A stretch of 64,000 nucleotides of DNA, taken from NCBI GenBank assembly GCA_031213475.1, contig JARUPZ010000030.1:4953661-5017660 (forward strand). The letters run 5' to 3'. Origin of the DNA: Nereocystis luetkeana. Its lineage: Eukaryota > Sar > Phaeophyceae > Laminariales > Laminariaceae. A program made the translations under genes and the position numbers. Under the pieces are notes generated by a model. The model worked only from the letters and a program-made list of their open reading frames with translations, did no database searches and had not been told where the DNA came from. Shown one piece after another: positions 1 to 64,000 of this stretch. Numbering within the stretch: position 1 is the stretch's first letter; each line of letters begins with the position of its first letter.

Positions 1-496
1 CATTTTCGATACAACCGATGAACGCGAAGTCAGGCCTACGCCATCAACCACGGGCAAGAACTCAGCATTGCATCGCCAACAATGGACGCTCGGGCAGCAT
101 TGCATCATCACCAAAACCATAGAGGCGAAGATAGCAATACTATTATACTACCAACGACAGGGGCGAGTCAGCACTACAGCACTACATTTCGTCGTGGTCC
201 CTCTATAGTGCCGATTGCCCGATATCGTGCCGGTATTGCGGGTTAAAATCGAAGACGTTAGGGGAGGGGAGCCTTTTCGGCACCCCTTTACAGACAACAA
301 CGTTGCCTTGACATGCCTTGACAGACACCAAACTGCTAGGCTTTCGTGCCGGACACTCGACCCTACCGGTACACCTTTGACACGCCTCGCTTGAACATGT
401 CTCCTTCCGTACTTGCTTGGTTTATATACGTGGCACATACCGGCACTACAGAGGGGCCACTGCTGTGGTGCCGGCAATACGCACTTATGTCTGGTG
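1..496. other. no gene seen
   Basis: I see no exon or named repeat here. It would lie within an intron of the HLTF-like gene, whose next exon must be further left. Confidence 0.5.
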
Positions 497-613
497 TTAC
501 GGGGGACCATATTCAAAAACCAGGTAGGACCTACGGTGCACACAACAACCTATATATTGCTATTTTTAGTAGTAATGACAATATTTGGTCGTATTAACTA
601 TGGTGCTCCGTAG
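497..613. mobile_element. MITE-A copy 1 (carries CCAGGTA insertion)
   Basis: Opposite orientation to most copies; ends TTACGGGGG and CCGTAG. Internally has AAAACCAGGTAGGACC where siblings have AAATAGGACC, so a 7-bp TACCWGGTA-type insertion occurred inside it. Confidence 0.75.
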
Positions 614-651
614 TAGAGGAGGAGAGGGCGGCGTCGCCGAGAAGAGTGAGC

Positions 652-652
<1 letters not shown>

Positions 653-707
<55 letters not shown>

Positions 708-720
708 TGTCCCCCCCCCC
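653..720. repeat. (CAG)n followed by C10
   Basis: About 17 CAG units followed after GTGT by ten C. No exon context recognised. Confidence 0.95.
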
Positions 721-901
721 CTACTTTCAACGCGCGTACCACCCTGCCCCTAAATATCAAGACATTTCGTACATTAAAATCGAATAAAAATGTCCTTACC
801 TTCCGGAGCAGATTTTGGAGGCTACACACCTGGTGACACTTTTCAGACCACGCATCCCCAATACCACGGATTGCATTGTATTGCGGCGATGAGCTAACGT
901 G

Positions 902-924
902 ACAACAACAACAACATCAACATC

Positions 925-976
<52 letters not shown>
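902..976. repeat. (CAA)n microsatellite
   Basis: About 24 CAA units with a few CAT near the start, inside the region left of the last HLTF-like exon. Confidence 0.95.
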
Positions 977-978
<2 letters not shown>

Positions 979-1530
979 ATACATGATGTACTGCTGTAAT
1001 TGTATTCAAACTGCACCACTATATAAGGGCCATTCTTGTCGGAGAGCTTTTTTTCCCATAATTTCGGCATTTTTTTCGCGCAATTTTTCAATCTTCCATA
1101 TTTTCCTGATTTTTTTTTTTCCGAATAAATAGGTGAAATTTAACGAACTTGATTTTTTTGCTTCTGGAGAATTTCACAAATAGTGACAGAACGCCTCCGT
1201 ATATCATTATTTCCAAACTTTGGAAATTATGGAAAAAAAGGCTTTCCGATAAGAATGAGCCTAAGTACTAGCAACCTCGCCAAGAGCAAAATCCCTCTGT
1301 CCGGATATACGAGAAGCGTTTATCTGTGAATACCTAAGACAAATATTTATCGTGTTCCGGGACTTAGAGGTGTCGGGTAGGTATATCTCAGCTATATAGA
1401 TTCAATCTGCAGAAATACAAAAAATCGACTTCCACCATACCAGGTACACTGATGAGTGAAACGTTTCCAGGTCACCCATTGGACAAAACGCCCACCAGCC
1501 AGTCAGCCAGTCAGCCAGTCAGCCAGTCAC

Positions 1531-1782
1531 CTTCAGCGCGCCTCCCTTCACGTGCTCCTCCAGCTGCGCCTCCCAGTTCGACAGCACCGACATGGGGCAA
1601 ACCACCAGAGTGCCGACAGGCCCGCACGAGCCACCACCGCCACCCCCCGAGCCCCCCCCGGCAGAAACGCCTTCGTGTTTGGTCGGCTCATCAAGCGAAG
1701 GCAGCACGGCATCGCGCCGGGCGAGGCGGTTGATCAGCTCGTCTTTCACTCCCTTCTCGTTCAGTCCCTTGGCCCTGAGCAT
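1531..1782 (-). CDS. HLTF-like exon: SAP-like helix and SNF2 motif Ia
   Basis: 84 codons. Begins MLRAKGLNEKGVKDELINRL (second SAP helix), then a Gly-Ser linker, then GTLVVCPMSVLSNWEAQ, the SNF2 motif Ia block. Acceptor GGCAG after a long C-rich tract (plus strand 1817-1844), donor AAG/GTGACT. The next exon must lie left of the window. Confidence 0.87.
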
Positions 1783-4700
1783 CTGCCAGCTCAGTTTTAC
1801 GGGTGCGGACACGCAGGGTGGGGGAGGGGGATGGGGGGGGGGGGACGCGATACATTTGAAAAAATCAAATGTACGGAACACAAACATCGAACAATAAACG
1901 CCCAAGTATCACTACAACAACGAACAACAACGGAAAATTCTCACACGGTTCCCGATTTCTACTAGTACGGGGGGCCATAGTTAACAGGACCAAATATTGT
2001 TAGTAAAAATGGTTAAACATATAGGTTTTTATGTATACCATAGGTCCTGTTAACTATGGTCCCCCGTAATACTTTTTCTCCATCCTCTGTTCGTACGGAA
2101 CCCAAAACAAGGAAAAATCCTGTTCATGCCTCGGAAACACGAGGAGCCTCCGGCGCTTTCACAGCAGCGGACAGGCAGCGGGAATGACGGTTTTTTTTTT
2201 CAGCTTTATTTTTCACCCGGACCAAAACGAAACCTTCACGTATGGGTTTCGGGAAACGGGATTTTTTTTTGGTTTTCCGACGTAAGTAAAATCACTGAGG
2301 ATTAGGAGCTATCTAGCGGTTTGGTCCCCTGACTGACTGACCTTCTGCATTAAAGCTACGACAATAACATATTCACCCTTTTTTAGAAGGGCTGTGGCCC
2401 CGTTTAGGGCAATTCTAACTACTGTACAGTAGTTTGTCCCCCAAAAGTCCCGTTTCGGGCACAAACCACTCAAATGCTAACTATTTTGTCCCCCCAAAAG
2501 TCCCGTTTGGGGCACAATCTACTCAAATTCTACAGTAGGTAGATTTCCCCCCAGCAAGTCCCGTTTTGGGTACAATCTACACTAATTCTAACTATTAATA
2601 GGTTGTCCCCCCAAAAAGTCCCGTTTTGGGGACAATCCACACAATTTATAACTAATAATAGATTGTCCCCTAAAAAGTTCCGTTTTGGGCACAATCTACA
2701 CAATAATTTAATCCTCCCAAAATCCCCATTTTGGGCACAAACCACTTAAATCATAACACTAGTTTGTCCCCAAAACGGGACTGACTGCAGTCCTCAAAGG
2801 TTCAAGTCCCAAAAGAGGCCTCGACAGCGCCCGAAAGACCGGTACATCCTTGTACATGTCGCTGAAGATAAGCCTTGATTGGTTTGAGCGCTATGACACC
2901 CTGGTACGTACAAAAGTAGTAGGTGTTGGGCCGAGGCCTCAAAGCGGTCGGGGATCGGGGATGAAGACGTAGCTGCAACTTCTCGGGGGGGGGTTCGGCT
3001 TTGCCTTGCCTGCCCGGCTGCATATGTGGTTACCGTATACCACTCTGACTGGGAATATAAGATACGGTTGATATTCATATTATAATACAATTGGTTATTA
3101 TATTCTCGGACAGAGACGCCCCCTGGGAAGAATTTTCGAGCCGAGTTTCTCCAAACCTACAGGGGGGAACACGCACACAAGAGAAGAAAACGGCGGCTTA
3201 GATAATTTTTTCGACGAGGTGCTTCCTATGAATAGATTAGCGTCTTCCTCCATGTCAAGAGAGATATAACCAGCTTCGAAATTCGTCCGAGGGTATCTTA
3301 TTATCTTGTTTTGCTTGTTATACTACTGTTATTACGGAGGGCCATAGTAAATAGGACCAAATATTGTTGGTAAAAATGAGTAAATATATAGGTTTTTGAC
3401 TGTACCATAGGTCCTACCAGGTATTTACTATGGTCCCACGTAATATTACGGGGGGCCGTAGTTAACAGGACCAAATATTGTTAGTAAAAATGGTTAAACA
3501 TATAGGTTTTTATCTGTACCATAGGTCCTGTTAACTATGGTCCCCCGTAGTAGTACATATACCAGTCTGTCCGAAAAATACGAAGACCGCTTTATGCTTC
3601 ATAAATCGGATTATGAATACTCAGGCGGTCCTAACATTTACGATAGATGGTTGCTGACCATGTGGCAAGCGAGCATTGCAGCATCATGTAGTAGTGTTTA
3701 CGACCTGGTCAAGCTCCGATATAACGGGTTGATAGTCTACTACTGCTGTACATTGAGTAGACTCCTCGTTTCATTGAAATATCCGAGAATTTTCCCAGGT
3801 GGTCGAAGTTGTAAGCATTTTGAAGCAGAACCATTATTGTGTGCGTTTCATTCATCCGCGACGAAAAATCTATGGTTGATTATCATGTCGACGGAAGGGC
3901 ACACCGACGGAGATCGGAAAGGGTTGGTTATACAGGGGCTATATAGGGTCTAAAAGTCTGGCATAGATTACAACCATTTTTTTTTACGATAGCTGGGCCA
4001 CAGGCCCGTGCAGCCCTCGCATCATGTGGCCCTCGAGGGCAAAGGTTTACACACTGCGAACAGGATATATCATCTGCAGAAATACCATCTACAGATCCTA
4101 TCCTGCCGCTATGAGATGCTGTGCAGGATGATTTGTACAGTACAGGTCAAACTCAGGAAACAAGCCCTATGGATCATGCAGGATATACGGCTCCCACCCG
4201 GCAACATGAGCTAGATCATACAGATCATACAGATCATACATATATATCTATCTAGATCGTGCATCAAGTGGGAATGATCTGTAGATGATCTGTAGATGAT
4301 TTATCCGAGGTGTGAAGGGTTACGGCGCCACACAGCAAGCAGGGCGAGTGTTTTTTTGACGATCTCTGTCTGGTCGGCGGGACTGCTGATTCGTTTTTTG
4401 CCCAGACACAAAGTACAAGCAAACTACAGGTTCGAGGTTCACGCAAGAAAAAAAAAACACACACACACACAGGTGTAGCGGTACACGCAAGAAAAACAAA
4501 ACAAAACACACACACAATCATTACGATTCATCGACTTTTCGTCGTGTGGCCCATGTACCCGCCACCGAGTAAACCCTCTCTCCGTCTCCCTACTAGAAGC
4601 CAGCGCCCTGCCTTCAATACTACCCCTCGCGTACTTGGCCTACCACCACGCTACTATTTTTTTTTATTGTTCCTTTTTTTTTCCCCCATTCCATTTATTA

Positions 4701-7700
4701 TCTTCGCCCTTCGTGGTCTCCCTTCTCCCCACTACGGTTTTTGCCTTGGAAGGCGTTTTTATCGCGAGAAGACTTCGGCCCTTCCTTCCCTCGTCGACTG
4801 GGATCGAATTGCGCCATTGCGCCTACCCACGCTACTAGTAATAGGCGCTCTCGGCAGTCGATTTCGTGCATTACTTATTCTTCAGTGCGACCCGCGCGAG
4901 ATTCGAAGTCCAGCGCCAACTCTCAGCAGCATTCGGGGAAGGTATTGACAATGACACAAACTGGTGCTGCAACAGTAACAATGGTTAAGTGTATGGGCGC
5001 TAAAAAAATAACACGCCATTAATAGTACATTTCAGCGAAGCAAATCAACATTCGTACGTACCACCGACCGATCAGAAATCGCACGGTCGCAAGTCACCCA
5101 CAGGGTGTGCAACACGCCTACATGCAGACCGTTCTGGAAAAGACGCCGGGTTGCTTCGACCGCCACAGCCTCGCGCGTGCGCGTCCTACAAGCAACCACG
5201 TTGCGTCTCTCACCGCCTTCAAGTCGGGCTTCTTCAGCTTCTTGTACGCCTTCACTGCTTCCAACCGCGTCTGTTCCTGCTGCTCCTCCGGCGTTTGGGC
5301 GGCAGGCGCCGGCTCGGGCTCCGGCTCCGGCTCTCCCTCCCCTTCTTCTCCCTCGGTCTGCCGAGAGCGCGTTGTCAGGCAGGCGATCGCGGGCAATAAG
5401 CATCATGGCGTGTCGCACAGCGACTAAACGCGTGCTATATATACCAGGTATCACTATGGGCGGAAATATAATTATCATATACACATAAATATAAAGACCA
5501 AATGTTCCTTATATTTACAGCCAAGAGTGGTTGACGGTAGCCGTTACCAGGTATATAAGAGCCGTTAATACGTAGATCTGAAGACCAAAACGGTCCACAT
5601 ATTTTTGGCCAAACTGTCACTGGGACTGACCGGGGCCCTTGACCCTTTTTGAAAAGGACTGCCGTCCAGGTTTTGGGACGAATTCGCTCAGAAATTGAGT
5701 GGTTTGTCCCCAGAATGGGACTGCAGTTTGTGTCCCAAATGGGCGAAGGGCGCTGAGGAAGTACGTACCCAATAAGGCATGCTTATCGTTGTGTACCTAC
5801 AGATCAGATAGATCAGATAGATCAGACAGATCATGATCTATCTATCTATCTGTATATATACGGTAGATCACCTAGTTCCTTGCCTGCCGTTGTGAAAGGC
5901 TGTGCAGGATACAGATCATACAGACCATACAAATATATCTGCCCTGAAAGATCTAGATCAGTAAGTAGGGAATAATCTGTAGGTGATCTGTCAGTGATCT
6001 GTACGGGGTATGGAATATTCGTAGGGTTCTTATACTCATTTTTTTCTCTCTCTAAAGTCGATTTTTGGGGATGAAGAGGTTTTGGGTGAGAGAGGGTAAA
6101 AAGCCTCCTACTAATAGTAATCCTCGTGGGGGGGTGGGTCTTCAGAGAGGGAACAACTCGGCGATTGAAAAACAAAAAAAGGGACGACTACAGCGAACGG
6201 CAACCGCGAGTCATACACAGATTGGGGAATGAGTAATGCACAGATTGGTGTCCGACTTACAGTTACAATGCAAAGGAGTTGCACGACACGGGGTGGATAT
6301 GTACAGGTACGAAGTATAGCATCATCCTTCCTACCCGTGCTATCGATCGCACCAAACTTGTCGATGTTTTTGGTCGATACTTCGGGGGTGTTCCGAAAGG
6401 GGTGTCTTAACTCTTTCAGGGAAAAATTCGGCCCCGTTTTTCGGGGACAAACCAGCCAAAATTTCTGAGCAGTTTGTTCCCAAAACGGGACCGCAGTCCC
6501 AACAGCACCAATCTTAAGTTAACTAAGGTGCTATTCCCAGCGTAGCATGCTGACGAATCTGCGCTCTTCTATTAACAACCCCGTGGTTCCTTCCGTCTAT
6601 GGCCAACGGAAGGGAACGCACTTTAGATCATCTGCCAGTAGATAGATGGAGGAGTTAAGCAAAATAACGCCGACCAAGGTTTGGCTCAAAATATATTAAA
6701 CAAAATCGAAAATGCTGAACATCGATCATGTCGGGGGTTTTCCTATTAATAGTATCCAAACATATAAAAAATTCCACACGTCGGAGACATCATCGATCCC
6801 CAGGTCCGAATTTAGATCCTGCAGGGAAGACCTGCTTTTCCTGATCTGCATGATGTAGCTCATGTTTGCCACGTCGGAGCCGTGTAACCTGCATGATCTA
6901 TTAAACAGATATCACATGTTTCCCGTCAAAAGATGTGTACTGTACAGATCCTGCACACCTCACAACGGCGTTTACGATCTAGATTATCTATCTGTAGATG
7001 ATATGTCTGTAGATGATCTATCGGTGGATGATCTATCCGTCCGACGGGTGACAAAATCGAAGTATCGAGGTTATCGAAAAATACGGATGTATCGACATAT
7101 CGACGTATCGAAATGTCGAAAACACGAAAGTATCGCTTCGTGCCACCCTTCCGCTGTGGCCAAAGAGGGCACCAGGTTCGATTCCACGCCCCCCGCAACT
7201 AAATAGTCTATGGCCGTACGACTACAGACATGCACGATGCCATGAATGATATCGGGTACCCCCCTCCCCCCCTACCCTCTCCCGCCGTATTTTTGGTACA
7301 CCCACCACGCCACATATCATACATGTCTTGGACAAACAAGACCATAACACCTTCCTGACCCCACCTCCGAGAGAAACCACCCTCGTACTCGTACTTCCAA
7401 AAGCGGCACGCGCACCTGGGGGCCAGGGAGGGCGGGGGTTTCCCCGCGCTGGGCGGCCTGCTCCTTGGCCTCTAGCTCTTCCAGGACCCGCTCGTTCTCC
7501 TCCACCGCGCGCACCCTCTCCACGTAACTCACGCCCTGCGGCGGCTGGGCTAGGACAAGAGAGATCACCTGGAGGGTCTTGCCCTAATGGTGGGCGACGA
7601 GGAGACAAATACCGGGAATAAAAATTGGAAGAGGGTTGGGCGGGGCAGGGCAAGACGAGAGAATGGCGGGTGGGGGGGGGAGAAGGGTTTCTTACACACC

Positions 7701-10700
7701 TCAGGCAGACCAGACGATCAGCACTTGGTCAGCACGGGGCTACGTCAAGTAGATCGTGTTCCCGAGTGGGAGCCGTGTGATTCGCATCATATATTAATAA
7801 AACATGTGTTAAATGATTAGGATCTGTACTGTATAGATCATCCTGCGATCCGTACGATACAAATCCTGCACAACGTGTCAACACGGTAAATACAGCATCT
7901 AGATGATCTAGAGCGTGATCTGTACGATTCGTGTGACGGGTTTGGCCATGCGCACGCGGGTTGTCCCGGAGCGTGTGTCCCCTCTCTCCCCCCCCGCCGT
8001 TCGTCCCCACCAGCCTACAGTCTAGCTCAACGTCGAGACTCTCACACGCGGAGACAACACACCGCAGAGGAAACACACACAAACGCGCTCCACTGCTACT
8101 GCTGTCGTACAGGAACGCCATCGAAAATAGAAACCCAGGCTACGCTACACTGGCGCCACCGCTTTTACTCGCGTCCCGCTGCCCGCAACCTCGAGGCGTT
8201 GGCCTTACCACTGGCCACCACAACCATGACACGGTGCGTCCTCGCTAACTAACCCGGAACAGAACCTTCTTTCGTCGCGATGTTGAGTTGGCGGCGGGGA
8301 CGTCCGCACCAACCCGGGCCCCACCGCGCAAACGCCGAGAAAGATGATTCACACGACCAATCCAGGACACCCTATATCCCCTCTCTCTCCCCGGGGTGGG
8401 AGTGGGGGGGGGGGGGGGGGGGGGCAAACACGCTACCATACATAGGAGACCCGGTTATTTTGGGCGCGCCAAGGCCTCTTCTGGCATCAATATACTAGTT
8501 TTAGGGCAGGGGGACGGTCAGTCAAGAGGTCAAACTGCGGTCTCCTAGCAGATTTGGCGAGATGGAGGGTGGGGTGGAGGAGCGGGGTGGGGTCGGGGGG
8601 CGGGGGCGAGAGCTATTCATAGTATAAATCAACTCAGCTCAACTCGTCGGGGTATGTTGAGACACCAGGTATCAAGCAAAGGGCGCAAATCTCACCAAGC
8701 CCATGTCGTCGCTGAGAATGCCGCCGTGAACGGAGGCGGGCTGGACAGGCCGGGAGGAGCAGGTGATGGTGTTGTGGAAAACCGGCCTCCCGCCCTCAAC
8801 ACGCCTGTCCCAGAAAGGTGGAAGTCCTGCTCTCTCCAGCCAGCCCGGAGGGGGGAAGGGGGGGGGCGGGAAGACGGTCGTCGTGGAGATGAAACGGTCC
8901 TCGTGGACGTGAAATGGTTGTCGCGGACACGAAACCATCGTCGCGAATATGAAACCGATGTCGTGGACGTGAAACGGTCGTTGCAAGCAAGAAATGGTCA
9001 TCGCAAGCATGAAACGGTCACCGCTAGCCCATGGCACACACCGACGCACGCCATCACCACGGCGTTTCACCGCGACGTTAACTAGAGCCGAGGCGAGCAC
9101 CGAAAAATGCCCTGGTTGCTGAGGAGGAGTGAGCGTGTCAAGCGCGAGGACCTTGCCCAGAGTGTGCGACTGCCAGGGTGCAAGGCACCACGGCGGCACG
9201 GCAAGCCCGGCAACCTCCAGCACCCTCGTCCCCATCCACGCAACCCGATTGATGTTGGGCTGAACAGCACAACGTTTTCGCGAAACGCTAGGAGGAGACA
9301 TCGACGCCAAAACAGTAGAATAGCTGGCGCGTTCGAAAGGACGAGCGAGGCTGGACGGGTTTGAGCGGAGGCGCGAGGTCATGCTGCGCAGCTATGCGTC
9401 GCAGCGAGCGATCGATGCGATCTTTCAATTGTTCGGCTTCAAGGTCGAACGCAGCTTCAACTGGGACTCCAGCTTCAGTTGGAAGGGCGGATTTAACTTC
9501 GGTGTCGGCCACAGCTTCAAGATCGGCTCCAATTTCAACATCAGATTCAACTAAAAACATCGACTTAAACTTCAACATCGGCTCTATCATCAACTTCAAC
9601 ATCTGCTTCAACTTGAACATCGACTTAAAATTCAAAATCGGCACCAAATTCAATCTCATCTTCAACTTCAACATCTGCTTCAACTTGAACATCGACTTAA
9701 ACTTCAAAAGCGGCTTCGAGTTCAACCTCTTCTTCAACTTCAACATGGGATTCAAAATCAAGATTGGCTTGAACTTTTCACCACCTGCTTGAACTTCAAC
9801 ACTGACTACAACCCCAGGTATACAACTTGAAAAAAACTAACTTCAAGACGTGGACTTCAACTTCAATCACGACAACCTATAGCCGCCAGCTTCAACCCTA
9901 ACTACGACTCGAGGCCCAACTCCAACTATGAAAGTATGACTCAAGCTTCAACCTCAACTGCGACTCGAGACTCAACTCTAACGATGACCCAAGTCTTATC
10001 TCCAACTACCGGTACGACTCGAGACTAAACTCCACCAGTACGACCCAAGCTTCAAATCCAATTTCGGCTCCAGCTTAAACTTCAAGTTCAACCCCGATTA
10101 CAGTTGCAGCTCCGCCGACTTCCATCCTTCCCGATGGTAGATATGGCATCCATGCACTAAGAAGACCGGTCCTTTCGGGCGCTTCAGGGCTTCTTGTGGC
10201 CTCAACATACTAGCTAGTGTAGGGGGATGAGCGGCCAGTCAAGACCGGTCTTTTGGGACGCGTCAAGACTTATCGTGGCCTTAAGATACTATTTGGAGTG
10301 TAGATGGCGGTCAGTCAAGACCGGTCTTTTCGGGCGCGTCAAGGTCTACTTTTGCCTTAACACACTAACATATTATGTAGTGAAGGGGGCCGTCAGTCAA
10401 GACCGGCCTTTTTGGACGCATCAAGGCAGTTGCGGCCTTGATAGACTAGTGTGGAGTGGAGGGGGAGGTCAGTCAACACCGGTCTTCTTGGGCACGTCAA
10501 GACCTCTTGTGGCCTTAACATGCTAGGTACAGTGCGGGGGCGGCCAGTCAGGACCGGCCTTTCAGGACGCGCCAAGGTCTACATTTGTCTGAACACACCA
10601 CTATCTACTGTAGTGAAAGGGGGCCATCACTCACGACCGTTTTTATTACGCGTCAAGCTATATTTTGGCCTTAACATACTACTGTAGTTACAGTGTGGGG

Positions 10701-13700
10701 GAGGTCAGTCAAGGCAGGTATTTCGGGGCGCGTCAAGGTCCCTTTCGACTTCAACATACTACTTATAGTGTAGGGGGCGGTCAGATAAGACCGGTATTTT
10801 TACAGGTGGACGGAACCCCCCCCTTAATACAATGTGGACGTACAAAAAAAACTTGTGGAGACCTTCAACAACGTAGCACACCGCTAGACGCATCGACTTA
10901 AGGGGTCGTCAACACCTTGTGGGAATTGCTATGGAGCGTACATTGTTCAAAGTCTCCACATTTTGTTTATACGCCGACGTTGTGCAAGTTTGGGCGCGCC
11001 AAGGCCTCTTCTGGCCTTATTTATGCTATTAATAGCTACCAGGTACCAGGTATATAGTCTAGCGGGCGGTCAACGGGTCAAACCTCGGTCTCCTATAATA
11101 TATCACACTGGCCGGAAATAAAATGACAATTTGAAGTCTGGTATGAGTGTCAAATGGTTGTTATATTCCCGGACAGAGTGACACGTGGCATCTTCGCTCA
11201 CCGGTGGGGTCGGGTTTGTTCTCCCTCTGCAGCATCCACGCCAGGCCCTCCGCCTGGTGCTGCATCAGGGTCGTCGCGAGGACTGGAGCCGTGTTGGCGG
11301 ACGCCTCTTCCGTCAGCAGCTGCGGCGTGTCCGCGTCAAGCTTGTCGAACATCTCGTCCAACTCTCTCTGCCCAATTTTTTCGGCGAACAAAACAAAAAC
11401 ACAAAAAACAAAAAACAAAAAACAGCGCAACGCGGCAAGCAAGTAAGCGACGGGACTACCTACACATCTAAAGAGGCGCGTCTCGTTGTCGTATTTGAAA
11501 GTGTTCTGTTCGCATTGCTACTGCGTAGTATGACGCTAAAAAGTGCATGGAATCAGGGCGATCGTGGCGGCGGAAGGGGGGGGGGAGGTAAGCAGGAGCA
11601 GCTAAATTCACCCAAAAAAGCAACCGACGCAAAAGGTCCCCATCAATCGAAACCAAAGAGGCACGAGTCGTATGTACCCGTGCGCTTTTATCTCAGCCCT
11701 GCAGTTTCAGCTGGACGTGCAACCGCAACGGCAACTGCAACTAAAATTACAGCTATAGCTGCAGCCGCAGCGGAGCGAGTGGTGGCGCAAGACGTGTCCA
11801 CCACAACGTCAGCCGGCTCCGGCGAGGGCGAGGCACAAGCGCTGGGTTAACGTGACGCGATCTTATCGTGACGCGGGCAATCGGGGCAGCAGGTCGGGGG
11901 AGAGGGGAGGCGCGAAACACTTTGGCGCCGGGTTTTCTAGAGAGCAAAAGATGGACAACGAGAACGAAAAAAAAACGTTCTTGGTCTTCGAAGCACGGTG
12001 GGTCGCACCCGACCTTGAATACGCGCCAGGTGCACCAATCGATACATCATACATAATCCTAAACGAGTACCAATTGTCTCCCTCGATGTGTCAACGTCGA
12101 ACCAGATCGATCGATACATCACACGGACTCGTAAATACGTACCTGGTGCCAGGAATCTCCATCAACACACCCCACGCATCGAAGCAAAATTGATCGAACC
12201 ACTACAGCGCTAATAGTATGCACATCGACCGGTACATCACCTCGAACCAGTCTCGGCGCAACAACCACGACCTCTAACCCTCATCACCTGTGTTTTGATC
12301 GGGTTCGCGGTCGTGGTCCTCACGGTCACCGACGCCCCCCCGCCCCCTGTCGTAGTACCGCCTCCAGCCGATGGTCCGGGTTTTCCCGTCATGCCACCCT
12401 TAAGGTACAAACTGCTCCACCACGCGGAAAAAAAAATGTTAGTTTTCGGACGAAAAAGAGTCGATCCGCCACGCCAACGGTAACAACGTATGGGACCAAA
12501 AAGTGCGTGTCAATTTCGTCAGAAGGCGTTCGGGGTTTCTTATAGTACTACTGTGGAGGCCACTACATGCCGGGCGCCAGAACCGTGGGGCAGTGCGAGC
12601 ACGAAAACGAAAGCTTGCATACAGGGCTCGGGGCCATTGGAGGAACCTGGGGAGGGGGGTTAATGGAGGGGTAATACTCAAGTCATGCACGGCCGTAGTC
12701 GTATGGCCATAGAACCTCGCGTCCCTACACTGGCGGGACGGATGACGTCGGGTTTTAACCGACCAGAAAGGCATTTCTTGCACCAAGCGCGATTCAACGT
12801 GAGGTGTTGGGCGAGTCGCATGGCTCGTGAGCTGCATCCTACGAAGCACCGCTTGTGAGGCGGACTTTCTTGTATACCTGGTATGGATGACAGCGACGAA
12901 GACACTGATTTTTCTGTTTTATGGTGTGGTCACTTCCAGACACAGCAATCGGTATACCATGTAACTGACTTGTGGGTGCCGTACCGTACACGCACTGCAT
13001 GGTACGATCACCCCCCTTGTGCGGACTCAAGTTTCTTCACCCCGCGCCAATGATCTAACTCGACCGCCAGTCATGGTGGCGGCCAAAAACCCGCAGAAAA
13101 ACGGCACCCTTGTTGTGTCCAACTGCAGTACCTCACGAAGTGATTGGCGTGCTTCACAGCTTCGTCGGCGTACGACGCCAACCCAACCAAAACATAATAT
13201 GGACTACATTAGATGGCCGGGGGGGGGGGGCGGCGGTCGACGCGTACAAACAACAGCAGAGAGGGTCGATTTCGCGGGGAACCCGCGCGGTAGTCGTGCT
13301 CACGGGCACGACGCCCTCCAGCTACCCCCTGCGTCGCTATGTACATAGCATAGCTCAGACCGACAAGTCTGACTGACTACAGTAGGAGCCCTTTGTCTAC
13401 GTAGCTATACCCAAGACCGATTCGTCTAAATAGTAGCCATACGTCCACGTGGTCTTCCTAGACAGGTAAGTCTAAATAGTAGCCCTGATGTCCACGTCGC
13501 CTTACCCTCAGAAACGAAGAATTAAATAGTAGCAAAACGTCTACGTAGCTATTCTTCGACAGGTATGTCTACATACATAGTAGCCCTGTGTTGACGTAGT
13601 CCTACTCAGACCGATGAGTAATAAATAGCAGCCCTAGTCAAAGCTGCCTTGTGTAGACAGAAAAGTATAACTCGTAGCAGCACGTCTACGTAGCCTCACT

Positions 13701-16700
13701 CAAGACAAAAAACAAAACTTGAATAGTAGCCCGAAAGGCTTAATAGCGGCACTACTGTCGCGAGACAGGATCGGTTCGCCAGGTAAAAAAAATGATAGGA
13801 GACGATAAATACAACACTGTCCTCGTAAGCGTAGTATCGCTAAAATCACGTGAGATGCTTGTTTTGTTCACAGATACAACACTGCCCTCGTAAGTAGTGG
13901 GTGATTCGTTTTTTGAGTAGATACAAATACACGGGGCATGGGCCTGGGCTCGCGCTCGCGCGACGTGGCTTACCCTCCAAGGGAGGCGATCGCCGCCGCC
14001 GCGCCCTGGGGAGGGCCATACACGTGCACCCGGATGGGAAGGTTGAACACCCGCTGGCCTCCAACGGACACGACGGCCTCCACGCGGGGAGCCGAGGGGC
14101 TGCGGTCGTCGAGGATGCGGGCAAGGACGCAGGCCTGCGTAGCCTTGATGTGGCCCACCTTTTAGGTTGAAGGGACGTTCAGAAGGCGGCGGGAGGGGGG
14201 GGGGGGGGTACTCATTTGTTGCTTGTCTCAGTCATTTGACCATTGGCCACGCATCCCTTTAGAGACGGAGCAGCGAGAGGGGGATTGCAGACACAGGCTC
14301 GGGGGAGAGCCGGGAGATGGCCTAAACCGCGAGATAGCTTGGGTTGGGTTGGGTTGGGTTGGGGGCTAGTTTGGTTCGATTCGGCTGCTGCACGCCTGTT
14401 GTAGCGCTGACCATGGCATGAAAGCGACAGGCTTGAGCGATGGAGAGGTGGGGTGGAGGAGAAGGGGTTGGTTTAGGTTGGATTGGATTGGGTTGGTTCT
14501 CTTCGATTTGGCTATCGGTCAGCGCATTGAAGGCTACGCCGCAAACCTGTCATGGAACCGGCAGGCTTGATCGATGGAGAGATAGGGAGTAGGAGGGCGC
14601 ACTCCCACCTCCTGGTGGTGCACGGGGCAGTACCCGCATAGGGATCCCGGCGCCCGGCGCGCGCATACAAACAATTTTCACCGAACCGTTTGATAAAAAA
14701 CGACGACCTCGATCCATTGCGTCCGCTAATGAGAGGCCAACCGTCCACCACACCCTACACACGACAAAAGTCACAGACAAAACGGTAATTCGTCGCAACA
14801 CGGATCCGTCGTTATATTCGAACCACCTCAATTTCGGTGACCCCCCTCCCCCTCCCCGTCCCAAATAGTCACCGGTGCAACACAAAGCTCGACCCCGCAC
14901 AAAACAAGCGGGCAACGTCGCCAGAAGCGCGCACCTGCTGCGTGGCGAGGTTGTCCACCCGAATGGCGTTATGATCGTAGGGGTTCCTGGGCTCCCGCAC
15001 GAGGTTGACAAACTCCCCCAGGTGCGCCACACCACTGCACCCCGTCCCGTCCGTGTCCACCCGACACAACGTATCGGCGCAAGGGCGCAAGCGAGGCAAG
15101 CGCGCGCGTGGGGGGGGGGGGGGGGGGGGGCATCTTAGGAATCTGCAGCGGCAGAGCAAGATGAAAAATGCGGAAACGACCGCAGCTGAGCATGATGCTG
15201 TTGCTGTCGTTGCTATTAGTGTTGTTGGTCTCACACTATCTCACCGTCATGATCTAGTCCATGGCCACAAGAGAGGCTCCAACAATACTCAGCGCGGGGG
15301 CGTGAAGCGCCGAACCATCGGCGCGGGGGGAAAGGGGTGGGTCTGCGGTTCGATGGGTTCGCCGTACACCGTACACCGTACACCGTAAAACAAGCGTCGG
15401 TCGGGTGTCGGGTGTCGGGGATCGTGGGAGACGAGAGAGTGCCGATCGAAACACACACTCGAACGTACAACCGGCAGTGCCAGTTCATGGATTGACCGTT
15501 GTTATGACCGGCCTAGCGAGAATTACGTTGTCTTTATTTAATCAAGGGCGGAATACTATTAATAGGTACCCGACACGATGGTTGAGGTTCACTTGTGCAT
15601 GATGCGAATGCAACTGACCCCAACCCTAATGGTTGATCAACCAATGTATATACAAGAAGGTAGGGCCAGCCCTCTCCGTCTCACGAGTACACTGCTCTGT
15701 GCGTCAAACGAGGTGTCGAATAAGCTGGTAAGCTCTACTGGGTTTATCGGCCGTTCTTTACGGAAAATCTGCTCGAGAGGCTTTGTGTCCTTTATTACCA
15801 AAAACGCCACGAACAGGAGGCCGCGGCTAGACCCCTGTCTGACCGCCCCCCTGCGCTAAAACTAGTATACTAAGGCCATAGACGTCTTGATACGTCCAGA
15901 AAGTCCTGGCTTGACTGCCCATTTGCCCCAAACACTAAAAACAAGTGTAACAAGGCGAAAAGACGCCCTGACGCGTCCCAAAAGGCCTGTCTTGACTGAC
16001 TGCCCGTACCCTCTAACTAGTATACTAAGGCCAAAAGCATGCCGCGTCCAGAAAGTCCTGTCTTGACTGACCGCCCCTCCACTAAAGCTGGTAAACTGAA
16101 GCCAAAAGACGCCTTGACGGGTCCAGAACGACCGGTCTCCTATGCATGATAAACACGCTTCTTTATTACAGCGCGACCGATCGATGGGGAAGAGGTATTG
16201 TAGGGGTGGAGAGCGCGGATCCCTTTTCAGAAAACGCACAGCGGGCAGCAAATATCGTGGCGATGAAAGCGCAGTCCCGCCTCGAGATGGATCAGATCGC
16301 CTATTTGCAGCAGCTGTCGATCGTCCCCCTTGCGCACTAACTATTATAACCACTTGGGGAGTTTCGGGCGGTTGTGCTGCAGACAATTGGATGTCTTGTG
16401 ACAGGTGATCTAGCGAGGGGCAAGCAAGAAGCAAGCGTTGGTTTGGTTACGACGACAGAGTGTGTGTGTGCTCTTCACATTAAAACCGTTCTTTCTACAC
16501 GTCGACATCCAGCACAACCAGTGTCCTGGCCGATTCTTCAATCCTAGAGAGATACAAGTTCTCTGATCACAACACTTAACCACAGAGATACTACATTGGT
16601 TCGTACCGGCATGCAGTAAGCAGAGTAGACAATGCAATGACATGTCATCGTACTGGATACGACAGGCACGACATACACATTCTGTGAAAGACAGAAAACA

Positions 16701-16843
16701 AAACACGCAAACAAAAACAATACGTAGTATTTGGTTTCGTTTTTGTTGTTGAATTTCTTATTTTACCTGTAGTAGCGGCAGCCGACGATCATCAGGTCCG
16801 CGCAGCCATAGAAGACCTCTTGGCTCGTGTCATCCTGCTCCTC
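1531..16843 (-). CDS. HLTF/RAD5-like SNF2 ATPase with HIRAN and SAP-like segment (partial, 8 exons)
   Basis: Eight exons on the minus strand: 16767-16843, 14935-15034, 13974-14158, 11202-11365, 8696-8826, 7416-7583, 5214-5357 and 1531-1782. Codon phases agree at all seven junctions, all GT-AG. The protein begins in a HIRAN domain (LVREPRNPYDHNAIRV), which in HLTF binds 3' DNA ends. It continues through the lead-in to the SNF2 ATPase (LMQHQAEGLAWMLQREN), Walker A (GGILSDDMGL/GKT), an acidic Glu-Pro linker, a SAP-like helix pair and motif Ia (GTLVVCPMSVLSNWEAQ). Known HLTF/Rad5 proteins are nuclear, remodel stalled forks and add a RING E3 ligase that polyubiquitinates PCNA; DEAH box, RING and helicase C lobe would lie left of position 1. 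The initiator exon, upstream of 16843, was not found. Family assignment is strong because HIRAN plus SNF2 is diagnostic; HLTF versus other RAD5-type paralogues is less certain. Confidence 0.87.
1965..2069. mobile_element. MITE-A copy 2, intact hairpin
   Basis: 105 bp. Nearly the whole element folds on itself: left end GTACGGGGGGCCATAGTTAA, right end its complement. Flanked by TA on both sides. It lies in an intron of the HLTF-like gene. Confidence 0.88.
2400..2790. repeat. ~58-bp tandem repeat (TTGTCCCC...CCCGTTTTGGG)
   Basis: Six to seven diverged units, each with TTGTCCCCnAAAAGTCCCG, TTTGGGCACAA and a spacer ending in TAACTA. Single units of the same kind stand at 5640-5730, 6420-6510, 21935-22010 and 25130-25205, so the unit is also dispersed. 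Confidence 0.85.
3332..3443. mobile_element. MITE-A copy 3 (carries CCAGGTA insertion)
   Basis: Flanked by TA. Reads GGTCCTACCAGGTATTTACT where siblings read GGTCCTATTTACTA/GGTCCTATTAACTA; the added 7 bp duplicate a TA. Confidence 0.9.
3446..3550. mobile_element. MITE-A copy 4, abutting copy 3
   Basis: Intact 105-bp hairpin; shares a TA dinucleotide with copy 3, so one copy landed in the target TA of the other. Confidence 0.9.
4046..4317. mobile_element. MITE-B copy (GATC-rich, ~270 bp)
   Basis: GATCATACAGATCATACAG tracts, the internal CGGCTCCCACCCGGCAACAT block, and right end TTATCCGAGGTGTGAA. Intron of the HLTF-like gene. Confidence 0.7.
4660..4945 (-). mobile_element. SINE-like repeat, diverged
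   Basis: Body block TTTTTATCGCGAGAAGA and CTACCCACGCTAC as in the other copies, T-rich end at 4660 (A-rich tail on minus). GGACTTCGAATCTC near 4895 could be a box B. Intron of the HLTF-like gene. Confidence 0.6.
5214..5357 (-). CDS. HLTF-like exon: acidic Glu-Pro linker and start of SAP-like segment
   Basis: Exactly 48 codons: a TEGEEGEGEPEPEPEP stretch, a helix and YKKLKKPDLKA, which starts the SAP-like helix pair. Acceptor CGGCAG, donor GCG/GTGAGA, phase 0. Low-complexity content makes it weaker alone, but the join into the next exon recreates a continuous SAP pattern. Confidence 0.75.
5795..6016. mobile_element. MITE-B copy, diverged
   Basis: GATCAGATAGATCAGATAG, CCTGCCGTTGTGAAAGGCTG and ATCTGCCCTGAAAGATCTAG match other copies; the right end CTGTACGGGGTATGG is weak. 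Confidence 0.6.
6840..7052. mobile_element. MITE-B copy, diverged
   Basis: Contains CATGATCTATTAAACAG, GTACTGTACAGATCCTGCAC and GTAGATGATCTATCGGTGG, as in other family members, and ends TATCCGTCCGACGGGTG. Confidence 0.6.
7416..7583 (-). CDS. HLTF-like exon: GKT of Walker A and following helix
   Basis: Begins GKTLQVISLVLAQPPQGV, completing motif I, then a charged helix (ENERVLEELEAKEQAAQ). It opens after acceptor ATTAG and closes at CAG/GTGCGC. Exactly 56 codons, phase 0 at both ends. Confidence 0.88.
7738..7945. mobile_element. MITE-B copy, diverged
   Basis: GTGGGAGCCGTGTGATTCGC, GATCTGTACTGTATAGATC and CATCTAGATGATCTAGAGCG are recognisable family blocks. Confidence 0.6.
8455..8560. repeat. 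single unit of the ~78-bp satellite
   Basis: GGGCGCGCCAAGGCCTCTTC and GACGGTCAGTCAAGAGGTC match the satellite at 10150-10830 and the unit at 10985-11110. Confidence 0.75.
8696..8826 (-). CDS. HLTF-like exon: first half of Walker A
   Basis: Reads GLPPFWDRR, then VHGGILSDDMGL and stops; the GKT of motif I is on the next exon. The acceptor GAGCAG follows a C-rich stretch. Donor TTG/GTGAGA, phase 0. A run of 21-bp repeats lies immediately upstream in the intron. Confidence 0.88.
8873..9025. repeat. 21-bp tandem repeat
   Basis: Seven units of the type GACGGTCGTCGTGGAnGTGAAA, diverged, immediately upstream of the HLTF-like exon acceptor at 8826. The period of 21 keeps a frame open on both strands. 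Confidence 0.85.
9420..10115. repeat. hexanucleotide-period array (TTCAAC)
   Basis: About 700 bp built from 6-bp words such as TTCAAC, TTCAAA, ATCGGC and ATCGAC, with 18-bp higher-order units. Both strands stay open for 140-160 codons because the period is a multiple of three; I read it as a minisatellite in the intron, not a gene. Confidence 0.8.
10150..10830. repeat. ~78-bp satellite array
   Basis: About nine units of GGTCAGTCAAGACCGGTCTT, CGTCAAGG, GGCCTTAACATACTA. It lies within the HLTF-like intron 8827-11201. Confidence 0.88.
10985..11110. repeat. satellite unit with double TACCAGGTA
   Basis: GGGCGCGCCAAGGCCTCTTC and GGTCAAACCTCGGTCTCCTA as in the unit at 8455, interrupted by TACCAGGTACCAGGTA at 11037-11052. 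Confidence 0.75.
11202..11365 (-). CDS. HLTF-like exon: entry to SNF2 ATPase
   Basis: Encodes ELDEMFDKLDADTPQLL and then LMQHQAEGLAWMLQRENKP, the Q-motif-like helix before SNF2 motif I. The acceptor was chosen among overlapping AG sites (GCAGAGAG) because only the one at 11366-11367 keeps the codon phase. Donor ACCG/GTGAGC. Confidence 0.82.
12664..13195 (-). repeat. 530-bp repeat family, full length, minus strand
   Basis: Minus strand begins GGTTGGGTTGGCGTCG and ends near GAGTATTACCCC. The conserved core includes CCCGTCCTACATCCCGACGG-like and GGTCATACGACTACGGCC blocks. It carries a CCTGGTA insertion at 12875-12883 that the copy at 59445-59665 lacks. Confidence 0.8.
13370..13740. repeat. ~58-bp tandem repeat
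   Basis: Six or seven units containing CGTCTACGTAGC, CAGACCGATnnGTCTAAATAGTAGCC. HLTF-like intron. Confidence 0.8.
13974..14158 (-). CDS. HLTF-like exon: end of HIRAN domain
   Basis: Starts VGHIKATQACVLARILDD, matching the VGHL..ALA segment that closes the HIRAN fold, and ends near VHVYGPPQGAAAAIASLGG. Acceptor AAAAG, donor GG/GTAAGC, phase 2. The poly(C) end of a LINE relic lies about 40 bp upstream of the acceptor. Confidence 0.88.
14195..14285 (-). mobile_element. LINE 3' end fragment, minus strand, with poly(C) tail
   Basis: On the minus strand it reads KGCVANGQMTETSNK, stop, GTAC and C14. The C tract lies immediately upstream of an HLTF-like acceptor at 14158. Confidence 0.75.
14339..14500. 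repeat. telomere-like TTGGG pentamers
   Basis: GGGTTGGGTTGGGTTGGG at 14340-14362 and more degenerate copies around 14465-14497. Interstitial, inside an intron. Confidence 0.8.
14935..15034 (-). CDS. HLTF-like exon: HIRAN core
   Basis: Encodes GVAHLGEFVNLVREPRNPYD and continues HNAIRVDNLATQQ, the most conserved HIRAN signature. Acceptor GGTGCAG follows a C-rich tract (G run on the plus strand at 15110-15130). Donor CAG/GTGCGC, phase 0. Confidence 0.88.
15850..16140. repeat. ~78-bp satellite, inverted array
   Basis: Four units in the opposite orientation to the array at 10150-10830: TAAGGCCAAAAG, GACGCGTCC, GTCCTGTCTTGACTGACCGC. HLTF-like intron 15035-16766. Confidence 0.85.
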
Positions 16844-17244
16844 CTGGGCACACGAGAGTTTTCATCGCGTACCAGTTACATACCGGATGGCTTAAAGTGT
16901 TTGCAGCAGCTGGAGTGCTTGCTTGTTGGTCCGAGCGATGGGTCGATAGGGAGCTTGGTTCCGTGCTGGCTCTATACGTCGTGCAGCCATACACCAGGTA
17001 CATGCATTATGTGTGTCTGCGTTCTTCACATAATACCGTTCTTTCTAATCGTCCACATGCAGCACAACCAGTATATGCCGACTCTTCAATCCTAGATAAA
17101 TACAAGCTCTGTGGTCCCAAAACTACGACAAAGAGATACTACTGTACCAGGTACACTGATATGCAGTAAGTAGAGTAGACAGCAGTGCAATGCTATGTCA
17201 TCGTACTGGATACGACAGGCACGGCATACACATCCTATGAACTA
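16462..17244. repeat. direct duplication of ~230 bp
   Basis: 16462-16688 and 17012-17244 are diverged direct copies (CACGTCGACATCCAGCACAA, GTCATCGTACTGGATACGAC). The HIRAN first-half exon lies between them. The second copy has TACCAGGTA at 17145 where the first has GTACCGG. Confidence 0.82.
16767..16843 (-). CDS. HLTF-like exon: first half of HIRAN domain
   Basis: Reads 25 codons plus two bases, including EVFYGCADLMIVGCRYYS across the junction. It aligns with the first strands of the HLTF HIRAN domain. Acceptor GCCCAG at the 5' side, donor GTAAAA at the 3' side; the split serine codon AG/T joins exactly to the next exon. Confidence 0.75.
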
Positions 17245-18519
17245 CTTCGGAGTACGAGTATTATAGCTCGCCCTCCACAGATGAGATGCCTACGTACGTA
17301 CGCAGTGGCCGTACGCATGGATGAAAGTATGGCAAATCGTTCGCACGACCCCCCACCCTTTATATTGTACCGCTGAATTACAACGGTACTGATTATGATG
17401 GGATACAGTCTCAAAACCCTGCGGCAAAGTGATACCAGGTATCTTTTACAGCCTACAGTTTAGAGCAGCTTCAGGGATTGGTATCATATCGCGTTGCCGA
17501 GTTATATACGAAAAGAACCCCAACGAATTCCCCTTACGAAAAATTGATGAAATTCGTACGAGATATACAAGGTACATATCTTGTACCGTACCTGGTATTT
17601 TTTCTTCTTCAATATTTTGGATGCGGTTCATTTCATACCTGGTACACATATACGATACATCATACATACAATATTCATGACAACATAACCGTCAAAGTAT
17701 AAGCAGGCATTATCATGAAAAACACTACAAGCAGCATGTTCATACCCGGGGTATGCGCCTGCCTGGTAAACTGAGTACCGTGTTCGGTCTACACCAAGCG
17801 GGAGGGTAGGCACGACCTAATACGCAAAAACCATCCCCAACCCAGCCCAAGAAAAAAACTACCAGAAGCACACCTAGCAGGAAACCCTCCGACCCGAAAA
17901 GTCGGAAAACGTCAAGTAGAAAAACACCCCCCAAAGTCCAGTCCTGCCGACGACGCCACTTGCTATGATCAGGGTCGGGACACTTTGAATCCCTGGACAG
18001 GTTTGCCTACTAAGTCGGTACTCATTGGTACTGACGCGTGTTGTTTGCTTAGAGATAGAAGAAGAGCTGCTTTATTCCTTTCGTGCACGCGGAGACTGAG
18101 AGCCAAGCTCGTGCCTCGCTGGGAAAGCACCCAGGGTTTTCTATCTAATATACGACGCCTCCCAAGTACTACAAATACGATCCCAATACTTGAACCCAGG
18201 TAATTACCAGGCTTTCAGCCTCATTTAAGGCAGCATCATAACACCTACGGTAAGACATCACCTTTCTCTAAGATGTCGTCCCACCGGAGTAAAACCACCC
18301 CCGGTGATAAAAACTACAAAAACAATAGAAAAAAAGGGCAATTTCATCACCGGGGGTAGATGCCGCCTCCCTGTGTCGCGGTAGGGCTTTCAAGCAACAC
18401 CAGCAAATACACCACACGGGGGTCCACGCAAACGCAGCGTAACGAAAGGTGCGCGAAGACCGCGAGCACGGAGAACAAAACTGAATAAAGAACAGAGCTT
18501 TTCGGCACAGCGGGTCCAT

Positions 18520-18729
18520 CACCGTGCGGACAGACCGCGTCTGTGGCTTCGGCACCGCCTGCTGACGCGCCTCAAGCCACAAGCGGAGCCACGATCGCAG
18601 CTTTCTTCGCCCGCCCTCTAACCACCTCTTCTGCGTACACATGCGCCTCAAGCTCCGACAGCAGAGCGCGGCGTGCTAGGCGGGCGCTACAGGGGCAGTG
18701 TGGTGCCCCCCGGCTCTTGCAGGTCAAGC
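18520..18729. other. possible exon, strand ambiguous
   Basis: GC-rich island open on both strands. Plus frame: SGATIAAFFARPLTTSS, ending LLQ/GTCAAG at a plausible donor. Minus frame: RRALLSELEAHVYAEEVVRG after acceptor TGCAAG. Either could be a missing 5' exon of a flanking gene. I cannot choose. Confidence 0.3.
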
Positions 18730-18849
18730 GATATGCAAAAAAAATACGGTGTACGCCTTGATATGTGTGTATCACCCCCTTATTATCACCCAGCCCGGTA
18801 CCTTCTGGAGAGGTCAAACTGTGCGTATAGTCCCAGCTTGGTGTATCTC

Positions 18850-19012
18850 CCCTACGACTCGAAGGGGGGGTGTTGTAAATGGTCAAATGAGGAAGGCAAG
18901 TGTTATCAGGATTGCCCCGGGCTGGGTAATCGATCGATCAGTTACCCCTATAGCTCAGTAGGGAACACCTTCACACAAGCAACAAATGAGTACTCCCCCC
19001 CCCCCACCCCCT
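18850..19012 (+). mobile_element. LINE 3' end fragment with poly(C) tail
   Basis: GGVVNGQMRKAS matches the LINE terminus; an insertion separates it from CAACAAATGAGTACT plus a C run. A 530-bp repeat follows directly. Confidence 0.7.
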
Positions 19013-19020
19013 ATTTTATA

Positions 19021-19545
19021 TAGGTTGGGTTGGCGTCGGTTGGCAACGACACTGTAAAACATGCCGCTCACTACGTGAGCTAGACAACCAGGGTACCGTT
19101 TTTTTTTGTTTCTTGTTTTTTTTGGCGGTCGCCCACAGCTGGTTGTCGAGTTGGATCGTTTGTGCGAGGTGAACAACCTTTACTCCGCACAAGTGGGAAT
19201 GATCGTATCACGTAGTGTTCAAGGTAAGGCACCCAAGAGGCAGTTACGTAGTACTCCCATTGCTGTCTCTGGAATTGCCTACACCGGAAATTAAATCAAC
19301 TCATTGAAGCTGTCATCCATGTGCAAGTCCGCCTCACAAGCGGTACTTAGTAGGATGCAGCTCACCCTTCATGCGACTCGCCGGGCACCTCACGGCGCTT
19401 CGCGCTTGGTGCAAGCAATGTCTGCCTGGTCGGTGAAAACCCGACATGCTCCGTCCCGGCATTGTAGGGATGCGAGGGTCTATGGTCATACGACTACGGC
19501 CATGGATGAGATCGAGTACATATCTCCTATCGAGTACACCCCCCC
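19021..19545 (+). repeat. 530-bp repeat family, full length
   Basis: GGTTGGGTTGGCGTCGGTTG to ATCGAGTACACCCCC. It follows directly on a LINE poly(C) end, as does the copy at 56705. Confidence 0.85.
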
Positions 19546-20639
19546 CCCCTATTTTCGTCCGTCTTATCACCCCGTCTGCTATCAAGGTGGGCGCGCTAAA
19601 TGATACTGCAACAAAACTCCCAAATATTCAATATTCCACGTCGTGCTGCTATCACTATCACCCCCCATCGATATCACCCCCGGTGATAAAAGCAAAACCC
19701 GAATAAAGCATGCCCCATGTCATCGGCGTTCGTTAGATATCTCACTCCACCGCAGGAAACTACCCCGGGTGACGAAAAAATCAAAACCGAAAAATATTTC
19801 GGACCAACACCAACACCCGGTACATTTATTAGAGAGCTGGCTTTTGTCCGATATTATCATGTACTACGGTACTATGGTACAAGCAGCAGTACACCTGGCA
19901 CTACAAACCAGGGATGACACTTATACCGCAATTTAGAGTTATGCAGTTGTAGTCAAATATTGATGGTGAATCTTCCTATTAATATTAATAGGGTAGTTAT
20001 TTGTTATTTAGGCACTCTGTTTTGGATAAGGGTATACCTGGTATACCAGGTACTGGGATATTATTATTATGCTTGCCATCCGACAATGTGTAGTGTTGTT
20101 CTATTAAACGACTGACAGAAATATTGTAAGCGGCTCAATCAACCTATTAAGGCCGGATCTTATGGGGGGTTTTTAAAGGTGATTATATGGCTGTTTACGG
20201 AGGCTTCGGGGTTTCTGGTCCCATATCTGATCAGATTTGATCAAAATCACGTCTTATGGGGCCTGTTTGGTGGAAAAAATGTTCCTCCGAGATTTTATCA
20301 CTCCTGAAGTTCGATGAAATGTTTTTTTTTGGCAGCCTTTTCTGATCAACTCTGAAAGTGATAAAATTTGGCTTTGCACAAGACCTCGGTGGCATTATAC
20401 AATTTTGTTTAGGTTATAGACTGGGTTCATGACGGGTCACGACGCTACATGCTTGGTTACGCTTGTACACAGCTGGGCTCCAACACTTGTGCATCGGCCA
20501 CCACGGAGAGGGAGGGCATCAGTACCTTGGCCACCATCGTGTCCCTTGCGGCCGCCCAACTGCAGCTGCTCTAGGCAAACAACTTTGGAAACGAATAGGA
20601 CGAGACTACAGCAGCAGTATCAAAACAATCTAACGGTTT

Positions 20640-20785
20640 TTTCTGACTACGACCGCCGCAAGCAGCTCATGCTCCGCGAGGGCGAGAGCTCCTTGCTGGT
20701 CCAGCGACTAGCAAACCCCTTACGCAGCTCCCCTGGGGGTTCCACATTCCGCTGCTTCCTTCGAGGAGCTGGTGGTGAAGGTTGA
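20640..20785 (+). other. possible exon
   Basis: CAGCTCATGCTCCGCGAGGG region reads DYDRRKQLMLREGESSLLVQ then RLANPL, GC-rich against an AT-richer background, with donor GAAG/GTTGAT. No family recognised; could be upstream coding sequence of the TENT4-like gene. Confidence 0.3.
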
Positions 20786-20994
20786 TCGCCCAACCCGGCG
20801 TGAGCGACTCTCGTTCGTGTCGTGGTCCACGCGGAGTTCAAAATGTTGGTTATGTTCTGTTTGTTTAGTTCTCCCACGAAATAAAACCAAAATCACGATA
20901 AGACGGCACATGGCGCACCGATCTGGTGTGGCTTTTTGCCGTAGGAAAATCCGACTTCCTGCCTTTTTCAATCACTCAAAAAAAAATGCGTAAG

Positions 20995-21125
20995 ACCCAG
21001 CCAAATAGAGTCTTTCCCAGCCACAGCATCCCGAGTTGGCCGAATCAACCTATTAATAGAGTATTTCCACGCACAGCATCCAAGCCGGCGGAGTCAACCT
21101 AGGGTCTTACCAAGCACAGCATCCA
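20995..21125. repeat. ~50-bp tandem repeat, three units
   Basis: Units contain CACAGCATCCAAGC and GAGTCAACCTA. Confidence 0.75.
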
Positions 21126-22639
21126 AGCTCTGACCACTGCCATGGGGATGGGGTTAGGGCTTGGGTCGGAGGGTCGGCTTTAAGCGGCAAGCACAAAACC
21201 CCTGTAAATATTAAGATTTACTACGAAGGTGTGACCACGCCTCGAGCCATGGTGTACCAGAAACTTACCGATTGTACGTAGCTGAAAAACATTTCCGCTC
21301 CACGTTGCTGCTACCGGAAATACCGTAAGGTTTTGAAACTCAGGGGATGCATCCTCATCATCCCCGTTCAAAGAGAATCGTCCAATTTCTTACCCGACAC
21401 GAAAGAGCCTCCGTTGTGTGTCACCTGCGTGCGTTATACTACCTAGAGAGCTACGTAGAACCACCAAGGAACAAGGAACAAGAAACAAATCCAGGGATTT
21501 CTGGCGTGTACGGAGGCGTTTAAGTAATAATAATCATAGTATGGAGGCGTTTTTATTAGTGTTTTTTTTTATAACCAAGTACCGCAAAAGAAGACGAAAC
21601 ACTTTTTGTCATAATGATGATGTTGTTCTCACGTTAGCTCACTTCTCTGAAATCCTGCCTGTGGTCATTGAAGCAGCCTGTAGCAAATTCATCTCGTTGG
21701 GAGAAAACAAACAAGTACGAAATCATGTACGAGCACGCGGTTCATTACCGGTGATTACCTCGTACATACCGGTAACTATGCCTGCTATTTTGTACGAACA
21801 GCAGTGTTACTATTTAATACCAGGTAATACTCAAATACGATACTGCTGTGGGTGTGGCAAGGTATATCATACCGGAATCAGGTAAATCTAAGGGGATCAA
21901 TCACCAGGGGCACTGATATGTGAATTCATTTAGTACCGCAGTCCCGATTCGGGTACAAACGACTTTAATTCCAAGTGCTTTGTTCCCAAAACGGGACTGG
22001 GGTCCTAACGGGGTTAAAGCCGGGCTGGGAGCTCTACATTTACGCTTAGGGCCATCAGGGTCTCATACGTACTGAACTCCTGCACGTACGTTACAGCAGT
22101 ACGGCGGTAAAGAACATGGAGGCGTGAAGGGCCCGCTTAGAGTGCTCCGCACTACCATGCCACATACCGCATTACAATAGGACGAACGTCGTGACCACCG
22201 ATTTTCACCGTTTCAAAGTGAGGGCCCAAACCCAACACCCAACAGCAGTACCGAATTAAAGTAAAAGTTCCCACTGCCATAGCGACCTACCTAGTACCTG
22301 CTACAGGGAGGGCACAAGATGACGATCCAATCGTAGAAGCAGTGCTGCGGCATTGTGTAGGGACCAGTACTTTGAAGCATGCTCCAAATATCAAAAGGAT
22401 TGTCATCCTGCACGGAACCAGGTAAGGCTGACGCCTAAAGCCCATCTGCAATCGCCGCTGGATCTCAGCTCAACCTCCTCGTTGCTCGTGGTAAATTCGC
22501 TTACAGGTGCTCCTGGTATCATGATACCACGCGCTGTAAAAAAGAATGTGCTGATCTCTGTGACGAGAAAATGGTCAATAATATTTAAAAAGCATGTCCT
22601 ATCGATGTCCCATCCACGTCGGTATACCCCTGCAAGAAG

Positions 22640-22815
22640 TCAAGAGACCGTATCGTACCTCCTCTTCAGCCCGGGATGCCGTCAGCCCCCGTATCACAGC
22701 AGCAAAGGCAGCCGAGCTTGCATACGTCGTCGCCATTTCCTCAACAGCCAGAATCGCAGACGAGATAGATCCGATCGCGCCGCGTCTGGCGCACTGGCCA
22801 GACTTGAGCTGAGAT
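22640..22815 (+). other. possible exon, three open frames
   Basis: GC-rich island. One frame starts MPSAPVSQQQRQPSLHTSSP and is Gln/Ser/Pro-rich like the TENT4-like N-terminus; another reads ITAAKAAELAYVVAISST. Frame and reality undecided. Confidence 0.25.
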
Positions 22816-23739
22816 CACACCGCAAACGTCCCCTGGTTTCAAACGAAGCCTCCACAATATTGAACGCCGTACTACCGAGCACGCAAGCACAGCACAGCCC
22901 AGGCAAGCCATGGGCGAAGAACAGGGGGAAGCTAACCGGGACTGGAAACAGAGATATGACATGGCCGAAAACATGAGCTCATGGTTCTGCCAGCTCTCCA
23001 TGCAGGAGAGGCTCCAGGTCGGTCAACGTTGTGTTGCGATAAAGCGTGGTTGAGGGCCCTGGCTGTTGCTTCGGGAGAGTACGAGTAGTCGAGCCACCTT
23101 CAATCCCTGCCCTCTCAACGCGCTCCGCCGTCCGGGCATCGTCCGCTGTCGCCAGAGGACGTGAACTCACCCCGTCGGTGTAGCGGAAGTCACGGTGGTA
23201 GCGGCGCATGGTATCATGCCCGCGGAGAGTGCCCCTGGATGTTGCTGCAACCCCTCTTTTGAGTTGAAAGTTGGGTTGTCAGATACAGCTGCAGTACTTA
23301 CCGGTACCTCGATGACGAACCTCTCGGTCTGGGAGATACTCGTAGGCGATCGCTGCTGTACTGATGTTTGCAGGACAGGCGGCCGCCCGCATGCATACAG
23401 GCTAGCCTCCGCTACCCCCCCCCCCCTGTGCCAGGCAAAGCCCGTCCCGCCTACGATGCCGCATTGCCTCGGGAGAACGTACCGCACTGCGGGAAAAAAC
23501 GTGGGACCTTGTCGAAGCGCCCAAAACGTACGCCTAACTTCTTCGCCAACAATGATGACGAGAGGCCGATTTTTTCCGGATTTGACGAGGAATCGAGGGA
23601 TGATCATTCATTTTTGTTTGATCGCATTGTTCCCCCTCCGTACGTACCTCTCTTTCTCCATCTCCATGCATACGTGTGGCTGCTTATGTCGTTGCACGCG
23701 CGGACCATCCTTCCCTCCCCCCCACGCTCCTGTCCTCAG

Positions 23740-23850
23740 GCGATCGCCGTCGAGGATGTGGTTTGGATCCGACTCTTCAACGTCCTGTACCGCAAGCACA
23801 AGTCATGGATGCGCCAGCAAGGAACTCCTCCTACATGGGACAGAGACAAG
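23740..23850 (+). CDS. candidate exon of the TENT4-like gene (unrecognised helical segment)
   Basis: Exactly 37 codons, AIAVEDVVWIRLFNVLYRKH onward to TWDRDK, after a strong polypyrimidine tract and TCCTCAG. No GT donor exists at its end; AAG/GCGAGC would be a GC-AG donor and joins in phase to VRKIYDKLQRSER of the next exon. I do not recognise the domain. Confidence 0.55.
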
Positions 23851-26800
23851 GCGAGCGAGCGAGGAACTAGAACTGCCTCTTTTTTTTTGTTTTCCCCCAA
23901 TCCCAGCCCCTCTGCATACATTGTTGTAGTAATTTTGTGTTCGAACATATTTTTTGTTGGGAAAAAAATGTTGTACGTATGAAACTCGTGTGTATACTGG
24001 TACACGAGTAGTGCATGTAGGACGGTTGCTCCTAAAAAGGTCTTCTATTATTGTTGTCCTGCCCTCTTGCCATACACATCGTCTCGTGATCTATTAATAC
24101 TACAAGTTGGCACGTACTCGTAGCTCGTATGATACTTTTAGCTCTGTGATTTTATCAGATTGCAAACCTCTTTGAGACTTCTAGAACAGGGAGGGAGGGG
24201 CGGAGGTGCCACTGTTGCTTCAAGGGCCTCTGAGATGACTTGCCCGAAGCTTGCAACACGTCGTGGGCGCGTGCAATTCTAGAACCAATGGCACATGGCG
24301 CGTCCGTCGCCCTTGTCCAATGCCAGCTTGTTGAGGACTCATTATACGTGCAGTACGATCTATACAGCAGTTCAGATGTGATTGTTTGATGCAGCGTAAG
24401 CCAGAAGACAAAAAAAAAAATCGGCTGGCTTGGTGCGCATTTTGTTGTGCGCGCTGCCCCCCGAAGCTCGAGCGTTTGGTCATCGCTGCTGATGCTGCAA
24501 CTACGGAGTGCTGGCCTGTGCTGCTGTTCATGTTCATGTCAGACTGCGTTTAGTACGAGGTTCTGCTGTACGAAGCGTGAACAAGTGGCATCTAAAAGGT
24601 TGTCGTTGTCTCAAAGTTGCAATGATCTGCCTCAAGGCCAAGGCCAAGCCACCACAACTAGCATTCACATATACCAGGGTGTACGAAGTACCGGTAGTAA
24701 GCAACACGACCTGTGGGCGGGCTCGGAGACTGCGTGACCATACTACAACCATACATGCGTAAATATCTGGTAACACTAAAAAGTATACCGCTGTGTGGCA
24801 CAAAGCCCTTCCCGCGTACGTACCACGTCCAGTCATGATTCGACTAAAAACCAATGTAAGAGTGCATGCTCAGACTGCTGCAGTAGGATAACAACTTGTC
24901 TGAGGTTTCTTATATTTTTGCGCTCTATTTACCCTGGTATGTATTTATGGCACCTACCGCTGTCTCGGCCGTTCTTTGCATCCGTGGGTCAGCAGCACAT
25001 GGATTGCTTGTTTTCCCCGCTCCGATCTCTGTTTTTCCTTAAACCTTAATACCGATAACGCACAGCATGGGTGATATGTTTTGCCCTTGACCCATTTTTT
25101 AATTCGCATTTCCAACCCTTGTAGAACTGCAGTCATGTTTTGGGTACAAATTAGTCAATTTTCAAGTAGTTTGTCGCTAAAACGGGACTGCAGTCCTAAA
25201 AGGGGTGAATGCCCCCAAAAGAGCGAAACAATTTCCACGAGATTACACTATTAACAAACCTACGTGGTACCTGGTACGGTATATGCGCGACCGGCGCATC
25301 ACGCAGCTCGCAAAGCTGCTGAGTATCGACGCATTTGGTCCGACTGCTTTGCAACTTTGGCAGTTACCTGGTATATAGCCTGTTGTGGAAGACAGGGCTC
25401 GTATCATACATGCAAAAGTATCGCGTCAATTTCCGACCACACATGCCTGCCATTGAAGAGGCGGGATCGGGTCGTTCTGTGTTTATGGTGAGCGTTTTCA
25501 CACGGAGCATGACTGAACAATCTCGCTCTGCGTCGTGCATCTCGTTCTGCGTGTCGTACAAGCATTCTATCGTGTACTGCAAAAGTGGTTTCTCACTAAT
25601 TCCACGTAGTTTATCTCCGAAACCGTGGGTGCAGTTAGTTTTAGAGGGGTTGACTCAACAATACAACCTCGGTTTACGTGTACGCGTTCCCACACTGGAC
25701 TTATCCCAAAAAATAGTATACTTCGAAGTATTAACATTAATACCAGGTACTGCTGAAGTCACTGACTCCGTGATGTCTTGTTTTCCTCGAACAGGTGCGC
25801 AAAATATACGACAAGCTCCAGCGGAGCGAGCGAAATCGCGTCGGGCCTGGCGTCGCCCCCGCCTCCGCCTCGGCCCCAACCCCCACCCCCGCTACCGGAG
25901 CATCGTCTACGGTAGCTACGGCAGCGCCCTCCCAACCTCCTCCCCCGCACGTTCAGGGTCAGGCCCAGGGCCAGGACGAGGGCCAGGTAGGGCGGCCACC
26001 CCCGCCATCATTCATGCCCGCCCCACGCATCGTGTCTTCCCAAGCCGGCGCGGGGACAGCCTCTTCGAGTACTCCAGCGCAGGCGAAGGCGACGTCTGTA
26101 GATGTTTTGCCAGCGGGGGCAGGGGACGGGTCGGGGGGTAGACGCGAGGATGACAGGGTGGCGGGGTCGCCAGAGGCGGGGGTGGGAACGGGCGGCGTTG
26201 GCGACAACGGAAGGCCGCGGACGGCGCACGGGAGGGTGGTGTCGGCTAGTGGAGCTGCCGCCGCGACTATCGATCCGGAGGACGGGGTTTCCATTCGAGC
26301 AGGCGCGTTATTGACCGTCGAGTCGGGAGGGGGGTGTCGTGCTAGCGGTGACGGTGACAACAGTGACGGGCAGACGGTGCTGCAAGTCGGGGAGCGCTTG
26401 CAGGAGGCGGTTCGATTGTGTATCACCGTCGTTGGCGGCGGCGTTTCGCGGGGGGGGGAGGGGGCGCGACCGGGAGTGCCTTGCGCGCTTACCCTGACCG
26501 AGGAGGAGCTGTCTCGGCCGCGACGGCTGCTGGAAGATTTGAGGCGGTTGTCCTCCCGAAGCGACGGCGCGGGTGCGGCGCGGCGTGAAGCGCACGAGGG
26601 TGCGGGGGGCGACGACGAGGGTGAAGCTGAGGTAGGCAATCGAAAAGGTACGGTGGCGGTGGTGATGGCGGCAGCGGGAGCGGTGGCGGCGCTAGCGGGC
26701 ACGGACAAGCCGGGGGTGGTTCTTGGTCACGCCTTGGCGGACGCAGGAGCGCAACGGCGGCGGGGTGATGAGGGTGGGAGTGGTGATAGTGGTGCCGCGA

Positions 26801-29800
26801 TGCTGATAGGAGACCCGCTTATGATGGAAACGGCGTGGCTGGGCGATAGGATTGCGAAGGCGACCCTGGGAGATTTGCTGGCGAGCCGGCTAGAACTGAG
26901 CTTGTGGGCAAGCTTCCGGAGGAGGGGGCGGATGGCGGGGCCCTCGGGGTGGGTGAAGGATTCGATTGTATGCTGTTGTTGCTGCTGCTGCTGCTGCTGT
27001 TACGTGTGTTGCCGCTGTTGTTGCCGCTGTTACTGCTCCGGATGGTGCTGCTGCTGTTACTGCTCCTGTTGGTGTTACTGCTGTCGCTACTGCTGTTGCT
27101 ACTGCTGTTACGTCTGTTGCTGCTGCTGCTACTGCTGCGGCATCGGTTCGTTTGGAGTCAGGGAGTTAGTGTACCTGTTGTTAGACACGGTGGCGGTAAA
27201 GTCTGCGGTGGGTGGCTCTGTTCAGCGTTCTGGGCACCAAACCCCACCGTTCGCTCCCGAGAGGCCTGCCGGTTGCTGCAAATATCTCGTAACTTTTGCA
27301 CTACTAGAATAACGGCCCCCCTCTAATTCCATGTAATTGCTCCGCCGAAACGTAGGTGTAGTTGGTACTTGAGGAATTAACTGGACCCACTCTTGGGGGA
27401 CAAATTTCTTGGACGTTGACTGGGAATCAGAGTTGGAAACATTTTTTTCAGCAGTGAAAGTAGTGTAGCTGGGTTTCCCCCCCTCCCTGATGGGCTTGTC
27501 GTGAGGTCAGTGGTGTCATTGTCGATGGAGCCGAAGGTGGGGCTGCTGCTGCGGCTTCTGCTGCTGTTGCTGATGTTGGTGATGATGAGGGGGATTGTGG
27601 TGATGGCAATGATGCTGCTGCTGCAGATGGGCATGGGGGTGGGGTGAGACCGGGCTGCGATCGTTATTGCCTCCGGAGTCTTGCCCGGGCTATTAGATGT
27701 GTAGCTGTAGTCGTGTTACAATTTGACTTTTTGTTTTGAATAAAAATAAAACACTTTTTGTCATCGGTTCGCAGATTGACCATACCCCCTCTCCTTCGGT
27801 CTCTCGGGCAGACGTTGGTTGTCAGGGGAAGGGGGGGGGGGTGTGCGCCCTTGCATTATCCGAAATTCCTGGCTATCACACTGTACCTATTTGGCGCGAA
27901 CGTCGAACATGTTATCCATTATTTTTGTTGTTGTGATCCTGCTGCGGTGCTTGTGCTGACCCTACGCTTTGAAGACCCCTGACGGGTGTGGCGCGGGAAG
28001 TCGACAAGCTGCGCGCCTACTGGAAGACGCTATCGATGCAACACAGGCTTCGGTTCGTGGAGGGTCTCCCCGAGGCGGAGGCGCTCGTCAGGAGTGCGGG
28101 CGAGGATGGGGGGCGGGGCGGCGACGACGTAATCGAGGATCTGGTGCTTGCCCCTGCGGCCTGGTGCTTCAAGGTGCGATGGTTGAATCAACGTACAGTA
28201 TATACAACCAGATCTCACTCTCTGAGCGTGCTCGGTTGGTACATCCCTGGCCTCTCAGAGCTCCCACTTCGAAACCGCCTCCTCTCATTACTTGCCGGAC
28301 CTTTCCTGTGGGTCTTTATTTTCTCCCTTTCTCTTGGCACTCTCGGTGCTTTCTTCCTTTTCTCTTCTTTCGTTTCGTGTGCGTGTGTGTACTCCGAGTA
28401 CGGTACCACGGGTGAGCCCGGCGCCGTCGCAGGTGTCAGCGGGTGCTGGCGGGTAGAGGGGGGGTTGCCAGGAGCGCGGTCGCCGCTTTCGTGCGTAGGC
28501 GTCGCGTGTGCCTCGAGACACGAGGGATGCATGAATGGGCTCTATCCGGCCTCCATTTGTGATTTTTTATAGGGTACGTACGATTTATAAGGGTCGTTCG
28601 GCATTGCAAGATAATATTCAAGCGGTGCTAATTTTTGCGACCGGACTGAAAATGGGTACCCAGTCTGAATAACAACATTGTCGAGCTGACGAACGAAGGC
28701 CACAGTAAGCACCGGGCTTAACGCGAGGCGGGCGACGGGGCTCACTGTGGCAGAGAGTAAGGGAAGCTATACCCGGACCGAATCGGTGGCGAGGTGGTCG
28801 CGAGAGGAGCGGGCGGCGTACGAGGCTGAGAGAGAAGCTCTGCTGTTCGATTTTTTTATTTTTCGACCGGTGCAAGGTGTTCCAATCAGACAGAAAAGTA
28901 TTTCATGAGGGGACGAGATTTTTTTTTTCTTGCCAATTTTTTCGTTTTAATTTTCGTTGTTTTCGCGGTGCTGCTGTGCCGTGCCGTGCTTTCTCTTTCG
29001 TACAGCAGTACATACAGCAAGCATATCAAAAGAAGAAAAGGATTACCCTACCTTGGATATGTACGTACGTACGGCATGTGAGCGAGCGTGTAGGGCGGCG
29101 TACGTCTGGCAACCGCCCGCGACGCGAAGCGTATGTGACATCTGAGCTTCTTTCTCCTGAAGCATGGCGGCAGAACTCTTGGCATTATCAAGTCGCCAGT
29201 TTGCAACTACGATCGATCATGAAAAAACTATATTCAATCATGGACCTCTGTCCGCTTGGCATAGTAATTTGATGTATTTTTCCTTCCTGAGCGAGCGTAG
29301 CGGGCGGCGTAGGCCGCCCGCGGAGCGAAGCGCCTTGTACCAGGTACATATTTCGTGCTGTCTGGCGCCGAGGTTTTCGTCCTTCGTGGGCGATCTTAAC
29401 GACAGTGCTGTGGGTCATATTTGTGAAAAAGATCCATACTCGTGTACTGGTACGTTGTACAGGTACACACCAGTTGTTTAGGGAAGAAACGTTTTTTTTT
29501 GTTTTCCTTGCGTTTCCGGATGAGGCTCCTGGCAGCTTTTGCCGATCTTACAATCTTGGAGGGGTCTTGCGGGAGAGGGAGGGAGGGGGTCGACGGCTAT
29601 CCAACTACCGTACTCGTACATATGTACAGTCTTGGAACAATGTACACGGATTTTCTCGAGCGTGTTGTTGTTCTTGTCTTCGCTCTTGCTCGAACTCGGA
29701 GCGCCGTGGGAAAGGGGTGGGTAGAGCAGCCGTTCCTGTCTGTTCGCGCGCATTGTACTGGTATATCCCAGCATCCATGGCGATTTGCACAGACCACTGG

Positions 29801-32800
29801 GAAGGGCAAGACCAGAACAGCCGTCTCCAAGCGTTGGGACCGCCTGCAGCTGGTATGACACGACGCATACCGGTAGGTTCGCTTTATTGCTTACCTGGAA
29901 TGAAAGCTGTGATGTTTCCACACCTCGGACAAATAATCGATTCCCACATGATCTACTCTGTAGATTAGACCTTCCAGGGCAGATACATACCTACCAGGTG
30001 CTCTCTATATATCTCGCTTATATTGCCGGGTGGGAGCCATACAGCCAGCATAGTCTACGACATGTTTCCTGGGTGGGACCTGTACTGCAGTATATAGAAC
30101 TACATACTTTGATCACAACCCCTGAGCGTGCTCGGTTGGTGCATCCCTGGCCTCTCAGAGCTCCCACTTCCAAACCGCCTCCTTTCATTACTTGCCGGAC
30201 CTTTCCAGCAGTTCTTTGTTTTCTCGGTCCTTTCTTCCTTTTTTCTTCTTTCGTTTCGTGTGCGTGCGTGTTCTCCGAGCACGGCATCGCGAGAGGACCC
30301 GGCACCATCGCGGGTGCCAGCGGGTGCTGGCGGGTAGAGGGGGGGTTGCAAGGAGCGCGGTCGCCGCTTTCGTGCCTAGGCGTCGCGTGTGCCTCGAGAC
30401 ACGAGGGATGCATGAACGGGCTTTGTCTGGCTTCGATTTATGATTGTTGATAGAGTATGTACGAGTTTATAAAGGTCGTTCGGGAGGGCAAGATAATATT
30501 CAAGCGGTGCTTATTTTTGCGACCACGCTGAAGTTGAAAGAGGGAGGTGTGCAGTTTGAACACCAACGTTATAGAGCTGGCGAACGACGGCCACGGTGAG
30601 CACCGGGCTTCACGCGAGGCGGGCGACGGGGCTGATTGTGGCAGAGAGTGATAAAAGCTTTATCCGGGCCGAATCGGTAGCGAGGTGGTCGCGAGAGGGG
30701 CGGGCGGCGTACGAGGCTGAAAGAGAAGCTCTTCTGTGCGATTTGTTTCTTTTCTTCTTTTCGACCGAGTGTAAGTTGTTCCAATCAGGCAGAAGAACAT
30801 TACACGAGAGGGAACGGGGATTTTTTTTCTTTTCCGAGTTTTCGGTTTCATTTTCATTGTTTTTGCTGCTGTGCCGTGCTGTGCTTTCGCTTTCTTCGTA
30901 CATACAGTACAGACATAGAGCATATCGAAAGAAGAAAATAAGTACAGACAGTAGTACCCTACCTGGGGTGTATGTACGTACGTACGACATCCGCAACGCG
31001 AAACGTATATGCGGCATCCAAGCTGACGTCGGAGCTGTTTTTTCCTGAAGCATGGCGGCGGGACTCTTGGCATCATCAAGTCGCCGGTTTGCAATTACGA
31101 TCCTTGAAAACACTAAACTCAATCGTGGACCTCTGTTCGCTTCGCATAATTTAATGTACTTTTTTTCCTTCCTGAGCGAGCGTAGCGGGCGGCGTAGGCC
31201 GCCCGCGGAGCGAAGCGCCTTGTATACCCTGGTATTTATATCTGCACGGTATCTCATAACGGTGGGTTAGGATCCAGATGATCTGTAGATCGTGATGTGT
31301 CGGACGTGTGGACGTTTTCCAACCCTGAGACTTTGCTATCTTGCGCTTCCGTGCTGCTCTCCGCCCCTCCCTTTTCCCACCCGCACCTCGCCTTCATTTT
31401 TGGCGTCCTCAGGATGACGGCGCGGCGGTGAGACTCGTCGTAGAGCTTCTGCAGCGCGCCTGCGTTGACCAGGGCGCATGCGACGAGCCTAATTCCACCG
31501 TGGAGGAAGGCGTCAATATCGTCAGCGACGACTTCAACGGTGCCCGTGGCAACGCCTACGGCGGTGATGGTGGTGGCGGTGCCGGTGGTGGTGGCGGCGG
31601 CGATGATTACGCGATCGATTCGACAACCACGGCCACCGGAAGCAGCGTCGGGAACACGGCAAGCGAGGGAGACCCGGTGGAACAGTCGACCTCTGACACG
31701 TCCGCTTTCGGCACCACGAACGTCGCCGCCACGGCCGCCGCCAACAACAGCAGCAAGAGCAAGGCGAAGAAGGCCAGGCGTAAGAGAAAGAAGGTCGCAG
31801 ACGCCGCAGCGGCGGTCGATGCCACCCTGGCGGCCGCGGGGTTGCTCGACGTCGTGCCTCACCGGAGAGCGACGCCTCCGGAAGGGGCCCAATCAGCGGT
31901 GCAGGTTGGCGAAAACGCGGCGGCCGCGGGTGGTGCCGCCGAAGGTCCCGCCCGGGCGAGGCGAATCCCGAGCGAGGCTGTCGAGGCTGAAGCCGTGGGG
32001 AGGCCGGCTAAGGGGGACCACGCGGACAGTACACGAGGGACCAGCGCCATAGTTTCGGGGGGAGTAGCGCCGCCGCTGCCACCGCCGTCGCCGCCTTCGC
32101 CGCTAGCGGCTTCCCGCGTCGCCGCGCCATCGTTCTCGAAGTCGTCGTCTGCGGCGGGGGCTGCCGGCGTGACCACTGTGCCTCCCTCGCCGGCCGAGGC
32201 CACGGCGGACGTGAACGACGGGTGGGTCGTTTCCACGAGCCGTCGGAAGCCAAAAGACGCCAAAGACGAGGTCAGGGAGGCTAAGCGGGGCGGCGGCAAG
32301 GGCACAAAGGGGAAAGATGTGGGTGGTCACCCCAAGGCCACCGCCGGCCACAGGGAATCTCTCCGGGACTCGCACCGCGAGTCCTACCGAGATAGGACCG
32401 ACGCCTCCTCCAGGGGGGGCAAGGCCTCCGCGCTAAGCGGCGACGCAAGGCACGATCGCGAGGATGATGGCGGCGGCGGCGGCGGCGGTGGTAGCGGCGC
32501 ACCGTGGTCAAGAGGAGCCCCTCGGCAGGACAGCGGCAAGACGGACGACAGCCGCGCGTGGGGCAAGAGCGCCTCCGGCTCCGCGCGGGAGAGGCGAGAG
32601 GAGGAGACGGGAGGCGGCTGGTCGAAGCCGTCCAGCTCTCGCCGGGAGAGGCGCGAAGGCGTGGGGCCGGGCTCGGGAACCGGGGCCTGGCCCAGAGCCA
32701 CGGCCACGGCTAGAAAACGAAGCGACAAAGAAGTGGAAGGCGGGGGGTGGCCCAGGGAGGCGGAGGAGGACTCGGATCCATGGGCTAAGAGGGGGCGCAA

Positions 32801-35800
32801 CGAGCACGCGCGAGAGAACGGGCACCACCCCCCCCCAGCTTCCGCCGCTGCTGTAAGCCGAGCGAACGAGCCGCATCACGCCCGCGCCAGGTCGTCCTCG
32901 TTTGCGGACATGGTTCGCGGTGGCCAGGGGTCGATCTCCAGCGAGACCGTCTCGACCATTTCTCCCCTTCGGAAGTCGGTGTCTGCCAAGGGGCCGAAGG
33001 TGCAGACGGTGGCGTCGGCCAAGGAGGCCGCGACTACCGTGTGGGGCAGCGGTAAGCCGGGAGGGGCCCCGTCGTTTGCGACGGTGCTGCTCGGTGGCAC
33101 CGGCGCCGTCTCAGGATCAGCGCCAACCAAGCTCGTGCCGCAGCCGTTGTCGACCCCGAATCCCCTGACCCCAGCGGGTTTCGAGGCCGTCGACGCGAAG
33201 TGGTCGGGCGCCTCGACTACCTCTCCCGCCACCACTACCGCCGCTTCGGAAGCGGGGGTAGGGGGCGGGGGGTGGGGGGGCGCGCCGGCTACCGCCGTGG
33301 CTGGGCCCAAGCCCGCCGCTCCCAAGCCGATGGCGTGGACCACCGGAAACACTGCTGGCGTCCTGCGCGCCGCGTTGGGGGGCCCGGCAGAGCTACCCGG
33401 CCGCAGCGCCAGCGGCAGCGATGAGGGGCAGAAAGAGCAGCCTTGGGCCTCCGGGGTATGCGTTGAGGGTGGGAGCGGGGGTGGGGCTCACGGGGGAACG
33501 GGCTCGACGGCGGGACCAGCCAATGGTTCTCCCGCGAGAAAAGACGCACAGGGAGGTGAGGGCGCTGGCCGCCGCTCATCGACCCCTAGCGGTGGTGGCA
33601 GCGACGGTGGCGCAGGTGGTTGCGTAGGTGGTAGAGAGGGGGGAGTTGCTCCTCCCGTGGAAGGCCAGTCGGGCGAGGTTAGGGACGTGATGGTGAAGGT
33701 GCTGGACCTCGTCGGGGACGTGATCGTCAGGAGGGCTCACTCCAGGGCTAGCAAGGCCAAGTCGTACGCGCAGGCGATCGCGGAGTCGGAGGGCCGGGCC
33801 CAGGCCCTCGCCACGGCGTACCAGAGGCAGGACGCCGGGCTGATGCCGGGCTGTTCTTGGGATGAAGAGCCGTTGTCGTCGGGCAAGGGCAAGCATGCGG
33901 GTTCGAGCGATGCGACTACGGATAAGGCTGTCGTTTCTACGGCAGCGGTGGCGGCGGCGGTGACGGTGGAGACAGTGGAGAGTTCCCCCGCCAGCGAGAC
34001 GGAGGCGGGCAAGGGTCAGCGGGAATCGGGGGTGGGGCCGGGGGCGGACAAGGGTAGCTTGGAGGAGGTGGCAGCGCCTTCGTTGGTCGTTTCTGCCGAT
34101 GCCGCCGTTGCTGTAGACAGCGATGACGTCGGCGGTGGTGATGGCAATAGTGCTGAAGTCGCTCGTTCCGCTAGTCCTCCTCCTCGTTCTTCTTCTCCTC
34201 CTGCTGTGGCTGTTGGTACGAATGCTCCCGCTACAACTGCTGCTGCTGCTGCTGTTGTTGTTGGTGACGCCGATGGGGGTGTTGCTGATGCTGTCGCTGG
34301 TGCTACTGCTACTCCGGTTGCTGATGATGATGCTAGTGTTTCTGCTGCTGCTGCTGCTGTGGCTGCTGCCGAGGTTGCTGCTGCTGCTGCTGTGGCGGCT
34401 GATACGGCCGCCGCTGCTGCCGTTGCTGCTGCTGCTACCGCTGCTACCACTGCCGCTGCCGCTGCTGCTGCCGCGGATGTTTCTGCTACTGCTACGGCGA
34501 CTGCTACCCTTCCAGGTGTTGCTGCTGTTGCTGCCGCTAACCTTCCTGTTGGTGATGGTGATAGTGCTGCTGCTACTTCCATCCTTCCTGGTGGTGATGC
34601 TGCTACTGCTGCTGCTATCGCTCCTAATGCCACTACCGTGGCCGCTGACCCTCGACTGGAAACAGCCGCCGCCGTTCCCTTTGGCGTCGAAAGTGCTCAC
34701 ATTTCCGCCGCAGCTAAATCTGTCCCGGATCACGCCGAGGCGTCGGTGGCGGCGGCGGCGGCGGCGGGGGCCGCGACGGCGACAGCGACGGTGGCAGCGG
34801 CGGCGACAGCGGCGGCGGCAGCACCAGCTCCCAGGATGAGCAACAGGAGACACGAGACCTCCGAGACATCGGCTGCTCCGTCTCGTAACGGAATGTCTCA
34901 GTCGGACCAAAGACGAGGAGGAGGGCGAGCTTACGACGGCGGCGGCGGCGGCGGTGGGAAGGACTGGTCTGACCGCGACGCGGGGATGGACCGAGGGTCC
35001 AACGCGGCTTCGTGGTCACGGGGAAATATTCCGCCTGCGCCGGGACAGGGGCGGGCGTCGGGAAGGCGCGGGGGAGGCGGAGGCGGAGGCGACACGGGGA
35101 GGCCATGGGTGCGCTCAGGGCACCCGACGTTGAGTGGGGGCGGCGGCGGCGGCGGTGGTGGTGGGGGTGGCGGGAACCTTGGTGGTGGCTCGGTTAATGA
35201 CCTTAGGATTGCTAGGCCTCGCGCCCCGCCAAAGGCTTTGTCGCCTTCGCCGTCAGCGCAGGGACACCACCCGGGTTTCGAGGCGGACGAGGGGCGTGGG
35301 GCTCCGTCGATGCCGATGGCCCTGCCGATGCCCATGCCAATGCCGATGGCGGTGCCGATGGTCCTGCCGCGGGCGCAGGTGGTGTTGCGGACCTCGATGT
35401 CAGCCCCGCCAGGCAGAGACGGTGGGGCGCAGGAGGGCGGGGGTGGAGGGGGGGGCGGGATGGGGGGGGGTATGGGAGGAGGAGGGTTAGCTCAGGCGGA
35501 CTTCGCCCGATCACCGCGCGTCCTGCGTAGCCCGCCCCGCCACAGGCCGCGGAGTAGCAGCGCAGGGAGCAGCAACAGCAGCAGCGGCACGAGGCATAGC
35601 GCTGGTGGTGGTGGGGGTGGCGGCGCAGGCGGCGGGGGCTACGCCCCCTACCCGCAGAAGCTTGACGCTCCAAACAGCAACGATTGGGGCGCGTCTGGTG
35701 GAGGAGGGGGGGGGGGGGGGGAGGGGCGCGACGGGGCGTAAGGTCCGGTGGCGGTGCCGGAAACGGGGGTGGGGGCTGGCAGGGTCGTGACGCGGACGCG

Positions 35801-36049
35801 GGGCGTACCCACCACCCTTTCCGGGAAGAAAACTTTTACCGAACACCGCAGGCAGAGGCCGGCAGGCCGCACGGGGGGGGAGGTGGCGGGGCGCCGCGAC
35901 ATAACCGCCAAGAGCAGGCGGCGCCTCATCGGCGCGGGGTGCACGGGATGGGAAGGCCGCTTGCTCCAGCGGAGCAGCAGCAGCAGCAGCAGCAGCAGCT
36001 GCCGCCGCCCCCGCCGCCCCCGCCACCCCCTCCGCTGCCGCTGTCGCTA

Positions 36050-36081
<32 letters not shown>

Positions 36082-36091
36082 ACAACATCAA

Positions 36092-36126
<35 letters not shown>

Positions 36127-39100
36127 GCAACAGCAGCAACAACAGCAGCCGCCGTCACAGGCGCTGCCGGCGAGGTTTCGATCACGCAGTGGGGGAGGGG
36201 CCGGCGATTCGTCGATGGGGGACCGGAGGGCGGAGCGCATGGAGTACGAGTATAACCTGATGGTGTCGTGCCTTGATCGCAATGTGGAACGGTTCATGCA
36301 GAAGCTTGGTAGAGCCATGAGGCCGCGACGGCGCGCCTGGAGTCAGGTAGGCCGACCGAACCGGGCGAGACCGAACCGCCGATCGTATTTGTTGCTGTTG
36401 TTGTTCTTTTTTGTGTGTTCTTGTCGATGTTCTTGTTGTTGTCCTGTTATTATCCGCGCTATTGGGGTTGTTCTTGTGTGTTTCTGTTTTTGTTGCTAAA
36501 CCTTCTGCTGGAGATCTCGGTTCGAAACTTCTCCCCTCCTTGTTATGTATGATAACGCCTCCGTTTTTCGATGCTGACATGCTTCATATTTTCGTTTGTT
36601 TTTTCCAACAGCAGGAATTTCATGAAGTTGGCATGCTGATGTCTTCTTTATAACCTATTTTTAGTAACATTTTTTTCTGTTGTGTGCTCTGTATGTGTTG
36701 AATGTCATTATTTTTTTTGTTTTTTTTGTTTTCTCTTAAAAAATTTTTTGTCACGTCTGCTGACGTTCCCCCCCCCCCCGATCTTGCGCTCGTCGTGCTT
36801 TTGTTTTCTGGCCCATGACGCACGCGCAACTGGAAGGTGATGGCCCGCGTACGCGAGCTGGTGGCCGGCATCTGGAAGGAGGCAAAGGTGGAGATGTACG
36901 GATCCTGCTTTACAGGTACGAGAGACTAAATCCTTCGAGCGAGAAAACCCCACCCTCCGGGAAAGAAATCCTTCCGACTAGAGAAATCCCTCTGTCCCAA
37001 CGAAAACAACTCCCCCAGCCGAGAAAAAATGACGAGAATAATCTTTCCAATGACAGAAAACCTTATGCGAGAGAATTTGTCAAAGGATAAAATACTTGAA
37101 CGAGGGAAATAACTCCATCGAGAGTAATGCCCCCCCCCCCCCCCCCCCCCCCCCGCCCCCGAGAATATCTCCAGTGACGAAAAAAATAACTTACAACGAG
37201 AAACACCTTTCCAACGAGAGAAGCCTCTCCAACAAGAGAAGCCTCTCCAACAAGAGAAGCCTCTCCAACAAGAGAAACCCCCTTCAACGCGTTGGACTGT
37301 ACAAAATCGTTAGAGCTATTAATACTACTAATAGCAGTCCTCGAGCTCTGGACTGCTGTGCGTGGTCCTCTGCTGTAGTAGCTCGATGACATGAGGGGAG
37401 TCGGATTGCAATCTTGTTATGGTGTAGAAAACGCCCAGTGTTATCACGCGGCTTCCCAAGCTGAGTACCAACCACTCAATCGATCAAAGTCACAGCTGAA
37501 CGTAGTTGCAGTACGTACGTACGAGTAAATACTTATATAAAACCTGCCGACGGAATTCTTGCTGGTCTTTTGGTGTCCCCACCGGAAATCTGGTAGATCT
37601 GGTAGATCTGGTGGTGTCCGGAGACGTGGTAGATCTGGTACGTACGCGTTTACTTTCCGGACGACCGGCTGAAACTCCGTTCAAATTCTGTACGCAGTTT
37701 GACGCCACAAACAGTAGGTCGGCGGCTCAACCGGTCGTTACGTTCCTGTCAAAATATTTTGCACACAGGTGTGTTTCGGCCGCGTTGGCCAATCAAATCA
37801 ACACGGCACACGCACAGCCTAGAGGATGGATCGGAATGGTGACGCACTTCGCCGCGGGTTGTTTTCCCCGTTCGGATCATTGTTTGATGTTGCATTGGTC
37901 GGTTTCTTCGCTTTTTCATTTTTTTAGCGCGTTCGTTCTCTCCATGACTTCGTCCAACTACTCTGTCTGGAAATATAGTCGCCGTTTGGTCTGTTACGTG
38001 AATACCGAACGTATATTATGATACGGGCCACAGCAGTGGTATATACACCGTATATCAAACGTCCCGTTATTTCGTTCTTTTTTCGTTAAAAAAAAAAAAA
38101 AAGCGATTGCAGTGCATGTTCACCACGCCACTGGCTACTGCAATACAAGGTTCCCCACGCTATTGACGACTTACATCGTTCCGCGGTTCGCCTCTCGTTC
38201 CCCTTCTCCCTCTCTTTTGCCCTTTTCTCAACTGCAAGGTTTGGAACTCCCGAGCAGCGATGTAGATGTGGTCGTGTGCGGCATCAACGGCATCAAGTAC
38301 AGCTACGGCGGCTCTCGAGCCGGATACAGCAGCATGCAGACGGTGGCTAACCTCCAGAAGCTCGCCAACGTTCTTCAGGAGCAGAGCTGGGTCCGAGGGA
38401 TGAAGGTACGGGGTTGTGGGGTGTTCGGGTAGTCCGTCGCTCGTCTTTTCTGATCGGTCGGGTCGGCTAGTTTTTCGTCGTTTCGCCCCATCTTGATTTT
38501 GAGCGGTGGATGGTTCGCCGTTTCGGGTTGGTTGGATGTGGCCCGGCGTCTGATTAGTCTGTTGTTTCTCTGCCCCTGGTTGGTCTTTACTTCCTTCGCC
38601 TCTGAGTGATCCGGTGTACCCTCGTCTTTTGGTGGGTTGGCTGTTTAGCAGCCTTTGATTGGTTGGTTGTTTGGCCGCCTCTTGAGTGATTGATTGGTTT
38701 ATTTTCTGTTTCCGACCACGTTGTCTATTGTTTCGTCGCCTTGAAGGGCGGCGAGATATAACAGAATAGAGATAAAAGAGAGGGCGACATACGGCCCGCT
38801 GCCGGGCACGTTCGGTGCGGTTTCGCAACGGCATCGGAGGCGAGGACGAATGGGGGGGGAGGGGGGGGGTGGCTTGGGGGGGGGTGTGCTTGCTGCAAGA
38901 CGCGCGATTGTTGCCGCTCCCAGGTTGTAGGAAAACTCGAGAAGGGCAAGAGAAACGAGAGGCGCAACGGCAGTAGCATTCGAGCTAGCTACCACGCGTA
39001 TGTTAGTTTTTGTGTTTTGAAGGAGAAGGAATCGGGACGCGTAACGGTTGTATTTCGCGTATGCGATCGTTGGCTCCAACCTGGTGTATATCTTGAGAAA

Positions 39101-42100
39101 TACTTGGGAGCTGAGAAACGAATGACGGGGGGTCCCTGGTGTACACACCAAGTATACATAAAATATCGAAATCGTATCGATTACGCAGTAGTTTTTTCGT
39201 TCATCGGTATCGCTCTGAACTCGATTCCGATATCGATATCCAACTCTAAACAGGTTATCGAGACCGCCGCTGTGCCCGTCATCAAGATACTGGCGGATCC
39301 TGTTTCCAACGGATCGAACAACGGGCAGTTCATGCTGGATGAGGGCGGCGGGGGCGCGAGCGGCTGGCAGGGGGGAGGGAGCGGGCTCGATTACATCCCG
39401 CTCGACATCTCCTTCGAGAGCCCTCAGCATGGGTGAGGCGGGTGGCGGACAGAATCGGGGTGGGGGTGGTAGTCGGGGCGGGGGTAGTTTTTGCGGTTTG
39501 AGTGGTGAGGTGATGGTGTGGTTCGCGTCGCAGTTTTTTGTTTGCTTCTCGGGTTGAGTGGGGGTTAGTGGGTGTGGGGGGGGGGATCAGTTGGGCCTCG
39601 AGTTTTTTTTTTTAGTTATTGCTCTTGTAGTTTTACGGGTAACGCTATGAATAGTTGGTCTATAGTGGCGTGTATTTTTTTTATTTTTTATTTTCTCATC
39701 CCATTCATCATCTTCGCACATCTTCTTCTCTCTCTCCTTCCAACTCGTAACTCAGATCCGGGGTCACAGACCAGGCTCTTTTCCCCCCTTCTCGCTACGG
39801 TACGTGCCTTCATTTTTATCGCGAGAAGATTTCATGTATGCGCACGCATGATTCGACCCTTGCCGGCATGACCGGGAGACACGTCTTCGAGAAGACGAGG
39901 GAGGAAATTTCCGCCATTGCTCTCGTACGTACAGACGAGACGGGCATACAGACAGAGCTGTCGTGTACCAGGCACCAGGCATACGTGAAGACAAAAATAC
40001 CTCCTGTATTTTTTTTTTTTTATTTTTTTTATCCTGCTGTCGGTGTTTTTTTGTTGTGCCCACCGTCACCGCCTGGGCGAGGGCTCTCAGCGTCTTGATA
40101 ACCCTGCCCCGCCTTTCCCCCTAAGGACGAACGGGATGTGTTGCAGGAGACGAGGAAAATCGACCGGTGTGTCATCGAAAAGTTTGGTACACGAGGTAGT
40201 AGCAAAAAAACGATCGTTGCCCTAGCAGATAGACGGTGACCACAGACGGTGAAGGCGAAACGAAGGTTGTAAGATGAGCAAAACGCATTTTTATGATTTT
40301 ATTTTTTATTTTTTAATCATCACTTTTACTTTCCAGCCTAACTCGTCAGAGGTTTTACCCTCAGCGACCTTCTGGACAAGCCGTGGTCACAGGTGTCGTC
40401 CCTTCTCCCCCCTGGTACGTGCCTTTTACTTTTTGTCGCGCATAGGGTTCAGCGTTCCCACTGCTCGTCGATCTTCATGGAATGTAGCTAACCCACGCTC
40501 TCGCGCTTTCCGCTAATCTTTTTTTTTTATGCAAGAAAAAGTCCCCACGAGCAGGCACTCGGTGAGACTTGAACCCACGAAATTGATCTTGATAGGCACG
40601 CGGACCACCTACCAAGCCCCCGGGGACGCCTTAAAAAAACGTAGTGAGCGCCCAAGGTGTCTCCATCAGGAGTAGGAACGGCGCCCGGTCTCGAAAGGGG
40701 TGCGTGGTCAATGGTCAAATGACTTGAGGCAGGGATTGTTAAATGAGTACGCCCCCCCCCCCCCCCCCCGGCCGCTCTAACCCCCTGCTGCTCATGCCGT
40801 TGCCGCTGCCACTGCCGCTGCGTTCGGTCCGTTTGTAGGGGGCTGGCGTCGTCCAAATGGGTGCGAGACTGCATCCAGGGCGGCAGATACGGGTTCGCGC
40901 TGCCCGCGGTGATGGTGCTGAAAGAGGTCAGTGGGAAGGAGGGATAGCGGCGGCGGCAGTGGCAGTGGCGGTGGTGGCGGTGGTGGGCATTGTCGGGACG
41001 CCATGTTTTCAGTGTGTGCATGCGTCCTGTCGTTCACCCTACACCATATTTTTCGCGTATTTTACCGATTGATGGATTCTGTTTCCGGTGTATGACATAT
41101 TCGGTATTTTTTATATTCAGTACTTGGACTTGATTTTTTTTTTCGGATTCGGTTCTCGGGTTACGTTTTTCAGGCTCGTATGTATCTATAGCGCGTTTTT
41201 TTTGTTGCCTTCCGCTTGGCGTCATGCTGTGTGTAGTGGTGTTGGTGGGTTTGTTGCGTTCGCTGGGTTGAAGGTGTACACAGGGCGCAGCGGCCTCAGC
41301 TTTCTGTGCTTGCTGTGTCGTTGGACGCTTGCCCGGCCTGTCAAAATGCCTGCAGTGTGAGGTGGGGTGTACTCATTATCAGGCATGACCGCAGTCGTAT
41401 GACCATTGACAGTGAGGCGGGGGGGGGGGGGTCAGGAGTCGCAGGTGATTTCGTTCTCCCGCCTTGTGCTTGGACGAGGGACGGGGACGTGTTGTTTTGC
41501 GTGTGGCGCGCAGGCAGGTCGATTCAGTGCACGGGGGTTCGTGAAACGTTTCCGTCTCACAACTGCGCGGAGGTTGGTACTTTCCTCGATTCCATGTTCT
41601 GATGTTCTGGTGGGCCCTACGTACCTGATACGGCGGAAGACACCCAGCAAAACATCAATGAAGCGGTGTGGTACAGGGGGACTGGATCCGGCACACAAAT
41701 AGGAAAGTGTATTGAACGAAATCTGTTCACCCAGATCTCCAAGGAGGATCTGAAAAAACACAAAAAAAGCACAGGCAAGAAAACGAAACCGTCATTTCGC
41801 CTCCCGCGACAAAAATCGGACAGAAAATTGCAAACTACAAGGCACACCCGAAATTACACCGCACCGCCGCCCAACGCACGACGCCCTCCCCGCCCCACCC
41901 ACCCCTTTACCCGCCGGGCTTCGACTTCAGGTTCTGTGCCAGCGGGGGCTGAACCAGCCATGGTCTGGGGGGCTCAGCAGCTACTCCCTGATCAACATGA
42001 TGATCACCGTGCTGCAGAGGGCTGAGGTGGAGCGCGCGCGGGCCCGCAGAATTGTGGCCTGCACCCATGCCGCGGCGCACGCCGCGGCGGCGGCGCGCGG

Positions 42101-45100
42101 GGGAAGACAAGTCCCGCGCCCTCTTCCAGCGGCGGCGGGGCCGCCGTTGCCGCTGCTGCCCACGCAAGCGGGAGTGGTGCATCCGTCGGGGGTGATGGGT
42201 CCCCTCCCGCCGCCGCCATCACCGCTGCCGCTAGCGCTGACTCCGTTGCAGTCGCCGGTTCGCGGCGTGGTTGGTATGCCTGGTTCGGAATACGCGAGGG
42301 GGACGCAAGACGTGAGGCAGGACGTGAGGTTCGGCGGCGGTGTTCCGAGCGGTGATGTTGCCGCCGTCGCGACGACGGCGGGTAATGCTGTGGCTGCTGC
42401 CGATCAGCAAGCTTTCGTGGTCGACGGGGGCGGCGGCGGTGGGCGGGCGGTGGCGGCGGCGCGGGGTGGGGGCGAAGCGATGGTGCGTAGCGCCACGCCT
42501 AGCGTGTCGCCCAGCGTCGCGCCAAGCGTCGCGCCAAGCAATCCGCCGGGTGTTTTTGCTGAGGGTGTCCGAGCTCGTTCCTTGGAGGAGGAATCCTTTG
42601 GCGCTGGCCATGGCGGTGGCGGTGGTGCGGCCGCGGTGGTGGTTTGTGCCGGTAAGGTCTTGGCCAACGGTGACTGTCGGGATGGAGGAAGAAAACGCCA
42701 GCCCGCGGCGCCTTTAGTCGCCGATACTGGCGGTGACCGACACCAGCAGCCCACCATAGCTGCGCTCGGTGCTACGCAAGAGAGACTGTTGCCACCCGGC
42801 AGTCAACGAATTGGCGAGGGCGCCGCCGCCTCCGCAGCAGCAGCAGCAGCAGCAGCAGCAGCCGGAATTCAGGGAGGCGTGGGGGGACCGCTGCCGACGG
42901 ACTGGGAGGCCGGGGTTGCAATGAGAGGGGATGGCGTTTCGGAGGCGAGTGTCGGGGACGTTGGCGATCAAGCGAATATGTTGGATGCCCACCCTCCTAG
43001 CCGGCATGCCGCGCACGGTGAGGGAGCGGGAGACCCTATCCCACCAGGGGCGGCGGCAGTGATGGTTTCAGTGACTCCCGGGGCTGCGAATCAGGCGATG
43101 TACCCGGCGCCCCCCCCGCCGTCGGCGGGGGGTGGGGGCGGGAGGGCGCACATGCAAGGCGCGCTGCTTCCGCCCCCGGCGCTGCCCTTAGCGGCGCAGC
43201 GCAGCATCGACATGAACGCCGACCTGTTCCACATGAAGCACATGGAGATTACGCTTTCTCCGGAGGAGGTGGAGCGTGCCGATTTAAGGTTGGTGATTTT
43301 GGTTGGTTCATGTTTTTGGTGCGTGATCGTTTGTTTTGTTGTTCCTGTTTTGTTATTGTTGTTTTTGTTGGTCGTCGTCCGTTTGTGGGGGTCGGTGTCA
43401 AAATGGTTGTTTTCGGTCGTCAAAAAGGTCTACAAGTACCGTTGATACAGTAGTGGTAAATAGTGTGTAACTGTAAACTACAACCGCTGTTAAGCCTTAC
43501 CGGAATACGAAGTACCTGGTACCAGGTATATCTAAAGTTTTTTTTTTTTTTTTTTTCTCTCATCCCATTCATTATCTTCGCACATCTTCTTCTCTCTCTC
43601 CTTCCAACTCGTAACTCAGATCCGGGGTCACATAGCAGGCTCTTCTCCCCCCTTCCCGCTACGGTACGTGCCTTCATTTTTATCGCGAGAAGATTTCAGC
43701 CTTTTATTCCCTCGTCGACTCGCATCGAATTGTGCCTACCCACGCTGCAAGGCGCTCTCAACAATTGAATCCTTTTTTTATTTTTGCAAATAAAGTCAAA
43801 GTAAAAAAATAAATAATAAATATCTACAGTATAATGTGTTGGTTCGATCGGTGTAGTCGTTCCTTTGTTCGTTTTCGATCGCTCACTCGTGTTGATTGTG
43901 AATAGTTCGTTCGTTTTTATTTCCTGTCGGCGTCGGGTCGGATCGTGTTTGGCCTCTTATCTGCTCTCGCGGCTCATTCTTAAGTCGGAAGGGCCATGTT
44001 GGGGGGGGGGGTCCGGCGTTTTGGGTGAGGTCGGTTAGCGTGCGTGCGTGGGTCCGTGGGTAAGTGGGTGGGTATGCGTGTGTGCGTTCGGCGGTGGGGG
44101 CTTTTTTCGATGCGCGAGGGTATTCTGGATGAACAAAAAAAGTGTGTGCGTTTAGGAGGTCTCTGCCTTTTTTGGGCTGGTGTGGGACCGTGTTACTTAT
44201 GGGACAGCATGGATGCACCGCTGTTTCAGAGGCTGAAACTGAAACTGTACCGTAAAGAGTGCAGCAGCAGTCCTTTACATCTCTGTGCCTCCGAGGCACC
44301 CCTCTGGACGTACCTGTAAGGACCTTCTCGGACGTACGTGTGCGGACCGTTTTGCGTACGTTCCACGCCTCGGACAAATAGATGATCGAAATCTACCTGA
44401 TCTACGTACAGTAGGTTTTTCAAGGCAGATAGACATATTTCCGCATATTGCATGATCTACCGTACATCAGCTCATGTTGTCCTGGGGGACCCGCATAGCC
44501 TGCATGAAACTGCAGCACACGTTTCCTCTGGGTTGGATCTGTACTGTACAGATAGATCATGCACAACCTCTCATAACGGCAGGCGAGGAACTAGATCATA
44601 GAACTACATACTTAGATCACAATCCCTGAGCGTGCTCGGTTGGTGCATCCCTGGCCTCTCAGAGCTCCCACTTCCAAACCGCCTCCTTTCATTACTTGCC
44701 GGACCTTTCCAGCAGTTCTTTGTTTTCTCGGTCCTTCCTTCCTTTTTTCTTCTTTCGTTTCGTGTGCGTGCGTGTTCTCCGAGCACGGCATCGCGAGAGG
44801 ACCCGGCACCGTCGCGGGTGTCAGCGGGTGCTGGCGGGTTGAGGGGGGGTTGCAAGGAGCGTGGTCGCCGCTTTCGTGCCTAGGCGTCGCGTGTGCCTCG
44901 AGACACGAGGGATGCATGAACGGGCTTTGTCTGGCTTCGATTTATGATTGTTGATAGAGTATGTACGAGTTATGAAGGTCGTTCGGGAGGGCAAGACAAT
45001 AGTCAAGCGGTGCTTATTTTTGCGACCACGCTGAAGTTGAAAGAGGAAGGTGTGCAGTCTGAACACCAACGTTATAGAGCTGGCGAACGACGGCCACGGT

Positions 45101-48100
45101 GAGCACCGGGCTTCACGCGGGGCGGGCGACGGAGCTGATTGTGGCAGAGAGTGATAAAAGCTTTATCCGGGCCGAATCGGTAGCGAGGTGGTCGCGAGAG
45201 GGGCGGGCGGCGTACGAGGCTGAGAGAGAAGCTCTTCTGTGCGATTTGTTTCTTTTCTTCTTTTCGACCCTGTGTAAGGTGTTCCGATCAGGCAGAAAAA
45301 TATTACACGATAGGGGACGGGGGTTTTATTTCCTTCCCGAGTTTTCGGTTACATTTTCATTGTTTTTGCTGCTGTGCCGTGCTTTCGCTTTCTTCGTACA
45401 TACAGTACAGACATAGAGCATATCGAAAGAAAAAAATAAGTACAGACAGTAGTACCCTACCTGGGGTGTATGTACGTACGTACGACATCCGCGACGCGAA
45501 GCGTATATGTGGCATTCGAGCTGACGTCGGAGCTGTTTTTTCCTGAAGCATGGCGGCGGGACTCTTGGCATCATCAAGTCGCCGGTTTGCAATTACGATC
45601 CTTGAAAAAACTAAACTCAATCGTGGACCTCTGTTCGCTTCGCATAATTTGATGTACTTTTTTTCCTTCCTGAGCGAGCGTAGCGGGCGGCGCAGGCCGC
45701 CCGCGGAGCGAAGCGCCTTGTATATAGTACATAGATAAATATATAGATATAGATAGATCATGATCTGTATTATCTGTCCGAGGTGTGGTATGTTGATATC
45801 AGCCAGGGTCGTTCACGGGTCATGACCGGACGGTCAGGAAGTCTTTGAAATCTCACGGGTCGGGTCGGGTTAGGTGACCGGACCCGACCCGATCCGCGAG
45901 GTTTTGATTATCTCCAAGCCCACCCGATCCGAACCGTACTGGTGTACCAGGTATACCCGAAGGGTCCTTACTTTCGCTTACTGAGTGGCACGTAGCATTT
46001 CTGCTTGGAGCTTGTAGCAGGTTCGTATCAAAATCTCGCCGCTCCTTCATTCAAAGAGGTAGGTAGCATGTACCTGGTGCGTATCATAGCACGAAGATCA
46101 ATGTCGCATTTCACGCTCCATGAACAAACCGCTACGCTTTGCCCTCACGATCAAACCTTTTCCACTCTCAGCACACATGTTGTAATCAAAACGTCCCTTC
46201 TTTACCCTCGGCCAAACCGTTACACTCCACCGAAGATCAAATCCAACCGTTACACTCTACCCAAGATCAAATCGAAAGGTTACACTCCACCCAAGATCAA
46301 AACAAACATTTGCACTCCACCCCAAGATCCAATTGTTTTAGCACGTCCGAGGAAGGAAGGAAGGAAGGAAGGAAGAAGGGAAGGCTGCTACGTATATATG
46401 TGATAAGTGCCTCTCTGGGCAGATATAATTACAGTCGCATCTCCCAGGATGCTACCAGGATACCGTGTTATCAGCCTCGTGATGAAGGACGGCAGCGGAT
46501 GCATGCCAAGCTCCAACCAACCGCATCCCACCCCACCTGTTCCTCCCGGCACCCACCCTAGTCGCTAACGCCCCGACGGCGAAACGCCTCCCAGAAAGCA
46601 CAAAAGTTATCCCTACCACCTGCCCCAAACCACCACCCCTGCCCCTCCCGAGCCCTGCCCTACCCTGCTTGCTTTTCCTGCTTCAATTTTCCTCGTTCTT
46701 ATGTTTCCACCTTATTCGTTTTTTCGTTTTTTTTTTTTCTTGTTTTATCTCTCTTCTTTTTTTTTTTTCGTTTCAGCGGCATGACCCCCGGAGAAGTGCT
46801 GGTGAGGTTTCTATCGTTCTTCGGGAGACAGTTCGATGCTAGCCGCGTGGGGATCAGCGTTGGGCGCGGCGCGCTCAACAACCCGTTCGCTCTGTCCTCC
46901 GCCGTGGACCCTCGCACGGGGATGCCCGTCATGGAGGCGCACGTGGTGATCGAGGACCCGCTGGATACGGAGCAGAACGTGGCGAGGAGTTGTTTCGGTT
47001 TCCCTCAGGTATAAACCAAAACAAAATGGGCAAGAGGCGTTTTTTCCTTTTTTTTTTCCCCCCCCTTTTTTCTCTTGTGTTGTAGTTTACAGTTGTTTTG
47101 TTTCAGACCGGAGTACTATGAATAGTGATAGGTATCTGGTATATGCACTCCGTATGGTTTGTCTTTTACTGTTTCGTTGACTACAGTATGTAGAAATACT
47201 TTTTTCTGTGTGTCGTTCACTACAGTATGTAGAAATGCTTTCTTCCTGTGTTTCGTTTACTACAGTATGTAGAAATACTTTCTTCTGTGTGTCGAGCGTG
47301 TGTTTTAATGGGGGTGGGGAAAGGGAAATAAACGGACGGGGGAAGATGCCATCGGGAAATAAAGCATCCGCTCTTGGTTAAATGTGTTTTTAACCTCCAG
47401 TCCAACGGGGAATACACGTGTGTAACAATTGGTGGCTTTTTTGGAAATACTATGGCGGGGGACCACCCCATATTAAATAGGACCAAATATTGTCCGTAAA
47501 AATAGGCAAATATATGGGTTTTTGTGTGTGCCATAGGTCCTATCTACTATGGACTCCCCATTGTCGAAGACAACCACCTTTCTCTGAAGATCGTGCGATG
47601 GTGTGTTATTTTGTCACCCGTGTGACACGGTACCAGTTTTGATCATTATTTCCCGGAGAGAGGTCAAAGCTGCATAGCCGCAAAAAACTACCTACGAGAC
47701 GGGGAAAAAATGCTGTACCAGGTATATACAAAGTAGGCATCATTAATGAAAAGGTGTGTTGTAGAGTCGAAGGGGGGAATAGACGGTGCCGTCTTTTCGT
47801 GTGGGCATACGGTATACGTCCGAGCGAAGGACCATCGTTCGGAAAATTAACAAGCTTGCTAAGATGTAAATATCAACCGCTCAATCCGTCGAACTCGACT
47901 CACAGCTGACGTTTGTTCGTATTGTGTTTTTTTTTTATTATTATTTTCGTAGCATTGTAATTGGTTGATGCCGTAGTACCCTCTGGCCGTAAAATTAAGG
48001 AACGCTTGATCTTCATATTAATGTGTAAACGGTCCTTATATTTCAGTCCAGAGTGGCATGTTTCACGCGTCGGACAGGTCATGATCTACAGATAAATCAT

Positions 48101-48619
48101 CTAGATCATCTAGATCCTAGCCCGCCGTCAGGAGATGTGCTGCAGGATCTGTAATTTAACACATTTAAGCCGAGCAAACCTGTCTTAGATCGTGCAGATT
48201 TTACGGCTCCCACGCGGCACCATGAGCTGGTTCATACAGATCATACAGATCAGGAATAGATGGTCTATCTGCCCTGAATGATCTAGATCGAAAGAGCTAC
48301 TGTAGATCATGAATTGGGAACATTGATGAACTGTCCAAGATGTGGTATGTACGTTTTCGATTCATCCAGACCGCCTCACCAGCAGTGCTTTGTAGGATGC
48401 AGCTCACCCTTCAGGCTACTCGCCGAACACCTCACGGCGCTTCCCAGAGCTTGGTGCAACCAAGGTCTGTCCGGTCGGTGAAAACTCGACGTGCTCCGTC
48501 CGGGCACTGTAAGGATGCGAGGGTCTGTGGCCATATAGGACGGTGGCCGTGCATGTTTTTTTGTTTTTTTTTGTTTTTTTCCTCCGGCGGATTCGTAAAA
48601 ATATCGAGTATATATAACG

Positions 48620-48652
<33 letters not shown>

Positions 48653-48786
48653 CTTTTCACACACCTGCCGCCTGACAGGTCCAGTGGCTGTTCGGCCAGT
48701 GCCTCTCGGTTCTTCAAGAGAGGGGGGCGGAGATGGCGGAGTTTGATCGCGACGCCGACCTCCTGCAGATGTTGGTGTACTATTAA
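23740..48786 (+). CDS. TRF4/PAPD5 (TENT4)-type non-canonical poly(A) polymerase, very large
   Basis: Eleven exons on the plus strand: 23740-23850, 25795-26948, 27975-28173, 31413-36346 (with a frame break at a G run), 36837-36915, 38239-38405, 39254-39432, 40839-40926, 41931-43288, 46777-47008, 48679-48786. Phases agree throughout. The C-terminal part is a nucleotidyltransferase: MYGSCFTGLELPSSDVDVVV has the GS motif and two metal-binding Asp, IPLDISF the third; GLNQPWSGGLSSYSL and IEDPLDTEQNVARSCF are the TRF4-type central and PAP-associated motifs. Such enzymes add short 3' tails that mark nuclear RNAs for exosome decay or tune mRNA tails. The assembled chain would be near 2,860 residues, against roughly 500-800 in known relatives, because of a long Gly/Ala/Ser-rich N-terminus and an insertion in the core. 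The start codon was not found; membership of the first two or three exons is less certain than the rest. Confidence 0.85.
25795..26948 (+). CDS. exon of the TENT4-like gene: low-complexity N-terminal region
   Basis: Opens VRKIYDKLQRSERNRVG after acceptor GAACAG, then Pro/Ala/Gly-rich sequence with a helical stretch LTEEELSRPRRLLEDLRRL and a closing LGDLLASRLELSLWASF. The donor was placed at CGGG/GTGGGT because that gives phase 2, as the next exon needs. Coding signal then collapses into a CTG/TGT repeat. The end position could shift by a few bases. Confidence 0.65.
26970..27140. repeat. CTG/TGT-rich microsatellite in intron
   Basis: Irregular CTG, TGT and TAC triplets directly after the proposed donor at 26948. 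Translated it would be Cys/Leu runs, which argues that it is intronic. A second such tract is at 27537-27640. Confidence 0.85.
27975..28173 (+). CDS. exon of the TENT4-like gene: charged helical segment
   Basis: Reads VAREVDKLRAYWKTLSMQHR and on to VLAPAAWCFK, ending at AAG/GTGCGA, phase 0. The YWKTLS..R pattern recalls helical segments of other nuclear proteins, but I cannot name a family. It joins in phase to DDGAAVRLVVELLQRAC in the next exon. Confidence 0.65.
28219..29340 (+). repeat. 1.1-kb module copy without MITE-B ends
   Basis: From CTGAGCGTGCTCGGTTGG to the palindrome GCGGGCGGC/GCCGCCCGC and GCGCCTTGTA. More diverged than the two composite copies and lacking the flanking inverted repeats. 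No transposase-like protein is visible in any copy. Confidence 0.85.
29918..31311. mobile_element. composite MITE-B carrying the 1.1-kb module
   Basis: Begins CCACACCTCGGACAAAT and ends GTGTCGGACGTGTGG, inverted repeats of the MITE-B type, with the 1.1-kb module near the right end. It ends about 100 bp before the giant TENT4-like exon. Confidence 0.78.
30120..31225 (+). repeat. 1.1-kb module inside composite element
   Basis: Closely similar to the copy at 44618-45725, in direct orientation with the copy 1.9 kb upstream. Encodes only short non-conserved ORFs. Confidence 0.9.
31413..36346 (+). CDS. giant low-complexity exon of the TENT4-like gene
   Basis: About 4.9 kb. Starts DDGAAVRLVVELLQRA after CCTCAG, runs open in one frame to 35741, then continues in another frame from a 16-G run (35706-35721) to AWSQ at 36346, donor GTAGGC. 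Non-repetitive islands include NDGWVVSTSRRKPKDAK, RSSSFADMVRGGQ and EVRDVMVKVLDLVGDVIV; the end (NLMVSCLDRNVERFMQKL) is the helix that precedes the nucleotidyltransferase. The rest is Ala/Val runs (34225-34640), Gly runs (35130-35180), a Met-Pro repeat (near 35310) and a Gln run (36045-36150). The frame break is either a homopolymer length error or variant, or a small intron using GTAAGG at 35739. Confidence 0.72.
34225..34640 (+). repeat. coding GCT/CTG tract (Ala/Val)
   Basis: Inside the giant exon, codons GCT, GTT, GCC and GAT repeat to give long Ala/Val runs. On the opposite strand it would be a Ser/Gly/Asn ORF, a shadow. Confidence 0.85.
36045..36152 (+). repeat. coding CAG/CAA tract (poly-Gln)
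   Basis: About 36 Gln codons with mixed CAG/CAA and one His, ahead of the nucleotidyltransferase entry helix. Likely length-variable. Confidence 0.9.
36837..36915 (+). CDS. TENT4-like exon: entry to nucleotidyltransferase
   Basis: Encodes VMARVRELVAGIWKEAKVEM then YGSCFT; the glycine of the GS loop is completed by the next exon (phase 1). Acceptor TGGAAG lies about 58 bp after a C run; donor ACAG/GTACGA. Confidence 0.85.
37195..37285. repeat. 18-bp tandem repeat
   Basis: AGAAGCCTCTCCAACAAG repeated three to four times; the wider region 36925-37190 has related GAGAAA words. TENT4-like intron. Confidence 0.88.
38239..38405 (+). CDS. TENT4-like exon: catalytic DxD
   Basis: GLELPSSDVDVVVCGINGIK carries the first two catalytic aspartates, followed by a helix LANVLQEQSWVRGMK. 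Acceptor TGCAAG, donor AAG/GTACGG; 55 codons plus two bases, phase exact. Confidence 0.92.
39254..39432 (+). CDS. TENT4-like exon: third catalytic aspartate
   Basis: VIETAAVPVIKILADP resembles the IxxAxVPIIK strand of the family; LDYIPLDISFESPQHG holds the third metal-binding Asp. A Gly-rich insert lies between them. Acceptor AACAG, donor CATGG/GTGAGG, phase 2. Confidence 0.9.
39675..39865 (-). mobile_element. SINE-like repeat, 5' truncated
   Basis: CTCATCCCATTCATCATCTT to GCGAGAAGATTTCATG, nearly identical to the block at 43555-43700. No tRNA head. Confidence 0.65.
40115..40770 (+). mobile_element. LINE 3' fragment split by a SINE
   Basis: ERDVLQETRKIDRC and KKTIVALADRR match the LINE end domain; after a 0.34-kb SINE the match resumes as VSIRSRNGARSRKGCVVNGQ and ends ATGAGTACG plus C19, about 70 bp before a TENT4-like exon. 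Confidence 0.82.
40291..40632 (-). mobile_element. tRNA-derived SINE inserted in the LINE
   Basis: Minus strand: tRNA-like head with TAGGTGGTCCG (box A-like) and GGGTTCAAGTCTCACC (box B), unique body, then an A-rich tail (T-rich on plus at 40296-40320). Confidence 0.78.
40839..40926 (+). CDS. TENT4-like short exon
   Basis: 29 codons plus one base: GLASSKWVRDCIQGGRYGFA then LPAVMVLKE, matching the G-L-x-S-x-x-W-V-R...LVLK helix after motif 3. It has no long ORF; it was found by phase and alignment. Acceptor TTTGTAG, donor GAG/GTCAGT. Confidence 0.85.
41931..43288 (+). CDS. TENT4-like exon: central domain with long insertion
   Basis: Starts VLCQRGLNQPWSGGLSSYSL then INMMITVLQRAEVERAR, the TRF4-type central domain. 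The frame then stays open through about 420 Ala/Gly/Pro-rich residues before HMEITLSPEEVERADL and donor AAG/GTTGGT, phase 2. In known relatives the flanking pieces are separated by only a few residues. Confidence 0.85.
43500..43530. repeat. tandem pair of TACCWGGTA
   Basis: TACCTGGTACCAGGTA at 43513-43528: two insertions of opposite orientation sharing a TA. Confidence 0.95.
43535..43765 (-). mobile_element. SINE-like repeat, 5' truncated
   Basis: Starts with a T18 run after a double TACCWGGTA, then the same body as 39675-39865 and CTACCCACGCTGC. In the long TENT4-like intron. Confidence 0.65.
44363..45788. mobile_element. composite MITE-B carrying the 1.1-kb module
   Basis: Begins CCACGCCTCGGACAAATAG and ends CTGTCCGAGGTGTGG. 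Same architecture as 29918-31311, so the module was probably captured once and the composite then copied. Confidence 0.82.
44618..45725 (+). repeat. 1.1-kb module inside composite element
   Basis: Third copy, in the intron between TENT4-like exons 43288 and 46777. Same start CTGAGCGTGCTCGG and same terminal palindrome. Confidence 0.9.
46205..46335. repeat. ~28-bp tandem repeat
   Basis: Units of CGTTACACTCCACCCAAGAT then CAAA; four to five copies, followed by an AAGG microsatellite at 46350-46380. Confidence 0.85.
46777..47008 (+). CDS. TENT4-like exon: PAP-associated domain
   Basis: GMTPGEVLVRFLSFFGRQFD, then AGISV-like SRVGISVGRG and VVIEDPLDTEQNVARSCF, hallmarks of the PAP-associated domain. 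Acceptor GTTTCAG after a T-rich tract; donor CAG/GTATAA, phase 0. Confidence 0.93.
47453..47560. mobile_element. MITE-A copy 5, diverged
   Basis: Internal AATAGGACCAAATATTG and CCATAGGTCCTATCTACTAT are kept; both ends are eroded. It lies in the last intron of the TENT4-like gene. Confidence 0.7.
48063..48345. mobile_element. MITE-B copy, short form with both ends
   Basis: Left end TCACGCGTCGGACAGGTCAT, right end GAACTGTCCAAGATGTGG, imperfect inverted repeats; about 280 bp with no module inside. It lies in the last TENT4-like intron. Confidence 0.78.
48340..48655 (+). repeat. 530-bp repeat family, 5' truncated
   Basis: Core GGATGCAGCTCACCCTTCA to ATCGAGTATATATAACG and C32. Its C tail supplies the tract just upstream of the last TENT4-like acceptor. 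Confidence 0.82.
48679..48786 (+). CDS. TENT4-like terminal exon
   Basis: VQWLFGQCLSVLQERGAEMA..EFDRDADLLQMLVYY then TAA. It continues the family's C-terminal helix (FGFPQ/VQWLFGQCL). The acceptor CTGACAG follows a run of 32 C. An alternative is splicing at TTG/GTGTAC to a further exon, but none is visible. The last 17 codons are tandemly duplicated downstream. Confidence 0.8.
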   Translation, partial: VQWLFGQCLSVLQERGAEMAEFDRDADLLQMLVYY

Positions 48787-48910
48787 TACTAGCCTAATGC
48801 TTTAGCTTTTAGCCCAATGCCTTCGGAGTTTGATCGCGACGCCGACCTCCTGCAGATGTTGGTGTACTATTAATACTAGCCTAATGCTTTAGCTTTTAGC
48901 CCAATGCCTT
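48737..48910 (+). repeat. perfect 87-bp tandem duplication over the last codons
   Basis: 48737-48823 and 48824-48910 look identical (CGGAGTTTGATCGCGACGCC to CCCAATGCCTT). The first copy holds the last 16-17 codons and TAA; the second is untranslated unless the gene is spliced differently. Confidence 0.95.
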
Positions 48911-49205
48911 TAGCCTATGAGCATCAGATAGTGCCTTTGAGCCTAATGCTTTCGAGCCTATTGGTTGTTCGTAGCCTATCGCTTTTAGTCCGCCGCTTTT
49001 AGCCTACTGCTTTTGGTCTATTGCTTTTTAGCTTAAATGCTTTTTAGCGTACTGCTTTTAGCCTGTTGCTTTTAGCCCGATGCCTTTAGCCTATTGCTTT
49101 TTACCATGTTACTGTTGGTCTACTGCCGTTGGCCTAAAGTGTCTGGCCTACTCGCAATTGGCCTATTGCTGTTGGCCTAGTGGCATTCATAGGCTATTGC
49201 GTTTA
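48787..49205. repeat. degenerate TAGCCTAnTGCTTT repeats
   Basis: Roughly 25 loose copies of (T)TAGCCTATTGCTTT, downstream of the TENT4-like stop. They could be in its 3' UTR. Confidence 0.85.
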
Positions 49206-49299
49206 GTTTCTAGTGTTTTTTTTTAGTGTTACGGTTTTACCTGGCCTAGTGAACCGCTGCGAATAACGCTTTGATTCGTTTTTTTTGTTGTTCGGCTGG

Positions 49300-49500
49300 G
49301 GTTGCAGTGAGAGCGCAGAGCGGTGCATGCATGCAGTGAACGCAAGCATTGCAGCGCGGTACAGTGCTGTAGTGCAGCCAGTACGATGAGCGCAGCGCAG
49401 TGGAGGGGCAGTGCGGGGCAGTGCGGGACATTGCGGGACATTGCGGGGCATTGCGGTGCGGTGCGGTTCGGCACGGTAGCGCGGCGCAGCGCAGCAGCGT
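49300..49500. repeat. GCAGTGCGGGACATTGCGG-type repeats
   Basis: Short-period GC-rich array (GCAGTGCGGG, ACATTGCGGG, GCGCAGCGCAG). Confidence 0.75.
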
Positions 49501-50957
49501 ATCAAACGGCGGCTAGCTTATATACTCACTCGTTTTGGCCTCTTTTGTCTTTGTGGTGTGGTACTCTTTGAGTCCAGTTTTGTTATTATCCCTTTTCTTT
49601 CATTTTGTGGGGGACGGGGGAAGGGCGGGCAAGGGACAGGTTCGATGGTTGTTTTTTTGAGGAGGGTGGGATAGTTTTGGGTGGGGATGGAGAATAGTGT
49701 TGGTTGATATGTTCGGCGTTACAGCAGGACTATCGCACTTTGGCTCGGCGTTTTCCTCGCCGAGCGAATAAAGGGGAAAAAAACGGGAACGGGAGAAAAA
49801 AAATAACACGGCGATATTTATGAAATTACACCAAAATACAAGGAAAACGGTTTTTTGAAACAGGGTGAGGGTCGGTGAGAGTTCAGCTTTATTTTTTGCT
49901 GCGTTTTGTTAAAGTCTAGAATTTGGGGTGGAGTTGGTTGAGTTGTTGTGGCGATGGGGGGGGGGGGGGGGCGGGGGGGGGGGGATTTCGCCTTGCATGC
50001 GGAAGGGTTGGAAGACGGGGAAGGACGTCTTGCTGGCAGTGCTTTACTGTCGGAAGCGTAAGGGGGGAAGGGGGGGAGTTCGATGAGAACTGGAGCGGGT
50101 CGGGGGTGAGGGGAGGGGTGAACGAGGAATGACGGGGGGTAAAGGCCCACACCACGGCACAGTATGATACCTGGTGAGAGAAAGGGAGAAAAAAAATACG
50201 ACCACCACTAACCCCAGGATGCGGGCGGCAGGAGGCGGGGGGGGGGGGGGGGGCGGGGGAGGAGGGGGGAGAAAGAGAGCGAAAAATTGGGTGATGCTGT
50301 AATCGGATAGTAGAGCTAGGAAGGTTAAGCGGAGATCACTGACGGCAATAACCCCGCGGACGTGTAGATTGGGAGAAGACGGTCGAGAAAGGAGTGACAC
50401 GTATGGTGTGATATGAAATCCATTGCTTTCCCCCCATGCAGTCGGCGTTGTTACTTATTTTATATCATGCGATCTTTATTGTCTTGCTTGCGGTAGAGGA
50501 CGAGAGCCGGCGGTTGAGCTGTTGAGCGAGCGAGCGGTTACGTAGTAGCTGAAAAATAACCTTTCAGTTATTATATAGCTGGCTTGACTTATCGGCTGAA
50601 TGTTAATGTTTCTTTGATGACACCAACCAGATAATTTTGATCACACGGTCGCCCCCCGCCCCGTCCACCGTAGGAAGGAAAGATACAAGCGCACTCTTAA
50701 ACGGCACGGAACACTTTGGTTGGGTTTGCACGTTGTGGCAGGCAGTGGCAGAACTGCTGCTGACTGCGCTCGCTTGTCTCTCGTGTCATGGTTTTCTGCG
50801 AGAGACTCAACTCACCCGCATCTACTGTCTTGCCATCGCGGAAGAGCACTTTAGATCAATTTCTCTTTCATATTTTGGGGCCACCTTGATCGATTAGTTA
50901 GCGCATTGGCCGGTACATACATACGCATATTATATCCTGCTGCTGCTTTATACTCGT

Positions 50958-51291
50958 ACAGTGCAAAGGCGTCCCCGGTGGCTTGGTAGGTGGTCCGCGT
51001 GCCTATCAAGATCAATTTTGCGAGTTCAAGTGCCACCGAGTGCATGCTCGTAAGGGCTTTTTCTTGCGTAAAGAAATTGATTAGCGGAAAGCGCGAGAGC
51101 GTGAGTTAGCTACATTCGATGAAAATCGACGAGCAGTGGGAATGTTGAACCCTATGCGCGACAAAACATAAAGGCACGTACCGGGGGGAAGGGTAGACAC
51201 CTGAGACCACGGCTTGTCCAGAAGGTCGTCGAGGGTAAAACCTCCTACGAGTCAGGCTGGAAAGTGAAAGTGACGATTAAAAAAAAAAAAG
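50958..51291 (+). mobile_element. tRNA-derived SINE, full length
   Basis: Same family on the plus strand. Head 50964-51047 with GGCTTGGTAGGTGG and GAGTTCAAGTGCC as Pol III boxes about 44 bp apart, then a body and A12 at 51279-51290. Confidence 0.8.
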
Positions 51292-52681
51292 TGCAAAGGG
51301 TGCTGACAAAGTGGTATTCCCTAGGTATACCTAGGGGTTCTACAGCGGAAATTCGAAACTTGTCTGTCTGTCTGTCCCCCCTCGAGAGGAAACTCCACCC
51401 CCGCAAAATCAGGTCCCAAACCGCTCCCGACGTTGACGTGTAGACCGCGCGAATTCGATAGCGGGCACACATACAACCTTTCGGATTCAACGGAGCCCTG
51501 CGCCTTGAGATACGCGACCCAGCCCCACCCGCAGGACAATCGCTGGTGGCAGAGTCGGTACGAGCAGCGAAATTTTTCGCAAATTGGCTACAGCGCACCG
51601 ATCGTAACTAAAGTGAGATAATCTTGTCGAAGAAGCATAATCCGCGATACGACGACGCACCCCGCATCCATCAGGGTAACACACTTCATGGATGGGCCAT
51701 GTGGAGGGCTTGATGGTTCGACGATACGTTTAAAAAAAAAAAACAGGCGGGGCGATCAAGTGTTGATCGGTTCATCGTGAGAAGTTACGTAGCATTGTTT
51801 AGTTGATGACTTGAACTCTTAATAGTGTGGATTAATTAGTTTTGACAAAAGATGGAGACGATACGTATACCAAGTATCAAGAGCGTGGTGCCTTCGAAGC
51901 GCACAGGTTCCTTATTCAGGTACCACACACAGTATTCATATTCATAGTAGCAAAAAAAACAACAGCTTATTTAAGCCGTGTGTCGTCGAAACCGCTTTCA
52001 ACGCAAGATCATCTGATACGTACGCGCACGCGGCAGGCAGTGAGATATATGCACAGCGAAGTCTAGGATTTGGAACCGGACACCCCGAATTCTCGCATCG
52101 TCGGCATACACAAACACTAAAAAGAGACAGCAACAACAAAACACGAAATAAAAAACCACCTGCCACAAGTATTCCAAGGTACTCAGCGCTAAATACGCAC
52201 ACCCGTACAAAGTTTGCGGCACCGACGCCACAGCGAGGCGGCAGAAAAATATTTACCCCCCATCGTCGACCAATCAGAACACCCCTTTCGAAAAGTAGCG
52301 ACCAAAAAATAACTGCGGGCAAGAAATACGTCATGTTTTGAACAAATGGCTCGCTACATACCCCGACCACATAACGATCTGGCCGGTGTCACAATACACG
52401 TTTACTGTTATTTACATCATAGTCTAAATAGGGACTATATTGCCGAACAGACTGGTATAAAGTACTTCGAAAAGTATACGGATTGTTTGCTACCCTGATT
52501 ACATTATGCAGATGTGTATAATATACGCCGCACATTTGTCTCGCCTTGAGTTCGGCCGGTACCCTCGAGAGAGCTCTATTCTGGCCAATAGTAGAAAAGC
52601 CTCCGCCGCCACATCTAAACCTTGAGGAAAGCGTCATGAACTCGGAAACAAAATGCTCGGCCGTTCGCTGCAGAGCCAAAA

Positions 52682-52682
52682 C

Positions 52683-52718
<36 letters not shown>

Positions 52719-52730
52719 GCCGCTGCTGTT
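52682..52730. repeat. (CTG)n microsatellite
   Basis: About 15 CTG/CCG units. Confidence 0.93.
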
Positions 52731-53300
52731 CGGCCTCCGGTTCACAAAATGTCAGCAATCAGTGACGCAAATATCACACAGTACCTAGTAGCCGGCACGA
52801 TCGACGCCAGCTCGCCCCGAGGTTCTTCGCTGCGACTCTCTCGTGCGTCGGTTGTTTTTTGTACCGTCGACGCGCAGCACACACTGTCGTGCCTATTCTA
52901 TGCGTTCCAAGAAAACAAATCCAAGAACTTTCCTAGCGAAATGAACGCCCAGAAGGGAAGACCAACTTGACGGCGTCTAAAAAAAGTCCTGTCAGCCGTT
53001 CTTAGCCATACCAAAGAAACTTTGCTTGGGCAGGCCTAACGAGCAAAGCTCCCTTCGCACTGGTACATAACACCACATGGTAAAAAGTCGCCGAATATCA
53101 AACAGACCGGCGCATAGGCTGCTCCGTGCTGTGGTTGCATGACAAGTAAGTGCAAAACAAATCCTGCCGCTGTCAACCGAAACCGTCACCTCCAATAGAT
53201 CCAAACGAACATCTCTGCCTACGTAGCTCTTCACACGCCAATAGTGGTACCGTCATCGTAAAGGAAACTACGGACTGATTTGACGCCGTGCCTCCTTTGC

Positions 53301-53532
53301 TCACGCCGACAGCAGCCCCAAGGCGTCGCACAGCTCGCGCGCGTCCTGCCCCTTGTGCAGGGCGCGGTGCCTCTCGAAAAACACGGGGCACTCAAGGGAC
53401 CCGCAGGAATCGGTTCCAAAAATCTCAGAGGGGGCGTGCCCCGTGCACTGCCGGCACAACTCCAGGAGCTGCTGAGATGCGAGGTCCGACTCGCGCAAAC
53501 GCGACAAAGCCGCATAGTTCGCCGCGGGTTCT
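53301..53532 (-). CDS. REV3: REV3 terminal exon: CysB module and stop
   Basis: EPAANYAALSRLRESDLASQ, LLELCRQCTG, GTDSCGSLECPVFFERHRA, ending LGLLSA and TGA at 53301-53303. CysB in Pol zeta binds an iron-sulfur cluster and the accessory subunits; its four Cys are present. The acceptor AAATAG sits about 73 bp after a long C tract. Confidence 0.93.
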
Positions 53533-56500
53533 CTATTTGGAAGTGGCGCACGACGGCATGCATTGCGGGAAAGAAAGCGCGCCGATGGAAGCGGCGGGGG
53601 GAAAGGGGGGGGGGGGGGGGGGGGGGGGGGAGGAGGAGGAGGGGGGGGGGCGCGGGGAAGGGCGGGGTATTGAACATCCTGAGCGAGCATTGTAATGTTT
53701 CCTGGCGATTTTGGCTTCAGCCAAGAAAATCGATGCGTCCTTCTGTCCTTGTCCAAGCATCGGCGTAAAACGTGAAAGAGGAAACGCAAAACACGAAACA
53801 GAGGGTTTTCTGGCTCGTTTTTCGTCGAACCAATTTCACCAGGGAGGATGCCAACCTACACAGCAGCAGCAGCAGCAGCAGCAGGAGGAGGAGAAGGAGC
53901 AGCAGCAGCATCATCATAAACAGCAAGGAAAAGCAACACAAAGCCAAAAAAGAACAGCCGAGACACAGCAAACGAAGGGCACGCCCGACGGCCCCGCGCG
54001 GCTACCTCCCGCCTCACCTCGCGCACTTCCCGCAAACGGACCTCGCGCACTGCTCCCCGCAGAGCGAGCACCTGTCGCTGATGAAGAAGTTCGTGATCAC
54101 GCAGGCGCGCCTCCCCCGCGCCGCTTTGCCCTTATCCTTCCCATTCCCCTGCCCCCCGATACCTCCGACTGCAGCCCCCCTCCAGAGACCAGCAGCAGCA
54201 GCACCACCACCACCACCACCACCTCCGCCGCCGCCGCCGCTGTCTTGCTCGGCGCTGGTAGAAACGCTCTTAAGCTTGCGGGGCACCCTAGGTGCCGGGC
54301 GCGGCATGTCGCTGTACCACGCGTTGACGTCGACTCCAAGGAGCGCGAGAGCTCTGTCGAGGGCGGGGTTGATGACCTTGGTGATGTAGTATTTGCCGTT
54401 CAGGCGCAGGCCGCTGTCTTCGGCGAGGAACTGCTCGGGGGAGACCACCTGTGCGTACATACGCACAAATTTTGGGGTTTTCAGGATGTGGGGTTTCATT
54501 TTGGCCCAAAATTTACGACCCCTTCAACACTCACTGCGCCCAGACTTTTTGGGAAATACACTTGGAGTTAGTGAGGCATTGTTTCGGCAGAGATAGATGC
54601 CAGGTGATAAGCACAACACCGGCGAGGTGATTGTGAGAGAGGGGTCGGGTCGGAAGAGCGAAGACTCGGGGGCGGTTCTCGAGAGGCGAACGGTAAGGTT
54701 TTGAACGATCTAACGGGAGCGATGATGGAGAGGGGAGACAAAACATGCCAAGGGAAAGTAGGGTTGAGGCCGAACCGTAGCTGCGTAGACCATGTGTACA
54801 CATTTGGTCAGATAACCCCAGGTAGGAAAAGACTGGGGGCTAACAACGCGCCGTTTCTTTCTAGATGTACAGAACGCCCACGATACAACATGGAGAAAAG
54901 GATTGAGGCAAAAGTAGTGGTAAGTAAGGATCAGAGGGAAGACGTGGAGAACGATGAAAAAACATGACGGAGTGTGCAAGAAGTGCTGTTGTGCTGGACG
55001 GGGAAATGTCGAAGTTTGTTGATATTTTACAAAGAGTTGCACAGGGATGTACGTTTTCACCTAATCTATCCAAAAGGTATATATTAACGACCTGATCGTA
55101 GCAGTCGACGCAGCAAAGCAGGGAGTCACGGTGGGCGGAGATACGGTGTTGGGATTGACGTTTGCGGATGGAATATCAGAAACACCCGAAGGATTGCAGA
55201 AAAAAATAGAAAAGGCGCTATTACGGGGGGCCATATTAAATAGGACCTACGGTACACACAAAAACCTGTATATTTACCTATTGTTACTAACAATATTAGG
55301 TCCTATTTACTACGGTCCCCCGTAATAGAATACACCAGGAAATAGAGGGTGACGGCGAACGTAAAGAAGTGCGCAGTAGTTAGTTGTATGCCACGAAGAT
55401 AAGGTGGACCCGGTAAATTCCAGTTGGAATTGGGGAGAACATGAATTACCTATCGTAGACCGGTATACGTACCTTGGCATAGAAATTTCAAAATAGTGCT
55501 CTTGGGATACACACATAGCAAAAGTAATAGGAAAGAGTAAATAAAGCACACGTAGGCATGATGGATGCCATCCTAACAGACTCACACTGGAGACACCAAT
55601 ACGGGGGACCATAGTTCATAGGACCAAATATTGTTAGCAAAAATGGTTAAATATATAGGTTTTTATGTATACCATACTGGTAGGTCCTATTAACTATTGC
55701 CCCCCGTAATAGGATTAAGAGACGTATCCTGATGAATGTGATAGTACCAAATCTAGAGTATGCAGGAGGAATATGAGATTGGAATGCGACGTTCGTAAAA
55801 CAGTTGGAAACGGTACAAATGACAGGAGCTTAAAAGATGGCCAAGTACGACGAGGAAAACAGTACTAAGAGCAGAACTGGAAATGTACCCATCTAAGACA
55901 AATAGACACATCAGAAAGTTGAAATGGCAATATAGTGTAAGGAACATGCCAAAAAAGAGGTTGCCAGCCATAGATGATACCTGGTAGAGCTGTATGGGAG
56001 CGAGCTGGAATTAGGTGGGATAGCGTAGTTGAGAAAATATGAAGGGATTTATAGGAGGAAACCAAGAGAAAATTAAGTTCGCAGATTTTTTTGGACAAAA
56101 GTAGAAGAAAATATAGACTAGAAGAAAAAGGCTAGCGCAAAGAAACAACTGAAATCGGAGAATCGCTTGGAGATGTCCGGGGACTTGGGCGAAGGGATAA
56201 GCATGGAATTCGCGAAAACGCCGAAAATGTGATTTCGTGTAGGGGACCTGGACCTGCCAGAAAGAAAGAAAAGTTATACCAGTAGCCAGGAGGAGGAAAT
56301 AGATGCACAGATGTGTCCGTGTGGCAAAGCAATAGAGAGTAGAACTCATTTAGTAGGAGAATGTGAAATGTACAAGGAGGAACGGGATGTGTTGAAAGAG
56401 GAGATGAGGAAAATGATGAGGAAAATAGACAAATGTAACATGGGGGAGTGGTACGCTAGCAGCGACAAAACGATCGCTATTCTAAGGGATAGACAGTGGC

Positions 56501-59500
56501 CACAGGCGGCGAAACAGAAAGGGAACAAGATTACCAAAACGTTTATATGTAATATATGAAAACAACGTATTGAGCACCCAAATATTGGAGGTGTTTCTAT
56601 TAGGAGTAGGAGGGGTGCTCCGTCTCGAAAGGATGCATGGTCGATGGCCAACGACTAAAGCAAGGAATACATGAGTACGCCCCCCCCCCTATATGCCTGG
56701 TATATGTGCAGGTTAGGTTGGCGTCGGTTGACGACGACGCTGTAAAACACGCCTCTCACTGCGTGAGCTAGACAACCAGGGCACCGTTCATTTTCTGCGG
56801 TCACCACCGCAGGCAGTCTAGTTAGACCATTTTCGCGCGGGGAGAACCTTAACTCCGCACAAGGGGGATGATCGTATCACGTAGTGTGTATAAGGTAAGG
56901 CACCCACGAGGCAGATACATAGTGAACCCATTGCTGTGGAAGGCAAAACAGAAACTAAATCAACCAATTGATGCTGTTATCCATATGTGTAAGAAAATAC
57001 GCCTCAAAAGCGGTTCTCAGTAGAATTCAGCTCGCCCTTCATGCGACTCGCCCAACACCTAACGGCGCTTCGCGCTCGGTGCAAGCAATGTCTGCCTGGT
57101 CAGTGAAAACCCGACGTCCTCCATCCCGGCATTGCAGGGATGCGAGGGTCTATGGTCTACGGTCATACGACTACGGCCATGCACGAAAAGGAGTACACCC
57201 CTCCCTCCGGGACCCAAAGTCGAGTGCTCACCAGATCCATGAGACGAGCCCCAGCGGGCCCGGCAACCACCACGTATGGCACACGCTCGCAGTACTTGGG
57301 CTCCGCTCGAGGGTCGTTGGCCATGGCCTTGCTGGCGACGATCGCCGAGGGCGGCATGTACACGTCGCTCGCGTAGGACCCCAGTCGGACCTGGGTGGAC
57401 GGCGGTGTCGGAGTGTGTGAAGGTGTCCATACTTTCGCGGGGCGAGGGGGGCATCGAGGGAAGCGATAAAAAAACGTTCGAGAGTCTTATGCTAACGCGG
57501 CATGAGGAACACCTGGCAGGGCTACAGTAGTGGTTGTGGCGAATAAGGCGAAACAGTAGGACAGCGTTCAACGAGGCCAACAGGTATCTCAATTAAAAAA
57601 ATATCAACAATAAGAATAAAAGCAATGCTACTACGCCCGTCCGGACATGCAGTGGATATTTTGGGTGGTATTACCGGGGACCATAGTCAATCGAACCAAA
57701 TATTGTGAGTAAAAATGGTTAAATATATAGGTTTTTATGTACACCACAGGTCCTATTAACTATGGCCCCCCGTAATATTACGGATAATCAAGATGCCCTC
57801 GCGTGTCCGGACAGAGTGGTACATCGCATTTGGAAACAAGGGTGTCGCCGGTATGACCAACCTTAAGCTACAAAAAAGGCTACGGACCCGTTACAGAGAG
57901 CAAAAACAAAACTGCAGAAATATGGATCGTAGCTTCGCTCACTTCTTTGGCGAAAATGAAGTCTCCCACGGCTGCGCGGTCCGTGAGGATGCGCGTCCAC
58001 TGACGGTAGAGGTACCCTTTCACCTGACTGAGATCTTTCGTGGTGAAGAGCAGTCGGAGGACCTTCTCCAGCATCTTCACCAGCAAAGGGCAACCGTCCC
58101 GGCGCACCGTCTCGATGCCCTGGTACAGCGAGCCGGTTAGTTTTACAAGAGCGTAAATCAGGTGGATACGTTGTTGCAGGAGTCATAAACGCTCAACCTC
58201 CGGCAGGGCGGGCGGAAAGTTCAAAAAGTCGCACAGATAGATACATCATCTACATATACTTCCTACATTATGATCTAGATATTTCAGGGCAGATAACTAG
58301 ATCCCTGGTCTGTGTGGTCTATGGGTCATATTGCCAGCTGGGAGATGCATAATCTGCATGCTCTACGTTCAGCACGTTCTTCATGGGTTAGAACTGCTGT
58401 GCTATACAGATCATCCTGCTCGAACTCATAACGGCAGGTTAGGGTCTAGATTACATACTTGTAGATGATCTACGTAGATGATACTAGATGATATGTAGAT
58501 GATCACAAATGCAGGAGGGTCCTGCAAATCACTCTTCTCCTCTCGGGGGTCTCTGACTCATACACTACGGTTTTCCATGTTAACTGGTCAAACCCTAGCG
58601 ATTTTCCGTGCTAGTTGGTCAAAATTACTGCGACTCGCCATGCTCATTGGTCAAACCAAATGCGATTCGCCATGCTCATTGGTCAAACCAAATGCGATTT
58701 TTGCCATGCTCATTGTTCGAACCAATTGCGATTCGCCATGCTCATTGGTCAAACCAAATGCGATTTTTGCCATGCTCATTAGTCGAAGCAATTGCGATTC
58801 GCTATGCTTATTGGTCAAACCAAATGCGATTTTTGCCATGCTCATTTGTCAAACCAAGTGCGATTCGCCATGCTCATTGGTCGAACCAACTTCGATTTTC
58901 GCCATGGCCATTCGTCAACACCCGGACCGAGCACGCGAACTTGTTGCCTAGGGGCGGGACCCGAAAACAGAACGTACAGTAAACTTTGACGCATCTGCAC
59001 AGAAGTCACAAAACTGTGCGTCCGCTGAAGCAGTGCGTAAACGGCGAGCGTACTTTCTCGCGCGACAAAAGCTGAACAGGGTCGTCGTAAGGATTCCTCT
59101 CGACCATCCCATGCTGGAAAAAGCTGGAACATTCTTGTTTTACATGACACTCGTTGGGTTCACGTAACGCCAATACGTATCAGGCTTGGGGTTCACACAG
59201 CCCATCACCCCCGCCAACCAGATAGCACTCGATAGCAACGTTTGCGCCCAGCCAACCGGAGAAGAAAGGACGCACGTTCCATCCTGATGCAACTATAGGT
59301 GCGATAGCTGCACGTACCTTTGCATCGAAGCTGGGTTTCAGGTCCTTCGGTGACTCGTACATATGCCCCACGTAACGCTTCTTGGACGCCAAGATGCATG
59401 GAAGGTATACCTTGGCGAGGGGGCACATGGGGGAGGGGGCAGGGGAGGGGGTGTGAGCTCATCATCATGCATGGCCGTAATCGTATGACCATAGACCCTC

Positions 59501-59894
59501 GCATCCCTACAATGCCGGGACGGAGCACGTCGGGTTTTCACCGACAAGGCAGACATTGCATGCAACGAGACGAGCTAAGCGCCGCGAGGTGTTCGGCGAG
59601 CTGCATCCTGCTAAGAACCGCGTGTGAGGCGGAATTTCTTGCATATGGATGACAGCGTCAAAATAAAATACAATGAGCACTTGGGGGGCAGGCAAGTGCT
59701 GTGGCTTGAAAGGGGGGGTCAAGCGGGATAAGCACGACAAACTATTGGGAACGTCCAACAACGAGGCAGCGACGTGGATGTTTGTCCTCTCGTCACTTCG
59801 CTTCGAAATCTACGTTTACCTCTTTCGCCTCCCGTTCGACGACGAGAATAGCCACCACAACAACGCCAACCCATAAAACACCAAACAGGGCGGG

Positions 59895-59945
<51 letters not shown>

Positions 59946-62900
59946 AACAACAGCAACAACAACCTTCTCGAATTTGAGCACCACATCCGGCGGACACATC
60001 CTTGATATCGTGTTGGCCATGTCCTTCCCGATGCGGTGGGCCTCTTCAAGGCTTCGACCGGGTAGTTCAATAAACAGAGAGTCCGTGTCCCCGTACACAA
60101 CAGACGCCTGCCAGGTCCTGTGGTTTTCAACCTGCGAAGAAAGCACGGGGGGAAATCGTGGTGTATAACCTGTCGGGGAGCGCTCCCAGATTATTGGTAG
60201 CGCCTATTCGTAACCTGCTACGTTTTTTTTTAGAACCAGGAACCCGCAGTGGCCTCCATATTTACACCCGGAATATAAATATATATATATATATCCGTCC
60301 CTTGCGCAGGAATTCATTTTGGTCCCCAGATTATTGCCCGCATATCCCAACCACCACCCACCGATCAGACATCTGGGTGCTGGGTGGGAGGGGAAGCTGC
60401 TTCGGACATATCGGGCTTCCACTTCAACGCTTGATCGAGGCGGGCGAAACGGTGTTGCATGAAAAAAGCGTCAAACGGGGCCGATGCACGAAACTCATCG
60501 CCAATGTGTGCTCAATCGATGCGAAACACCCCTTCAAAATTGTGTGAGTTCAAATATTACGGGGGACCATAGTGAATAGGACCCGTGGTATTCATAAAAG
60601 CCTATACATTCAACCATTTCTACTAATAATGTTTGGTCCTATTAACTATGGCCCCCCGTAATAGTTGCCGCAAGGTAGATATACGCCCCTTCCCCACCCT
60701 GCTTCACCCTTTTGGAGAGAATACTTCAAAATAGTGCGGGATCGGGATCATTTCTGCAGAGTAAAAGAGTTAACATTCCATGGTCGTTTGTTTGTGCCCT
60801 GTCCACACAAAAAAACAACTCCAAATAATTCATTGACGCTATCATCCACACGCAAGAAAGTCCGCCCCCCACACGCGGTTCTTACTGTAGTAGGATGCAG
60901 CCCGCCCATTCGACTCGCGACTCGCCCAACACCCTCACGGCGCTTCGCGCTTGTTGCAATCAACGTCTGCCTTTGTCGGAGAAAAACCCGACGTGCTCCG
61001 CCCCGGCATCGTAGGGATGCGAGGGCCTACGGTCATACGACTACGGCCATGCAGATGATATCGAGTAAATATCTCCTATCGAGTACACTCCCGTACTCCT
61101 TTATGGTCCCGCGTACTGCTGTGGCGTGGCTCCCTCACCGTTCTGGCGGCGGCAATAAGCGTCTGCCTACCGCTCTCCACAATGGCGTCCGCCAGCTCGG
61201 ACATCGGCATCCTCCCGCTGTACCCCGCCGCGGTGTATCTTTACGTCGTCAACCAACGTTAGCAGAGCGGAGGGTCTAGTGTTTGTTTCGCGTGTCGCAT
61301 TGCCTCATGCGTTGCGTTCACCGGAACAACGAGCCCCGGAAAGACCGGGAACGTTTGTTTGTAGAGAGGACGGGGCTAGGCTGCACGCGGTTCGTGTATC
61401 GCAGGGGCTCAATCTTCAAAACGTAAACATTCCTCGCGAAGCCGCCGGCTATTGTTGGATATCATATCTAAGGTTTCCATGTATCGTTTTTCGCCCTAAC
61501 TTTTAAGGCTGACACTGATTCTGAGTTTTTTTTCGACGTATCGCCTGTCGATATCGTATCGGCATGCAGTTTCGTTATGTCGGTATCATACCAAAGACGA
61601 TTTCCCGTTCGATATACATACCCATCGTTGCTGGCTCGACGAAGCCTCTCACACCGAAGGAAGCGAACACAACGGACCCTGAAGGAAGGAATCTCTCACC
61701 CGTACGTAACGTTCGAGATCATCTTGAGTGCGAACTGTCGAGCGTTCAGCGTCCGCGCCAGCACGCGCTGCCCCGCCTCCTCCGCCCGCCGCATGGCCCC
61801 TTTGATCATCACCCGAGTCTCCAAAATCTCTCTCAGCATGAGGGGCAACACTCCAACCCTTAAAGACGGGTGACAAAACCCTGCCGTGTTAGGCGCCACG
61901 TGTATCGACCGGGGATCCCACCTCTTCCCACCCCTGCCTACCCCCGCCGGTTGCGGTGGGGAAAACCCAGCCACACTGGGTGAGGGGGAGTATTGCGTCC
62001 CCCCACCCCTTTGCGCTGGAGACGCCTTTTCCGCAACACTCTCAGAAGGTGCGGCTGCACCAGGTGTCCTGCCAGAGGGCGTAAAGCCAGACGTCTGGGA
62101 GGAGCCGCGACGCTCGCCCTGCCAGGTCTGATGCGCCTCGGCAGCTCGAGCCAGCGCTGCCGCCGTACCCTCCTCGGGGTAGGGCAAGGCCCCCAGGTTG
62201 CCCGAAGTCCCGCCGGTCTTGGGGTCGAACTTTCCGAGTATGGTGGTGTAGCACAGGTTGTAGGCGATCATCATCGAAGGATAGAGGGACTGCCGAGCGA
62301 GGGCGGGGGTCAGCGTCGGGGCGGGTTCCGGCACCTCTTCAAGACAGGTGATGAAACATGTGTCTGTTCTTCAAATCAATAAAAATGCTTCTCGGTTTCT
62401 TCCGTGGCCGCGCTGACGGGACGAAAAAAAGCTCACCGTTCGACAGGTGCGGCAAGCCACCGCCTCCATCCGTGCGAGAGCGCATTCGCGACCCCTCCCC
62501 TTGCGGGTGTAAGGGAAAATTAATTTGGCTAAAAAATAGAGCGCACCGCGGTGAGGCTGGGCAACTATCCACGGAGCCGGCACTGGCACGCGTACCGCCG
62601 AGGCTCGCACCTTGGCCACGCGTGACCGCGGCGGCACCTATCCCTCGCAACAACAAACGGAATCGCCGCTCATTTACGCGAACTATTTTCACACGCGCTG
62701 CCGGTGTGTCGCCAATAATCCCTCACCTGGAAGTCTAGAACGACGACTGGGGACGTATAGAAGCGGCTGCGAGGCTCGAAGACGAGAGGGATGCTCTCCA
62801 TAGCCGTCTGGCCAGCCACTTGCTGCCTCGACGGGCTAAGCGCCACGAAGTTGCGCGGCTTCATCACTCTGCGGAGGCAAAACGAGAGAAAAAAAAAAGC

Positions 62901-63736
62901 GCCGAGTGGCAGAAGGTTAGTTACGCAAAAGCCCCGGAAGCTTTGTCCCCCACCGGGCTCGAGGTATCGGACGCGTGCCTTTTGACGGCTGGTACGGTGT
63001 ATTGCTACTACGTGGAACTGCAAGAAGTGTGCTGAATCGCCAGTGTCGCTCGAGGCACCGCTCACTAGGGAGAGAGCGATGGAAAGGGAGGGTGGACACC
63101 TACGACGCGCCACCAAAAAATGTCACTTGTCATGATATGAAACCCACGCACCACGTATTCTACTTTGCATGGGACACACCACTCACTCCATGCGCACACC
63201 GTCGAATCGTGGCGCAGAGGGGTCCGTGCGCAACGTCAGAACCCCCCGTACGCGGGGCGGCGCTCGTTCCGACATCAGAACACCAGAACCTTAACCCAAG
63301 AAGTCTACTAAACTCACGACAGGCCAGTTTTGGGTCCAGCGTGTAAGTCCTAACCGAGTCGGCGCTCCTACCAAAAGGGCACGGGATAGCCTCAACTTCC
63401 ATGAAATATACCAGGTATGTTTGCCGAATGTACGCAAAATCGTCCTCGCGCAAGAAAAAAAACAGACCCATTATATTCGCAACCTGCATTCTGAGCCAAA
63501 CCCTATGGAATGCTCAAAATATTTACTTACGTACGGGTTCATGAGTCACCACTTTTTTGGGCATGTCATTTTTGGCCATAAAGGCGGGGGTGGCATCATA
63601 CGTACCGGAGCATGACGGCTTCGACGCGGTATTGAGAGCCCCTGGACAGCACGCTGAAAAAGTCGATGCCAAACAGCCTCGCCATTTCTGACGTGCGCCC
63701 CACTAGGTCCAGCTTGTCCATGATTAAAAGGCAAGC
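53301..63736 (-). CDS. REV3: DNA polymerase zeta catalytic subunit REV3, C-terminal half (5' partial, 10 exons)
   Basis: Ten exons on the minus strand: 63606-63736, 62727-62868, 61700-62289, 61139-61238, 59964-60131, 59318-59410, 57943-58119, 57232-57390, 54018-54448, 53301-53532; all junctions GT-AG and in phase. A family-B polymerase of the REV3 type: GIDFFSVLSRGSQYRVEAVM, motif A DFQ/SLYPSMMIAYNLCYTT, motif B LNARQFALKMISNVTYG, motif C VVYGDTDSLF, then VRRDGCPLLVKMLEKVLRLL and two C-terminal cysteine clusters. REV3 extends mismatched or lesion-containing primers in translesion synthesis with REV7, REV1 and the Pol31/Pol32 subunits in the nucleus. All catalytic aspartates are present, so it looks functional. 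The N-terminal and exonuclease-like regions lie right of the window. Introns hold a LINE relic and several MITEs. Confidence 0.95.
53861..53912. repeat. (CAG)n / (AGG)n microsatellite
   Basis: CAG units, then AGGAGGAGAAGG, then CAG again, in the short last REV3 intron. Confidence 0.92.
54018..54448 (-). CDS. REV3: REV3 exon: C-terminal domain with first cysteine module
   Basis: VVSPEQFLAEDSGLRLNGKY, YITKVINPALDRALALLGVD, a poly-Gly/Ala linker, then CSLCGEQCARSVCGKCAR, the zinc-binding CysA module. Acceptor GCACAG, donor GCGAG/GTGAGG, phase 2. Confidence 0.93.
55221..55325. mobile_element. MITE-A copy 6, inserted in LINE reading frame
   Basis: TA-TTACGGGGGGCCATA ... CCGTAA-TA. Removing element plus one TA rejoins the LINE reading frame (AL then EYTRK), which gives the exact empty site and a TA target duplication. 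Confidence 0.93.
55600..55709. mobile_element. MITE-A copy 7, second insertion in the LINE
   Basis: Interrupts LINE codons at ACCAA/TAGG; contains CATACTGGTAGGTCC where siblings have CATAGGTCC, a shorter insertion of the TACCWGGTA kind. Confidence 0.88.
56705..57210 (+). repeat. 530-bp repeat family, full length
   Basis: GGTTAGGTTGGCGTCGGTTG to GGAGTACACCCCTCCC. Directly follows the LINE end at 56690 and stops about 22 bp from a REV3 exon. Confidence 0.85.
57232..57390 (-). CDS. REV3: REV3 exon: thumb, AIVA..KYCERVPYVV block
   Basis: VRLGSYASDVYMPPSAIVAS, KAMANDPRAEPKYCERVPYV, AGARLMDL. 53 codons, acceptor ACCCAG, donor CTG/GTGAGC. A 530-bp-family repeat ends about 25 bp beyond the donor. 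Confidence 0.95.
57671..57775. mobile_element. MITE-A copy 8
   Basis: TTACCGGGGACCATAGT to GGCCCCCCGTAA, flanked by TA; lies in a REV3 intron (57391-57942). Confidence 0.9.
57943..58119 (-). CDS. REV3: REV3 exon: thumb
   Basis: GIETVRRDGCPLLVKMLEKV, LRLLFTTKDLSQVKGYLYRQ, GDFIFAKE. Exactly 59 codons, acceptor TACCAG, donor GAA/GTGAGC. Confidence 0.95.
58225..58505. mobile_element. MITE-B copy
   Basis: TTTCAGGGCAGATAACTAGA, GGGAGATGCATAATCTGCAT and GTAGATGATCTACGTAGATG blocks; lies in REV3 intron 58120-59317. Confidence 0.65.
58565..58920. repeat. ~32-bp tandem repeat
   Basis: About eleven units of CCATGCTCATTGGTCAAACC then AAATGCGATT, alternating TTCGCC and TTTTTGCC forms, in REV3 intron 58120-59317. 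Confidence 0.93.
59318..59410 (-). CDS. REV3: REV3 exon: thumb entry
   Basis: VYLPCILASKKRYVGHMYES then PKDLKPSFDAK, the KKRYVG motif of family-B polymerases. 31 codons, acceptor GCCAAG, donor AAG/GTACGT. Confidence 0.95.
59445..59665 (-). repeat. 530-bp repeat family, truncated, minus strand
   Basis: CATGCATGGCCGTAATCGTA to CATATGGATGACAGCG. It is the uninterrupted sibling used to define the CCTGGTA insertion at 12875. Confidence 0.8.
59898..59963. repeat. CAG/CAA microsatellite touching a splice donor
   Basis: On the minus strand it reads GTTGTTGTTGCTG directly after the REV3 exon codon AAG, so the repeat forms the donor itself. Confidence 0.92.
59964..60131 (-). CDS. REV3: REV3 exon: catalytic motif C (YGDTDS)
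   Basis: VENHRTWQASVVYGDTDSLF, then PGRSLEEAHRIGKDM and LKFEK. 56 codons, phase 0. The donor AAG/GTTGTT lies on the edge of a CAG/CAA microsatellite (59898-59963 on the plus strand). Confidence 0.96.
60557..60661. mobile_element. MITE-A copy 9
   Basis: TTACGGGGGACCATAGT to GGCCCCCCGTAA, flanked by TA; lies in the REV3 intron 60132-61138. Confidence 0.92.
60770..61095 (+). repeat. 530-bp repeat family, 5' truncated
   Basis: AGTAGGATGCAGCCCGCCC to ATCGAGTACACTCCC, ending about 45 bp short of a REV3 exon. Confidence 0.78.
61139..61238 (-). CDS. REV3: REV3 exon: after motif B
   Basis: YTAAGYSGRMPMSELADAIV then ESGRQTLIAAART, equivalent to the YTAANFSGRMPC helix. Acceptor GTAAAG, donor ACG/GTGAGG; 33 codons plus one base. 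Found by phase and alignment. Confidence 0.9.
61700..62289 (-). CDS. REV3: REV3 exon: motif A, insert and motif B
   Basis: SLYPSMMIAYNLCYTTILGK, then a Gly/Ser/Pro-rich insert of roughly 70-80 residues beyond what I recall for animal and yeast REV3, then VLPLMLREILETRVMIKGAM and LNARQFALKMISNVTYG. Acceptor CGGCAG, donor ACGG/GTGAGA. The insert is uninterrupted coding sequence. Confidence 0.94.
62727..62868 (-). CDS. REV3: REV3 exon: up to motif A aspartate
   Basis: VMKPRNFVALSPSRQQVAGQ, ESIPLVFEPRSRFY, VVVLDFQ. The motif A Asp is here and SLYPS on the next exon. 47 codons plus one base; acceptor TCCGCAG, donor CAG/GTGAGG. Confidence 0.95.
63606..63736 (-). CDS. REV3: REV3 exon: segment before motif A
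   Basis: ACLLIMDKLDLVGRTSEMAR then LFGIDFFSVLSRGSQYRVEA, one of the most REV3-specific stretches. Acceptor CCCGCAG, donor CTCCG/GTACGT, phase 2 with the next exon. Earlier exons are outside the window. Confidence 0.93.
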
Positions 63737-64000
63737 CTGCGGGAAGGTAGGTCAAGATCATAGCGGACGGCGCGGCGGGCCACATTGTTGAGGCCTCTCC
63801 GCCGTGCTCACCCCCCTCCGTTACACAGAGCTCAATCGTAATCACGCGAACGATACATACACTTCCGAGACTGGATCAAGGATTTCCATCAAACCGTGCT
63901 AAAAGTCCGCGAAAGCTCCGAAAATGTGTCGTGGCCTTTCTTGCATGGCGGTGCGTCACAAACCACGACACAGAAACACCATATTGTATTTTGCAGTAAT
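63737..64000. other. REV3 intron, no exon seen
   Basis: Upstream of the first REV3 exon in the window; I find no further exon or repeat here. Confidence 0.6.

Follow-up and report, generated by a model that had tools for sequence, protein, structure and literature searches.

Excision scars of Sleeping Beauty carry either A or T at their centre, an alternative that arises from an A:A mismatch in the annealed overhangs, and overhangs in the Tc1/mariner superfamily are 2-4 nt long. The Minos-type footprint is TACGAGTA. Very short palindromes at high density genome-wide are also known from cyanobacteria, in the form of the highly iterated palindrome HIP1. In the sections consulted, the consensus footprints of Sleeping Beauty are given as TACAGTA and TACTGTA (PMC4378557), and those of Passer, a member of the pogo superfamily, as 0-4 bp in length (PMC9976928).

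We analysed a 64,000-nucleotide stretch of contig JARUPZ010000030.1 from the kelp Nereocystis luetkeana (the window), in which the nine-letter motif TACC[A/T]GGTA recurs. The motif resembles the TAC[A/T]GTA footprints of Sleeping Beauty/Tc1-mariner elements in its TA on both sides, its odd-length palindrome and its central A/T alternative, and the likeness to Sleeping Beauty drawn in the preliminary description matches the consensus in the consulted sections of PMC4378557. It differs from them in having five bases between the TAs, not three, in numbering over 180,000 copies within a single genome, and in that its source element was not found in the sampled sequence. Minos-type footprints are similar in that a longer overhang is left between the TAs, and the TACGAGTA/TACTCGTA class is itself elevated in the kelp (48 in 329 kb, about three times the conditional expectation); however, the Minos-type footprint is of even length and not self-complementary. 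Passer shares TA targeting and short scars, but its scars are, as far as the consulted sections describe them, shorter and variable, whereas one 5-bp product dominates in the kelp. HIP1 is likewise a dense and very short palindrome, from which the kelp palindrome differs in being demonstrably a 7-bp insertion whose decay looks neutral.

All 24 starts listed for the window in the preliminary description were recovered exactly (on the plus strand, the central base is A in 16 and T in 8). The claimed over-representation was confirmed, as 100 dinucleotide-preserving shuffles of the window gave a mean of 0.28 sites and a maximum of 2. The near-matches named there are also present (TACCGGTA, six; TACTGGTA, four; TACCCTGGTA, two). 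The absence from exons noted in the preliminary description may hold: two of the 24 sites (25365 and 25741) lie inside mechanical ORFs 200 aa or longer, where about six would be expected by area; this overlap is based on 18 of the 24 listed window ORFs of that size, covering 25% of the window, and a mechanical ORF is not equivalent to a gene. The sites, together with two variants of a 6-bp class considered below, are as follows.

1438..1446, no strand, footprint TACCAGGTA, exact match
3415..3423, no strand, footprint TACCAGGTA within a repeat of about 110 bp, exact match and paralogue alignment
5442..5450, no strand, footprint TACCAGGTA, exact match
5545..5553, no strand, footprint TACCAGGTA, exact match
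11037..11052, no strand, double footprint TACCAGGTACCAGGTA, one TA common to two units
12875..12883, no strand, footprint TACCTGGTA within a repeat other than that of the 3415 site, exact match and paralogue alignment
17145..17153, no strand, footprint TACCAGGTA within a repeat, exact match
17433..17441, no strand, footprint TACCAGGTA, exact match
17589..17597, no strand, footprint TACCTGGTA, exact match
17636..17644, no strand, footprint TACCTGGTA, exact match
20035..20052, no strand, abutting footprint pair TACCTGGTA-TACCAGGTA
21818..21826, no strand, footprint TACCAGGTA, exact match
24930..24939, minus strand, 6-bp-class variant TACCCTGGTA (reverse complement TACCAGGGTA)
25268..25276, no strand, footprint TACCTGGTA, exact match
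25365..25373, no strand, footprint TACCTGGTA within a mechanical ORF, exact match
25741..25749, no strand, footprint TACCAGGTA within a mechanical ORF, exact match
29338..29346, no strand, footprint TACCAGGTA, exact match
31225..31234, minus strand, 6-bp-class variant TACCCTGGTA (reverse complement TACCAGGGTA)
43513..43528, no strand, double footprint TACCTGGTACCAGGTA, centres opposite, one TA in common
45945..45953, no strand, footprint TACCAGGTA, exact match
47716..47724, no strand, footprint TACCAGGTA, exact match
55978..55986, no strand, footprint TACCTGGTA, exact match
63409..63417, no strand, footprint TACCAGGTA, exact match

The window is typical of the genome and not special, with one site per 2,667 bp compared with one per 2,550 bp genome-wide. 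Exact copies in the 465-Mb genome number 182,395, while a reversed-pattern control gives 1,744. The preliminary description had named a genome-wide count near expectation as grounds for refuting the idea; the count is about 100-fold above the control. Sites with C or G in place of the central A or T number 10,882 (control 1,899), so that central W strongly outnumbers central S. In a 329-kb sample, CCWGG occupies 130 of 1,335 TA-N5-TA sites, seven of the 130 coming from five 3-kb loci chosen for holding the motif, and the next most frequent 5-mer occurs 21 times. Sample counts omit the overlapping loci L004, L005 and L008. The 329-kb counts (5-mer occupancy, flanks, TA-flanked inverted-repeat scan, indel scan, decay and 6-bp class) also exclude L034-L040; these seven loci were included in the empty-site test, and L034-L039 in the search for 1-mismatch and CCW-only tip pairs and in one search for recurrence beyond the tips.

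Occupied and empty copies of older repeats differ by exactly 7 bases, TA+CCWGG, a discrete insertion. Among 137 motif instances, ten had an alignable paralogue, and in seven of these at least one paralogue showed a net gap of exactly 7, compared with 17 of 255 alignable control sites of the form TA-N5-TA; three of those 17 overlap a motif site and one is an apparent 7-bp tandem duplication. The other three alignable motif instances showed no 7-bp gap. A second control pattern, with four instances and no paralogue for any of them, was uninformative. Three of the seven positive instances (window 3415, L033:212 and L035:2269) are in one repeat family, seemingly at the same place, and may represent a single inherited event, while those at L012:3808 and L029:4420 are each based on one weakly similar paralogue. 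At the 3415 site the net gap was exactly 7 in 27 aligned paralogous stretches, with one stretch identical and five otherwise different; at 12875, three aligned paralogues had a gap of exactly 7, seven a gap of 11 and two a gap of 2; and at 17145 none of the five paralogues aligned there had a 7-bp gap. Many empty copies carry TG instead of TA at the site. The control site at window position 57151 also displays many 7-bp gaps, and was rejected as a footprint because it reads as a tandem duplication. An all-against-all indel scan of the 329-kb sample returned 674 entries between 3 and 14 bp long, of which 91 had the form TA-X-TA; CCWGG was the most frequent 5-mer X (nine entries at five places), and only CGAC (11 entries) was commoner overall. 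Relative to empty sites, then, the motif is a TA-duplicating insertion, in instances that are not all independent.

The targets of this insertion are symmetric around the TA. In the 329-kb sample 92 of 6,216 RTAY sites were occupied and none of 2,606 YTAR sites, and the symmetry of the flanks extends 6-7 bp out, the A and A/T of positions -6 and -7 having mirror counterparts across the TA. The scars also stack: overlapping doubles with a common TA number 15,917 genome-wide, against 2 in the reversed control. A short palindrome might also spread by replication slippage or gene conversion as a self-propagating micro-repeat, for which cyanobacterial HIP1 and mitochondrial GC clusters are precedents, and this could draw on the excess of equal centres in these doubles (9,539, over half), an excess that also counts against excision scars. 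However, the remaining 6,378 have opposite centres, as expected of separate events, slippage could not have created the first copy, and single copies lie at TA targets across unrelated sequence with a symmetric preference. We regard this explanation as extremely improbable.

The scars decay at every position. Sites with one mismatch number 184,988 genome-wide (control 64,511) and 147 in the 329-kb sample, where six control palindromes gave 25 to 72, and single-base changes in the sample hit all nine positions, 9 to 23 times each. A palindromic 9-mer with flanking preferences and a genome-wide presence could suit a dimeric protein, and we considered a functional binding site, such as an insulator, an origin, or a recombination or regulatory motif, that selection has maintained or multiplied. 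Such a site is very unlikely given the substitutions at all nine positions, the tandem overlap of scars, and the exact 7-bp insertion, with its duplicated TA, that some repeat copies have and others lack. A HIP1-like functional palindrome would be a maintained site, whereas the kelp motif is inserted and decaying.

The proposal in the preliminary description that a TA-targeting transposon left the motif as a repaired excision footprint is supported by the exact TA+CCWGG difference, the symmetric target, the shared-TA doubles and an asymmetric 6-bp variant. On this sequence evidence, each TACCWGGTA is very probably the scar left by repair after a cut-and-paste DNA transposon had inserted at TA, duplicated it and later been excised. 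The excision footprint is strongly supported; for the source, Tc1/mariner is a candidate family only. The asymmetric class comprises 11,422 copies of TACCAGGGTA and 1,578 of TACCTGGGTA genome-wide (controls 409 and 362), and 12 and 0 in the 329-kb sample. The 11,422 copies take in at least one tandem array, of seven sites 528 bp apart. This asymmetry suggests a source inverted repeat beginning 5'-CCAGGG, with predicted element ends TACCAGGG...CCCTGGTA. Transposase cleavage of the non-transferred strand would fall about 5 nt (occasionally 6 nt) within the element, leaving an overhang like the CAG of Sleeping Beauty but longer, and longer than those of the Tc1/mariner superfamily. Two CCAGG overhangs could then anneal through four G-C pairs flanking an A:A mismatch, whose repair to A or T would give CCWGG, and 6-nt in-register joining would give CCAGGG/CCCTGG as a minor product. 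The central W and S counts and the asymmetric CCAGGG class fit the footprint that annealing of inverted-repeat tips around a central mismatch should leave, as in Tc1/mariner.

The same excision mechanism could instead act through a 3-nt overhang (end CCA), with a single A:A overlap and fill-in. Three nucleotides is the usual overhang size for Sleeping Beauty and Mos1, the CCWGG product would be the same, and TACCATGGTA, which this version predicts, is elevated (3,002 against a control of 623); fill-in of a CCA overhang without overlap would also yield it. Yet the overlap would contain no Watson-Crick pair, although CCWGG (182,395) far exceeds CCATGG (3,002), and CCAGGG/CCCTGG (11,422) requires that one end contribute five or six letters. 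We therefore consider the 3-nt version unlikely and favour the overhang of about 5 nt.

The preliminary description saw no matching full element in the window, and the same held for the sampled part of the genome and for three transposase models. No element with matching ends was present in the 329-350 kb sampled, less than 0.1% of the genome. Inverted-repeat pairs tipped with TACCWGG (exact, 1-mismatch or CCW-only tips) yielded nothing convincing in the sample, nor did sequence recurring beyond the scar tips. The best CCW pair (L032:381-1787) was rejected as it sits in a longer inverted repeat starting TAGCC, and the best 1-mismatch pair (L011:2797-9734) was rejected as an element end, having TG for TA and lying inside a longer repeat whose similarity continues past the tip in most copies. 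A general scan of the sample for TA-flanked inverted repeats (18 bases with no more than 4 mismatches and the first 5 identical) gave 288 pairs, four of which begin CCA or CCT, and none was convincing among 120 of the 288. Of the Tc1/mariner transposase models, PF13358 had no match in the genome, though it matched three of 14 control genomes, and PF01359 matched neither the genome nor any control genome and was uninformative. PF03184 had 28 matches, and the seven loci read among them (L034-L040) showed neither convincing inverted repeats nor ends; in L034-L038 the best TA-flanked pairs had 6-7 mismatches in 20. Among the matches listed, open-access literature on genome-scale footprints, kelp transposons and iterated palindromes contained no report of such a motif, and the listed occurrences of TACCAGGTA, TACCTGGTA or TACCWGGTA in open-access papers appeared to be chance matches.

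Scars outnumber by far any element in the sample, as would be the case if the 7-bp unit were itself a mobile non-autonomous element, or if ciliate-like mass developmental excision made scars in bulk. We know of no mechanism for a self-mobile 7-bp element. Bulk excision is at odds with the one-mismatch decay, which indicates many old scars and fits steady hopping, and with the overlapping doubles, which require successive rounds at one site; we judge this pair of explanations highly improbable. On the preferred reading, excision of a rare transposon, a few active copies, themselves staying rare, could produce scars in the hundreds of thousands, because each germline hop would leave a permanent neutral scar. 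In excess of control there are about 181,000 exact scars and about 120,000 with a single mutation, the basis for an estimate of some 300,000 hops. We tentatively suggest, with slightly less than even confidence, that a single transposon (tip CCAGGG), whose overhang is unusually long and self-complementary, hopped about 300,000 times in the germline of the kelp lineage and either persisted in very few copies or became extinct, so that the genome holds a dense record, open to dating, of an element that is itself almost invisible.

Once a transposon is lost, its excision scars can seldom be recognised, being too short or too varied. Because the kelp scar has nine specific letters, an assembly can be read directly for the rate and age of hopping, for target choice and repair outcome, and for exon avoidance. 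The scar also provides a way of testing whether an element that moves by cut-and-paste can stay rare and yet rewrite a genome at roughly one site every 2.5 kb. The kelp scars appear notable for their scale, with the genome serving as a written record of past hops, and if the reading of about 300,000 hops is true, they would be a main source of 7-bp insertions in this genome.

The preliminary description of this stretch had counted 24 copies of TACCWGGTA and read them as repaired excision footprints of a TA-targeting transposon. All 24 sites were confirmed (A at the centre of 16, T at the centre of 8), and shuffling the window with dinucleotides preserved (n = 100) yielded 0.28 copies on average and never more than 2. 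The genome-wide count that it had proposed returned 182,395 sites in 465 Mb (1,987 contigs) versus 1,744 for the reversed control pattern. This density, one site per 2,550 bp compared with one per 2,667 bp in the window, indicates that the window is ordinary for its genome. The same motif with a C or G centre occurred 10,882 times (control 1,899). We also used a 329-kb sample that combined the window with 25 places of 10 kb and five loci of 3 kb, the latter chosen for holding the motif. CCWGG filled 130 of its 1,335 TA-N5-TA sites, 7 of them supplied by the five chosen loci, and the second commonest 5-mer filled 21. The 25 places held 0 to 9 scars each (mean 3.96, variance 5.96), showing that scars are dispersed with mild clumping.

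Some instances sit within repeats, and by comparison of occupied with empty repeat copies the motif is an insertion. When 137 instances were aligned against the sample, 10 had a paralogue alignable across the site, and in 7 of these 10 the net gap in at least one paralogue was exactly 7 bases; three of the seven have 24 to 27 gapped paralogues each. Examples are occupied AGGTCC-TACCAGG-TATTTACT versus empty AGGTCC-TATTAACT or AGGTCC-TGTTAACT, and occupied AAAACC-TACCAGG-TATATATT versus empty AAAACC-TATATATT. Among other TA-N5-TA sites, a 7-base gap was seen in 17 of 255 alignable, of which three overlapped a motif site and one looks like a 7-bp tandem duplication. Scars at window 3415 and at L033:212 and L035:2269 (sampled loci elsewhere in the genome, locus:position) occupy the same part of a single repeat family and could share descent from one event; the scar at L026:7056 lies in this family at a different TA. 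The scar at window 12875 is in a separate repeat, with paralogue gaps of 7 bp in three, 11 in seven and 2 in two. The gaps at L012:3808 and L029:4420 each rest on a single weakly similar paralogue. No 7-bp gap appeared in this test at L002:1501, L003:1501 or window 17145, although L003:1501 does show one in an all-against-all small-indel scan. In that scan 91 of 674 entries had the form TA-X-TA, and CCWGG was the top 5-mer for X (9 entries, 5 places), exceeded only by CGAC (11 entries). In the main repeat family, many empty copies carry TG, not TA, at the site.

The flanks are mirror-symmetric, with a purine ahead of the first TA and a pyrimidine behind the second, A at -6 matched by T at +6, and A/T at both -7 and +7. 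By target class, occupied TA sites were 92/6,216 for RTAY, 27/4,312 for YTAY, 11/4,500 for RTAR and 0/2,606 for YTAR. Such a TA-centred symmetric preference has the appearance of a transposase target. Two units sharing a common TA (TACCWGGTACCWGGTA) were found at 15,917 places genome-wide versus 2 in the reversed control, with equal centres in 4,800 + 4,739 and opposite centres in 6,378. With independent centres, about 12,756 doubles (80%) would be compatible with separate events; the equal-centre excess, about 3,161, points to a degree of local duplication or to strand bias in repair.

A near-match in the preliminary description, TACCCTGGTA, proved to belong to a 6-bp class that is strongly asymmetric genome-wide: TACCAGGGTA occurs 11,422 times on both strands (5,725 + 5,697; control 409) and TACCTGGGTA 1,578 times (780 + 798; control 362). 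The sample held 12 versus 0, and the TACCAGGGTA sites listed include a tandem array (seven sites, 528 bp spacing), so that they are not all separate events. Chance gain of a G beside a scar would hit A- and T-centred scars equally. In-register joining of a 6-nt overhang CCAGGG would yield exactly CCAGGG or its complement CCCTGG, and from this match we infer that the source element has an inverted repeat starting CCAGGG. Overhangs of 5 nt, CCAGG, would pair with each other through four pairs flanking an A:A mismatch, whose repair to A or T would give the dominant CCWGG. The same logic applies to Sleeping Beauty, whose consensus footprints are given as TACAGTA and TACTGTA (PMC4378557); the kelp scar is two bases longer. 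A 3-nt CCA overhang may be a rival or minor route, in keeping with a raised count of TACCATGGTA (3,002; control 623).

One-mismatch sites number 184,988 genome-wide (control 64,511), an excess equal to 0.67 of the above-control number of exact sites. Were all scars of a single age, divergence would be about 7.7% per base; their ages are surely many, and variant repair may account for part of the one-mismatch sites. The 147 in the sample hit all nine positions (9 to 23 each), with A-to-G and C-to-T changes prominent; totals for six control palindromes were 25 to 72. Exact and singly mutated scars together would represent roughly 300,000 events.

Other scar-like classes and repeats were also observed. 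TACWGTA, likewise TA-flanked, occurs 162,074 times genome-wide (control 54,742); TACSGTA (85) and TACGAGTA/TACTCGTA (48) in the sample are at 2 to 3 times conditional expectation. The genome may hold scars from several TA-targeting families. An abundant repeat of about 110 bp has inverted ends CGGGGGACCATAGTTAA adjoining TA; its tip, CGG, would by the same rule predict TACSGTA scars, the class that is indeed raised. The features are as follows.

Window 1962-2071, 3327-3549, 55217-55328, 57652-57783 and 60553-60665, and other loci: copies of the ~110-bp repeat
L012:3474-5162: densely packed short repeats in inverted and direct orientation (GCTGCCTACAGACAGCTA and related sequences) that could form a large hairpin; a single CCWGG scar and a single TACCTCGTA insertion lie within
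L032:366-1802: structure resembling an element, its inverted repeats 247 bp long, 89% identical and starting TAGCCAAAAATAGG
Window about 30950-30990 and 45450-45490, L024 near 3404, L036 near 982: recurrent repeat, roughly AGTAGTACCCTACCTGGGGTGTATGTACGTACG, bearing a CCTGG unit whose surroundings, TACCC...GGTA, are unusual
Window, 16 copies on both strands: CTATTAATA, with the full palindrome GCTATTAATAGC in only one
Window 61696-62334, minus strand: ORF with a match to DNA polymerases of family B (PF00136)

Of 54 proteins, the two nearest to this ORF, both without a name, share 93% and 92% identity, and the third, from Laminaria digitata, 88%, which places the genome in a kelp-like brown alga. 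Some more distant relatives are named DNA polymerase zeta, and by homology the ORF probably represents an exon of zeta's catalytic subunit.

No convincing pair of TACCWGG-tipped inverted repeats was found in 329-350 kb (<0.1% of the genome). Near candidates in L032 and L011 fall within longer repeats, the former an inverted repeat starting TAGCC. Of three transposase profile models, PF13358 had no match in the genome and matched 3 of 14 control genomes, PF01359 matched neither the genome nor any control and is thus uninformative, and PF03184 had 28 matches, with no convincing TA-flanked inverted repeats at the 7 loci inspected.

The exact 7-base gaps, symmetric target, double scars and asymmetric 6-bp class bear out the earlier reading, and TACCWGGTA is very probably a transposon excision footprint. 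Membership of the source in Tc1/mariner is plausible and, since neither transposase nor ends were found, unproven. Judged by titles and abstract openings, none of the papers listed in literature searches gives an account of such a scar; mechanisms of this kind are known, and the 5-bp scar and its scale are new to us. Rarity of the source would be consistent with the number of scars: because each germline hop would leave one permanent scar, a small number of active copies would be enough, given a long time.
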